Positions 1 to 64,000 of a stretch of DNA of 64,000 nucleotides are shown one piece after another (positions within the stretch are counted from its first letter, which is position 1; every line of letters begins with the position of its first letter). The position numbers were made by a program, and so were the translations under genes. This DNA comes from Haliotis asinina (Eukaryota > Mollusca > Gastropoda > Lepetellida > Haliotidae), in contig NC_090280.1 of assembly GCF_037392515.1 (NCBI RefSeq), positions 22,387,118-22,451,117 on the forward strand. Reading direction: 5' to 3'. The notes under the pieces are model-generated. The model was not told the DNA's origin, did not search any database, and saw only the letters and a list, made by a program, of their open reading frames with translations.

Positions 1-3000
1 TGTGGTCCTCTGTTGAGGAAGGTGAAGGGTGGAGAGACGTGTAGATGTGGATCTGTACCCTCAGTGTAGGCTTCATGTGGTACTGTGGTCCTCTGTTGAG
101 GAAGATGAGGGGTGGAGCGATGTGTAGATGTGGATCTGTACCCTCAGTGTAGGCTTCATGTGGTACTGTGGTCCTCTGTTGAGGAAGGTGAAGGGTGGAG
201 AGACGTGTAGATGTGGATCTGTACCCTCAGTGTAGGCTTCATGTGGTACTGTGGTCCTCTGTTGAGGAAGGTGAAGGGTGGAGAGACGTGTAGATGTGGA
301 TCTGTACCCTCAGTGTAGGCTTCATGTGGTACTGTGGTCCTCTGTTGAGGAAGGTGAAGGGTGGAGAGACGTGTAGATGTGGATCTGTACCCTCAGTGTA
401 GGCTTCATGTGGTACTGTGGTCCTCTGTTGAGGAAGGTGAAGGGTGGAGAGACGTGTAGATGTGGATCTGTACCCTCAGTGTAGGCTTCATGTGGTACTG
501 TGGTCCTCTGTTGAGGAAGGTGAAGGGTGGAGAGACGTGTAGATGTGGATCTGAACCCTCAGTGTAGGCTTCATGTGGTACTGTGGTCCTCTGTTGAGGA
601 AGGTGAAGGGTGGAGAGACGTGTAGATGTGGATCTGTACCCTCAGTGTAGGCTTCATGTGGTACTGTGGTCCTCTGTTGAGGAAGGTGAAGGGTGGAGAG
701 ACGTGTAGATGTGGATCTGAACCCTCAGTGTAGGCTTCATGTGGTACTGTGGTCCTCTGTTGAGGAAGATGAGGGGTGGAGAGACGTGTAGATGTGGAAC
801 TCTTCCCTCAGTGTAGGCTTCATGTGGTACTGTGGTCCTCTGTTGAGGAAGATGAAGGGTGGAGAGACGTGTAGATGTGGAACTGTACCCTCAGTGTAGG
901 CTTCATGTGGTACTGTGGTCCTCTGTTGAGGAAGGTGAAGGGTGGAGAGACGTGTAGATGTGGATCTGTACCCTCAGTGTAGGCTTCATGTGGTACTGTG
1001 GTCCTCTGTTGAGGAAGGTGAAGGGTGGAGAGACGTGTAGATGTGGATCTGTACCCTCAGTGTAGGCTTCATGTGGTACTGTGGTCCTCTGTTGAGGAAG
1101 ATGAGGGGTGGAGAGACGTGTAGATGTGGATCTGTACCCTCAGTGTAGGCTTCATGTGGTACTGTGGTCCTCTGTTGAGGAAGGTGAAGGGTGGAGAGAC
1201 GTGTAGATGTGGATCTGTACCCTCAGTGTAGGCTTCATGTGGTACTGTGGTCCTCTGTTGAGGAAGGTGAAGGGTGGAGAGACGTGTAGATGTGGATCTG
1301 TACCCTCAGTGTAGGCTTCATGTGGTACTGTGGTCCTCTGTTGAGGAAGATGAGGGGTGGAGAGACGTGTAGATGTGGAACTGTTCCCTCAGTGTAGGCT
1401 TCATGTGGTACTGTGGTCCTCTGTTGAGGAAGGTGAAGGGTGGAGAGACGTGTAGATGTGGATCTGTACCCTCAGTGTAGGCTTCATGTGGTACTGTGGT
1501 CCTCTGTTGAGGAAGATGAAGGGTGGAGAGACGTGTAGATGTGGATCTGTACCCTCAGTTTAGGCTTCATTTGGTACTGTGGTCCTCTGTTGAGGAAGGT
1601 GAAGGGTGGAGAGACGTGTAGATGTGGATCTGTACCCTCAGTGTAGGCTTCATGTGGTACTGTGGTCCTCTGTTGAGGAAGGTGAAGGGTGGAGAGACGT
1701 GTAGATGTGGATCTGTACCCTCAGTGTAGGCTTCATGTGGTACTGTGGTCCTCTGTTGAGGAAGATGAGGGGTGGAGAGACGTGTAGATGTGGATCTGTA
1801 CCCTCAGTGTAGGCTTCATGTGGTACTGTGGTCCTCTGTTGAGGAAGATGAGGGGTGGAGAGACGTGTAGATGTGGATCTGTACCCTCAGTGTAGGCTTC
1901 ATGTGGTACTGTGGTCCTCTGTTGAGGAAGGTGAAGGGTGGAGAGACGTGTAGATGTGGATCTGTACCCTCAGTGTAGGCTTCATGTGGTACTGTGGTCC
2001 TCTGTTGAGGAAGGTGAGGGGTGGAGAGACGTGTAGATGTGGATCTGTACCCTTAGTGTAGGCTTCATGTGGTACTGTGGTCCTCTGTTGAGGAAGGTGA
2101 AGGGTGGAGAGACGTGTAGATGTGGATCTGTACCCTCAGTGTAGGCTTCATGTGGTACTGTGGTCCTCTGTTGAGGAAGATGAGGGGTGGAGAGACGTGT
2201 AGATGTGGATCTGTACCCTCAGTGTAGGCTTCATGTGGTACTGTGGTCCTCTGTTGAGGAAGGTGAAGGGTGGAGAGACGTGTAGATGTGGATCTGTACC
2301 CTCAGTGTAGGCTTCATGTGGTACTGTGGTCCTCTGTTGAGGAAGATGAGGGGTGGAGAGACGTGTAGATGTGGATCTGTACCCTCAGTGTAGGCTTCAT
2401 GTGGTACTGTGGTCCTCTGTTGAGGAAGGTGAAGGGTAGAGAGACGTGTAGATGTGGATCTGTACCCTCAGTGTAGGCTTCATGTGGTACTGTGGTCCTC
2501 TGTTGAGGAAGATGAGGGGTGGAGAGACGTGTAGATGTGGATCTGTACCCTCAGTGTAGGCTTCATGTGGTACTGTGGTCCTCTGTTGAGGAAGGTGAAG
2601 GGTGGAGAGACGTGTAGATGTGGATCTGTACCCTCAGTGTAGGCTTCATGTGGTACTGTGGTCCTCTGTTGAGGAAGGTGAAGGGTGGAGAGACGTGTAG
2701 ATGTGGATCTGTACCCTCAGTGTAGGCTTCATGTGGTACTGTGGTCCTCTGTTGAGGAAGATGAGGGGTGGAGAGACGTGTAGATGTGGATCTGTACCCT
2801 CAGTGTAGGCTTCATGTGGTACTGTGGTCCTCTGTTGAGGAAGGTGAAGGGTGGAGAGACGTGTAGATGTGGATCTGTACCCTCAGTGTAGGCTTCATGT
2901 GGTACTGTGGTCCTCTGTTGAGGAAGATGAGGGGTGGAGAGACGTGTAGATGTGGATCTGTACCCTCAGTGTAGGCTTCATGTGGTACTGTGGTCCTCTG

Positions 3001-6000
3001 TTGAGGAAGGTGAAGGGTGGAGAGACGTGTAGATGTGGATCTGTACCCTCAGTGTAGGCTTCATGTGGTACTGTGGTCCTCTGTTGAGGAAGGTGAAGGG
3101 TGGAGAGACGTGTAGATGTGGATCTGTACCCTCAGTGTAGGCTTCATGTGGTACTGTGGTCCTCTGTTGAGGAAGATGAGGGGTGGAGCGACGTGTAGAT
3201 GTGGATCTGTACCCTCAGTGTAGGCTTCATGTGGTACTGTGGTCCTCTGTTGAGGAAGGTGAAGGGTGGAGAGACGTGTAGATGTGGATCTGTACCCTCA
3301 GTGTAGGCTTCATGTGGTACTGTGGTCCTCTGTTGAGGAAGGTGAAGGGTGGAGAGACGTGTAGATGTGGATCTGTACCTTCAGTGTAGGCTTCATGTGG
3401 TACTGTGGTCCTCTGTTGAGGAAGGTGAAGGGTGGAGAGACGTGTAGATGTGGATCTGTACCCTCAGTGTAGGCTTCATGTGGTACTGTGGTCCTCTGTT
3501 GAGGAAGGTGAAGGGTGGAGAGACGTGTAGATGTGGATCTGTACCCTCAGTGTAGGCTTCATGTGGTACTGTGGTCCTCTGTTGAGGAAGGTGAAGGGTG
3601 GAGAGACGTGTAGATGTGGATCTGAACCCTCAGTGTAGGCTTCATGTGGTACTGTGGTCCTCTGTTGAGGAAGGTGAAGGGTGGAGAGACGTGTAGATGT
3701 GGATCTGTACCCTCAGTGTAGGCTTCATGTGGTACTGTGGTCCTCTGTTGAGGAAGGTGAAGGGTGGAGAGACGTGTAGATGTGGATCTGTACCCTCAGT
3801 GTAGGCTTCATGTGGTACTGTGGTCCTCTGTTGAGGAAGGTGAAGGGTGGAGAGACGTGTAGATGTGGATCTGTACCCTCAGTGTAGGCTTCATGTGGTA
3901 CTGTGGTCCTCTGTTGAGGAAGGTGAAGGGTGGAGAGACGTGTAGATGTGGATCTGTACCCTCAGTGTAGGCTTCATGTGGTACTGTGGTCCTCTGTTGA
4001 GGAAGATGAGGGGTGGAGAGATGTGTAGATGTGGATCTGTACCCTCAGTGTAGGCTTCATGTGGTACTGTGGTCCTCTGTTGAGGAAGGTGAAGGGTGGA
4101 GAGACGTGTAGATGTGGATCTGTACCCTCAGTGTAGGCTTCATGTGGTACTGTGGTCCTCTGTTGAGGAAGGTGAAGGGTGGAGAGACGTGTAGATGTGG
4201 ATCTGTACCCTCAGTGTAGGTTTCATGTGGTACTGTGGTCCTCTGTTGAGGAAGATGAGGGGTGGAGAGACGTGTAGATGTGGATCTGTACCCTCAGTGT
4301 AGGCTTCATGTGGTACTGTGGTCCTCTGTTGAGGAAGGTGAAGGGTGGAGAGACGTGTAGATGTGGATCTGTACCCTCAGTGTAGGCTTCATGTGGTACT
4401 GTGGTCCTCTGTTGAGGAAGGTGAAGGATGGAGAGACGTGTAGATGTGGATCTGTACCCTCAGTGTAGGCTTCATGTGGTACTGTGGTCCTCTGTTGAGG
4501 AAGGTGAAGGGTGGAGAGACGTGTAGATGTGGATCTGTACCCTCAGTGTAGGCTTCATGTGGTACTGTGGTCCTCTGTTGAGGAAGGTGAAGGGTGGAGA
4601 GACGTGTAGATGTGGATCTGTACCCTCAGTGTAGGCTTCATGTGGTACTGTGGTCCTCTGTTGAGGAAGGTGAAGGGTGGAGAGACGTGTAGATGTGGAT
4701 CTGTACCCTCAGTGTAGGCTTCATGTGGTACTGTGGTCCTCTGTTGAGGAAGGTGAAGGGTGGAGAGACGTGTAGATGTGGATCTGTACCCTCAGTGTAG
4801 GCTTCATGTGGTACTGTGGTCCTCTGTTGAGGAAGGTGAAGGGTGGAGAGACGTGTAGATGTGGATCTGAACCCTCAGTGTAGGCTTCATGTGGTACTGT
4901 GGTCCTCTGTTGAGGAAGATGAGGGGTGGAGAGACGTGTAGATGTGGAACTCTTCCCTCAGTGTAGGCTTCATGTGGTACTGTGGTCCTCTGTTGAGGAA
5001 GATGAAGGTTGGAGAGACGTGTAGATGTGGAACTGTACCCTCAGTGTAGGCTTCATGTGGTACTGTGGTCCTCTGTTGAGGAAGGTGAAGGGTGGAGAGA
5101 CGTGTAGATGTGGATCTGTACCCTCAGTGTAGGCTTCATGTGGTACTGTGGTCCTCTGTTGAGGAAGGTGAAGGGTGGAGAGACGTGTAGATGTGGATCT
5201 GTACCCTCAGTGTAGGCTTCATGTGGTACTGTGGTCCTCTGTTGAGGAAGGTGAAGGATGGAGAGACGTGTAGATGTGGATCTGTACCCTCAGTGTAGGC
5301 TTCATGTGGTACTGTGGTCCTCTGTTGAGGAAGGTGAAGGGTGGAGAGACGTGTAGATGTGGATCTGTACCCTCAGTGTAGGCTTCATGTGGTACTGTGG
5401 TCCTCTGTTGAGGAAGGTGAAGGGTGGAGAGACGTGTAGATGTGGATCTGTACCCTCAGTGTAGGCTTCATGTGGTACTGTGGTCCTCTGTTGAGGAAGG
5501 TGAAGGGTGGAGAGACGTGTAGATGTGGATCTGTACCCTCAGTGTAGGCTTCATGTGGTACTGTGGTCCTCTGTTGAGGAAGGTGAAGGGTGGAGAGACG
5601 TGTAGATGTGGATCTGTACCCTCAGTGTAGGCTTCATGTGGTACTGTGGTCCTCTGTTGAGGAAGGTGAAGGGTGGAGAGACGTGTAGATGTGGATCTGT
5701 ACCCTCAGTGTAGGCTTCATGTGGTACTGTGGTCCTCTGTTGAGGAAGGTGAAGGGTGGAGAGACGTGTAGATGTGGATCTGTACCCTCAGTGTAGGCTT
5801 CATGTGGTACTGTGGTCCTCTGTTGAGGAAGGATGAGGGTGGAGAGACGTGTAGATGTGGATCTGTACCCTCAGTGTAGGCTTCATGTGGTACTGTGGTC
5901 CTCTGTTGAGGAAGGTGAAGGGTGGAGAGACGTGTAGATGTGGATCTGTACCCTCAGTGTAGGCTTCATGTGGTACTGTGGTCCTCTGTTGAGGAAGGTG

Positions 6001-9000
6001 AAGGGTGGAGAGACGTGTAGATGTGGATCTGTACCCTCAGTGTAGGCTTCATGTGGTACTGTGGTCCTCTGTTGAGGAAGGTGAAGGGTGGAGAGACGTG
6101 TAGATGTGGATCTGTACCCTCAGTGTAGGCTTCATGTGGTACTGTGGTCCTCTGTTGAGGAAGGTGAAGGGTGGAGAGACGTGTAGATGTGGATCTGTAC
6201 CCTCAGTGTAGGCTTCATGTGGTACTGTGGTCCTCTGTTGAGGAAGGTGAAGGGTGGAGAGACGTGTAGATGTGGATCTGTACCCTCAGTGTAGGCTTCA
6301 TGTGGTACTGTGGTCCTCTGTTGAGGAAGGTGAAGGGTGGAGAGACGTGTAGATGTGGATCTGTACCCTCAGTGTAGGCTTCATGTGGTACTGTGGTCCT
6401 CTGTTGAGGAAGGTGAAGGGTGGAGAGACGTGTAGATGTGGATCTGTACCCTCAGTGTAGGCTTCATGTGGTACTGTGGTCCTCTGTTGAGGAAGGTGAA
6501 GGGTGGAGAGACGTGTAGATGTGGATCTGTACCCTCAGTGTAGGCTTCATGTGGTACTGTGGTCCTCTGTTGAGGAAGGTGAAGGGTGGAGAGACGTGTA
6601 GATGTGGATCTGTACCCTCAGTGTAGGCTTCATGTGGTACTGTGGTCCTCTGTTGAGGAAGGTGAAGGGTGGAGAGACGTGTAGATGTGGATCTGTACCC
6701 TCAGTGTAGGCTTCATGTGGTACTGTGGTCCTCTGTTGAGGAAGGTGAAGGGTGGAGAGACGTGTAGATGTGGATCTGTACCCTCAGTGTAGGCTTCATG
6801 TGGTACTGTGGTCCTCTGTTGAGGAAGGTGAAGGGTGGAGAGACGTGTAGATGTGGATCTGTACCCTCAGTGTAGGCTTCATGTGGTACTGTGGTCCTCT
6901 GTTGAGGAAGGTGAAGGGTGGAGAGACGTGTAGATGTGGATCTGTACCCTCAGTGTAGGTTTCATGTGGTACTGTGGTCCTCTGTTGAGGAAGGTGAAGG
7001 GTGGAGAGACGTGTAGATGTGGATCTGTACCCTCAGTGTAGGCTTCATGTGGTACTGTGGTCCTCTGTTGAGGAAGGTGAGGGGTGGAGAGACGTGTAGA
7101 TGTGGATCTGTACCCTTAGTGTAGGCTTCATGTGGTACTGTGGTCCTCTGTTGAGGAAGGTGAAGGGTGGAGAGACGTGTAGATGTGGATCTGTACCCTC
7201 AGTGTAGGCTTCATGTGGTACTGTGGTCCTCTGTTGAGGAAGGTGAAGGGTGGAGAGACGTGTAGATGTGGATCTGTACCCTCAGTGTAGGCTTCATGTG
7301 GTACTGTGGTCCTGTGTTGAGGAAGGTTAAGGGTGGAGAGACGTGTAGATGTGGATCTGTACCCTCAGTGTAGGCTTCATGTGGTACTGTGGTCCTCTGT
7401 TGAGGAAGATGAGGGGTGGAGAGACGTGTAGATGTGGATCTGTACCCTCAGTGTAGGCTTCATGTGGTACTGTGGTCCTCTGTTGAGGAAGGTGAAGGGT
7501 TGAGAGACGTGTAGATGTGGATCTGTACCCTCAGTGTAGGCTTCATGTGGTACTGTGGTCCTCTGTTGAGGAAGATGAGGGGTGGAGAGACGTGTAGATG
7601 TGGATCTGTACCCTCAGTGTAGGCTTCATGTGGTACTGTGGTCCTCTGTTGAGGAAGGTGAAGGGTGGAGAGACGTGTAGATGTGGATCTGTACCCTCAG
7701 TGTAGGCTTCATGTGGTACTGTGGTCCTCTGTTGAGGAAGGTGAAGGGTGGAGAGACGTGTAGATGTGGATCTGTACCCTCAGTGTAGGCTTCATGTGGT
7801 ACTGTGGTCCTCTGTTGAGGAAGATGAGGGGTGGAGAGACGTGTAGATGTGGATCTGTACCCTCAGTGTAGGCTTCATGTGGTACTGTGGTCCTCTGTTG
7901 AGGAAGGTGAAGGGTGGAGAGACGTGTAGATGTGGATCTGTACCCTCAGTGTAGGCTTCATGTGGTACTGTGGTCCTCTGTTGAGGAAGGTGAAGGGTGG
8001 AGAGACGTGTAGATGTGGATCTGTACCCTCAGTGTAGGCTTCATGTGGTACTGTGGTCCTCTGTTGAGGAAGGTGAAGGGTGGAGAGACGTGTAGATGTG
8101 GATCTGTACCCTCAGTGTAGGCTTCATGTGGTACTGTGGTCCTCTGTTGAGGAAGGTGAAGGGTGGAGAGACGTGTAGATGTGGATCTGTACCCTCAGTG
8201 TAGGCTTCATGTGGTACTGTGGTCCTCTGTTGAGGAAGGTGAAGGGTGGAGAGACGTGTAGATGTGGATCTGTACCCTCAGTGTAGGCTTCATGTGGTAC
8301 TGTGGTCCTCTGTTGAGGAAGGTGAAGGGTGGAGAGACGTGTAGATGTCGATCTGTACCCTCAGTGTAGGCTTCATGTGGTACTGTGGTCCTCTGTTGAG
8401 GAAGGTGAAGGGTGGAGAGACGTGTAGATGTGGATCTGTACCCTCAGTGTAGGCTTCATGTGGTACTGTGGTCCTCTGTTGAGGAAGATGAGGGGTGGAG
8501 AGACGTGTAGATGTGGATCTGTACCCTCAGTGTAGGCTTCATGTGGTACTGTGGTCCTCTGTTGAGGAAGGTGAAGGGTGGAGAGACGTGTAGATGTGGA
8601 TCTGTACCCTCAGTGTAGGCTTCATGTGGTACTGTGGTCCTCTGTTGAGGAAGGTGAGGGGTGGAGAGACGTGTAGATGTGGATCTGTACCCTCAGTGTA
8701 GGCTTCATGTGGTACTGTGGTCCTCTGTTGAGGAAGGTGAAGGGTGGAGAGACGTGTAGATGTGGATCTGTACCCTCAGTGTAGGCTTCATGTGGTACTG
8801 TGGTCCTCTGTTGAGGAAGGTGAAGGGTGGAGAGACGTGTAGATGTGGATCTGTACCCTCAGTGTAGGCTTCATGTGGTACTGTGGTCCTCTGTTGAGGA
8901 AGATGAGGGGTGGAGAGACGTGTAGATGTGGATCTGTACCCTCAGTGTAGGCTTCATGTGGTACTGTGGTCCTCTGTTGAGGAAGGTGAAGGGTGGAGAG

Positions 9001-10613
9001 ACGTGTAGATGTGGATCTGTACCCTCAGTGTAGGCTTCATGTGGTACTGTGGTCCTCTGTTGAGGAAGGTGAAGGATGGAGAGACGTGTAGATGTGGATC
9101 TGTACCCTCAGTGTAGGCTTCATGTGGTACTGTGGTCCTCTGTTGAGGAAGGTGAAGGGTGGAGAGACGTGTAGATGTGGATCTGTACCCTCAGTGTAGG
9201 CTTCATGTGGTACTGTGGTCCTCTGTTGAGGAAGGTGAAGGGTGGAGAGACGTGTAGATGTGGATCTGTACCCTCAGTGTAGGCTTCATGTGGTACTGTG
9301 GTCCTCTGTTGAGGAAGGTGAAGGGTGGAGAGACGTGTAGATGTGGATCTGTACCCTCAGTGTAGGCTTCATGTGGTACTGTGGTCCTCTGTTGAGGAAG
9401 GTGAAGGGTGGAGAGACGTGTAGATGTGGATCTGTACCCTCAGTGTAGGCTTCATGTGGTACTGTGGTCCTCTGTTGAGGAAGGTGAAGGGTGGAGAGAC
9501 GTGTAGATGTGGATCTGAACCCTCAGTGTAGGCTTCATGTGGTACTGTGGTCCTCTTTTGAGGAAGATGAGGGGTGGAGAGACGTGTAGATGTGGAACTC
9601 TTCCCTCAGTTTAGGCTTCATGTGGTACTGTGGTCCTCTGTTGAGGAAGATGAAGGGTGGAGAGACGTGTAGATGTGGATCTGTACCCTCAGTGTAGGCT
9701 TCATGTGGTACTGTGGTCCTCTGTTGAGGAAGGTGAAGGGTGGAGAGACGTGTAGATGTGGATCTGTACCCTCAGTGTAGGCTTCATGTGGTACTGTGGT
9801 CCTCTGTTGAGGAAGGTGAAGGGTGGAGAGACGTGTAGATGTGGATCTGTACCCTCAGTGTAGGCTTCATGTGGTACTGTGGTCCTCTGTTGAGGAAGAT
9901 GAGGGGTGGAGAGACGTGTAGATGTGGATCTGTACCCTCAGTGTAGGCTTCATGTGGTACTGTGGTCCTCTGTTGAGGAAGGTGAAGGGTGGAGAGACGT
10001 GTAGATGTGGAACTGTTCCCTCAGTTTAGGCTTCATGTGGTACTGTGGTCCTCTGTTGAGGAAGGTGAAGGGTGGAGAGACGTGTAGATGTGGATCTGTA
10101 CCCTCAGTTTAGGCTTCATTTGGTACTGTGGTCCTCTGTTGAGGAAGGTGAAGGGTGGAGAGACGTGTAGATGTGGAACTGTTCCCTCAGTTTAGGCTTC
10201 ATGTGGTACTGTGGTCCTCTGTTGAGGAAGGTGAAGGGTGGAGAGACGTGTAGATGTGGATCTGTACCCTCAGTGTAGGCTTCATGTGGTACTGTGGTCC
10301 TCTGTTGAGGAAGGTGAAGGGTGGAGAGACGTGTAGATGTGGATCTGAACCCTCAGTGTAGGCTTCATGTGGTACTGTGGTCCTCTGTTGAGGAAGGTGA
10401 AGGGTGGAGAGACGTGTAGATGTGGATCTGTACCCTCAGTGTAGGCTTCATGTGGTACTGTGGTCCTCTGTTGAGGAGGGTGAAGGGTGGAGAGACGTGT
10501 AGATGTGGATCTGTACCCTCAGTTTAGGCTTCATGTGGTACTGTGGTCCTCTGTTGAGGAGGGTGAAGGGTGGAGAGACGTGTAGATGTGGAACTGTTCC
10601 CCCAGGAGTCTCT
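1..10613 (-). repeat. 83-bp minisatellite array, about 128 copies, derived from the receptor tail exon
   Basis: Successive starts of the same motif fall at 1, 84 and 167, giving an 83-bp period that continues to about 10,613. Read on the minus strand, each unit holds the last coding stretch of the receptor tail exon (QIHIYTSLHPSPSSTEDHSTT then TGA, with F for I in the genuine exon) followed by a short 3' UTR piece. The copy at 10,531-10,613 is the real end of gene A; the rest would lie in its 3' UTR or beyond. Units differ at a few recurrent positions (GGTGAAGGG versus GATGAGGGG, TGTACC versus TGAACC). There are no unique spacers, so it is not CRISPR. The array runs off the left edge, so its true length and the gene A poly(A) site are unknown. 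Confidence 0.97.
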
Positions 10614-10714
10614 CGTAATCATGTAGAGGTAAGACATCGTTGTTGGAAGCACGAGGTACATCACTGAGGTCATGGGATAATCTCTCTGCCATCACAGTAA
10701 GGTATTCATTACAT
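10531..10714 (-). CDS. Gene A exon 12: cytoplasmic tail with ITAM-like motif
   Basis: Acceptor ATTACAG at 10714, then 60 codons and TGA at 10531-10533. The tail starts CNEYLTVMAERLSHDL, continues through RASNNDVLPLHD, and has YERLLGEQFHIYTSL, i.e. YxxL, seven residues, YxxL, which fits the ITAM spacing (6-8). YLTV upstream is a further YxxV. The last 27 codons lie inside the first unit of the 83-bp array. Confidence 0.85.
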
Positions 10715-13700
10715 CTGTAATAACAACATTACACGTACATTATACATTGTAATGAACTTGTTAGTGCTGTGCGGTTGTTTGTTATTTAAGGCCATATTCA
10801 GCAATATTCCAGCTATATGGCTGTGGTCTAGGCCAGGCATTCCAAAGATCAACAGCGTATAGGTTGATCTTCTCAATTGGCTTTCTTATTTAGATATGGC
10901 CTTAGTGTTCTGGTGTAAGTCGGGTAAATAGTGTTTAACACAGACATGAGACAGCAACTGGGCAAGTATATACAGGTTTACTCTGATGAGAGGAAGTTGA
11001 CCAGTATTTTATACCTTGCACACTACTCCAGCATTTAGGAAACAAAAGTAAACATATGTACCTTCTGTCCTGGTCCTCTGAAAACGAAACAAAGGGAACA
11101 CTAATAATCTTCTGCATTACCACCGAGTAAGTGAGTGAGTATGGTTTTGCTCTGCGTTTGACAATATTCATGAAACACCAGAGTGAGTGAGTGAGTTTTA
11201 AGCCGCCTTTAGCAATATTTCTTAGCACGATTACACAATGCCATTTAGAAAGTGATCAAATGCAGCATATGTCATATTTGGGATTTCACTTTCTTAGTAT
11301 TTCTAAAAAAATCTATAATTACTTTTTCATGGAGTCCCATCAGTATTCGAGCCCACACCCTCAGAGTCAGTACACAAAGTAAGCCGCCTAGCACGCTCAG
11401 TCACCAGGACTTCCACAAAATGGAAGTCGGACACCTGGTAGTCTAGACTGTGTACTCTGTGTACCCTCTGATAAGTGTAAGTGGCACGGCTCCCACGGCT
11501 CCCCAAAGCTATGATAAAATAATGCCATTTAAAAAGTGGGAGCCGTACCAGTTTACACTCTTCAGAGGGGTACACAAAGTACACAGTCTAGACTACCAGT
11601 TTTCCGACTACTCCATTTTGTGGAAGTCGCGGTGGCTGAGCGGGCTAGTCGGCTGACTTTATGTGCTGGCGATTGTTTGCCTGACTTTGAGGGTGCGGGT
11701 TCCAATCCCAGATGGGACTCAACCTAAAAAGTACTAAAATTTGTACTTTACTAAGAAATCCCAAATATGACATATGTTGCATTTCGTAGTGAGTGAGTGA
11801 GTGAGTGAGTATAGTTTTACGTCAAACTCAGCAATATTACAGCTATGAGGCGGCAGTCTGTAAATAATGTGTCAACCAAGTCAGCGAGTCTGACCACCAG
11901 ATCCCGTTAGTCGCCTCTTACGACAAGCATAATCGCCTTTATGGCAAGCATGGGTTGCTGAAGACCTATTCTACGCCTGGACCTTCACGGGTCTGCATTT
12001 CTTAGCACGACTGGGTACACCAGAAATAGACTGCACATATTTTGCCTATGTGGGAATGCTTTAACCATAAGGCTACTGCACTGACCTTTACTGAATCCAA
12101 ACAATTTGCATTTGTACTCATTCAAATAGGTGAGGTTTTTTTAATTTGGGAAGATTTTAGCTAATCGCTCCATACAACAATATTATGATGGTCAGATGGA
12201 GACGTGACAGGACAATAAGTTATTGAAATCCTGTGCATCGGTCTACGCAAATGGCATACGGGGATATGTGTCAATCAGGCCAGAGATCTTGACCAACCGA
12301 TCCTGTTGATCTCCTCTTGCGACAAGCATGGGTTCCTGAGGATCAGTTCTAATCCCATCTTGTACCCTTCACTGATTCGTAATTTATACTGATATCGCTG
12401 AAGGAATCGGCTAGCGTTACTCGCCTGTGAACATACCAGTGGGTTGTTGAAGACCAGTTCACCTTCGGGTAAGGACATGCTGCCTGTGGTGTGTTGGAGT
12501 GTTCAGGGGAGTGAACTGATGATTCAGTGCATTTGATTCATTTGAAGGAAAGGATTCATACCTTTCACGTCCTTGCAGACAAGAACAGTGACCACCACAA
12601 CAACAACTGCCACAGCAGTCAGCATAACGGAGTAGGCAGCTACGATGGGGACGATGCCGTCTATGTTGGCACCACCTCCTGATATAACACAATGTTAACA
12701 CATATGAATTTACCATTTGAAACATAAGTTAATATTCCTTATTATGTTCAACGCACAGCATTCGTTTTAGGAAATTAGGAAGAAATACTATTTACGTCTA
12801 TGTAACTACAATCGGTTTATAAGTCAAGAGTGCCCTGGACATCAATAGTGGCCAACTATGATCTTTCTCGGACAACCTTCCAGAGAACATACAATTCTTT
12901 ATACGCTAGCAGAATACCGCCTAGATGGCAAAAACGCACTAAAGGAAGCAAGCAATGAAGAAGAAAGAATACAGCTACCCAGAACAGTAGATCTGTTTCT
13001 CCAACATGGCGTATTACTGAACCCTGGTCCTGTTTTATGAACATTGGAAAGCGTCAAAAGTATTGTGATGTTTTGACGTCTAGGATGTAAAGACTTTAAA
13101 ATAGACATAGGAATGACATTTCTTTCTACTTATATCCAAAGTGTCTGGGTTTGAGACCCGACTGTTGTACCAGGGTTCTGTGCTTCAGACGGGAGTAAGT
13201 GAGTGAATTTAGGTTTACGCAGTACTCAGCAATATTCCAGCTATATGGCGATTGTCTGCAAATAATCGAGATTGGACTAGACAATCCTGTGATCAACAGC
13301 ATGACCATAGATCTGTGCAATTGGGAACCGATGACATGTGTCAACCAAGTCAGCGAGCCTGACCACCCGATCCCGTTAGTCGCCTCTTACGACAAGCATA
13401 GTCGCCTTTTTATGGCAAGTATAGTCGCCTTTACGCCTTTACGCCTTTATGTTTGCTCGACATATGAATACCCTATACGTCAGTTCGAGTTTCACACATC
13501 ATGCTACTTGTTAACCTTAAGACACCAATCTTCTATTTCCTGGTAGCTCCCATCATTTTCGTCTTCCCTGTGATACGACATCAGGCTGATGAAAGTGAAC
13601 ATTGAACGGCAGTAAACTGAGAGGAAATTATAAAGTTGTGACACACTCCCAATTTACATCGTGCTCCGAATCGAGCAATATTTTTAGTTAACAAATATGT

Positions 13701-16700
13701 TGGTTGGTTTGGTGTTTAACGACGCTCTCAGCAATATCCCAGCTATATGACAGTGGTCTGTAAATAAATGGTTCGGAACCAGACAATCAGCTGCTCAACA
13801 ACTTAAGCGTCGATCCCGTTCGTCACATTTTACGACAAGCATGGGTTGCTGAAGATTCAATTCACGGTTACTTACAACTGTGTGGTGATTGATGAACATA
13901 CACACCTATGACGAGCGCATCCTCTCTCTGAAAGTTTAAAGTGTGTGTAGTTTGCATACAAACTTCATGTTTAATCAAGGATAACTGTTTCATTGTGCGC
14001 ATGTGGATATAACCGTACATATTTAAATTTTCCACACTGATGTCCAAGACTGCTTTTCAGATATTGTACATAACACTAACTCTTTAGTAATTCGTATGAT
14101 CTGTTATTTTATGTCATCTGATTTTACTAGAATGACGTCCAGCACCAACCTACTATCTCCTCGTAGTCTCCGTCTGTGTCTGCGTCACGGGTGTATGTGA
14201 TAACGCTGGGGGAAGGAAATGTAGAAAGTGGTTGGAATCAAGGCTATATACAAAAACAATCCGCTTTCCTCAGATCCAGAATGATGCTAAGGACAAACTA
14301 GCTGTTACAGTTATATATATGCATGAATGTGTTAACAGAAAGGGTAAGCACGTTCTGCCTTATCGGTAGTTCACGCTCTTCTAACATTTGTTTAAAAGGA
14401 CAAAAACTCATAAGCGATGTGTCATTAATTCAGACTGGGCTTAATATTCCATATATACTGCTACTGTCTAGTGAAGTATAGCCAATCAAATCACTGTGTT
14501 TGCCATTAAGTGTTTCCACAATATCTTTGAAAAATAGCAGATACTACAAAGTTTTAAGTCAGCTGTTTACGCATTTTGCCTTACTCATTCGATACAGCTA
14601 CTCACCGATTATCAGGGTATCCTCTATCTGAAATAAATAATTCTGAGTAAATAGTTACATATGCACAATGTCAGATGAAAGAAATGTAAGACAAACGAAT
14701 TTTTCGTATAATTACGCATCTTTGAAGTGGAAATAAATATCTTGCTATTTGTAAAACGACATGTTTGTAGAACAAATGTCAGCTGAGGAACACCACTGTC
14801 CTGAAGCCAGTGCAAATATAAACTTGGAAACTGAAGGCCATTAAAGATGTAAATTTGTGCACACTGTTGGTGTATATCCTCTTCAAGATTTATACTCCTC
14901 TGATCCTGACGGTTAATGAAATGATTCCATACTGAACTATTTCTGAAAACCCAGAATCTCCGTATTATCATTAATCATGGAAGATCCAAAGCAAATTTTG
15001 AACAGAAACTGTGCTTGAAGTAATGTGACTTTGACATATAAACCTGATGCACACCAAGAAATACGTGCATTCCTGTATGGTCACGTGACTCATCATTTGC
15101 TGAAAATCACCTTTGCACCTGCAAATCGCGTGAAAACGCATAAAGGGAGATCGCCACATTGTCACATTGTCTTCACTCATTTAAGGAACAGGTTCAAGTC
15201 AGTCTCCAGAAGAGACATTACCATTCATGGAAGAAGCGACGGTACGATAGCGATTACGTCAGCTGGGACTGCATGCGCATAAGTATTCTATTTACTGGCG
15301 AGTCCTAATTTCATCTCAGTCATGCGTATACAAGGATCAGAGTGACGTGGACAGAGTAACGCTGACGGTTGAGTTCAGCAGGATTGAAGGAAGCCTAATG
15401 ATTTGTAGAGAGATTGGTAGTGATGGCAGGACACATGTGCACGTCTGTCATGGTCGAGTTACAGCTCAAACGTATACGTACTGAGAACAGCAGTCGCTCC
15501 TGTTCCCGGCGGCAGATCAACGCCATCACATTGTGCAACAGGACAGCCCCATACTGCTAGACGGAGCATAAACTATTTACAGGAAAACATCATTCCTGTC
15601 CTGTCGTGGCGTAACGCAAATAATTAAACATTTATCACAGTGATGCTTTTCCAAAGTAGTTCAGTATACTTTCACCGCCTCCTCTCACACTCTATACTAT
15701 CTCAAACTCTTCCTTAAAGGCCGCTTTCAGCTGTAGATGTCTCCCTGGCTCACAGACACGTTACAAACTAGACCTAGGGAGAATAAGTTAGTATAGATAG
15801 GACAAAATCATCACTTCCTTAACAATGTATCACATGTCAATATGAAGTGAAATACTTACCAAGTAGCTTTCTTCTAAATTGGCATCAGAAGCTACGTGCA
15901 AAAACATTGTTTTATGTTTTGCAGGCAAAGAAGTGGCATCAAATCAGTGCTTATTTGTATTGCTTAACATTGCTATAGGTGTATATACAAAGTTGTGAAA
16001 GGTATGTATATCAGTTGTTGGGGTGAAACGGAATAAGGTACTCCTCTGGTAACTATCTCGGCCTCCCTCACCACCTTCCTCACCAGCGTGTCGTTCTCCC
16101 ACAGTGACATTCAGTATTCAATACATATAAGAAAGTACAGAGGGGTAACGATGCACTGAACTCATGCACACACGCACGTACACTCACACGCACACGTACA
16201 CGCTCACTCAACATGAGTATGTGGTAAAGAAGTGTTTGTGAGAGAGGCCACTTCACATCACTCTCGAGTTCTAGTCATTTACTGTCACGTCACACTGTAT
16301 TACCTCCACGTCTCTGTTTTCTACAAACAACAACTATGACGACAACGGCGATGATCACAATCAGGACCGAACAGACAGCAGCCACGAGGACGATGGAAAC
16401 GACTCCAGATTCATTAAGCGAACGTGCTGAAACATTTAATATGGACAATATTCAGTTCAGTGTTGTATAATCATGTTTACTTTTTCCCAGAAACAACATC
16501 CAAGACATGTTGCTATATTTAAGGTAATGATGTAATTACAAAATACCAGACATATAATGTATACCCGGATTACAAATATAACCGGGGCTGCCCCGTATGG
16601 GTGGGTGGGTCAGCGGGTAAGTGGGTGGATGGATACGGGTGAGTGAGTAAATGAGTGACGTTTTCTGGCACTTATATCCCAGTAACATCACGCCTGTCAG

Positions 16701-19700
16701 TCAGCCAGTCAGTCAGCCAGTCAGTCAGTCAGTCAGTCAGTCAGTCAGCCAATCAGTCAGCCAGTCAGTCAGTCAGTCAGTCAGTCAGTCAGTCAGTCAG
16801 TCAGTCAGTCAGTCAGTCAGTCAGTACACTGCAAATCCACAAGAACAACGTCACTGTTTACGTCAACTCAGCAGTAGGCCATGCAACGTCGGAAACATCG
16901 GCGTTCCCATTGGTGCAGGCGAAGTTGAAGAAACGGAAATATGACTTACAGACGACCTCCAGTGTCAGGTTCCGTGATGAACTCCCATGTGTGTTGTTGA
17001 CGTGACACGTGTACTGTCCAGACACAGACACATCTACAGCTTGCATAGACAAGACAGCCTCCCTGTGCCCTGTAATCACCACCTGTCTGGATGTGTTCCA
17101 CCAGGTTACAGTGCAGGCAGGGTTACAGTCAGCAGAACATCTCATCGTTACAGACTTCCAATCTTCTACTTCCAGTTTGTCCCTTGTGCCGCCAACGTGT
17201 ATCTGGTCAGGTCCATCTGTAATGCATGTGAGATGGTCAGCTAAGAACGGAAATCTATTTCTGAGATATAAATCTAGTTTGCGTCTGTGACGTAAATGAC
17301 TGAATAAAGACAAGCTGCTTGGCTTGGCATGTGTTCTTGGGATTCATACTAATGGCAAACCTCTCTGACTCAAGTTCTGTTTTCCTCTCACAATAAGTAC
17401 AAGCTACAGCTGGGACACCGTTGTAACTCACTCACCCACTTTGTTGCTATGTGCAACTCTTGACAACATATTCGGGTGACCTTACAGTGACGTCATACCA
17501 GTGCCCCGTTCCTCAAAGCGATCTTAGCACTAAGACGATTGTAACTCCCAAACTTTACCATAGACGATTGTTACTCTAATGCTTTACCATAGACGATTGT
17601 TACTCTAATACTTTACCATAGACGATTGTTACTCTAATACTTTACCATAGACGATTGTTACTCTAATACTTTACCATAGACTTACGACAGGAACGGGACC
17701 CAGCTGCAGTTTTGACAACTTTGAAAGGATCATTGAAGCAGACCTGCCTCTAATTCCTATCCGAACTTTCACAATAATGATTTCTGTTCTGTTTACACAG
17801 CAGATGAAAGTTGTCACAAAACGGTCACTCAGAAGCAGTGTTTCAAAGATAAGTAATAGGAGGAGTTTCTGTTAACTAAAACAAGGTAATTATTACTCAC
17901 AGAGGACATCCAACACATGACGGTGACTCCAGTCAGACTCCAGCCCCTCCTCCACATCCTGGCACCTGTAGGTGTCTCCGTGGTTCTCTCCGCTGACGTG
18001 GGTTATTGTCAGGTCATCTCCACTTGTAGGAGACTCATCACCAGATTCCAGCAGGGTCTTGTCCCTCCTCCAGATGTAGGTCATGGCCAGTGGGGGGTGG
18101 TCCGGGGGTAGACTCCGGGAGGAGGAGGAGGAGCATGTGAGGGTGACATTCTCACCTGATACAGGTGAGGCAGGTCCGGTGATGGTAGGTGCGGTTGGCA
18201 TCTTTGTGAAAAAATATAACAAAGACCTTAACCTTAACGCTTGTGTCATTGTACAAGTTTTTTACTAAATCCTCTATACTTGTATTTATATACTGTTCAT
18301 TATTATCCATCTATCAAATGTTAAACAGTTTAAGTGTTCACTCGTCACGCCAAAGATCCCCACTCACTCACTCTGTCAGTGTTCCACAGTTACAACAGGG
18401 AATACGTGTTGACTGGATCTTAATGCTTCAACCCGTTTTGTTGATTAAATATGATAATTACCACACAACTACTTACTGAATCGAGTTAATAGTATTTTCC
18501 ATAGAGAGGCGGTAAAAGATGCAAGACTGATGCACTCGGATACACTTACTCATGTTAACGTGCGATAAGGCTTCTTTGTTGGCAGATATAAGTTATCACA
18601 CGAGTGTGTTTTGGGATGGTTAACATCCTGTATTGGGAAACATTATATTAAGCGAGCCTTGGTGAGCTAAATACATAGTGTTTATTCCTAATAAAGGATA
18701 CTAACCATCCCAAAACATACGAATGTGTTAACCTATTTATCATACAATGTCATTCTTATTTTAAAACTTTCTTACTACAAAAATGTGATTTCATTTGCCA
18801 CAGATCATAAAACTAAACTTCCTGATATGCCCGCATATCTATGACGTCACAAATATGTGTGTAGTAATACGTGACGTCACAAGCTCGGTGACGCAGTTTT
18901 CTAATGATCACTTATTTGACTGCGTTACGTCATGTAGTTCCCAGTTAACTTTTATGTTAAAGAACATATTGTTGTCAACAAATATTAACTTAGTTCGAAA
19001 AATGACAAGAAACACATGTGGAATTTGTGAAACTTTCATTTAAACTTTTGGTAAACAAATATAATTTTCATCCCATCGAAACAATACCCCACTATGAACT
19101 CTCCTGTCTCTTGTGTAAATTTCTCATCGGTGCCCTGACAAAAGAACGGATCAGAACCCGAACCACTAACTCTCAGATGCAAACTAGAGAGGTCATATCT
19201 ATCATTACGAGACAACAATTTTCTCTCATCAAGGCACTCACAGTGCACGGATATGTGGGCGTGTTTGTTTACAGTGTGAAAGTAGTCCTTAAAATTTGCA
19301 TATGACCTCTCTAATTTGCATCGGTATTCCGTATATGACCCCAAGGGATACCGAAAATATCCGTTGGCTTTATCCCGCCGAGAACGCTACCCTGTGTATG
19401 ATAAATACAGAAGAACCAGCATATCTCTGGAATAGTTGGCATAAACACCACACACACAATACACACATGCACACACACAATACACACATGCACACACACA
19501 ATACACACATGCACACACACAATACACACATGCACACACACACGCACGGACATATGCACACTAACATACGCACATTTGGACCCATGTCGCTATATACCAG
19601 CATACGATAATTTCACCTCACCTAAGCTTTCACTATTGGCAATACAAGGGTGAACAACTATTCATTCATGTTGGAGATGCATTAAGACAGTCAATGTTTA

Positions 19701-20386
19701 TTCTTCATGTACTACTCACGTGCTACAACGAGGACCTGTCTACATCCAGTAACATTCTCTCCATTGGTTCCCTGACAGTAGTAAGTACCAGCGTCCTGTA
19801 CAGTAACATTGTAGATGGTAAACCTCAGCTGTCCGGTCTGTGATGGTGAGTCCTCCCCGGTGTATCTGATCCAGGTCCTGTAGCCGGTGTGACTACTGTT
19901 GAGTACCACTACACGGTGTGCCTTGGGCTGGACCAGTAACGGTCTCTCAGCTACCGAACCATTCACCCATACATAATATATAAAGCTGACATTGTCTGGG
20001 TTCATGGTCATGGTAACATCTTCACCAACATGTGTAACAATGTATCGGTATCCAGTTGTCATGGAGGCAAGACCTGCACTCAAAACAAATATTGCTCATG
20101 AAAACAAGGCTAACAGTTGACACAAACACTGAAGCACATTAATTAAGCCTGCTCAATATAATACAAGCTAACAGATTCATAATATATATACAGGCATGCA
20201 AACGAAATGTAAGTCACAAATTAAAGCGTCGAAATTTGAGGCTTCGTTCAATAATATATTCGTACAAAAAAACTGGTCACTTATAAAAAGTCACGTAAAG
20301 CTCAGGATAATTCAAATGCTCTTTTCAGCTAGCACATACATACCACACACATGTAAGCCCAAAAACAGAATGTGAGTCAGAGACAT
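10531..20386 (-). CDS. Gene A: three-Ig-domain type I membrane receptor with ITAM-like tail (spliced, 12 exons)
   Basis: I read this as a cell-surface Ig-superfamily receptor: signal peptide, three Ig domains, one of two transmembrane segments, and a tyrosine-rich cytoplasmic tail. Exons, right to left: 20344-20386, 19720-20073, 17901-18203, 16950-17216, 16304-16426, 14606-14627, 14150-14205, 13906-13927, 13530-13585, 12562-12678, 11062-11077, 10531-10714. All joins keep frame. With TM2 only, the product would be 427 aa; with TM1 plus the tyrosine modules and no TM2, 481 aa. Two splice sites look damaged compared with gene B: the Ig2 acceptor (AG to AA) and the donor of the second tyrosine exon (GT to AT). 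Phases allow both exons or modules to be skipped in frame. Ligand and pathway are unknown; an immune or adhesion role is inferred from Ig domains plus the ITAM-like motif. The gene may be functional in shortened form or decaying. Confidence 0.72.
10772..10884 (-). mobile_element. SINE fragment (ACTCACTC-tailed family)
   Basis: It contains the family core CAGCAATATTCCAGCTATAT followed by GATCAACAGCGT. It is short and diverged. Confidence 0.5.
11062..11077 (-). CDS. Gene A exon 11: 16-nt microexon
   Basis: A 16-nt exon (phase 1 in, 2 out) between TTTTCAG and GTACAT, encoding DQDR with split end codons. It is present with the same length in all four units (NQDN or NQDK) and is the only phase-compatible link between TM2 and the tail exon. 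Confidence 0.65.
11250..11790. repeat. Large inverted repeat with tRNA-like heads in both arms
   Basis: Two arms of roughly 250 bp face each other around 11,512. The outer ends share CCCAAATATGACATATG and its complement; inner parts share GTAGTCTAGAC and flanks. In the right arm GGTGGCTGAGCGGG (A-box-like) and GGGTTCCAATCCC (B-box-like, one mismatch) resemble a tRNA-Leu/Ser-type head; the left arm carries the complement. It is either two head-to-head tRNA-derived SINEs or a foldback element. Unit B lacks it. Confidence 0.7.
11786..11993 (-). mobile_element. SINE copy with target-site duplication
   Basis: An internally deleted copy of the main SINE family, inserted at the right end of the inverted repeat. 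It is flanked by TGCATTTC on both sides (11778-11785 and 11994-12001). Features include TTACGACAAGCAT, GCATGGGTTGCTGAAG and the CTCACTCAC tail on the minus strand. Confidence 0.75.
12235..12370 (-). mobile_element. Diverged SINE fragment
   Basis: Weak but recognisable match to the middle and 5' parts of the family (CTACGCAAATGG, CGACAAGCATGGGTTCCTGA). Confidence 0.4.
12562..12678 (-). CDS. Gene A exon 10: transmembrane segment TM2
   Basis: The exon is 117 nt, phase 1-1, acceptor ATATCAG, donor GTATGA. It encodes GGANIDG then IVPIVAAYSVMLTAVAVVVV and CKDVK. It is a second membrane span, conserved in all four units. If used together with TM1 the tail would end up outside the cell, so alternative use of TM1 and TM2 is the simpler reading (inference). 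Confidence 0.85.
13194..13430 (-). mobile_element. SINE copy
   Basis: Nearly complete body: GCAATATTCCAGCTATATGG, AATTGGGAACCGATGACATG, CAACCAAGTCAGCGAGCC and CCCGTTAGTCGCCTCTTACG are all present. It lies in an intron of gene A. Confidence 0.8.
13530..13585 (-). CDS. Gene A exon 9: second tyrosine exon with YQEI motif (donor damaged)
   Basis: A 56-nt exon encoding LMSYHREDENDGSYQEIE, alignable without gaps to exon 7, so the 22+56-nt pair was duplicated. Genes B and D have a GTTGGT donor here; gene A has ATTGGT. Skipping exons 8 and 9 together removes 78 nt and keeps frame. Confidence 0.7.
13702..13875 (-). mobile_element. SINE variant (second subfamily)
   Basis: A related subfamily starting GGTTGGTTTGGTGTTTAACG with CAGCAATATCCCAGCTATAT and TACGACAAGCATGGGTTGCT. 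Close relatives sit at 27,452-27,655 and at the right edge of the window. Confidence 0.65.
13906..13927 (-). CDS. Gene A exon 8: 22-nt microexon, second copy
   Basis: A second 22-nt microexon, phase 1 in and 2 out, encoding RGCARH with split end codons. It follows CTTTCAG and ends at GTGTGT (GTGAGT in gene B). It is a tandem duplicate of the exon at 14606-14627. Confidence 0.65.
14150..14205 (-). CDS. Gene A exon 7: first tyrosine exon with YEEI motif
   Basis: A 56-nt exon (phase 2 in, phase 1 out) encoding VITYTRDADTDGDYEEIV. YEEI after an acidic residue is the classic preferred phosphotyrosine ligand of Src-family SH2 domains (established knowledge); use here is inferred. The donor is GTTGGT, weak but identical in all intact copies of this exon type. 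Confidence 0.72.
14606..14627 (-). CDS. Gene A exon 6: 22-nt microexon, first copy
   Basis: Between TTTCAG and GTGAGT sits a 22-nt exon (phase 1 in, phase 2 out) encoding RGYPDN with split codons at both ends. Gene B has the same exon, length and phase at 28566-28587 (KGYTFN). Preserved splice sites and phase are the main support for so short an exon. Confidence 0.65.
14628..16303 (-). other. Gene A intron between TM1 and the first microexon
   Basis: A 1.7-kb intron. It holds a plus-strand coding-like relic near 15,335-15,482 and otherwise no feature I can name. It aligns with the gene B intron at 28,588-30,384, so it predates the duplication. Confidence 0.6.
15335..15482 (+). pseudogene. 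Coding-like relic on the opposite strand
   Basis: The plus strand reads SDVDRVTLTVEFSRIEG, then MICREIGSDGRTHVHVCHGR, before a stop. The gene B intron has the same reading frame, longer, at 29,295-29,500. I cannot assign the family; two spaced Cys and alternating hydrophobics would suit a small extracellular beta domain. Confidence 0.35.
16304..16426 (-). CDS. Gene A exon 5: transmembrane segment TM1
   Basis: The exon is 123 nt, phase 1-1, acceptor TTTCAG. It encodes SRSLNESG, then a roughly 27-residue Val/Ile-rich hydrophobic stretch ending VVVC, then the basic stop-transfer RKQRRG. That is a type I orientation with the following exons in the cytoplasm. The gene B equivalent at 30385-30507 is colinear. 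Confidence 0.85.
16682..16826. repeat. (CAGT)n microsatellite
   Basis: An almost uninterrupted tetranucleotide run with a few CAGC and CAAT variants, in the intron between Ig3 and TM1 of gene A. The SQSVSQ open frames across it are artefacts of the repeat. Confidence 0.95.
16950..17216 (-). CDS. Gene A exon 4: third Ig domain
   Basis: The exon is 267 nt, phase 1-1, acceptor TTACAG, donor GTAAGT. It begins GPDQIHVGGTRDKLEVEDW and has MRCSADCNPACTVTWW followed by SGQYTCHVNNTHGSSSRNLTLEV. The canonical B-strand and F-strand Cys are present, plus two extra Cys in the B-C region that could pair with each other. It resembles the C2/I-set domains of animal adhesion and receptor proteins. Confidence 0.88.
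17532..17685. repeat. 29-bp tandem repeat, about five copies
   Basis: The unit TAGACGATTGTTACTCTAAT plus ACTTTACCA recurs every 29 bp (17561, 17590, 17619 and onward). It lies in the intron between Ig2 and Ig3 of gene A. Gene B has no expanded copy. Confidence 0.9.
17901..18203 (-). CDS. Gene A exon 3: second Ig domain (acceptor site damaged)
   Basis: An Ig-fold exon of 303 nt in the ancestral frame. It has GENVTLTC (strand B Cys), TYIWRRD (strand C Trp) and GDTYRCQ (strand F Cys), ending HVLDVL in phase 1 at a GTGAGT donor. Gene B has CACAG before the first base; gene A has CACAA. The nearest usable AG is 2 nt downstream and would shift the frame, so this exon may be skipped. Skipping keeps frame because it is phase 1-1. 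Confidence 0.8.
18609..18719. mobile_element. MITE-like palindromic insertion
   Basis: Inverted ends TGTTTTGGGATGGTTAACAT and ACTAACCATCCCAAAACA enclose about 65 bp. It is absent from the matching gene B intron. No transposase is present. Confidence 0.5.
19449..19550. repeat. CA-rich minisatellite
   Basis: Repeats of CACACACAATACACACATG, about 20 bp each. The HTHNTHMHTH and CVCMCVL open frames over it are repeat artefacts. Confidence 0.92.
19720..20073 (-). CDS. Gene A exon 2: V-like Ig domain
   Basis: The exon is 354 nt, phase 1-1, 118 codons, with acceptor TGCAG and donor GTGAGT. The fold signature is clear: the Trp of YYVWV for strand C, then GQLRFTIYNVTVQDAGTYYC for strands E-F. The usual B-strand Cys is Met here (VTMTM). 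A second Cys sits 11 residues after the F-strand Cys (TGCRQ). Several N-glycosylation sequons are present (NVS, NGS, NSS, NVT). Confidence 0.88.
20344..20386 (-). CDS. Gene A exon 1: signal peptide
   Basis: ATG at 20386 opens MSLTHILFLGLHVC, a short hydrophobic leader. The exon ends in phase 1 at a GTATGT donor. The next exon joins in frame (a shared Gly codon, then LASMTTGY). This start is preferred because the same exon is conserved in units B and C. A five-codon upstream ATG frame lies about 25 nt before it. Confidence 0.72.
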
Positions 20387-20621
20387 GTCAACTAGTGTGG
20401 TAAATTCATACTGACACACCACGCACTTTGACACTTGTTTTTGAGCGTTGAAATATTTAGTTTCGCTGGATAATATTTCCCTTTTTAAAAGCGGGTAACT
20501 TCCCGTTGGATTTTAACCTATGTTTACGTGCGCTTAACGTTACATAGTCAGTAATGAGTTGTTTACATTCATATCCACAGACAAATAATGTTGGTGACAG
20601 ATTACTCACAAAACTGCTTTT
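20387..20621 (-). promoter_or_regulatory. Conserved 5' flank of gene A (possible promoter and 5' UTR)
   Basis: The sequence just upstream of the start codon is closely matched at 34,458-34,691 and 56,771-57,000, although the intergenic DNA further out differs by insertions. It includes GAAATATTTAGTTTCGCTGG (plus strand) and an A/T-rich TTTTTAAAAGCG that might serve as a TATA element. Promoter function is inferred only from position and conservation. Confidence 0.35.
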
Positions 20622-20755
20622 GTTAAGTATTATTGCAGCTATATGGCGGCGGTTTGTATATAATCGAGTCTGGAATAGAGAATCCAGTGATCAATAGCAT
20701 GAACATCGACTGCTCAACCAAGTCAGCGAGTCACCCGATCCCGTTAGTCAGACAG
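20622..20755 (-). mobile_element. SINE fragment duplicated with the unit
   Basis: TTGCAGCTATATGGCGGCGG, GAATCCAGTGATCAATAGCA and CACCCGATCCCGTTAGTCAG mark it. Orthologous copies are at 34,692-34,826 and 57,001-57,165, so it predates the gene duplications. Confidence 0.75.
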
Positions 20756-20939
20756 ATTGTTTTATTCTTTGTCGGGGCATGTTTGCCTGTACAGTTTACA
20801 AATCATATAAGAATGGTCAAAATCTGGGTACACAAAGGTTGATCTAAGTTGAAAGATATTGTGAAGGAATAAAGTGGTTATATTGGATATCGGCTGGAAC
20901 AGTTAGTTGTCCATAATAAACATTTTGTAGCAGTGAAAA

Positions 20940-21480
20940 CTATTCATCTCGTATATACTTTTTTCTGACAAATGCAAAAAATAGGGTTGTCTGTTTGAGT
21001 TTGAGCCGACCATCATAATATGAACGGTAAAATTCTGTTTTTGGTGTATCATCGTCATTCCTATATATGCTGACTTTGAAATGGTTGTGGGGTGCTCTAT
21101 ATTTATAAAATGTCTGGATCAAATGATGATGTTTCATTTTGTTATGTATAATTCTAGGTATCCCTTTCGGGCGTAATAATGTTCTTTCGTTAACAACAAC
21201 TTGAAACAGAACTTAATCACTTTTATTTGGGTACGCGAGTTCCTTGGTCTTATAGTCTAAATATAGAGAAGCAGGTTTCATACGCTTGATGAGCCAGTCT
21301 CGATGAAAATATAATACTCAGATATTTATAATGTGTCACTAACAGTCACTCAGAGTGATGACGTTATGGAGCACAATAATAGCTGATGTGTCGAGATTCA
21401 GTTCCAAACCCCACGTAGGCAAAACGATTCCAGAAAATTCAGTTGTCTTTTCCAGACTTACAACTGGTCTCTGAAATGAA
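20940..21480 (-). mobile_element. Non-LTR retrotransposon relic (C-terminal reverse transcriptase part)
   Basis: Minus-strand fragments read LELNLDTSAIIVLHN and VTHYKYLSIIFSSRLAHQA, typical of the region after the RT catalytic core of LINEs, then IKFCFKLLLTKEHYYA. Frames are broken. Counterparts are in the other spacers (34,970-35,560 and 57,500-58,150). The clade is not assigned. Confidence 0.5.
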
Positions 21481-22679
21481 CATATTTTACTTAAAAAGGT
21501 AAAGGTAAACAGCACTTCAGTACACTCTGCTTTTCTCTGCTGCCTTAATTTTCTGAAACCGGCCTGGATTGCCTCAACAAAGTTCTAAGTGCTAAATCTG
21601 CTACATGTTCAGACATTAACTCGCAACGTTCACCCGAAGAAGGAAAGAGTTCACTGAGAAATTAAAGGGATTCCACAAGAGGACATAGGGAGACTACACG
21701 GAGAGCACAGGGGTCAGACGATGAAAGTAAAGTTTTAGTTGCTCTGTCGCCACAAATGCCGTGGTCCAGGGGTGTGATGTCGGGTCTCTGGACGACGCCG
21801 TAAAAGGTGAAAAGTCTGACAAACATTCTACAGTTTATTTCAATGGTGATGAGGTGTTGTGGGGAACTTTTATAAAAGAGCAGGCACCCACTGAGCAAAA
21901 TATTACATTTAAAACAAGAAAGACATATGGACAATATGGCCAAAATATATATACTACAATCTCATGGTTAAATATCACATGACAATTTGTCAATATCAAA
22001 GACATTTAATTCACCAATTCATTGACTGTCTGTCACTGTGCCAAGTAATGGGGTTACTGTCATGGGGGACAAAATAAGCACATGTCCATGGTCAGATTCA
22101 CAACTGAAACAGACTGTATTTAGAACAAATACCCAGACAGTTGTATTAAGTTAATGTTTTCATACGTTGTAATTAATAATTAATATATTTGAATGTTTAA
22201 TGTTTACTCTATGTTGCTATTTAATAAATTGAGGCCTAACCTAATTTAGGATAAATTATTGAAGAAGATTGTCTCACCTGTATAAAAGAGAAGGTCTCTC
22301 AAAGGAGCAGGCACCCACTGAGAGGCAACATACAGGTGAGCAATTATAAAGAACCACCAGGGCCAATGAAAACCAAGAAAACAGTTGTGGACATAAGGAG
22401 CCAAACAAGGACAGGTAAATACTAAAAAGGAAGTAAGGCTATGGATAGAAAAGAAGAATTGAAGAGAACTGGGATGATTCCCAATTCAGAAAAAGCTGGT
22501 GGGTATTTTTAGAAAATTCAAGATGGAGGCCAGTGTTAGTAAACATAGAAAAGACACCACAATGAAATGGATGACATGGGTGTTATTACAGCACCCAACT
22601 GACACTTAAGGTAATTTTAACATTCTTTTTGTTTTGATTTATATGTATATATATGCAATATATATGACCAATGATGCCA

Positions 22680-22960
22680 ACCTTATGCCAAATTTATTTA
22701 CAAAATATGCCACACTGCTACAGTAACAAGTCGCCTCTTCCTTTGAAGACGCTCCCATACGTCGTAAAACTTTGCCGTCGTTTCTGAACAGACTGATCCA
22801 ACATTCATCTGTAGACAGCACTCTCTACCAATCACGTCGCTGCCACCGACGTACAGTTGTAGTAGGCGTCAGCGGTGTAAACGGGTCAAAGCCTATGCAC
22901 GGAAGGGGCGGTAGGCTTACCAGCCATACCAAGTCGTGGAAAGACTCCTCGTGTCCCGAT
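22680..22960 (-). mobile_element. Possible Tc1/mariner transposase relic
   Basis: The minus strand reads LSTDECWISLFRNDGKVLRR, resembling the DE-containing catalytic region of Tc1-like transposases, within otherwise broken frames. It lies in the A-specific insert. The identification is by eye. Confidence 0.35.
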
Positions 22961-24479
22961 GGCGTGTCCTAGTTTTGTCGCTGCCGTCCATATCGCCGTC
23001 ACGAATCTGTTCCTATTGTAGATCATCAAGTCCGGGTCGTGACTGTATGTATCTATTTTGAAAAAGAAACGTTTTGGGCTATTGCCTACGATAAACATGT
23101 GGAATTACAGGCCGTATTTTGTGAGAGACAAACCACACTGACATGTATTCATTCCCGTTATTTCACGGTTTTCATAAAAAGAAAAGAGGAGAGTTTATGC
23201 TCTAATTGTAGATTTTTCTAAACGCGTGAGATCGGTTTTGAGAAGGAGAGGAGTTTCTTCAAAAATATTAATGGTGTACAAGCTATATTCAATCGAGAAC
23301 TTTCATTTGTTAAGCCTTGATTCAACGATAGTGGTTATATATCCTTAGCCAATATCTACTGTCTATCTAATTAGCACATGAACGGAATGCACGTGTAAGT
23401 CTAACTACTTTCTTCCAGAGATGACTCAACTGTTTTCATTGTGGTTTGCTGAAAGGGATACGTATTTTAACTGGGATGGGACCAAAGTGGTGGTATTCTC
23501 GCGAGAAGCGGTAATTGGTATAACTGGAGGGAAACGTCTCGAGTGCGTACCATTGTATTATGTATTTGGGCATTACTTGCTTCACCCAATATATTATCGT
23601 GGAATAAGCATATTTTATACGGGTTATTGAAAACTGGAGATATTAAAACTAACTGACCATGCTCCTCAATCTTAAACATGTCACATGGTAACGGGTATCC
23701 GGGCCCAGTATCTCTAAAGCTAACAGAACCAAGGCGTTGTACATTTATCTGTATTGAATGTATATATCCCAGGGTCAAATCCCCTGCCACATGTTCCATC
23801 GTTGAATACTTGCAACTGGCCATCGATGCTTCGTCCAAACCCCATGGCATAATCTCAAGTTCACAACAAAACAACTTTATCGTATGTTTTATCTGTAAAC
23901 GCGATTAGCTAGAATAGAACAGAATCGAATACGGACAGTGACAGTCACAAATCAAGAAAAATCTAGTAAATTCAGTCAGGTATGTAACCTGTCCTCTTTC
24001 TAGTCCGAGAAGTCTTTACTTGTGCTATTCTATGTTAACTTTAATCTAATGGACATCTCTTTACTATTTGTTTCCCTTGGCACTACCTTCGTGTTGATAT
24101 GGATCGGTGCAAACTTTATGATATGGCTCACATATTCTGAATTACTCTTTAATTTTGTTTATTTAACACTACGCCGTTTTTTGAAAATGTAGGTTGTGTG
24201 AACGTTGGTGATGTGTAGAGTATTAACTAAACAATTGCGTTGTATACTTTTGAATGTTGTTGTGACCAATATAGTACCTATAACAAATCTACATATGATG
24301 TTTATGTTCTATGATAACTGATTGCTTTGTGAACATTCTGTAATAACTAATTGTGAACCATTCTATTAATTCCAGACAACGTAGCACATCATTTAGTTGC
24401 TGGTCGTTTATTTCCGAGGGGATATCAAAAAGGTTCTAATTATTACCAAGACGTATTCAGGGTAGAAACCTTATTTTGA

Positions 24480-24640
24480 TTCTTGGTCCTTAAGACTTCT
24501 TTACATTGACACCACATTTCTCTCAACATTTCTTAACCTTGTGCAGACCGCTTAAATAGACCCCCTAACTTCATGGAAAACCAATACTTCGCCTCTTCAA
24601 AGACCTCACTGGTAGTGTTTCATGTAATATAGGTCAGTGT
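24480..24640 (-). mobile_element. Mariner-like transposase C-terminal relic
   Basis: The sequence matches 36,145-36,290, where the minus strand reads SFEVIEEAERWFYMKLGGLF and, in another frame, LHKVKKCWEKYVTVDGDNV. This is the usual C-terminal pattern of mariner transposases (RW.KC or W.KY, then GDYV). Confidence 0.4.
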
Positions 24641-24776
24641 GTTGAGAAAGCATAAGAGTTAAGTCTTTTTTTGACAAAACAGTTTAAAGCTGCTATATTG
24701 ATTGAAACATTGTGTTTTCACATTGTCGCTGTTGATGAAATAAAACATAAGTGCACATGAAAATAAAAGGTACAGC

Positions 24777-24782
24777 TTTATT
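24777..24782 (-). terminator. Poly(A) signal of gene B
   Basis: AATAAA on the minus strand, about 490 nt after the gene B stop. The same context (GCAATAAAGCTGT) recurs for gene D as ATCAATAAAGCTGTT. Confidence 0.55.
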
Positions 24783-25127
24783 GCTTGAACAAAACAGTTT
24801 TTGCTAAATCAGTGTTGTTGATATACTGTTAGTAAAGCTTAAAGCTTTTGGTTACAAGTGCCCGCTTGCTGAAAGGACACACTGTTCGGTAACTGTATAC
24901 ATCATTGCGCTTTGCAAACATCAACGTTCGCCGGGTATGTAGAGGACAAGCAGAAACAACTCTCATAACTGTCGATATCAGAACAGTCCTCTTTAAGAGT
25001 ACCTCTGTGAAAGAGGAAAAAAAATCGTGGAAAACATTTTCTCTTATTGGGTGTGTAGTAAATAGAGTACTCTTGTTTTCCCGACTGAAACGTTAGCTGC
25101 CTGAGATATTAAACTGTATAGGATTTG

Positions 25128-25343
25128 TGGAAGAAGTTGAAGGGTGGAGAGACGTGTAGATGTGGAACTGTACCGTCAGTTTAGGCTTCACCTGGTACTG
25201 TGGTCCTCTGTTGAGGAAGATGAAGGATGGAAAGGCGTGTAGATGTGGAACTGAAATGTCAGTTTAGGTTTCACCTGGTACTGTGGTCCTGGGCTGAGGA
25301 AGATGAAGGATGGAGAGACGTGTAGATGTGGAACTGTTCCCTC
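25128..25343 (-). repeat. Short 83-bp repeat run at the 3' end of gene B (2-3 units)
   Basis: The same unit as the large array (GGAGAGACGTGTAGATGTGG) in two to three diverged copies, the innermost one being the end of the coding exon. This is the unexpanded state. Confidence 0.9.
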
Positions 25344-25454
25344 AGGAATCGCTCGTAATCATGTAGAGGTAAAACATCGTTGTTGGAAGCACGAGGTACA
25401 TCACTGAGGTCATGGGATAATCTCGCTGCCATCACAGTAAGATAGTCACCACAT
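25271..25454 (-). CDS. Gene B exon 12: cytoplasmic tail
   Basis: 60 codons then TGA. CGDYLTVMAARLSHDL opens it; YERFLREQFHIYTSL carries the half-changed ITAM-like motif. Confidence 0.84.
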
Positions 25455-28400
25455 CTGTAATTACAACATTACACTTCTATTGCAGTTACAGTTGACTTGT
25501 CCATAGGTGCCTGCATTTTTCTTTCAAGTAGTGTGCAGTGGAAATCACCTCCCAAAAAGCACTTCAGTCATAATAATACATTTCCTACCCTTTTTAACAA
25601 ATTGTGCATAAGTTACATAGATACAATTGTTACTTTTTCAGTCACTTCCACAGTTAACCTGTGAAGGCTTATAGTCTAAGATTTCTGAAGTAAGTTGAGT
25701 AAGTGGTGTTTGACACCAAAGACAACAACCGTTTATTGGAAGACTTGTTCTCTGGTTATTACGATGTCTGACATACGAGTCCAGCACTTAAGATGAAAAC
25801 GTAAAAACATGTACCTGTTGTCCTGGTTCTCTGCAAGTAAAACAAAAGACAAACATGTACATTTCTGAATGGATCGATTCGTCCACAATGAGTAACAGTA
25901 AAAAATAAGTCGCTTTTAGAATAGTCCATCAACATCACCAAAACCAGAACACCACGATGGCGCCTCATTATAACCATGTGGGGAATCGAACCTGGGTCTT
26001 TGGCGTGAACACCTTATCCAGTGTCCTACCGATCACTTTCGTACTGAATCAAAAAATCAAAACAGCCTTTATAAACTAAAATGAGGACAAAATATTGCAG
26101 CACATGAAGGTGAACCACTGATATGCCCGTATACTGTTCGACGCTGCTTTCAGCAATATCCCACCAATTGTCTGAAATATGCCAGACTTTACGATTACAC
26201 CCACTGGTTGATATAATGAGCATCGATTTACGCAATTGGGATACGGGGGATAAACAAGCATGAGCATAATCAGACTGTAACCTGTTGTAACATGCATGGT
26301 TGTTGAAGATAGGTTGTGACCAGATCCTACACGTTGTGGTTGTATTGTGTTGGCTGTGGTGTGTTGGGAATTGGAGCGGGTTGACACTTACATTGCATGC
26401 AAAAATATTCATGCATTCTTTGTACCTTTTATGTCCTTGCAGACAAGAACAGTGACTGCTGCCACCACAACTGCCACAGCAGTCAGCATAACGGAGTAGA
26501 CAGCTACGATGGGGACGATGTCGTCTACGTTTCCATCACTCTCTGATATCAGACACATATAAGATGACACATATCTGTGTTAAGTATGACATTTCAAGTG
26601 ACGATACAGCGACGTATTCCCCAGGGAGTATTTTCTTGTTCCTATTAAAGCATTAATCAACTTTATGACATAAATAATGTTTTTAAACTGAGAAAATAGT
26701 ATTTTTCTCTACAAGAACGGTAAAGCAACAAAGTAAGCAAGCCATGAATAAGGAATGATCATTTGCGATGACCGTTACAGCTGTCCAGACTAGCTGTCCC
26801 AGCACGACCCATCACCAATTTCTGCTTGAACACTGAAAAATGTCCTAAGTATTCGGACATCTAGAATATCAACGAATTTGACTCTATTTACAATGTTGTA
26901 GCTATTCTATTATGGCTATTTCAAACTAAATAATCGGGGGTCTCTTTCCTTGGTTTGAGACACGACTTCAGACATTAGACAGTTCGAGCTACGTTTCATT
27001 ATACGATACACGGCAGTTCGTGTTTCACAGCCCATGCACTGTCTGTAACTAATCGAGTCTCTACCAGACAATCCAGTGATCAACAGCATGACCACCGATC
27101 TGCTCAAATGGGAACCGATGACATGTGGGTATTGCAAGCATGGGTTGCTGAAGGCTATCTACCACAGATCTTCTAGTGTCCTTCAGATGGTAGATAGTTC
27201 GAGCTGCGTTCATTCGACATATTAGTACCCTATACGGCAGCTCGAATTTCACAGTCGTTACAAATCATGCTAGTTCAGACACCAACCTTCTATTTCCTGG
27301 TAGCTCCCATCGTTTTCGTCTTCCCTGTGATACGACACCAGACTGATAAAAGTGAAAATTGAACGTGAGCATAATGAGAGGAAATTATTATTAAGCTGTA
27401 ACACACTCTCAGTTCATATCGCGCTCCAAGTCGTGTATATTCTTGCCAGGGTGGTTTGTTGTTTAACGCCACACTCGGCAATATCACAGATGTATGACGA
27501 CTTTCTGTGAATAAATGGTTCTGGACCAGATAATCCTAGTCAATTTTTTGCGACCAGCATGGGTTGCTGTAAATGGTTCTGGACCAGATAATCCTAGTCA
27601 GTTTTTTTCGACAAGCATGGGTTGCTGACAGTTCTAAACCGCATCTTCACGGGTACTTACACCCATGTGTTGATGAAATATTTATTCATCTTCATGAACA
27701 TACTCACCGATGACGAGCACATCCTCTGTCTGAAAGTTTAAAGTGTGTGCAGTTAATTATGCGTACAAACTTTAAGTTTAACCACGGATGTTTTATTGTG
27801 CACATCTGTATATACCACACCCGTACATTGTACACTGATATTACTGTTTTTTTCTACTTAGAAGTTTAAGAGTTTAAGAGATACTTTACATCATACGGCA
27901 CGGGTTTCAGTAGGTCAATCACTGCTCATAGTTGTCAGAATTTTAAAATGCTTAAACACCTTTAGTTTTGTATGTTGACAGCTTACGTCCAAGACTGCTT
28001 TTCAGACATTGTACATAACACTACCCTTTTAATAATTCGTATGACCTGTTTAACGTCATCTGAATCAACTGACATGGCGTACTAGAATGACGTCCTGCAC
28101 CAACCTGCTATCTCCTCGTAGCCTCCGTCTATGCCTGCGTCACGGGTGTATGTGACATCGCTGGGGAGGAAATGTAGAAAGTGGTTGGAATCAAGGATAT
28201 TAAAAAAAAACAATCTGCTTTCCTCAGACACAGAATCTTGCAAAGGACAAAACAGCTGGAACAGTTAAATGCATGAATGTGTTTACAAAAAACGGTAAGC
28301 ACGTTCTGCGTTATGGGTAGTTAAGGATCTTCTAACATTTGCCTGAAATGACAAAAACTCTGTGATACCAGCAGCTTATATGTGCTATTAATTCAGACTG

Positions 28401-31400
28401 GGTTCAATATTCCATATATACTGCTACTGATTAGTGTAACATAACCAATCAAATCACTGTGTTTGTGATTAAGTGTTTCTACAGTAACTTGGAAAAACAG
28501 CAGATACTACTAAGTTTTAAGTCAGTTGTTTAGTCATTTGTCTTACTTGTACTGGATTAACTCACCTATTAAATGTGTATCCTTTACCTGAAACAAATAA
28601 GTCTGTGCAAATAGTTACATATGCGCAATGTTAGATAAAAATATAAGATAAACAAATTTCCCGTATAGTTCCCGCATATATATATCTTGAAGTGGAAATA
28701 AATAGCTTGAAATCTGTAGACAGACATGTTTTTTGAACAAATGTTGATTAAAACTAGTGTCCTGGAGCCAGTGTAAACATAAACTTGGAGACTGAAGGTC
28801 ATTAAATATGTAAATTTGTGCACACTGTTGATTCATATCCTCTTCAAGCATCTTGGCTGTTAATGAAATGATTCCATACTGAACTACTTCTGAAACCCCA
28901 GCATACCATTATTATCATTAATCATGGAAGATGTAAAACGAATTTTGAACCCAAACTGTGCTTGACGTAATCTGACTTTGACAGATAAACATGATGCACA
29001 CTAAGAAGTGCGTGCATTCCTGTCTGGTGACGTGACCCACCATTTGCTGAAAATGACCTTTTTACTTGCAAATCACGTAGAAATACAGAAAACGTGGCGT
29101 TTCCACAACACATTGTCAGATCAGTCAACTGTGCATCAAAATGACACCGAAATTTGCAACAGCACCAAATTGTTGTCTTTGGCACAACACGTGATCGAAC
29201 ACACCCTTGACAACCATTTGTCCAGAGATCACCACATTGTCTTCACTCAATGAAGGAAAAGGGCTGAGTGTATTCTCTTTACTGACAAGTCCTGATTTCA
29301 TCTCACTCAGGGGTATACAAGGCTCAGAGTGACGTGGACAGTGTAACGCTGACTGTTGAGTTCAGCAGGGTTGATGGAATCGTACTGATCTGTAGAGAGA
29401 CTGGTAGTCATGACAGGACACAGACACACGTCTGTCGTGGTCGAGCTACAGCTTACGCATACATACTGAGAGCCACTGTCGTTTCTGTTCCCAACATGGC
29501 GGAGATGAACGCCTTCACATTTTGCAGCAGGATTATGCAAGTGATGGCCACACCCGTTACTGACATTGACTGGGTGAAACATTTGACCACGGTTGGAAAG
29601 TAGTTTGACTCCCTTCAACGTTATCGTTAATTCATTTTTGCACTATTGAGATTTTTGAGAATGATTACTTTAGCTTTTACTTGTGTTTCAATCTTCATTG
29701 ACAATTTCAGTGTCAACAGGGACACGTTCTTTTCTTCGTTTACCACGGACATCAAACATTTTATCCCAGTGATGCGTTTCTAAATTAGTTCAGTATACTT
29801 TCACCGCCTTCTCTTACAATCTATCCTCTCTCTCAAACTCTTCTTTAAAGGCCGGTCTCAGATTCCATCTCCCCATAAGAGACTTGATGGCACCATTTAA
29901 TCAAGATACACCACAGGCACGTTGCAAATCAGACCTAGGCAGGATCAGTCACTATAGGTAGGACAAAATGATCATATCGTCAAAAATGTCAGTATGAATG
30001 GAAATACGTATCAGCTAGCTTTCTACTGAGTATGAGTTGAAATAGACATCTAGACATCAGGTGCTACATACACAAGTATTGTTATATGCTTTGCTCTGGA
30101 CACCTCATCCTCACCACCCACACACCCACCCCTCCCCTAATCTCTCGCCAAAACCCCACCCACCCAACCACAACCCCCACCATCCCTCCTCGCCACCCAC
30201 CACCTTCACCCTTCACCCTTCCTCACCCCACCCCCTTCACCCTTCACCCTTCCTCACCACCTCGCCCTTATCCCTGACTGTCATACATTATTCACCACAT
30301 ATAAGAATGTGCAGTGGGATAACTTAGTGACGATGCATACGTGCACACACTCAGGCAAGACGCTATCACATCACACCGTATTACCTTCACGTCTGTGTTT
30401 TCTACAAACAACAACTATGACGACAACGGCGATGACAACGATGAGGACCGAACAGACAGCAGTCACGGGGACGGTGGAAACGACACCAGATTCATTAAGC
30501 TCACGTGCTGAAACATTTAATATGGACAATATTCAGTTCAGTATAGAATAATCATGTTTACTTTTCTGAAAAAAATAACATCCAAGACACGTTGCTTTAT
30601 TTAAGGTACATGATGTGCTTACGAAATACCAGACATATAATGTACACCATGATTAGAAATATAACCAGGGCTGCCCCGTATCTGCGAAATTGAGTGGGTG
30701 GGTGAGTGAGTAAATGACTGAAGTTTTTTGCCACTTATACCCCAACATCAAGCCTCTTCAGAAGTTCATCTGAAATAACACTTTCCAACTGCATTACAGC
30801 CTGTTGCGTTCTCGCTACAACGCCCATCGATCTATTTTCACAGACGGATTCAACAGTAATGGTCAAATTGCCAGTGCTACAGCCATTGGATCCAGAAGCA
30901 TTCTTCTAACTTGATCGATTTTACAGTCAACCTGCCAGTAAGTCAATCAGGCAGTTAGTCAACGAGTCAGTCAGTCAGTCAGTCAGTCAGTCAGAGAGTC
31001 AGTCAACTTGACACAACTTCACGATCCAAAACCATTTGAGAACTTCATCGGTTTTACATTCAAACAGCCAGTCAGTCAATCAGCCAGTTAGTCAGGGAGT
31101 CAGTCAGGGAGTCAGTCAGGGAGTCTTAATGGGTTGACACATGGGATGTTCATCTCAAATAATCTTTCTCACTGGACATCCCCAACAACCTCACTGTCTA
31201 CGCCAGTTCAACAGGAGGCCATGCAACGTTGGAAACATCAGCGATCTCATTAGTGCAGGCGAAGTTCTAAAGAGACGGAAAGGTGTCGAGTTGTATGTCA
31301 AATATAAAGGGAAGATTAGGAGTCATCTGTGCCGCTTGGCTGCTTTTTGACTTTTAAATCAACAGAAATATTTGGAGAAACATTTGTGGAGAATCTGATT

Positions 31401-34400
31401 TTACAAAAACACTGTCGTGATATTGACATTAGATTGACGTTCTTATCAATACTACGTGTTGATATGGCTAATGATTTTGAATCTATGGGTACCACTGCCG
31501 TTGGTGTTCTCGCTGCTGTTCCATCAGGTTAAGGTGAATGGAAAGGCAGATGTCATCAAAAAGACAGGTTGTATCTTATAGATTCTATTGTAGAAGTGCT
31601 GACTTACAGAAGATCTCCAGTGTCAGGTTCCGTGATGCACTCCCATGTGTGTTGTTGACATGACACATGTACTGTCTAGACATAGACACATCTACAGCTG
31701 GTATAGACAACACAGTCTCCATGTGTCCTGTCATCACCACCTGTCTGGATGTGTTCCACCAGGTTACAGTGCAGGCAGGGTTACAGTCAGCAGAACACCC
31801 CATCGTTACAGGTTTCCCTTCCTCCAGTTTGCCCCTTGTGCCGTTAAAGTGTATCTGGTCAGGTCCATCTGCAATGCATGTGAGATGGTCAGCTAGGAAG
31901 GAAGTCTTTTTCTGAGATATAAGTCTAGTTTCCGTCTATGACGTAAATGTCTGAATAAAGACCAGCTGCTTGGTTTGGCCTCTGTACTTGGGATTCACAC
32001 TAATGGCAAACCTCTCATCTCAACTTGTGTTTTCTTCCCACAATACGTACATGTTACAGCTGGGGAACCGTTGTAACTCACTCACCCACTCTGTTGCTAA
32101 GTGCAATTCTTGACAAAATATCCGGGTGATCATACCAGCGCCCCGTAACTCCCATACTTTACCATAGACTTTGACATAGACAGTTCGCTTTGAGGAACGG
32201 GGCCCAGCTTTCAGTTTTGATAAGTTCTGAAACTTTCAACTGATCATTGAAGCAAACCTGCCGCTATTTCATTGCCGAACTTTCACGATAATGATTTCTG
32301 TTCTGTTTACACAGAACTTCAGCATAAGAAAGTTGCCACACAAACGTCACTGAGAAGCAGAGTTTCAAGATAAGTAATACGAGGTTCTGTTACCTAAAAC
32401 AAGGTAGGTTCCTACTCACAGAGGACATCCAGTACATGTCCGTAACTCCAATCAGACTCCAGCCCCTCCTCCACAGCCTGGCACCTGTAGATGTCTCCGT
32501 GGTTCTCTCTGCTGACGTGGGTTATTGTCAGGTCATCTCTACCTGTTGGAGACTCATCACCAGATTCTAGCAGGGTCATGTTCCTCCTCCAGATGTAGGT
32601 CATGGTCGGTGGGGGGTAGATCGGGGGTAGACTCCGGGAGGAGGAGGAGGAGCATGTGAGGGTGACATTCTCACCTGATACAGGTGAGGCAGGTCCGGTG
32701 ATGGTAGGTGTGGCTGGCTTCTCTGTGAGAAATATAACAGCTGTGCCGAGCCCTTAACACGAGTGTCATTGTACAAGATTTTACTAAATCCTGTATACCT
32801 GTATTTATATACTGTTCGTTATTATCCATTTATCAAATGTTAAACAGTTTAAGTGTTCACTCGTCACGCCAAAGATCCACCCTCACTCATTCACACACTC
32901 AGTGTTCCACAGTTACAACAGGGAATACGTGTTGACTGGATCTTAATACTCCAAACCGTTTTGTTGATTAAATATGATAGTTTCCACACAACTACTGGCT
33001 GAATCGAGTTAAACGTATTTTCCACAGACAGGAGGTAAAAGATGCAAGACGGATCGACTCGCACAAACCAAAAATTCAGTTAAACATTTGAACAAATATT
33101 ATGTTCGTACCATCGAAACAATGCCCGTTATGAACTCTCAAGTCTCATGAGTAAATTACTCATCGGTGTCATGAAAAAGAACGGATCAGAACCCGAACCA
33201 CTAACTCTCAGATGTAAATTAGAGGGGTCACATCTCTTATTACGAGACAACAATTTTCTCTCATCAAGGCACTCACAGTGCACGGCCGTCAATCTGGACA
33301 GAATCACCGATAGATGGGCGTGTTTGTTTACAGTGTGAAAGTAGTCCCTAAAATTTGCATATGACCTCTCTAATTTGCATCAGTATCCGTATACGACCCC
33401 AAGGGATACCGAAAATATCCGCTGGCTTTATCCTGCCGAGAACACTAACCACTGTATGATAAATACAGAAGAACCAGCATATCTCCGGAATAGTTGACAT
33501 AAACACCATACACACAGTACACACATGTACACACAGAGTACACACATGCACACACACAATACACACATGCACACACAGTACACACATGCGCACACACAGT
33601 GCACATATGCACACACACAATACACACATGCACACACGCACTGCACACTAACACACACACATTCGGAGCCATGTCGCTATATACCAGTATACGATAATTT
33701 CACCTCACCTAAGCTTTCACTATTGGCAGCACAAGTTTGAACAGCTTTTCATTCATGTTGGAGATGCATTAAGACAGTCAATGTTTATTCTTCATGTACT
33801 ACTCACGTTCCACAGCGAGGACCTGTCTACATCCAGTAACTTCCTGTCCATTGCTTCCCTGACAGTAGTAAGTACCAGCGTCCTGTACAGTAACATTGTA
33901 GATGGTAAACCTCAGTTGTCCGGTCTGTGATGGTGAGTCCTCCCCGGTGTATCTGATCCTGGTTGTGTACCCTGTGTGGCTACTGTTGAGTACCACTACA
34001 CGGTGTGACTTGGGCTGGACCAGTAACAGTCTCTCAGATACCGACCCACTCACCCATACATAATATACAAAGCTGACATTGTCTGGGTTCATGGTCATGG
34101 TAAAATTTTCACCAACACGTGTATCAGTGTATAGGTATCCAGTTAACATGGAGGCTACAGCTGCACTCAAAACAAATATTACTCATTAAAACAAGGCTAA
34201 CAGTTGACATAAATATTCAAGCACATTATTTAAGAACGCTCAATATAATACAAGTTGACAGATACATACCACATATACAGGCACGCAAACGAAATGTAAG
34301 TCACAAATTAAAGCGTCAAAATATGAAGCTTCGTTCAATAATATTTTCAAAGAAGTCATGCAAAGATCAGTATAATTCCAATGCTCTTTTCAGCTAGCAC

Positions 34401-34457
34401 ATACATATCACACACAAGTAAGCACCAAAACAGAATGTGAGTCAGAGTCAGAGACAT
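25271..34457 (-). CDS. Gene B: three-Ig-domain type I membrane receptor (spliced, 12 exons)
   Basis: Paralogue of gene A with the same 12 exons: 34409-34457, 33807-34160, 32420-32722, 31608-31868, 30385-30507, 28566-28587, 28105-28160, 27708-27729, 27287-27342, 26426-26542, 25815-25830, 25271-25454. All frames are open and joins in phase; the TM2 form would be 427 aa. The tail has YERF-x7-YTSL, so the first half of the ITAM-like motif has Phe instead of Leu/Ile. Tyrosine exons have YEEI and YQEI. The signal-peptide donor is ATATGT where gene A has GTATGT, so this exon may no longer splice normally; an alternative first exon cannot be excluded. Otherwise this is the best-preserved unit. Role is inferred as for gene A. 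Confidence 0.75.
25815..25830 (-). CDS. Gene B exon 11: 16-nt microexon
   Basis: Encodes NQDN with split end codons; acceptor TTGCAG, donor GTACAT. Confidence 0.65.
25880..26040 (-). mobile_element. tRNA-derived SINE
   Basis: The minus strand has a tRNA-like head (GGATAAGGTGTTCACGCC, then GGTTCGATTCC as a perfect B box) followed by ATGGACTATTCTAAAAGCGA, a diverged form of the GGAATATTGCTAAAAGCGG domain shared with the other SINEs. The orthologous copy is in unit D. Confidence 0.6.
26130..26315 (-). mobile_element. Diverged SINE copy
   Basis: TTCAGCAATATCCCACCAAT, GAGCATCGATTTACGCAATT and GCATGGTTGTTGAAG. The ortholog is at 62,530-62,722. Confidence 0.5.
26426..26542 (-). CDS. Gene B exon 10: transmembrane segment TM2
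   Basis: 117 nt, phase 1-1. SDGNVDD then IVPIVAVYSVMLTAVAVVVA and CKDIK; acceptor ATATCAG, donor GTACAA. Confidence 0.85.
27028..27152 (-). mobile_element. SINE fragment
   Basis: CAGACAATCCAGTGATCAAC, GGGAACCGATGACATG and CAAGCATGGGTTGCTGAAGG. The ortholog is at 63,488-63,690. Confidence 0.65.
27287..27342 (-). CDS. Gene B exon 9: second tyrosine exon with YQEI
   Basis: 56 nt, LVSYHREDENDGSYQEIE, acceptor TTATCAG, donor GTTGGT intact. Confidence 0.74.
27452..27655 (-). mobile_element. SINE variant with an internal duplication
   Basis: Same subfamily as 13,702-13,875. A piece of about 57 bp containing GGTTCTGGACCAGATAATCC and GCATGGGTTGCTG is present twice in tandem. Confidence 0.6.
27708..27729 (-). 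CDS. Gene B exon 8: 22-nt microexon, second copy
   Basis: Encodes RGCARH with split end codons; acceptor CTTTCAG, donor GTGAGT. Confidence 0.65.
28105..28160 (-). CDS. Gene B exon 7: first tyrosine exon with YEEI
   Basis: 56 nt, DVTYTRDAGIDGGYEEIA, acceptor CCCCAG, donor GTTGGT. YEEI is preserved relative to gene A. Confidence 0.72.
28566..28587 (-). CDS. Gene B exon 6: 22-nt microexon, first copy
   Basis: Encodes KGYTFN with split end codons between TTTCAG and GTGAGT. Confidence 0.65.
29295..29500 (+). pseudogene. Coding-like relic on the opposite strand, longer copy
   Basis: After a polypyrimidine stretch and CACTCAG, the plus strand stays open: VYKAQSDVDSVTLTVEFSRV, ICRETGSHDRTQTHVCRGRA, AYILRATVVSVP. 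The frame matches the gene A relic. It could be an exon of an inverted neighbour gene. The family is not recognised. Confidence 0.4.
30115..30275. repeat. C-rich low-complexity tract
   Basis: Runs of CACCC, TTCACCC and CCTCACC. The Pro/His-rich frames over it are artefacts. Confidence 0.85.
30385..30507 (-). CDS. Gene B exon 5: transmembrane segment TM1
   Basis: 123 nt, phase 1-1. SRELNESG then a Val-rich span (VVSTVPVTAVCSVLIVVIAV and on) and RKHRRE as stop-transfer. A Pro sits within the span. Confidence 0.83.
30765..30935 (+). mobile_element. LINE RNase H fragment
   Basis: The plus strand reads RYNAHRSIFTDGFNSNGQIA and ATAIGSRSIL, alignable with YISYKSLFTDRSKDGG and NVIGSRTIS of the I-clade LINE at 46,430-52,048. 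Confidence 0.5.
30955..31128. repeat. Degenerate (CAGT)n tract
   Basis: Two clusters of CAGT repeats with interspersed variants, at the same place as the gene A tract (16,682-16,826). Confidence 0.8.
31608..31868 (-). CDS. Gene B exon 4: third Ig domain
   Basis: 261 nt, phase 1-1, two codons shorter than gene A. GPDQIHFNGTRGKLEEGK is followed by GCSADCNPACTVTWW and QYMCHVNNTHGS. The extra Cys pair is conserved. Confidence 0.88.
32420..32722 (-). CDS. Gene B exon 3: second Ig domain
   Basis: 303 nt, phase 1-1, acceptor CTCACAG intact, donor GTGAGT. It runs KPATPTITGPASPVSGENVT, LTC, then MTYIWRRN, DIYRCQ and HVLDVL. The canonical Cys-Trp-Cys set is present. Confidence 0.88.
33505..33660. repeat. 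CA-rich minisatellite of gene B
   Basis: ACACACAGTACACACATGC-type repeats, orthologous to 19,449-19,550 but longer and more varied. Confidence 0.9.
33807..34160 (-). CDS. Gene B exon 2: V-like Ig domain
   Basis: 354 nt, phase 1-1. It starts VASMLTGYLYTDTRVGEN and keeps YYVWV, the F-strand YYC and the later GCRQ; the B-strand Cys is again absent. By eye, 21 codons differ from gene A non-synonymously and 6 synonymously. Confidence 0.88.
34409..34457 (-). CDS. Gene B exon 1: signal peptide (donor damaged)
   Basis: MSLTLTHILFWCLLVC from ATG at 34457; two residues longer than gene A through a 6-nt duplication. The expected donor GT is AT. The nearest downstream GT would change the phase. Confidence 0.6.
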
Positions 34458-34691
34458 GTCAACTAGCGTGGTACATTCAAACTGACACACCACGCACTTT
34501 GACACTTGTTTTTAAGCGTTGAAATATTTAGTTTCGCTGGATAATATTTCCCTAGGAAAAGCGGATAACTTCCCGTTGAATTTCAACCTATGTTTACGAG
34601 TATTTAACTTTTAATAGTCAGTAATGAGTTGTTTACATTCATATCGACAGACAAATAATGTTGGTGACAGATTACTCACAAAACTGCTTTT
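34458..34691 (-). promoter_or_regulatory. Conserved 5' flank of gene B
   Basis: Aligns with 20,387-20,621. Promoter function is inferred from position only. Confidence 0.3.
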
Positions 34692-34826
34692 GTTAAGTAT
34701 TATTGCAGCTATATGGCGGCGGTTTGTATATAATCGAGTCTGGAATAGAGAATCCAGTGATCAATAGCATGAACATCAACTGCTCAACCAAGTCAGCGAG
34801 TCACCCGATCCCGTTAATCAGACAGA
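34692..34826 (-). mobile_element. SINE fragment duplicated with the unit
   Basis: Ortholog of 20,622-20,755, nearly identical. Confidence 0.72.
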
Positions 34827-34969
34827 TTGTTTTATTGGTTATGGGGGCATGCTTACCTGTACAGTTTACAAATCATCTAAGAATGGTCAAAATATCGGTG
34901 TACAAAGGTTGATCTAAGATTGAAAATATTGTGTGGAAATAAAGCGGTTACACTGAACATTCGGCTGGA

Positions 34970-35560
34970 TCAGCTAGTTGTCCATAATAAACATTTTGTA
35001 GCAGTGAAAACTATTCATCTCGTATATCCTGTTTTTATTTCTGACAAATGCAAAAAATAGGGTTGTCTGTTTGAGTTTGAGCCGACCATCACAGTGTGAA
35101 CTGTAAAATTCTGTTATTGATGTATCATCGTCATTCCTATATATGTTGACTTTGAAATCGTTGTGGGATGCTCTATATTTATAAAATGCCTGGATCAAAT
35201 GATGATGTTTCATTTTGTTATGTATAATTCTAGGTATCACTTTCGGGCATAATAATGTTCGTTCATTAACAACAACTTGAAACAGAACTTACTCACTTTT
35301 ATTTCGGTACGTGAGTTCCTAATTCTTATTGAAAATTCTAAATACAGACAAACAGACTTTATACGCTTGTTGAACCAGTCTCGATGAAAATATTATACTG
35401 AATTATTAAATTAATGTGCCACTAACGGTCACTGACAATGATGAAACACAATAAAAGCTGATGTGTCGAGATTCAGTTCCAAACCCCACTGGCGCAAAAC
35501 GATTCCAGAAAATTCAATTGTCTTTGGAGACCATAGATGCTTTTACATAGACTTACAACT
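34970..35560 (-). mobile_element. Non-LTR retrotransposon relic
   Basis: Counterpart of 20,940-21,480. The minus strand keeps an 88-codon frame (HNKMKHHHLIQAFYKYRASH and on) in its 3' part, also open in unit A. Confidence 0.45.
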
Positions 35561-35885
35561 AGGAGATGAGTTTCTTCAAAAACATTTAATGGCGTACAAG
35601 CTATATTTAATCGAGAACCTTCATGTGTTAAGCCTTGAGTCGACGACAGGGTTATATATCCTTAACCAATATCTATTGTCTATCTAATTAGCACATGAAC
35701 TGAATCCGCATGTAAACCTAATATCTACTTTTGTCCAGAGATGATTCAACCGTTTTCATTATGGTTTGCCTAAAGGGACACGCATTTTAATTGGGGTAAG
35801 ACTGAAGTGGAAATTGGTATAACTGGAGGGAAATGTCTCGAGTGCGTGCCATTGTATACGTATTTGGGTATTACTTGCTTCTCCG

Positions 35886-36141
35886 ACCCGTGCAGGTTCC
35901 GGGGTAGAATAGGCCTTCAGCAACCCATGTTTGCCATGTATGCCTGTCGTAAGAGGCGACTAACGGGATCAGGTGGTTAGGCTCGCTGACTTGGTTGACA
36001 TATGTCATCGGTTCCCAATTGCGCAGATCGATGCTCATGTTCTTGGTCACTGGATTGTTTGATCCAGGCTCGATTATTTACAGACCGCCATCATATCGCT
36101 GGAATATTGCTGAGTGCGGCGTAAAACTCACTCACTAACTC
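35886..36141 (+). mobile_element. SINE copy
   Basis: A full-looking copy: GGGGTAGAATAGGCCTTCAG at the 5' side, GAGGCGACTAACGGGATCAG, TGGAATATTGCTGAGTGCGG and the ACTCACTCACT tail. Target duplications are not clear. Confidence 0.8.
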
Positions 36142-36144
36142 AGT

Positions 36145-36290
36145 AAGACTTCTTTACATTGTCACCATCCACAGTAACATACTTCTCCCAACATTTCTTG
36201 ACCTTGTGCAGACCTCTTAAATAGACCCCCTAATTTCATGTAAAACCAACGCTCCGCCTCTTCAATGACCTCAAAGCTATCATCAAAATT
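36145..36290 (-). mobile_element. Mariner-like transposase C-terminal relic
   Basis: The minus strand reads SFEVIEEAERWFYMKLGGLF and, in another frame, LHKVKKCWEKYVTVDGDNV, typical of mariner C-termini. A related copy is at 24,480-24,640. Confidence 0.5.
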
Positions 36291-37394
36291 ACAAGGGTGT
36301 CCACATGTTGGCTCATTTGTCAGGTATGGTCAGACCTCTTGCCAAAGAACTGATTCCCCAACTCTCTCGCGTTATACTATGGCAGATATTACACATATTT
36401 ATGCCACTTCCTTTTGAATTACTCTTCAAGATATTTGACACAAAAATTATTTATGTTTCACTGCATGAGTCTGAGGACTGCTGGGCCAGATAGAGTACAA
36501 AAATACACACTATTCACATCTTCGCATGTAAACGCTCCCTTCGAGTGGAGACATCGACACCAACCTATACAGTATAGGGTAAATGTGATAGAAATCCTTA
36601 GTATATCTTTACATTTAATTGTTCCATGAAATATTGAATTAGAGTGTTATATATGACTTATTTAAGATAGCATACCGAACGCAGGGCATGCGGCAAGATT
36701 AAAATGTTTGCTTGATCAGGACTGGCACTCCCCTCTCTTCAACAGTTTTAAAACTAGAAATTCGACTTTCTGAAAGGGTACTTCTGGCCGCATACCTCAA
36801 GCGATTAACAACTACAAAGTCAAGTAGGAAGAGAAGTGTCAGACAGGAATTAAAGACAGGAAATAGTAAGTTGTGGTGATGCGAGAACGACATGTCTTTG
36901 ATGACTTAAAATGTTAATGACAGACTGATAAATAAGTGGAAACATGAAGCGGTTGGAATACATATTTTAAGAACCAGTATATAATGACGTGTTTCCCCGT
37001 GGTTATTAACGATCTATTACGCCCAGCTCCACTGAAAACTGTCTCGTGGCTTTGTCCGATCTGAAGCTCGTATAAACTTAAACTCGTTTTCAGTGGCACA
37101 GTGCAAAAGTACACGGCTGTATCGTTTTCGACCGGTGTTTTTTCACATTCCATCTGTAGGTTCAGCATATATCATCCAAAACTGTATTCCACAGGAGATA
37201 TCGCTTGTGTGAAATTTTCTCCTCGGAGATATCGTTTTCACAGTAGATTTTACACAATGCCCTGGCAATACTATGACGTCATGAACTCGATGACGTCACA
37301 ATGTTACGACATCGATGCACTGAAAGTGTGATGGTAATGCTGTGTTCAGACATGTACACTGAAAACTAAGGAAACATGACTTTGGATGATAAAT

Positions 37395-37540
37395 AGAATC
37401 TCACCCTAGTGTCTACTGATATGAGTTATATCAACACCGCTTTATAAAGGTAAAAGCATCCTTGGCAAGCCTCAGATATTTGTTACTTGATCAACGTGCA
37501 TTGATATATTTGATGTCAGTAGACACTTGGGTGAGATTCT
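37395..37540. mobile_element. MITE-like element with about 27-bp inverted ends
   Basis: AGAATCTCACCCTAGTGTCT at the left is mirrored by GTAGACACTTGGGTGAGATT at the right; the inside is non-coding. Confidence 0.6.
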
Positions 37541-38064
37541 CCATTTCTTTACACGTGTGGTTGACTGATATCTGCAGGAAAAGGACTGTTAACAGTTGTT
37601 CAAATGTCAGCTGGTGTTCAGCTACAGATCACGATACGTCAGTCCTAAGACAAATACGTCATGAGGGACAAATTCTTGGCATAGTGATACTCATACAAAA
37701 GTAGGATAGCAGTGCTGTGTATTCTGCGCATTCCAGCACAATATGGGACATCTGTATGAAGTAACATGGTTGAACAAATTTACAGCACGTAAAACTAAAG
37801 TGAAGCTTTAAAAACATTTAGAGAAGACATTAAAAACAATTCTTTAACAAATTCATGATTCTTATTAAATCGTGTATGAGCATGTTGAACATGGGTAATA
37901 TATTTATATAGCGTTTTATTTGAGGTGCTGACAATCAAATGATCACAGACGGAAACCAGTCTGGTACTGATGGGTCATGGAAACAAGGAGTCTTAGCCGA
38001 CAAGCCCATCCATTTAGCTCATGTGCAAATTACCACGTGCAATCCTATTATAATATATAGAGAA

Positions 38065-38178
38065 ACTAAACTATGTCCCTTGAAAAACCATATTAGATGA
38101 CACGAGTGAATGGTTTTATTATTAACTGGCGAAAGCGAGAGTTTCATAAATATTGTGTTACACGGGACATAGTTTCGT
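38065..38178. mobile_element. Possible MITE
   Basis: AAACTAAACTATGTCCC is mirrored by GGGACATAGTTTCG about 100 bp away. Confidence 0.35.
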
Positions 38179-38769
38179 ATTTTATGTATGCCTCACTCAG
38201 CATTAGCGAAATAATATCGAGCAAAGTACTTCTTTACTAAGAATTCAACGAGTGGGATGACACTCAGCTTTCCGCGAGTCAAGCAAGGTCTAATGCTACT
38301 GTGACCGAGGCATTAGCATTTTCACGTCATAACTGTAAAACGCTTTGACGTCATAAGTACGGCATCACGCGATGTTATTTCACAATGTGTAATAACTTTC
38401 TAACAGTGATATCTACAACGGATGAGTAATAAAATATTGATCGGTGTGCTGAGAAAGCATAAGATTTAAATCTTTCTGATAAAACAGGTTAAAGCTATAT
38501 TGATTGAAAAATTGTGTTTTCACATTATCTCTGTTGATGAAATGTAACATAAGTTTCATGTTACGAAAACAAAAGATTACAGCTTTAGTGACTGAACAAA
38601 TATGTTTTCGCTACATCATTGTTGATATACTATGATATACTTCAGTTAAGCTTAACGATTCATGGTTAAAAGCGTCCGCTTGCTGAAAGGACATACTGTT
38701 TGGCATCTGCATTCATCACTGCAATGTGCAAACATCAACGTTCACCGGATATGTAGAGGACAAGCAGGA

Positions 38770-39042
38770 GCAGACGTGTAGATGTGGAACTGTACCGTCA
38801 GTTTAGGCCTCACCTAGAACTATGATCCTCTATTCTGGGGTATGAAGGGTGGAGAGAAGTGTAGATGTGGAACTGTTCCGTCCGTTATGATACTGTGATC
38901 TTATGTTGAGGTGTTTGTAGAGTGGAGAAACGTGTAGATGTGGAACTGTTCCGTCAGTTTAGACTTCACCTGATACAGTGATTTTTTGTAGAGGAGTATG
39001 AAGGGTGGAGAGACGTGTAGATGTGGAACTGTTCCCTCAGGA
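38770..39042 (-). repeat. 83-bp repeat run at the 3' end of unit C (about 3 units)
   Basis: Three diverged units containing ACGTGTAGATGTGGAACTGT; unexpanded, as in B and D. Confidence 0.85.
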
Positions 39043-39149
39043 TTCGTTCGTAATCATATAGAGGGGAGACATCGTTGTTGGAAGCACGAGGTACATCACT
39101 GAAGTCATGGGATAATCTCTCTGCCATCGCAGTGAGGCATTCACCACAT
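38966..39149 (-). pseudogene. Unit C tail exon
   Basis: 60 codons then TGA: CGECLTAMAERLSHDF, then YERILREQFHIYTSL. Same length as genes A and B. Confidence 0.8.
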
Positions 39150-39476
39150 CTGTAATCACAACATTACACTTATATTGCGGTCAAAGTTGATTTGCCCAAA
39201 AGTGCATACATTTTTCTTTCAAGCAATATGCAGTGGAAATCATCTCCTATAAACGCCCTCAAAAATGATCATAGATTTCCAACACTTTTTGTCACAGATT
39301 GTACATGGATACATTTACTACTAAACGATGAAGGCTTATAGTCTAAGACTTCTGAGATAAGTTGAGTAAATGGTGTTTGATACAGAAGAAAGCAACCGTT
39401 TATATGAAGATTTGTTTACTGGCTATTACGCGATGGGAGGCTCCAGCACTTAAGATAAAAGCATAAAAACATGTAC

Positions 39477-39492
39477 CCTTTGTCCTGGTTCT
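39477..39492 (-). pseudogene. Unit C 16-nt microexon
   Basis: Encodes NQDK with split end codons; acceptor TTGCAG, donor GTACAT. Confidence 0.6.
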
Positions 39493-39697
39493 CTGCAAAT
39501 AAAACAAAAGACAGACGTGTACATTTCTAAACGGATCGATTCGTTCACAATGAGTAACAGTAAACAATTAGTCGCTTTTAGAATAGTCCATCACCAAAAC
39601 CAGTACACTATAATATTGTGTTGGTTGTTCAGTGTTGAGGATTGGAGGGGAATTGAAACTTACATTGCATGGAAAAATATTCATGCATTCTTTATAC

Positions 39698-39814
39698 CTT
39701 TCACGTCCTTGCAGACAAGAACAGTGACTGCTGCCACCACAACTGCCAAAGCAGTCAGCATAACGAAGTAGACAGCTACGATGGGAACGATGTCGTCTAC
39801 GTTTGCATTACCTT
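39698..39814 (-). pseudogene. Unit C TM2 exon
   Basis: 117 nt, GNANVDD then IVPIVAVYFVMLTALAVVVA and CKDVK; splice sites intact. Confidence 0.8.
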
Positions 39815-39845
39815 CTGATACAAGATGAGACATATCTGTATTAAG

Positions 39846-40117
39846 TGAGCGAGTGAGTGAGTTAATATTTAACGTCACATCAGCAATATTACAGCCATAT
39901 CGTGACTAGAACATACGTGACATAAAACGAAACATATATACATGTTATAAAGAACACATATTATATGTTATAAAAACACTAGACTATCACAGTTAGTATT
40001 TAGAACTAGCGTGGAAACTTAAAAAATAATAGTATCACTATTTGGACGGTACAATATAAACACAGGCCACAGATCGCCAACAACTGAAGTTAGATCACCA
40101 TACTAGGGGCCATAGGG
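39846..40117 (-). mobile_element. Diverged 3' UTR of an I-clade LINE
   Basis: It aligns with the 3' UTR of the LINE copies at 40,195-40,460 and 51,790-52,048 (TAACGTCACATCAGCAATAT, ACTAGGGGCCATAGGGACTT) but is more diverged. Minus strand. It marks the left edge of the foreign DNA in unit C. Confidence 0.65.
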
Positions 40118-40194
40118 ACTTGCCGTGCTTGCTTTCAACAGGTAGAGGTGCTGCTTGCAGTCTTCTGCCAACACACAAGATGCCCGCTGTACTA
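40118..40194 (-). mobile_element. Short BEL/Pao-derived fragment next to a LINE 3' end
   Basis: Inverse complement of the sequence at about 52,049-52,135 directly after the inner LINE, joined to a LINE 3' end at the same base. It is a fossil fragment. Confidence 0.65.
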
Positions 40195-41533
40195 GTGAGT
40201 GAGTTCGTAGTTAACGTCACATCGGCAATATTCTAGCCATATCGTGACGAGAACATGTTTGATATTGAAATGAAATATGCATATACTATAAAAACCTGTC
40301 GTGAAAGGACAGTAAAATAACTAGAATATCACAGTTAGCATTTAAAACTAGTGTAGAAAGTTAAGACTAATATCACTATTTGGACAATACAACATAAAAT
40401 ACGGGCTATATATCACCAACAACTGAAGGTAGATCACCATACTAGGGGCCATAGGGACTTACAATACTTCTGCTACCTGCATGGTCCCTGGCTGGATTTA
40501 CACCATCCCCTCAGCTGCTGGCGACTGTATGCAGGATCACCCACAAATTACAATGACAGAAATACTACGGCTGAAAAGAAGGAAGATTAATATTGACCTC
40601 AAATGTTTTGGGACTTACGTACCCTCTCGGGAGGACAATAATTTTACGGCACTTCAACCCGAGGATATAGCCACTAACAATCTCAGTTATTAATTTAACT
40701 TCCAATCATAAAATACTTATTTACTTACAAGTCACTCGACAAATCCAATTCTTTTACAAATGAAATAATTAAATGAGAACTTACGTTACTAAAAAGGTCC
40801 TTCATAGTTCTTGATTTGAACTAATTATCCCTTGTGATGGAATATTGGACACAGTCAAGCAAGACATGCTTGACCGTGATTATGTCATCACAAGGGATGC
40901 AGAGCGGAGGATCCTCACCCTTCAATAAGTATTCATCAATATATCTTGTATGGCCAATACGACATCGCTGCATGATGACCTCTTCAAATGTGGACTGACA
41001 GCCCAAGTAGGTGTAACCAATATACGGTTTTATTTAATTTAATTTATTTATACCTACTTGTGTGTCCCACTTCTCCTGCATCGGATCACGGATGTAAGTT
41101 CTAATGCTAGTTTTGTAATCAGAGTATGGAATAGGAAGTGGTGTCACAGATTTGTTGAGTGCTGCCTTAGCAGCAAGATCAGCCATTGTGTTACCAGAAA
41201 TGCCTACGTGGCCTACGTAACCAACAGAAGACGATGTCGTTTTGGCAAGATCGTTATACAATTCAATAATTTCAGTTAAAACTGGATGTTTACAAGACAA
41301 ATTTTTAATAGCCTGAAGACACGAAAGAGATTCGGAATATGTTATATACTGTTTATGTTTAAGATGTCTTTGAATATATTTTAGAGCCGTTAATATGGCG
41401 TTAGCTGCAGCTGTGAAAATAGAACTGTTGTCGGGCAATCTAGAAGATACTGTTCTGGATCCAATGACGGTGGCACAACCTACTGCGCCACCGCCCTTGG
41501 ACCCATCTGTGAATAAGGATTTATAATTGCTAT
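40195..41533 (-). mobile_element. Outer I-clade LINE, 3' part
   Basis: 3' UTR plus RNase H region on the minus strand (SDSLSCLQAIKN-type, HVGISGNTMADLAAKAALNK). It is interrupted at 41,533 by the BEL element and resumes at 54,380; GCTAT is duplicated at the break. Frames are broken, and it is more diverged than the inner copy. Confidence 0.85.
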
Positions 41534-42069
41534 TGTAAATGACAGGAAGTCACTTTTCTTTATTTAGCGGTAGGCTGTTGAATGGCTTAGAAAAGCGTGC
41601 AGTGGGGCCCTGGGAACGAACATGTGCATCGCTGGAGGAGAAAACGATGATGAACGGTTTCGTTGTTTGGGGTGCATTGATTCTGCCACGAAATTTGTAA
41701 GTAATATATTTATTGGCATATGCATGCATGGTATATGTACTTAAGAAATATTATTTATAAAAGTACACTTAATAGCCAAAATGTTGATAGCTACCACCAT
41801 TATGATGTGACACGTGCATGTTTTTACCGCATCTTGAATGACATGTAATAATAAGGTAATAACTGAGTTAGTAAGGTAAAAAGGCATTATTTTGTACATA
41901 AGGGTATCATCCAAATAAGCCTCTATTTTGAATGGTTTCAGCTTGAACCTGCTACATGTGGTTTACTGTACAACGCAAATCTACTAATGTGCACTACGTA
42001 ACTGTCACAGAATAAAGCAGTGTTTATGAGCCTGGCAGAATCGACTATTGTTGACTTTTAAAACTGACA
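41534..42069 (+). repeat. 5' LTR of the BEL/Pao element
   Basis: Starts TGTAAATGACAGGAAGTCAC and ends AAACTGACA; about 536 bp. It is followed by a perfect 22-bp palindrome at 42,073-42,094. Confidence 0.9.
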
Positions 42070-45000
42070 TTAAGTTCAAGAAATTTCTTGAACTGTGATT
42101 TGAGTTCTTAATAATGGCATTAAGATGACACAGATAGTGATATTGTTGAAGCAATAAAGCATTATCGTCAGGAAAGAGGAGGCATGGATCAAGAATAATG
42201 AGTTGCTGGAAGCTGTTGTAAATAATCCAGATGAGATTGTTGATGCTAAAAGATACATGGCCGGGGTTCAGGGTAATTATGATGAACTGAAAAAAGACGT
42301 GAAGGTTTGGCTGGATACACTAGAAAGCTTGATGACATTCAACCAAGTGATTGAATAAGCCAAACAGGTAGAAGTTCTGTGTTAACTTCAAGTTTCAAAG
42401 TGAAACGAAAAGCGAAAAAGGCTGCCTTGCTAGCGAAGGCTGGTATGTTAGAGAAACACCATTCACTAAAGAGACAGCAAGCTGAGATACAGTTAGCACA
42501 AGAGAAACTAGACTTAGAATGTGAAATGCAGGTAACAGAGGCTGAAGAGAAGATATATGAAGAGTTTGAAACTGAACTAACTCAAGGGCTGTATGCTCAC
42601 AAAGGGGACGGGTCATTGAGGAACACTGATGGGAGGAGATTACAAAATCAGACTTACGAACAACGACCACAGCATACATATCTAAACCAATCAGCTGGAT
42701 CATGTGTTGGCAGAGCTCATACAGATAAACATGATGGCTCAGGTAAATCAGGACATGTGCATAACGTAAACCCTACCACTGGTGAATTGGTATCAATCAA
42801 ATCAGTCCGAATCAAATGCAGTGCTTGTGCAACAGAAGATGTTGGAAGTAGTGCAACTACCCAAAAGCGAGCTCGTCAAATTTGATGGCGACCCATTGAG
42901 ATACTGGATGTTTATCAGGTCATTTGAGACTAACGTTGCACAAACTTCAGTTAGCAGTGGTGCAAAGTTGAATCGATTTCTGAACTATTGTACGGGCAAG
43001 GCTTTGTCTGTAATAGAATGCTGTTCAGTCATGGATCCTGATGAAGGATATTTAGAAGCCCTGAGACTTCTCAAAACAAGATTCGGAAGTCAACATGTCA
43101 TAGCAAATGCCTGGATTGAGAAGATCAGTGAAGGCACATGGTTGCGGCCTACGGATGTTGAAGGATTGTGTAACTATGCCTATGATCTTAGAAGTGGTAT
43201 GTTGACACTAAAGGCTATGGGCAAGGTTAATGAAGTGGATAACCAGATGCGCATGGTAAAGATTGCATCACGGTTACCAACCTATCTTCAAGGAAGATGG
43301 AGGAAGAAGGCAGTTGAACATCTCGAAGCAACAGGAGATTACCCTGGTATAGAACAGCTGGTAGATTTTGTTCTACGGGCTGCTGAAGAAGCCAATGATC
43401 CAGTATTTGGTGTTGTGACTGGAAACAGACCGAAGGGTGAAACTACATTGATTAGAATAAGATCCTTTGAGAAGAAAGGTGTCAACTACAGTGTTCAAAC
43501 TAATACGAACAATAATCACCTATCTAGCCCTGGTTCAGGTTTACCAGTGCCCAGGGTGCCCACTAGGTAATGGAGAACATGTACTTTTCATGTGTGTAAA
43601 GTTCAGGGACATGACACCTGAGAATAGATATGCATTTGTTTTTCAAATAATCACAGGTCAAGGGACTGTCGTAAGCCAAGCAAATGTCAGGTGCAGGGTT
43701 GTATGAGAAAGCACTCAAGATTAATACATCTTCTGGTGAAACCTGAAATTGATTCTCAACCATACCTTAAGCAGACACGCCAGAGGTCGACTGATCTTAA
43801 ACAAGACAAACCATTGGAGGCTGGAAGTTCCGCTTGCAATATTGCATCTGCTCTAGGACCAAGGGTTGCTCTACCTGTGGTAAGAGTTCAAGTCTCTGCG
43901 AAGTCTGGTACTAGAAAGATATGGACATATGCCTTACTCGACAGTGGAAGTACTAACAGTACTGCAGTAATGACCTCTTTGATGAACTTGGAGTGGATGC
44001 TTCTGAAACAGCTCTCTTACTGACGACATTGGAGAAAGTGAACAGCAAAACAAATACTAGGATGGGCTGTTTATTGATAACAGACGCAGGTAACGGAACA
44101 ACCATAGAACTGTCACATGTATTTGGAACCTCAAATCTGTCCATTTGTAAATATGATTCTGTACATCAACAGAATGTCGATGAATGGCAGCATTTACAGG
44201 GTATGGTCTTTCCTACCATGGACAGAAAGAATGTAGGTTTAATCATTGGTCAAGATGTTCCAGTGGCACTTGGACCAATTGATGTGCGAAAAGGAAAGCA
44301 CAATGAACCTTATGCTGTGAAAACCGCCCTGGGCTGGGTTCTGAATGGTCCACTAAGAGATATCAGAAAAGATGAAGTCATCTCACATTTAGTGCAGGTT
44401 GATCAAAGAAGTTGAGAAATTCTGGAAATTAGAAATATGTGAATCATTGAGAAACAATACATGTGAAATGTCTCAGGAAGACAGGCGGGCGATCAAGATA
44501 TGGGATGAGTCTGCAGAGGTTGTGGATGGTCACTATGAAATGGAAATACCATTCAAGAGCAGGCCACCTAATGTAAAGAATAACTACATTGTTGCTGAGA
44601 GTTGTCTTGAGTCACTTGGCAAACGGTTGTTAAAAGATGAGACTTGTTTGCAAAATATCAGTTGGGAATCAAGCAATTGATCAACAGAGGGTATGCAGAA
44701 AAAGTGAAGAAGGAAGATATCAACAAACCAGGTAAAGGCGCATGGTATATTCCCCATCACGCATAAATGAGCATAAACCATACAAATTAGGAATTGTTTT
44801 TGATTGTGCAGCTACGTATTGTGGAACCAGTTTGAATGATCAAGTTTATCAGGGCCCAGATCTCACGAACAAGTTGATAGGCGTGTTACTGCGATTTCGT
44901 GAAGACCCCATAGGTGTTATGGGGGACATAGAACAGATGTTCCATCAGGTGAGGGTACCAGAGAGTGATCGAGATTATCTAAGGTTTCTGTGGTTCTCAG

Positions 45001-47064
45001 ATAGTGGAAACATTCAGCCAGATGTTTACCGCATGACTGTGCACTTGTTTGGAGGGGTGTGGAGCCCATGTTGTGCGAGTGATGCACTTAGGCGCACTGC
45101 AGAGGATAATAGTGCAACCTATGACCCTAAGGTTGTGCAGACTGTCCTTGAAAACTTCTACGTAGATGATTGTCTCAAGTCATTAATGACAGATACTGAA
45201 ACAATTAAACACGTTCAAGATTTGTGTGCTCTTGTGTCACATGGTGGATTCAACTTGAACAAGTGGGTCAGCAATAGCAGAGAAGTGCTTCAGTCCATTC
45301 CCGAAGAACAGAGAGCAAAAGGGGTTAAAGAAGTTCACCTAGTTGGAGGCAGATTACCTAAGGAAAGAGCACTAGGGGTTCTTTGGGACACTGAGAATGA
45401 TGAGTTTAGTTTCAGGTTGAGGATTAATGAGTATGATTGCGTCAGTGTGACCCACTGGGGTTCCATACATCCTGAAAGCACAGAAGGTATTCCAAAGTGA
45501 ATCAAGACTGCGTAAAGGTTGGGATGAAATCCTGAATCCAACAAACATTGACAAATGGAGAAAGTGGATAGAAGACTTGCACAAAGCTGGAGAACTTTAA
45601 GTTGTCACAAAATGTGATCACTCAGGCATCACAAGATGTTGACTATGAATTGCATCATTTCCCAGATGCTTCCTCTGAGGGATGTGGCGCTGTATCCTAC
45701 CTGAGAGTACTGAAATGTGATGGACCATTTCAATGTTTTTTGTTAATAAGCAAGTCCAGGTTAGCACCATAGAAGAAAATGACCATACCACGTCTGGAAT
45801 TGTCAGCGGCAGTCATTGCAGTAAAGTTGGATGTGATGCTTCGTCACGAGCTCAGGATGAAGATTAGCAGATCAGTGTTTTGGACGGACAGTACAATTGT
45901 GATACAATACATTAGGAATGAAAATAAACGTTTCCATGTGTTCGGAGCCAACAGGGTCGCTCTTATCCACGAGACTTCAGAGCCACATAAATGGAGACAT
46001 GTGAGCAGTGCAGAGAATCCTGCTGATGATGTGTCACGAGGTTTGGATGCAGAACAAATGGTGTCTTCTGAGAGGTGGAAACATGGTCCTGAATTTCTAC
46101 TTCAGTCAGAGTCTGAATGGCCGACAAATGTAAGTCTCAATCTAGACATCCCTGAGGGTGACAGGGAAGTTAAAAAGACTGCAACGAGTTACACATCTGG
46201 GATGAGTAACTGTAGTAATCTCCTGGTTAACTTATTTGAGAAATACTCCTCAGGGCATAGCTTGAAACGGGCTGTAGCATGGATTTTGAGATTAAGAACA
46301 ATTCTCTTTAATAAGACTCAAAGGAAACATATGAACATATGAACCAGAGCTTAAGGCACTTGAAGCAGGGAAGTCAGTTGCAAGAAGTAGTTCCCTTTAT
46401 CGACTTGAACCAATGCGTAGTACAGCGGGGGGCACCCGTGGCGAGCCACCTCCTCGTGGTGGGTGCTGGGTAACGCTATGTGCTCGCCAACCCCCCGTTG
46501 TGGACCCGGGGGCATATTTGGTTCACCAATCCGTTAGCCATGGGTTGCGGCCCTGTGTCGGTGGAGGAGGGGATCCTGGTGGTTGAGGGTAACAGGGGCC
46601 TGCAACCGTGTCCCTGTTGCTCAACACGCCACTTTGGCCCTAACTTCACCTAGACGGGAGGTTGAATAGGCCCAATTCAATCAATCGGCTGGTCACGCCA
46701 AGCCCTGTGCATGGTGAATACTTTTGCACGTAGTACTTTGATTATATGATCTTGGCTTTTTTTGGCTTTCAATGTACACTTTTTTTGTGTACTAATTTGC
46801 CTAGAGTCCCATGCCAGAAGGCGGTGGCTCATGGGCCAATCTGGCAATATTAACCTCTGAATTCTGAGTTTCTTCAGAAATGAGTCGAGGGCGAACCAGC
46901 CTGGCATTTGTTCCGTTTGATTCAACAGCTTTTCAAGTTTTTATTGGCTGGAGTATAACATCCCTGTAGCCCTGGTGGAACAGACTGGTTTCCGCTGTAA
47001 CACCGTCCTTGTTGACACTCCATGGTGGGTGGGGAGCAGGGTTGTCGAACACTTTTCCTACATA

Positions 47065-47769
47065 ATGGCTACCTCCATTCCTTCTGCTTCATCGAAGAAT
47101 AAACGCCGGTATGTTGATGATGAAGGCTCATCTGACTTAGTTGACTCGTGGCCGAGATTTATTGTCATCTCATCTGCTGATGAAAACCCTCTCAAGTTGA
47201 ACTCCTTTGCTATTTCCAAGGGCATTCACGGTGTCTGTGGAGAAGTTAAGGATGTAACGCGACTTCGAAATGGCTCTCTGTTGGTGGAATGTGCGCGTAA
47301 GCAACAATCAGACAATCTGTTGAAATTAAAACAGTTTGTGAATACACCCGTTGTTGCCTCTGTACACAGAACTCTGAATTCATGTAGAGGCATTGTCAGA
47401 GATAGGGCTCATTGTCTTTCTGACATGACTGAGGAGGAAATTGTTACTGAGCTTCACAATCAAGGGGTCATCTCTGTAAAGCGATTTTCCAAAAAGAAAG
47501 ACGATGGCACAACAATCAAGCTCAATACGTATTTGTTCACGTTTTCACATTCCGTCCTTCCAAAATTTGTAAAAGCTGGATATATCAACATTGGGGTGGA
47601 GGTGTATGTACCGTCTCCTCTCCGATGTTTCAAATGTCAAAAATTTGGTCATGGGGCCAAGTTCTGCCGCAACAGCTCGGTATGTTCCCGTTGTGGTAGT
47701 GCACACGAACTTTCCGAGTGTACGAATGGCATTAAGTGTGCTAACTGTGATGGAGACCACTTAGCCTAA
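47065..47769 (+). pseudogene. LINE ORF1 (nucleic-acid-binding, CCHC knuckles), truncated
   Basis: A gag-like ORF1. Residues near the end show CFKCQKFGHGAKFC, CSRCGSAHELSEC and CANCDGDH, three zinc knuckles. The frame could begin at 46975, but ATG at 47065 (MATSIPSASSKNKR) looks more like the family start. A TAA right after DHLA cuts it; the same frame continues with SKSCPFYERE, so the original protein was longer. Confidence 0.75.
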
Positions 47770-47830
47770 TCTAAGTCCTGTCCTTTTTATGAACGCGAGA
47801 CAAAAATTTAACATATCCAATTGAACCTCC

Positions 47831-50800
47831 ATGAGCCGCTCAACTAACATCATCCAGTGGAATTGTAGAGGACTAAGGAACAATTTAAATGATTTACAGT
47901 TACTGATACAGCACTTCAAACCATTGGCATTTTGCTTGCAAGAAACCTATTTTAGAGACACTGACCTTATGGATATAAGGCAATATGATTCTTATAATTA
48001 TTTTTCTCCTCCAAGACCTAGAGCTACAGGGGGTTCTTCAATTTTGGTGAGGCAGGGTGTTATACATAGCCCTGTCCCCCTGAATACACCACTTCAAGCT
48101 GTTGCTGTCAGGCTGACTTTGAACATTGTTTTTACTTTGTGCTCAATTTATGTATCACCGTCTTTTACTCTACAACAAACAGATATTCAGGCTCTTTATG
48201 ACCAGCTCCCTAAGCCATGTATCATTATGGGTGACTTCAACGGCCATAATCCACTTTGGGGTAGTTCTGATACAAACAGAAATGGGAGGATATTAGAAGA
48301 TTTTCTTTCAAACAATGAACTATGTCTATTCAACAATAATTCGAAAACGTACTTACATCCTGGTACAGGTACATATTCTTCTCTTGATTTGTCACTCACT
48401 GATGCAGATCTCTTAAATGAATTCGAATGGTCAGTTCACAATGATCTGTGTGGCAGTGATCATTTCCCGACCATTCTTCTGGCAATAGCTCCAGGTGATA
48501 TCCCTCCATCCTCAAGATGGAACTTCGGTAAAGCTAACTGGCCTTTGTTCAAACTACTTTGCAAGGACAAATTAATTCCTGATCGTTTTATTGATGTTCC
48601 TGATTCAGTCCAATTATTCTCTGATGAGCTCAACAAAATAGCCGATGAATGTATTCCTAAGTCCTCTATGAATCCACACATACGTAAACCATGGTTTACT
48701 AATGAATGTAAACAAGCTGGGAAAGCACGGAAAAAAGCCGAACATTATTTCCGCCGCCACCCAATGGTGCAAGATTTAAATAAATATAAAGTGTTACATG
48801 CTAAAGCAAGGCGCACATTTAAGCAAAACAAACGCCAGTCGTGGCAAAAATATGTTTCGGAAATAAATTCCCGAACGCCGATGTCCAAGGTATGGAACAT
48901 GATCCAGAGAATAAAGGGTAAAGGTACCAAATCAACCATACATCATCTCAAAACTGGGGATCAGTTGTTAACAGATAAATCTGATATTGCAAACAAACTG
49001 GGAGAAACTCTTGCCCAACACTCTTCCTCGTCTAATTATATTCCCAAATTTCAAAAATATCAAAAACAGCAGGAAAAGAACAAAATCAATTTTCATTCAG
49101 ATAATGGGGAAGATTATAATGAAATATTTTCTATTCATGAGCTTCATACTGCTCTTGAACAATCTCACGACACTGCTACAGGAGCTGATAACATTCATTA
49201 TCAACTCCTGAAACACTTACCTGAATCCAGTTTAGAGACACTATTGAATATTTTTGATGATATTTGGACATCTCGTAAATTTCCTCCATCCTGGCGTAAT
49301 GCAATTATTGTACCCATACCTAAACCTGGCCGTGACCATACAGATCCCTCTAATTATAGGCCTATTTCCTTGACTAGCTGCGTTTGCAAAACCATGGAAC
49401 GTATGGTCAATAACCGACTAACTTGGTACTTAGAATCTAATAATTTAATCACAAATATACAATGTGGTTTTCGTAAAAATACCATAGATCATTTAATTTG
49501 ATTGGAATCATTCGTTAAGAACGCCATCATTAACAAGCAGCATGCAGTGTCAATCTTTTTTGATTTAGAAAAAGCTTATGATACAACATGGAAGCGTGGC
49601 ATTTTAAAAGATTTACATGATTTTGGTTTACGGGGTCGTTTGCCTCAATTTATATCCGAGTTTTCAACTGACAGACAATTTCAGGTACGCGTGGGTTCTA
49701 CCCTGTCTGATCATTATACTCAGGACCAGGGCGTCCCACAAGGCAGTATTTTGTCTGTCACACTTTTTAGTGTTACAATTAACAGTCTATCAAAGGTTTT
49801 AAATGATTCAATTGATGGATCACTCTTTGTGGATGATTTTAATATTTCTTGTCGTGGAAAAAATATGCATACTATTGAACGACAACTGCAGTTATGTTCA
49901 AATAAAATAGATAAATGGTGTCTCGAAAACGGCTTTAAATTTTCTAAATCCAAAACTAATTGTATACATTTTTGCCGCAAATACAAACCACATAGAGACC
50001 CTGAAATATTTTTAAATGACACTCCCATCAAAGTTGTAAAGGAGGCAAAGTTCTTGGGTATACTTTTTGTCTCCCATTTAACGTTTCTTCCACACATTAA
50101 ATACCTAAAAAATAAATGCTTGAAGGTACTAGATCTATTAAAAGTTGTTTCCAGTTCCAAGTGGGGAGGGGATCAATCTACCCTCCTACACCTGTATCGA
50201 TCACTGGTTCGCTCGAAACTTCATTACGGCTCCATTGTGTATGGTGGAGCCTGCAAAAGCAACCTAAAAATATTAGATTCAGTCCATCATCAAGGTCTAA
50301 GACTCTGTCTTGGCTCCTTTCGAACTTCACCTGTTGACAGCCTGTATGTCGAGGCTGATGAACCATCTCTTGAACAGCGACGTATAAAATTAGCTTTACA
50401 GTATATAACAAAACTGCATTCGAATAAGTCAAATCCTGCATATAACTGTGTCTTCAATCCTCTGTATGAGGATTTATACAATAAGAAGTCTTCTCTTGTT
50501 CCGCCTCTTGGTTTAAGAATGAAACCACTTATTTTTGCTGCCGTCATTGAGCTGGATAATATAGCTCCTTCCCGTCTTCTTTCTTCTCCTCCTTGGCAGT
50601 TGGTTAGGCCACAAGTTGACCTAACATTAACTACATTTAAAAAATCAGACACTAATGAATTACAATACAAACAAGAATATAATCAATTAAAACATAAATA
50701 TATCAGTTATAAATCCTTATTTACAGATAGGTCCAAGGACGGTGGCGCTGTGGCTTGTGCCAATGTCATTGGATCCAGAACAATATCTTCTAGATTGCCC

Positions 50801-51514
50801 GACAACAGCTCTATTTTCACAGCTGAAGCTAACGCCATATTAACGGCTCTCAAATATATTCAAGGACATCCAAAACATAACCAGTATATAATCTATTCCG
50901 ACTCTCTTTCTTGCCTTCAGGCTATTAAAAACACTTCTTGCAAACATCCACTTTTAATTGAAATTATTGAATTGCATAATGAACTTGCTACTGGCCAATA
51001 CGACATCGTCTTTTGTTGGTTACAAAGCCACGTTGGCATTTCTGGTAACACGATGGCTGATCTTGCTGCCAAGGCAGCACTCAACAAATCTGTGACACCA
51101 CTTCTTATTCCTTACACTGATTATAAAGCTACCATTAGATCGTATATCCGTGATCTGATGCAGGAGAAGTGGGACACCCAAGTGGGCATAAATAAATTAC
51201 ATGCAATAAAACCTTCTGTTGGTTATACCTACTTGGGTTGTCAGTCCAGATTTGAAGAGGTCATCATGCGGCGATGTGGTATTGGCCACACGAGATATAC
51301 TCATGAATACCTATTGAAAGGTGAGGATCCTCCGTTTTGCATCCCTTGTGATGAAATAATCACGGTCAAGCATGTCTTGCTTGACTGTGTCGAATATTCC
51401 ATCACAAGGGATACCTATTTCAAAATACGAACAATGAAGGATCTTTTTAATAATATAAGTTCTCATTTAATCATTCAATTTTTAAAAGAATTAGATTTGT
51501 TAAATGACTTGTAA
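47831..51514 (+). pseudogene. LINE ORF2 (endonuclease, reverse transcriptase, RNase H) with one stop
   Basis: About 1,227 codons in one frame, interrupted by a single TGA at 49499-49501. The N-terminal apurinic-type endonuclease has IIQWNCRGLRNN, LQETYF, MGDFNGHNPLWGS and GSDHFPTIL. Reverse transcriptase has YRPISLTS, FFDLEKAYDTTW, GVPQGSILS and the catalytic FVDD. RNase H has FTDRSKDGG, EANAI, YSDSLSCLQAI and SHVGISGNTMADLAAKA. Apart from the TGA it reads through cleanly, so the element transposed recently. Confidence 0.88.
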
Positions 51515-52279
51515 ATAGATAAATATTTTAGTACTGGAAGTTTAAATTCGTAACTGTGCTTGTTAGTGGCTGTCTCCTCGAGGGGGGTTAAAGTACTGTA
51601 AAATTATTGTCCTCCTGAGAGGGTACGTAAGTCCACAAACATTCAAAGTCAATTCAAACTGTCCATATTTTTAATCGTAGAGTATGTGTCTTTTTAATAT
51701 ATGGCTAGATTTCCTAAATTGCTAACAACTGAAGGGATGATGTAAATCCAGCTAGGGTCCATGCAGGAAGCAAATGTACAGTAAGTCCCCATGGTCCCTA
51801 GTATGGTGATCTACCTTCAGTTGTTGGTGATATATAGCCCGTATTTTATGTTGTATTGTCCAAATAGTGATATTAATCTTAACTTTCTACACTAGTTTTA
51901 AATGATAACTGTGATATTCTAGTTATTTTACTGTCCTTTGACGACAGGTTTTTATAGTATATGCACATTTCATTTCAATATCAAACATGTTCTCGTCACG
52001 ATATGGCTGGAATATTGCCGATGTGACGTTAACTACGAACTCATTCACTAGTACAGCGGGCATCTTGTGTGTTGGCAGAAGGCTGCAAGCAGCACCTCTA
52101 CCTGTTGAAAGCAAGCACGGCAAGATACCGCCAAGGGATATTCATGTAACTACTCTAATTATCAGACATTACCATGAGGTTAGTGGACATTCAGGCAAAG
52201 AGTATGTGTTGTCTCTCATCAGGCAAAGATTTTGGATTCCTAAAGGAAGGAAGTTGGTGAGCAAACTTCTAAAGAGCTG

Positions 52280-52560
52280 GACCCGTGAAGGTCCCGGGGT
52301 AGAATAGGCCTTTAGCAACCCATGTTTGCCATAAAAGGTGACTATGCTTGTCGTCAGAGGCGACTAACGGGATCGGGTGGTCAGACTCGCTGACTTGGTT
52401 GACACATGTCATCGGTTCCCAATTGCGCAGATCGATGCTCATGTTGTTGATCACTGGATTGTCTGGTGGAGACTCGATTATTTACAGACCGTCGCCATAT
52501 AGCTGGAATATTGCTAAGTGCGACGTAAAACTAAACTCACTCACTCACTCATTCATTCAC
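52280..52560 (+). mobile_element. SINE with 12-bp target duplication
   Basis: A full-length copy of the main SINE family flanked by TCTAAAGAGCTG (52268-52279 and 52561-52572). It lies inside the integrase part of the BEL element, so it is younger. The tail is ACTCACTCACTCATTCATTC. Confidence 0.92.
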
Positions 52561-52966
52561 TCTAAAGAGCTGTGTTGATTGCAACAAACGACAGAAGCTG
52601 CCCAATACCCAAAGAATGGGGGATCTACGTAAAGACGTGAGTGCAGGTGATCCTGCATTTACGAGTATTGGCTTAGACTGCTTTGGGCCATTCATGGTGA
52701 AACGGGGCCGGTGTGAGATCAAACGTTATGGATGTATTTTCACATGTTTGACAACAAGGGAAATACATCTAGAGAAGTTAGATGGACTGGTTGAATGGAT
52801 TTGTGAGATTCATAGCACGTCGAGGAAGTCCCAAGAGAGTACGCTCTGACAATGGAACAAATTTCCATGGTGCAGAAATTGAATTGAGACGAGCTATAGA
52901 TAACTGGAATTTAAAGAGAATTGGAGACTTCATGAGTAAGAAGGAAATATGTTGGATGTTTAACCT

Positions 52967-53008
52967 CCCCCCCCCCCCAACACACACACACACACGCGCG
53001 CGCGCGCC
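52967..53008. repeat. C-run and (CA)n(CG)n microsatellite
   Basis: A homopolymer C run followed by CACACA and CGCGCG repeats, inside the BEL fossil. Confidence 0.95.
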
Positions 53009-53582
53009 GCTTCTCATATGGGAGGTGCATGGGAGAGACTTATTAGGACAGTTCGTACAGTGATGAATGCTTTGTTGAAAACACATAGTCCACTGAATGA
53101 TGATGGTCTCCACACTCTGCTCTGTGAGGTTGAGTCGATTGTGAATTGCCGACCAATCACATTGGTATCAGATGATTACAGAGATCCTGAACCTCTAACT
53201 CCTAATCATCTGCTGTTACTCAGAGCAGGCCCAGATATACCCTTCAGAAGACGCTGGAAACATGTTCAGTTCCTGACGGATATATTTTGGAAACGCTGGA
53301 CAAAGGAATACTTGCCTTCGCTACAATTACGCCAGAAATGGATAATACCAAAGAGAAACATCAGGGTGAGTGATATTGTGCTAATTCTGAATGAAAATTG
53401 TCCTCCGAGAACTTTAGCAAGAGGCGTTGAAACATATCCTGGGAAAGATGGACTCGTGCGCAGTGCTATGGCTCGCACAGGAAGTTCTACACTTACCAGA
53501 CCTATTTACATGCTTTTGGAAGCAAACTTTGATGACAAATGAATGACCAGTATTTGTGTTCAGAAATGTAATAACAATGTGG

Positions 53583-53722
53583 ATGGCCTAATGGTTACGG
53601 TGTTCGCTTGTCACACCTAGAACCCAGGTTCGATTCCCGCATAGATGTGGTGTGTGTAGATCACTGTGATGTGCTTAGAGTATTGCTGAAATATCTGCTG
53701 AAGGCGGGAGGTACTCACTCAC
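53583..53722 (+). mobile_element. tRNA-derived SINE
   Basis: TGGCCTAATGGTTACGG (A-box-like) and GGTTCGATTCC (perfect B box), then GAGTATTGCTGAAATATCTG and an ACTCACTCACT tail. The 3' domain is shared with the main SINE family. Confidence 0.65.
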
Positions 53723-53805
53723 TATATGTACAGTATTTATGCTGGGTTTAATTTATTTAATGTTTGATTAACATGTAGTTTCTCTGCGCAATTAAGGGGC
53801 CGGTA

Positions 53806-54379
53806 TGTAAATGACAGGAAGTCACTTTACTTTATTTAGCGGTAGGCTGTTGAATGGCTTAGTTTTGGTCTGGGGCGGTAACTGCGGGTGGCGGGTATGA
53901 GGCGAGAAAAGCGTGCAGTGGGGCGCTGGGAACGAACATGTGCATCGCTGGAGGAGAAAAAGACGAACGGTTTCGTTGTTTGGGGTGCATTGATTCTGCC
54001 ACGAAATTTGTAAGTAATATATTTATTGGCATATGCATGCATGGTATACGTACTTAAGAAATATTATTTATAAAAGTACACTTAATAGCCAAAATGTTGA
54101 TAGCTACCACCATTATGATGTGACACGTGCATGTTTTACGGCATCTTGAATGACATGTAATAATAAGGTAATAACTGAGTTAGTAAGGTAAAAAGGCATT
54201 ATTTTGTACATAAGGGTATCATCCAAATAAGCCTCTATTTTGAATGGTTTCAGCTTGAACCTGCTACATGTGGTTTACTGTACAACGCAAATCTACTAAT
54301 GTGCACTACGTAACTGTCACAGAATAAAGCAGTGTTTGAGCCTGGCAGAATCGACTATTGCTGACTTTTGAAACTGACA
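53806..54379 (+). repeat. 3' LTR of the BEL/Pao element
   Basis: The same start and end as the 5' LTR, about 574 bp, with a roughly 40-bp stretch not present in the 5' copy. It is followed by the GCTAT target duplication. Confidence 0.9.
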
Positions 54380-56655
54380 GCTATATTTATGTTTCAATTC
54401 ATCATATTCTTGTTTATATTGTAATTCATTTGTTTCTGATTTTTTTTAAATGTGGTCATTGTTAGGTCCACTTGGGGTCTGACCAATATTGACAAGGAGG
54501 AGAAGAAAGAAGACGGGAAGGAGCTATATTTTCCAGCTCAATGCCGGCTGAAGAAAGAAATGGTTTAATTCTTAAACCAAGAGGCGGAACAAGAGAAGAC
54601 TTCTTATTGTATAAATCCTCATACAGAGAACTGAAAACACAGTTATATCCAGGGTTTGACTCACTGGAATATAATTTTGTTACATACTGTAAAGCTAATT
54701 TTATACGTCGCTGCTCAAGAGATGGCTCATCAGCCTCAACGTACAGGCTGTCAACAGGTGAAGTTCGAAAGGAGCCAGAACAAAGTCTTAGACCATGATG
54801 GTGAACAGAATCTAAAAGTTTTAGGTTGCTTTTGCAGGCTCCACCATATACAATGGAGCCAAAATAAACGTTTGAAAGGATCAATGATCGATAAAGTTGC
54901 AGGAAGGTAGCTTGATCCCCTCCCCACTTAGAATTTGAAACGACTTTCAACACGTCTAGTGCCTTCAAGCATTTAGTTTTGAGGCATTTGATATGTGGTA
55001 GAAACGTTAAATGTGAGACAAAAATTAATCCCAAGAACTTAGCCTCCTTTACAACTTTATGGGAGATCCATTTAGGAACAGTTCAGGATCTTTATATGGT
55101 TTATATTTTCTACAAAAATGTATACAATTAGTTTTTGATTTAGAAAATTTATAGCCGTTTTCAAGACACCATATATTTATTTTGTTTAAACACAGCTGCA
55201 GTTGCCGTTCAATAGTATGCATGTTTTTCCCACGACAAGAAATATTAAAATCATCCACAAAGAGTGATCCATCAATTGAATCGTTTAAAACTTTTGATAA
55301 ACTATTTATCTTTATACTAAAAAGTGTGACAGACAAAATGCTGCCTTGTGGAACACCCTGATCCTGATTGTAATGATCAGACAGGGTAGAACCCACTCGG
55401 ACTTGAAATTGTCTGTCATTTAAAACGTTTGCTATGAATCCAGTCAAACGACCTCATAAACCGAAATCATATAAATCTCTCAAAATGCCACATTTCCAGG
55501 TTGTGTCATATGCCTTTTCGAGATCAAAAAAGATAGACACAGCATGTTGTTTGTCAAGTAGCACGTTTTTTACAAATGATTCCAAACGCACGTGCCCGAG
55601 GTGATCGACAATACTTCTGTTTTACGGAAACCACACTGCATATCTGTTATGAGGTTATTTGTTTCCAAGTACCAAACAAGTCGATTATTTATCATACGTT
55701 CCATGGTCTTGCAAACACAGCTTGTTAATGAAATCGGACGATGATTGGATGGATCCGTATGATCACGTCCAGGTTTAGGTATTGGTACTACTATAGCATC
55801 ACGCCATGAAGAAGGAAATTTCCCGGAAGTCCAAATATCATCAAATATATATAAGAGCATCTCTAAACAGGATTCTGGTAATTGTATAAGTGCTTCAGGA
55901 GTTGATAATGTATGTTATCAGCTCCTGTAGCAGTGTCATGAGCTTGATCAAGAGCAGTATGGAGTTCATGACTAGAAAATGTTTCATTATCTGAATTGAA
56001 ATTAATAGTTTTCTTTTCTTGTTGTTTTTGATACTGCTGGAATTTAGTACATAATTAGAAGAGGATGAGTGTGTAGCGAGGGTTTCACCCAGTTTATTTG
56101 CAATATCTGATTTATCCGTAAGTAATTGGTCTCAATGTTTCAAATGATGGACACTAGATTTAGTACCTTTACCTTTAATTTTCTGGACCATGTTCCATAC
56201 ATAATTTTTTCAAGATTGGTGTTTGTTCTGTTTAAATGTACGCCATGCTTTAGCATTTTAAATTTTAAATTTGTGTAAATTATGCACCATGGGATGGCGA
56301 CGGAAATAATGTTTTGCATTTTTCCTTTCCTTTCTCGCTTGTTTGCAGTCATCGTTGAACCATGGTTTTCGAATATGTGGAACTGGAGAGGAGTGTGATA
56401 TACACTCATTAGCTATGGAATTCAATTCATCAGAAAAGCATTTAATAGCATCAGGAACGTCAATAAAACGGTCAGGTTTAAGTTTTGCAGTACATAGTCT
56501 TTCATATAAAGCCCTGTTAGCCTTTTTAAAATTCCGCCTTGATGATGGAGGAACATCAGATGGAGTTACCGATTTTAGTATGGTAGGAAAATGGTTACTT
56601 CCACAGAGGTCATCGTGGACTGATCATTCGAATTCTTTTAGTAGTTCTGAAATCT
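54380..56655 (-). mobile_element. Outer I-clade LINE, 5' part (truncated)
   Basis: Continuation of the LINE at 40,195-41,533: RT region (GVPQGSILS, LFVDDFNISC on the minus strand) back to the endonuclease region, ending near 56,655 where receptor-unit sequence resumes. It is 5'-truncated and its frames are broken. Total outer LINE length is about 3.6 kb. Confidence 0.85.
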
Positions 56656-56727
56656 GGTCACTTATAAAAAGTCATGTAAAGCTCAGTATGATTCAAATAA
56701 TGTTCTTTTCAGCTGACAGGTACACAC

Positions 56728-56770
56728 CACACACATGTAAGCCCCAAAAGATGATGTGAGCCACAGACAT
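56728..56770 (-). pseudogene. Unit C exon 1: signal peptide
   Basis: 43 nt, same length and phase as gene A, donor GTGTGT. Stranded from the rest of the unit by transposons. Confidence 0.65.
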
Positions 56771-57000
56771 GAATACTAGCGTGGAAAATCCATACTGACA
56801 CATCACTCACTCTGAAACTTGTTTTTAAGCGTTGAAATATTTAGCTTCGCTGAATAATATTTCCGTAGAAAAAGCAGGTTACTCCCCGTTGGACTTTAGC
56901 TTGTACTTACGAGCTCTTAACCTTTAATAGTCAGTAACTAGTTGTTTACATTCATATCCACGGACAAATAACGTTGATGACAGATTACTCACAAACCTGC
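56771..57000 (-). promoter_or_regulatory. Conserved 5' flank of unit C
   Basis: Aligns with 20,387-20,621 and 34,458-34,691, with more substitutions. Promoter function is inferred. Confidence 0.28.
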
Positions 57001-57165
57001 TTCTGGTGGGTAATGTTGCAGCTATATGGCGGCGGTCTGTACATAATCAAGACTCCACCAGACGATCTAGTGATCAATGTCGTGAGCATCAATCTGTTCA
57101 ATCGGAATACCATTGTATTCATTAAGTCAGCGAGTCACGCAATCCCGTTAGTCAGACAGATAGTT
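57001..57165 (-). mobile_element. SINE fragment duplicated with the unit
   Basis: Ortholog of 20,622-20,755, more diverged (TTGCAGCTATATGGCGGCGG). Confidence 0.65.
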
Positions 57166-57499
57166 GTATTCGTTATTGGGCCTATTTGCCTATAATACAG
57201 TACATAAACCTGAAGTGTATTATACGCACTTCTCGCTTTATGGTAGGTCATCTCTTGTTTTCCCAGAATAACCGCATTTGATGTTTTTGTTTTGCAGCGA
57301 CATCCCTCCCCCTCCGGTTTTACATTGTCGAAAAAAACCTCAGAGTCGTGATTTCTCCTATACTTACAAATCATCTAACAATGCTCAAAATGTCAGTATA
57401 CAAAGGCTGATCTAAGTTTGGAGATATTATGAAGGAATAGAGCTTTGTATGTGGAATATTCGGCTGGAACAGTTAGTTGGCTATTATAAACATTTGTAG

Positions 57500-58150
57500 C
57501 AGTGGAAACTATTCATCGCATACATGCTTTTTTCTGACAAATGTGAAAAATAGTGTTTTGAATTTGAATTGGTTGTGGGGTATTCGATATTTACAAAGGG
57601 CCTGGCTTAAACGGTGATATTTTAAATTGGTTATGTATAATTCTAGGTATCACTTTCAGGCGTAATAATGTTCATTCATTAACAACAACTTGAAACAGAA
57701 TTTAATCACATGTATGTTCTTACATGGGATGATGCCATAGTTCACCTAGGGTGGCATTATTTCATGCAAACTTCTCAATTTCTAAAAGAAACATCGTTTG
57801 GGTCCTTTCTATTTCCTTTGAATAAATCTCCAAATTCCAGCCCCATAATACAATCTAGGGGCTATTTGTTTGTCGAATATGGTCCATTGGTCGTTCTGTA
57901 TAAGTGAGCTTTGTGTTCTCACTGAAAAGTCTAAATGCAGACAAACAGGCCTTATACGCGTGATGAGACTGCCTCGATGAAAAAATTATACTGAGATATT
58001 TATAATGTGTCACTACCGTTAACGGTTGATTGAAGAACACCCATCTCTCACAATGATGGCGTCGTTATGGAGCACAACAATAGCTGATATGTCGGGATTC
58101 AGTTCCAGACCCACTAGGGCAAAACGATTCTAGAAAATTCAGTTGTCTTT
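57500..58150 (-). mobile_element. Non-LTR retrotransposon relic, fullest copy
   Basis: The minus strand reads FNQPLTVVTHYKYLSIIFSS, then FDKQIAPRLYYGAGIW, the thumb and post-RT region of a LINE; a 190-bp stretch here (57,710-57,900) is missing from units A and B. Frames are broken. Confidence 0.6.
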
Positions 58151-58410
58151 AGATCCTAGACGCATTTACATAGACCTATAACTTGTCTCTGAAATGAATA
58201 TATTTCACTGTAAAACGTTCATTGTGAAAAATCAACATATAATATAACGAAAAGAAGCCTTGAGACGCTCCATCATATCACTCTGCCCTTTTCTCTGTTG
58301 CCTTTCTTTTATTTTCTCAAACCCGCCTGGATTGCCTCAACAAAGTTCCAAGTGCTAAACTGCCACATGATAAGACATTAATTCGCAAGGTTCACCGTGA
58401 GAAGAAAGGA

Positions 58411-59480
58411 GTTCAGGATGAAGACTTGTATGGCTAGACAATTTATTTCTTGCAGTGAATGCGACGTTTCGGTGCAGATTCTAACAACGCTATCAAGCAG
58501 AAGATGTTAAACATATGTACAAGGAGAAATACATACATGACAGGGATGTGAGTTTGTACAATAGAGGAGGTTGATGTTGACATGAGGTTTGTTGTTATAA
58601 GAGGTGCCAATGGGTAAGGATGGGTTACTCTTGTTTAGGTTTGATTAGCTGTTCGAAAACCGTAGGGATGTAATAACCTTGATCTCTGTTGATTGTCTGG
58701 CTGAGTCGTGTGATGTTGATTGCCCCTACGAGTTTCCTTGCCTTGTAATCCGGTTGGTTTGTAGGATGCCTGTTCCAAAGTATAGCATGTTTTGGGTGGG
58801 CTTGGATGTGGTCGGAAATGGCTGGTTTGGAGTGTTTATTTCTTGACAGATGTCTGATGTTCCTTGATTCGCAGGTTGAAGGATCGGGACGTTCCTCCTA
58901 CTTACGAGTCACCACATTCGATTTGAATGCACTTGACAACGCCTGAAGATTCTTCTTTGTTACTTGTGGTTGTTTACCGTTGCCTTGTAGGATATGCTGA
59001 ATTGATTTGCCTCTCTAGGACATCTATATTGACTTCCTTCTGAAGTAGTCTGCGGATGTAGTAGTATTTACGTATGCTATGCTGATGATGAACGGTTGTT
59101 GAGGAGGTAGTTTTTCCTTTGGGTTCACTGTTCTGTTGACAAGGTTAGCTGGTTACTGATTAAGATTTATGAACACCTGACGAAGGTGTTCTAACTCGAT
59201 TACAAGGGCTTGGGTTGTGGATTATACCTCTCTTCACTTGTAGTGGGTGATTAGACAAACAGTGTAAGTATTGATCCGTGTGGGTTGGTTTTCTATAGAC
59301 ACTTGTGTGGAGTTCGTTGCCATTGTCTTTCTCTACTTGAGCGTCTTGAAATGGTAGCTTGTTGTCAGTTTCATGCGTTGATGCTGGGCATTGAGGTGAT
59401 TGAGAAGAAAGCTAGGATCATCGGTGGGGTTTCTTCAGAAATCCATGGTGATAATCAAAACCTTTTGATATCCCCCATAC
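58411..59480 (-). mobile_element. Penelope-like element relic
   Basis: The minus strand reads HTSVYRKPTHTDQYLHCLSN then QVKRGII, as in the C-terminal RT region of Penelope-like elements. It ends ARKLVGAINITRLSQTINRD plus GYYIPTVFEQLIKP, the end of the GIY-YIG endonuclease domain, and CCGAAACGTCG in the 3' UTR. It is degraded and 5'-truncated. It is absent from the matching spacers, so it inserted after the duplication. Confidence 0.7.
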
Positions 59481-60826
59481 TCTTATGTTGTGTATGGGTT
59501 GGTATGGTCTGACCTCCTGCCAAGCTAGTTGATTCCCTAACTCTCTTGCTTTATACTATGACAGATATTACATAGATTTATGCCACTTCCGTTTCAATTA
59601 TTCTTCAAGATATTTGACACTGATATTTTGACGCGAAAGTTTTCCTATTTTACTGCATGAGTCTGAGGATTTCCTGGGCAAGATAGCGTAACAAATATAC
59701 ATACCATTTCTTTGCATGTAAAAGGTTTCTTGGAGTGGAGACGTCGACACCAACCTACTGGGTTAAGGTGGCAGAAATCCTTTGTATAATTCTACATTTA
59801 AATGTTCCATGAAATTGTAAGTACTTTCTGTGCCTACTATAAGATAGCATATTTGACACAGGGAATGTCGCAATATTACAATGTTCGCTTGAACAGGACT
59901 AGCACTCCCCTCTCTTCAGCAGTTCCATAACTAGTTATACTTTCTCAAAGGGTATTTTTGGAATTATATACCTCAAGCGATTAACAATTGCAAAGTCCCG
60001 TAGGAAGAAGAGTGTCTGACAGGAATTAAAGACAGGAAATAGTGGGCAGTGGTGATGCTAGAACGACATGGCAGTGACGACTGGACATGTTAATGACAGA
60101 CTGGTAAATAAGTGGAAACATGCAGCAGTTGGAATACGTATTTTAAGACCAGTATGTAATGAAGTGTTTCCCTCTGCTCATTAACGATCCATTGAAAACT
60201 GTCTCGTGGCTTTGCCCTATCTGAAGCCACGTGCAGTTACAATCGTTTTCTGTGCCACACTCCAAAATACACAGCTGCATTGTTTTCGACGGGTGTTTTT
60301 TTCACATTCCATTTGTAAGTTCAGCATTTCTTTACACGAGAAAGAATAGTTCACTGATATCTGCATGAAACATGTAACTCTTGTTAAAATGTCAACTGGT
60401 GTTAAGCTAATGTTCGCGATAGGTGCAATATTGTGAATTTTGCGCATTCCTGTACAATGTGGAACACGCCATGGCATCTGTATTAAGTAAACTGTTTGAT
60501 CAAACTTACAGCAATTAAAACTAAAGTAAAGCATTTACAGAAGACATAAAAAAAACAATTTTATAACTATATATTGAATCGTGTGTGAGTGTTTGTCCGC
60601 GCGCGTGTGTGTATGTGGGTTGAAAATGGGTATTATATTTACATTGAGTTTTATTTTAAGTACTGACAATCAAAGATCACAATCGGAAACCGATCTGTTA
60701 CTGATGGGGTATGGAAACAAAAAGCCATGAAGCCTTAACCGACAAGCCCATCCATATATCTCATGTGCAAATTATCACCCGCAGTCCTGTTATGTGTGTA
60801 GTGTTTGATATGATATTCATCAGTGT

Positions 60827-61103
60827 GTTGGACCCGTGAAGGTCCCGGGGTAGAATAGGCCTTCAGCAACCCATGCTTGCCATAAAAGGTGACTATGCTT
60901 GTCGTAAGAGGCGACTAACGGGATCGGGTGGTCAGACTAGCTGACTTGGTTGACACATGTCATCGGTTCCCCATTGCGCAGATCGATGCTCATGTTATTG
61001 ATCACTGGATTGTCTGGTCCAGACTCGATTATTTACAGACCGTCGCCATATAGCTGGAATATTGCTAAGTGCGACGTAAAACTAAACTCACTCACTCACT
61101 CAC
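60827..61103 (+). mobile_element. SINE with 10-bp target duplication
   Basis: A full-length copy flanked by TCATCAGTGT (60817-60826 and 61104-61113), tail ACTCACTCACTCAC. It is absent from the other spacers, so it is a recent insertion. Confidence 0.92.
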
Positions 61104-61249
61104 TCATCAGTGTCTTGAGAAAACATACAAGGTAACCCATTTTGACAAAACAGGTTAAAGCTATATTGATTGAAAAAATGTGTTTCAACATTATCGCTGT
61201 TGGTAAAATAAAACATAAGTGTTATGAAATGAAAATAAAAGGTAACAGC

Positions 61250-61255
61250 TTTATT
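61250..61255 (-). terminator. Poly(A) signal of gene D
   Basis: AATAAA on the minus strand about 465 nt after the gene D stop, in the same context as for gene B. Unit C has ACTAAA at the matching place. Confidence 0.5.
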
Positions 61256-61596
61256 GATTGATCAAAACTGATTTTGCTAAATCAGTGTTGTTGATAGACT
61301 ATGATATACTGTGAGCAAAGCTCTAAGCTTTTGATTACAAGCGTCCGCTTGCTGAAAGGACATACTGTTCAGTAACTGCATACACCATTGCGTTGTGCAA
61401 ACATCAACGCTTGCCGAGTATGTAGAGGACAAGCAGGAACAAATCTCACAACTGTCGATATCAGTAAGTCCTCTGTAAAAGAGGGCATCGTGGAAAACAT
61501 TTCCCGTCGTTGCGGGATTAGTAAATGTAGTACTCTTGTTTTGGTAGCTGAAAACGTTAGCTAGCTGAGATGTTAAACTGTATAGGATCTGTTGAA

Positions 61597-61804
61597 GTAT
61601 AAAGAGTGGAGAGACGTGCAGATGTGGAACTGTACGGTCAATTTAGACTTCATGCGGTACTGTGATCCTCTCTGGAATATAAAGTTTGAAGAGACGTGTA
61701 GATGTGGAACTGTAATGTCAGTTTAGGTCAAGTCTGGTACTGTGTTCCTCTGTTGAGGAATATGAAGGATGGAGAGACGAGTAGATGTGGAACTGTTCCC
61801 TCAG
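61597..61804 (-). repeat. 83-bp repeat run at the 3' end of gene D (2-3 units)
   Basis: Two to three diverged units around the end of the coding exon; unexpanded. Confidence 0.88.
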
Positions 61805-61913
61805 GAGTCGCTCGTAATCATGTAGAGGTAAGACATCGTTGTTGGAAGCACGAGGTACATCACTGAAGTCATGGGATAATCTCTCTGCCATCACAGTAAG
61901 ATATTCACCACAT
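61718..61913 (-). CDS. Gene D tail exon with full ITAM-like motif
   Basis: 64 codons then TGA. CGEYLTVMAERLSHDF opens it; YERLLREQFHIYSSL is the ITAM-like stretch. Confidence 0.86.
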
Positions 61914-63866
61914 CTGTAATTATAACATTACACTTATATTGCAGTTAAAGTTGGCCTGCCCATAAGTGCATGAATTTTCCTTTCAAGCAGTGTGCAGTGG
62001 AAATCACCTCAACCATGATCATGGATTTCCAACCCTTTCTTAAATTGTTACATCAGTTACATAGGTACACTTGCTACTTTCTCTGCCATTTCCACAGGTA
62101 ATCGATGCCGGCTTTTATCTAAGACTTCTGGGGTAAGACGACAGCAACCGTTTATATGATGGTTTGTTTACTGGCTGTTACCATGACTGACTCCAATACT
62201 TAAGATAAAAGCTTAAAAACATGTACCTGTTGTCCTGGTTCTCTGCAAGTAAAACAAAAGACAAACTCGTACATTTCTCAGCTGATTGATTCGTCCACAA
62301 CTGTAAACAATTAAGAATAGTCCATCATCATCAGCAAGACCGGAACACCACAAATACCACTTCACTATACCCATGTGGGGAATCGAACCTGCGCCTTTGG
62401 TGTGAATACCTTATCCCCTGGCCTACCGACCGCTCCATTACTGAATCAAAAACTCAAACAACCTTTACAAACTAAAATCAGGACTAAATATTGCACCACG
62501 TGAATGTGAACCACGGATATGCCCGTATACTGTTCGACGCTGCATTCAACAACATCACAGCTAGACTATGCTTGTTTGATATATGCCAGACTTGCCGAGA
62601 ACACCCAGTGGTTGATATAATGAGCATCGATTTACGCAACTGGTATATGGGGAATAAACATGCATGAGCATAATCAGCCAGCGTTTCTCACCTGTTGTAG
62701 CATGCGTGGTTGTTGAAGACAAGTTCTGACTAAGTCTAGCACGTTAGGGTAACTCTGTGCTGGTTCCGGTGTGTTGGGGATTAGAGGTGGGGTTGAAACT
62801 TACATTGCATGCAAAAATATTCATGCGTTCTTTGTACCTTTGACGTCCTTGCAGACAAGAACAGTGACTGCTGCCACCACAAGTGCCACAGCAGTCAGCA
62901 TAACGGAGTAGACAGCTACGATGGGGACGATGTCGTCTACGTTTCCATCACCTTCTGATACAAGACAAAGATGACACATATCTGTATTAAGTACGATAAT
63001 TCAAGTGACAATACAGCGACGTGTTTCACCATGGTGTATTTTCTAGTTCCTGTTAAAGCATTATTTAACTTTATGACATAAATAATGTTTCTAAACTGAG
63101 CGAATAGTGTTTTTCTCTACAAGAACTATAACGTAATAAAGTAAGCAAGCAATGAATAAGGAAGAATCCTTCGTGAGGTACACCGGGATGACAGTTACAG
63201 CTGTCCAGACTAGTGGTTCGTTTTCCCCAACACGGCCCATCACCAATTTCTGGTAGTGCTTTATGAACACTGAGAAATGTCTTAAGTATTCGGACATCTA
63301 GAATATCCGACTCTATTTACAATGTTGTAGCTATTCTATTATGGCTATTTCAAACTAAATAATCGGGGGGTTTGGTCTCCTTGGTTGTTTTGAGACACGA
63401 CTCCTCTTCCAGGCTTCAGACACTAGACAGTTCGAGCTACGTTTCATCATAAAATGCACAGCTGTTCGAGTTTCACAGCCGTTCCACTGTCTGTAATCGC
63501 GTATGGAAGAGACAATCCAGTGATCAACAGCATGACCATCGATCTGCGCAAATGGGAACCAACCGATGACATGTGTCAACCATGTGAGCGAGAATGACGT
63601 GCCGATCCTTTCAATCGCCTCTTACGACAAGCATAGTCGTCGTTTATGGCAAGCATGGGTTGCTGAAGACTATCTAACCTGGACCTTCAAGAGTCCTTCA
63701 GACAGGAGATAATTCGAGCTACGTTTACTCGACATATCAGTGCCCTATACGGCGGTTTGAGTTTCACAGTCGTTACACATCATGCTAGTTGTTAACCTTC
63801 AGACACCAACCTTCCATTTCCTGGTAGCTCCCATCGTTTTCGTCTTCCCTGTGATACGACACCAGA
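61718..63866 (-). CDS. Gene D (partial): receptor tail, microexon, TM2 and second tyrosine exon
   Basis: Fourth paralogue; the rest lies beyond the right edge. Visible exons: 63811-63866 (LVSYHREDENDGSYQEME), 62838-62954 (TM2, GDGNVDD then IVPIVAVYSVMLTAVALVVA), 62227-62242 (16-nt microexon) and 61718-61913 (tail). All splice sites are consensus and all frames open. The tail has YERLLREQFHIYSSL, a full YxxL-x7-YxxL fit, and ends STRLDLN because the stop lies four codons further on than in A-C. YQEI is YQEM here. Of the four units this one shows no damage in the part that is visible. Confidence 0.8.
62227..62242 (-). CDS. Gene D 16-nt microexon
   Basis: Encodes NQDN with split end codons; acceptor TTGCAG, donor GTACAT. 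Confidence 0.65.
62310..62440 (-). mobile_element. tRNA-derived SINE
   Basis: Ortholog of 25,880-26,040, with GGTTCGATTCC on the minus strand. Confidence 0.55.
62530..62722 (-). mobile_element. Diverged SINE copy
   Basis: Ortholog of 26,130-26,315 (GAGCATCGATTTACGCAACT). Confidence 0.5.
62838..62954 (-). CDS. Gene D TM2 exon
   Basis: 117 nt, phase 1-1, acceptor TATCAG, donor GTACAA; hydrophobic span then CKDVK. Confidence 0.85.
63488..63690 (-). mobile_element. SINE copy
   Basis: CAATCCAGTGATCAACAGCA, CATCGATCTGCGCAAATGGG and GCATGGGTTGCTGAAG; fuller than the gene B ortholog at 27,028-27,152. Confidence 0.7.
63811..63866 (-). CDS. Gene D second tyrosine exon
   Basis: 56 nt, phase 2 in and 1 out, acceptor TTATCAG, donor GTTGGT. 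Confidence 0.75.
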
Positions 63867-63967
63867 CTGATAAAAGTGAACATTGAACGTGAGCATAGTG
63901 AGAGGAAATTATTAAGTTGTGACACGCTCTCACTTTATATCGCGCTCCAAGTCGTGAATAGTTTTGC

Positions 63968-64000
63968 CTGGTTGGTTTGTTGTTTAACGCCGCACTCAGC
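63968..64000 (-). mobile_element. SINE variant cut by the window edge
   Basis: GGTTGGTTTGTTGTTTAACG matches the subfamily at 27,452. Confidence 0.5.

Follow-up and report, generated by a model that had tools for sequence, protein, structure and literature searches.

Paired activating and inhibitory Ig receptors are known chiefly from vertebrates. In the description given in PMC2413239, KIR/LILR, the Xenopus FcR-like receptors (at least 75 genes) and chicken CHIR (over 100) are tandem multigene Ig families with common ectodomain types, distinct TM types and ITIM tails in one class, and the genes reported here share this outline. The activating arm is built differently: FcR and KIR act through adaptor subunits, whereas the putative activating arm of the present genes has an ITAM in its own tail. 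In Pfam, the present ectodomain matches generic Ig families. Salmonid NILT are likewise clustered V-type Ig receptors whose own tails bear ITAM or ITIMs but, compared by description, they are fish receptors with far fewer genes and one or two Ig domains (PMC3022915).

Pairing in invertebrates was already mentioned in a 2008 paper, and motif-bearing Ig receptors are already known in oyster, Hydractinia and Botryllus. The Botryllus fester co-receptors and Hydractinia Alr are described as invertebrate Ig families with ITIM and ITAM or hemITAM, a likeness to the present family; Botryllus FcoR has 53 loci with ITIM and hemITAM (PMC12065747). By the same description, these are allorecognition loci and the Botryllus motif is a hemITAM rather than a full ITAM, which sets them apart. 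Oyster CgIgIT2 (five Ig domains) and CgSiglec-1 (two) are immune receptors of a mollusc that carry Ig domains or immunotyrosine motifs, and in this they resemble the present receptors, but the accounts of them are of single genes whose domains are laid out differently (PMC11999971, PMC5877582). CgIgIT2 is ITAM-bearing according to a review, yet inhibitory according to the title of a work cited there, and the oyster hemITAM lectins CgCLec-TM1/HTM are reported to associate with Syk and to couple to Syk/ERK (PMC13027682). The descriptions of CgIgIT2, CgSiglec-1 and the hemITAM lectins mention no paired array (PMC11999971, PMC5877582, PMC13027682), and no paired ITAM/ITIM array from a mollusc was found among the matches listed in the literature searched, which lay mostly outside subscription journals.

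The DNA analysed here, a window of 64,000 nucleotides, carries four double-tyrosine boxes on its minus strand, at 10573-10617 (unit A, YERLLGEQFHIYTSL), 25313-25357 (unit B, YERFLREQFHIYTSL), 39008-39052 (unit C, YERILREQFHIYTSL) and 61772-61816 (unit D, YERLLREQFHIYSSL). The four tail exons holding them are sited where a preliminary description had placed them. That description spoke of four units; four tail exons there are, but not four full units, C being a fragment and D being cut at the window end. The window is not remarkable by motif alone. A strict pattern (D/E x0-2 YxxL/I x6-8 YxxL/I) has 3 matches in the six frames of 10606-64000, a range that excludes the box of unit A, and 40 mononucleotide block shuffles gave a mean of 1.8 matches and a largest count of 6. 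The strength of the case lies in conservation across copies.

Units A and B, both on the minus strand, run from a signal-peptide-like exon through a V-type Ig exon, Ig2, Ig3 and TM1 to a pair of short cassettes with tyrosines, after which come TM2, the 16-nt exon and the tail. In unit A, the signal-peptide exon (MSLTHILFLGLHVC, 20344-20386, phase 1 donor) precedes the V-type Ig exon (19720-20073; Pfam ig at 9.7e-06, over the cut-off, and V-set at 3.4e-05, just below it), Ig2 (17901-18201, 5' end approximate; Pfam ig 2.5e-07), Ig3 (16950-17216; Pfam I-set 1.8e-08) and TM1 (16304-16426, phase 1-1). Each cassette exon has a 22-nt exon before it, at 14606-14627 for Y1 (DYEEI; 14150-14205, phase 2-1) and at 13906-13927 for Y2 (SYQEI; 13530-13585, ends set from homology to unit B). 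Then come TM2 (12562-12678, phase 1-1), the 16-nt exon (EDQDRR; 11062-11077, phase 1-2) and the tail exon (10531-10714, phase 2 to stop). Two splice sites of this unit are damaged: the Ig2 acceptor has changed from CACAG to CACAA and the Y2 donor from GT to AT. For the 22-nt exon that precedes Y1, frames 0-1 were read by hand and rejected because stops arise in Y1. An exon ASDANLEESYL after TM1, which B and D do not keep, was dropped, as was a possible extra exon after TM2 (12437-12481, SMSLPEGELVFNNPL), whose phases misfit and which the minus-strand subfamily has not conserved. A stretch resembling SMSLPEGELVFNNPL is retained in most plus-strand loci.

Unit B has lost the donor of its signal-peptide-like exon (34409-34457; AT in place of GT). 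Its V-type Ig (33807-34160), Ig2 (32420-32722) and Ig3 (31608-31868) exons, for which the evidence includes a Pfam search, are followed by TM1 (30385-30507), a 22-nt exon (28566-28587), Y1 (GYEEI; 28105-28160), a second 22-nt exon (27708-27729), Y2 (SYQEI; 27287-27342), TM2 (26426-26542), the 16-nt exon (25815-25830) and the tail exon (25271-25454). Unit C is truncated: exons upstream of TM2 were looked for and none was found, leaving TM2 (39698-39814), the 16-nt exon (39477-39492) and the tail exon (38966-39149). Unit D has its tail exon at 61718-61913, its 16-nt exon at 62227-62242, TM2 at 62838-62954 and Y2 at 63811-63866. When the window end is joined to the adjoining locus, L073, unit D continues upstream of Y2 with y2a, Y1, y1a, TM1, Ig3, Ig2 and V, the V, Ig and TM1 exons lying beyond the window. 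From V down to the 16-nt exon, all ten of its exons have splice-site motifs. That Ig exons and tail exon are spliced together, as the preliminary description has it, is predicted from the splice phases.

Most units of this family, which we call group 1, have two phase-1 TM exons, and the splice phases permit the use of either TM1 or TM2; in three units TM1 is present and a TM2 match is absent. With two such exons, the ITAM tail would be cytoplasmic only if one of them is skipped; if both were included, the tail would end up outside the cell. Between TM1 and TM2 lie two tyrosine exons (YEEI, YQEI) that the preliminary description did not name; these short YxxI cassettes were both present in each of the three units read completely. 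When the Y2 exon was used as a DNA query, 40 matches were scored of 54 candidates; those listed all fall at 22.36-23.52 Mb, and none among them belongs to the second, ITIM-tailed group described below. Interchangeable TM exons together with YxxI cassettes suggest that splicing could yield either TM1 followed by a long tail or TM2 followed by just the ITAM.

Across the host genome there are 57 copies of the group 1 tail exon, 55 of them on one contig (C1) at 22.35-23.57 Mb, that is, within 1.2 Mb. In every one of the 57 copies (45 distinct coding sequences) both tyrosines and the x7 spacing are retained. The ITAM consensus is YxxL/I, 6-8 residues, YxxL/I. At position +3, box 1 has L in 42 copies, V in 9, P in 4, F in 1 and I in 1, and box 2 has L in 56 and F in 1, so that L or I is found in 43/57 and 56/57, respectively. 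The strict L/I form is therefore failed by 14 copies at box 1, unit B of the window being among the V/P/F copies, and by 1 at box 2. The group 1 tail thus fits the ITAM consensus, whereas the V/P/F copies do not. In its reading frame the tail shows purifying selection, with a pN/pS of 0.41 (95% interval 0.24-0.76) over the 45 distinct sequences, whereas the two other frames give 1.75 and 1.71; for the boxes alone the value is 0.26. Going upstream on the same strand, the order tail-TM2-TM1-Ig3 is found in at least 49 of the 57 copies (on an Ig3 list with 150 of 258 candidates scored), and in at least 38 a V match precedes the next tail. The 16-nt exon with its splice sites was present at all 31 loci examined of the 57. 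A Pfam search of the tail gave no family match at E up to 1, and no distant relative of it was found in the host genome. The tandem Ig receptor family and the ITAM-like tail of the preliminary description are thus borne out, any coupling to a kinase being conjectural; conservation of box 2 and of the spacing, which it had asked about for the wider family, holds across the copies of the host genome. The Egg_lysin family, with 6 exon matches over the cut-off in the host genome and none in 14 control genomes of unspecified make-up, lends indirect support to its label "molluscan".

Could this conservation stem from recent duplication and minisatellite homogenisation in a largely decaying array, rather than from function? 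Part of the array has indeed decayed, given the damage to units A, B and C and the stops in 22 of 118 V rows, and array blocks recur with a fixed spacing of about 333 kb. Furthermore, box 2 belongs to a minisatellite. The 83-bp unit that fills positions 1-10605 on the minus strand (127.8 copies, extending past the window start) duplicates the last part of the tail exon, box 2 and the stop included, and it recurs beyond the stop in 57/57 loci. However, all 57 tails are open through box 2 (one, L028, ends at least 11 residues early, past the box), and diversity in the box-2 block is four times lower in the coding copy (pi 0.041) than in the first post-stop copy (0.160); YxxL/I is retained in 56/57 of the former versus 32/57 of the latter. 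In view of this contrast in diversity, homogenisation of the satellite does not account for the conservation of box 2. Together with the in-frame constraint and the ten exons of unit D with splice-site motifs, the contrast makes a functionless array improbable.

A second cluster on the same contig, at 24.2-27.2 Mb, combines the same V/Ig ectodomain with a TM that has diverged and a tail of ITIM type (LTYADL ... VVYE[E/Q]I). Such tail exons (group 2) number 26 genome-wide, 25 of them in this cluster. The ITIM consensus is [SIVL]xYxx[ILV], and the group 2 tail fits it: box 1 does so in 21/26 exons and box 2 in 22/26, leaving failures of 5/26 and 4/26, with four exons that fit at neither box. The in-frame pN/pS is 0.36 (0.16-0.88; 17 distinct sequences), overlapped by the out-of-frame values of 0.92 (0.38-5.46) and 1.21 (0.49-6.39). 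An outlying locus at 2.94-2.96 Mb of contig C1 has diverged V, Ig3 and ITIM tail.

The ectodomains of the two groups appear interchangeable. In comparisons of a few exons each (group 1 + group 2: 8 + 3 V, 6 + 3 Ig2, 4 + 5 TM1, 4 + 1 Ig3), V DNA identity is 0.918 between groups and 0.917 and 0.930 within them, and Ig2, like V, is about as similar between groups as within. The V tree mixes the groups, its internal support being low, and a group 2 V query finds copies of both groups among its best matches. TM1 identity, by contrast, is 0.720 between groups against 0.880 and 0.908 within, and the split has a support of 1.000. Judged from these sequences, a shared ectodomain with split TM and tail is the anatomy of paired receptors. 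Among 11 V exons, pN/pS is 0.72 (0.49-1.03) and no positive selection was detected. A fold prediction for V from 11 sequences had a mean pLDDT of 51, too poor for use. A PDB search with the V of unit B gave Fc receptor-like 5 as its best match (E 3e-05, over 19 residues), then a mix of NCAM2, CEA, antibodies and FcepsilonRI alpha.

The tail tyrosines might instead be YxxPhi sorting or endocytosis signals of Ig adhesion or uptake receptors that do no ITAM/ITIM-type signalling. The YxxPhi consensus is fitted by YERL/V/F/I and by YTSL, so most tail-box letters suit either reading; V and F at +3 (10/57) are permitted by YxxPhi and not by ITAM, and the x7 spacing, invariant in 57 copies, lies in a region without any indels. 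P at +3, found in four copies, suits neither. On the other hand, sorting signals do not predict a sister cluster that has the same ectodomain and two ITIM-fitting boxes, and the additional YEEI/YQEI cassettes are of a motif type that serves as SH2 ligands. Taken together, we consider a sorting role unlikely.

With activation-type tails in one cluster and inhibition-type tails in its sister, this mollusc seems to own an activating/inhibitory system. We think it probable that the genes encode type I surface receptors, each with three Ig domains, which make up such a paired system in a marine gastropod, itself probably an abalone. The comparison with paired receptor clusters in the preliminary description is strengthened by the ITIM-tailed sister cluster with its interchangeable ectodomain; the immune role and kinase coupling that went with it are presumptive. 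In the model that we favour, groups 1 and 2 would bind the same kind of ligand through the common ectodomain, which exchange between copies would keep interchangeable. Clustering of the receptors would lead a Src-type kinase to phosphorylate the tails. The phosphorylated double box of group 1 would then engage a tandem-SH2 (Syk-type) kinase and activate the cell, while the phosphorylated boxes of group 2 would engage an SH2 phosphatase and restrain it. The choice between TM1 with the long tail and TM2 with the ITAM alone could be made by splicing. A candidate Syk-like tandem-SH2 kinase lies at 18.11-18.13 Mb of another contig (C7), where a Syk tandem-SH2 query is matched at 4-60, 45-117 and 127-184, in order and on one strand (E 9e-7, 4e-4 and 1.5e-4; stops in two of the three pieces). 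The top match of this query genome-wide is a single SH2 piece on contig C2 (6e-8).

The same activating/inhibitory logic might serve allorecognition or gamete/self recognition rather than anti-microbial defence. Abalone is not a colonial animal, which weighs against this alternative, and we give it little credence. In its favour, a large array with both tail types has an outline like that described for Botryllus FcoR (PMC12065747). A role of this kind has been proposed for Botryllus and Hydractinia.

Beyond the paired system itself, we tentatively entertain a counterpart, in a protostome, of the leukocyte receptor complex: a single contig bearing about 57 ITAM and 25 ITIM tail exons, with ectodomains exchanged and TM and tails held apart, in which the inhibitory form may be ancestral and the activating one derived later, and in which the TM splice choice might set the signal strength of each activating gene. 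The inhibitory form would be the older one because the outlying locus carries an ITIM tail and the ITAM tail is without a distant relative in the genome.

So large a mollusc array, with both arms, common ectodomains and motifs under purifying selection, would be a testable independent case of receptor pairing. It would open the questions of which ligand the two arms bind in common, whether inhibition preceded activation in their evolution and how opposing signals are balanced in a haemocyte. If the host is an abalone, the array may also bear on the disease resistance of farmed animals.

The ITAM-like tail is a constant feature of a large receptor family in Haliotis asinina. The preliminary description had recognized four ITAM-like boxes in the window, and each was found exactly where and as it had been given. 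The 1.14-Gb assembly (159 contigs) was then searched in full, at E values up to 5, with a 39-residue tail query that excluded the second tyrosine motif (box 2). This search returned 57 genomic matches, the weakest of which has an E value of 6e-14, so that the edge of the family is sharp. Fifty-five lie at 22.35-23.57 Mb of contig C1, which carries the window, and two at 28.06-28.09 Mb. One of the outlying tails belongs to a unit with the second and first transmembrane exons (TM2, TM1) and the third Ig exon (Ig3), the other to a unit with TM2 only. All 57 tails (56 loci and unit C of the window), comprising 45 distinct coding sequences, were read. The frame is open through box 2 in every one; in locus L028 the stop comes 11 or more residues early, yet after box 2. 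Tyr33 and Tyr44, and the spacing of seven, are kept in 57 of 57. The +3 residue of box 1 is L in 42 tails, V in 9, P in 4 and F and I in one each, while that of box 2 is L in 56 and F in one. In-frame pN/pS is 0.41 (0.24-0.76), falling to 0.34 over residues 30-47 and 0.26 over the eight box residues; the two other frames give 1.75 (0.86-3.69) and 1.71 (0.96-3.15).

A minisatellite bears on the conservation of box 2. At window positions 1-10605, extending left of the window start, an 83-bp unit recurs in 127.8 copies with 98% matches. This unit is a copy of the end of the tail exon, including box 2 and the stop codon, and a further unit copy follows the stop in all 57 tails (up to 7 mismatches in 23 allowed). 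Such copies could by themselves make box 2 seem conserved. Comparison of the coding and post-stop copies rules out the minisatellite as the sole source of this conservation: in the 23 bases compared, the coding copy has a pi of 0.041 and the first post-stop copy one of 0.160, and YxxL/I is retained in 56/57 versus 32/57, respectively.

The tail exons are accompanied by receptor exons. TM2, TM1 and Ig3 lie in this order upstream on the same strand in 49 of the 57 cases (Ig3 was placed from the best 150 of 258 candidates, from which absences of Ig3 may stem). In 38 of those 49 a match to the first extracellular (V) exon also lies no more than 45 kb away, ahead of the next tail; distances to the nearest V range from 8 to 31 kb, and some of the far matches may therefore belong elsewhere. 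TM2 gave 54 matches and TM1 gave 80, 55 of them in the ITAM-tailed array (group 1) and 25 in a sister cluster (group 2). The best 40 of 54 candidates for the short cassette exon Y2, searched as DNA, are all in group 1. Array blocks are repeated with a fixed spacing of about 333 kb, as at C1:22.74-22.81 and 23.07-23.14 Mb, where tails and V exons are near-identical (tail pairs 22769579/23103043, 22788631/23122101 and 22810317/23143506). These blocks represent either a young duplication or an assembly duplication, and because several of them recur, copy numbers may be inflated; the figures of 57 ITAM and 26 ITIM tails count exons and do not imply gene number. In thirteen V rows between C1:22552978 and 23398538 the match is confined to the second half of the query and contains a TAG, with the first half matched separately alongside; these rows are a recurrent pseudo-V type.

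Units A and B, on the minus strand, display the exon order signal peptide, V, Ig2, Ig3, TM1, 22-nt exon and Y1 (YEEI), 22-nt exon and Y2 (YQEI), TM2, 16-nt exon and tail. In both units, each of the three extracellular exons scores as an Ig domain over a Pfam cut-off; V-set, for the first, falls slightly below its own. Read by hand, V, Ig2, Ig3, TM1 and TM2 are phase 1-1 and the small exons phase 1-2, the next exon beginning in phase 2. Because the phases match, Ig3 can join TM1 or TM2, and TM1, Y2 or TM2 can join the tail; the tail would face outside the cell if both transmembrane exons were included. TM2 is 31-41% alike TM1 (tblastn, E 2e-4 to 7e-3) and may therefore be a copied transmembrane module. 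Three units (C1 22348189, 23344315 and 23390205) have TM1 without a TM2 match upstream of the tail; in the first, L022, TM1 and tail are 933 bases apart.

The window's own units are a mixed bag, and the claim is carried by the family evidence. Unit A has a damaged Ig2 acceptor (CACAG to CACAA) and has lost the Y2 donor, the signal-peptide exon of unit B has no GT donor, and unit C consists of TM2, the 16-nt exon and the tail only. Unit D has ten exons with splice-site motifs, from V to the 16-nt exon, and also a tail; a search for its signal-peptide exon found none. Such exons precede 9 of 11 V exons examined. Retroelement remains, named from reading frames, lie between units C and D (41034-56623). 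Frames read by eye are gag/RT-like at 42770-46342 (+) and endonuclease/reverse-transcriptase-like at 47825-51514 (+) and 54462-56623 (-). An interspersed repeat of the 'gtaagaggcgactaacgggatcgggtggtca' type, common in abalone genomes, recurs at 13340-13460, 11840-11960 and 12260-12340. Elsewhere in the assembly, at C14:26.67-26.92 Mb, six exon matches that pass the cut-off represent Egg_lysin, a family known from abalone and Tegula and found in 0/14 control genomes; their presence points to a vetigastropod.

The V query also matched a second set at C1:24.2-27.2 Mb. Five of these group 2 loci (L075-L079) have a TM1 type particular to the group, with FRRNR or FRRSR at its end, and the three read far enough (L075, L077, L078) share a last exon of the form ...VLKFQNDDGLTYADLALE...REEPVVYEQIDFALTPG.... 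A genome search with this exon gave 26 matches; 25 of them fall within 24.24-27.15 Mb, and the remaining one, at 2.96 Mb, is 69% alike. The ITIM consensus fits box 1 in 21/26 and box 2 in 22/26; neither box fits in L100-L103, and box 2 alone fits in L098. Stops occur in L105 (three), L092 (one) and L098 (one). Over 50 codons of 17 distinct sequences, with L104 and L105 excluded, in-frame pN/pS is 0.36 (0.16-0.88), and the out-of-frame values of 0.92 (0.38-5.46) and 1.21 (0.49-6.39) have ranges that overlap it. Another conserved exon, with DVYATV (...SDVYATVQ...), lies between TM1 and the ITIM tail, with splice sites, in 4/4 loci scanned (read-strand offsets L075 7419, L077 4449, L078 3386, L079 4950).

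The two groups are separated by TM1 and not by ectodomain DNA. V identity is 0.917 within group 1 (28 pairs), 0.930 within group 2 (3) and 0.918 between them (24), and inner branches of the V tree have weak support. The corresponding values are 0.925, 0.927 and 0.914 for Ig2; for Ig3, with only 4 + 1 copies, they are 0.880 within group 1 and 0.895 between groups. TM1 gives 0.880, 0.908 and 0.720, the split having a support of 1.000. One V exon of group 1, that of L043, is preceded by a group 2-like signal-peptide exon (11 mismatches in 52).

Near 3 Mb of C1, V (38%, 2.940 Mb), Ig3 (64%, 2.949 Mb) and an ITIM tail (69%, 2.964 Mb) lie on one strand within about 24 kb and probably form one gene; a further V (39%) and Ig3 (65%) at 3.03 Mb are without a tail match. 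For the ITAM tail, no distant relative appears in the genome at E up to 5. Together with the diverged ITIM locus this tentatively suggests, from that single locus, that the inhibitory form is older than the activating one. A tandem-SH2 query for the kinase SYK matched six rows. Three collinear pieces lie at C7:18.11-18.13 Mb (E 9e-7, 4e-4 and 1.5e-4); one extends into the stretch between both SH2 domains, and two of the three contain stops, which are perhaps exon ends. C3:68.07 Mb has two SH2 pieces, and the strongest individual row maps to C2:32.99 Mb (E 6e-8). The genome thus holds a Syk-like candidate, at most a putative orthologue and potential interaction partner.

A mollusc array with both arms is not described in the portions available of reviews of the invertebrate IgSF (PMC11999971), Botryllus (PMC12065747) and marine and mollusc immunity (PMC9505182, PMC5877582), or of accounts of Xenopus paired receptors (PMC2413239), salmon NILT (PMC3022915) and marine lectins (PMC13027682). 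Judged by its anatomy, the abalone array would work like paired receptors; the likeness is one of build and implies no descent from any named family.
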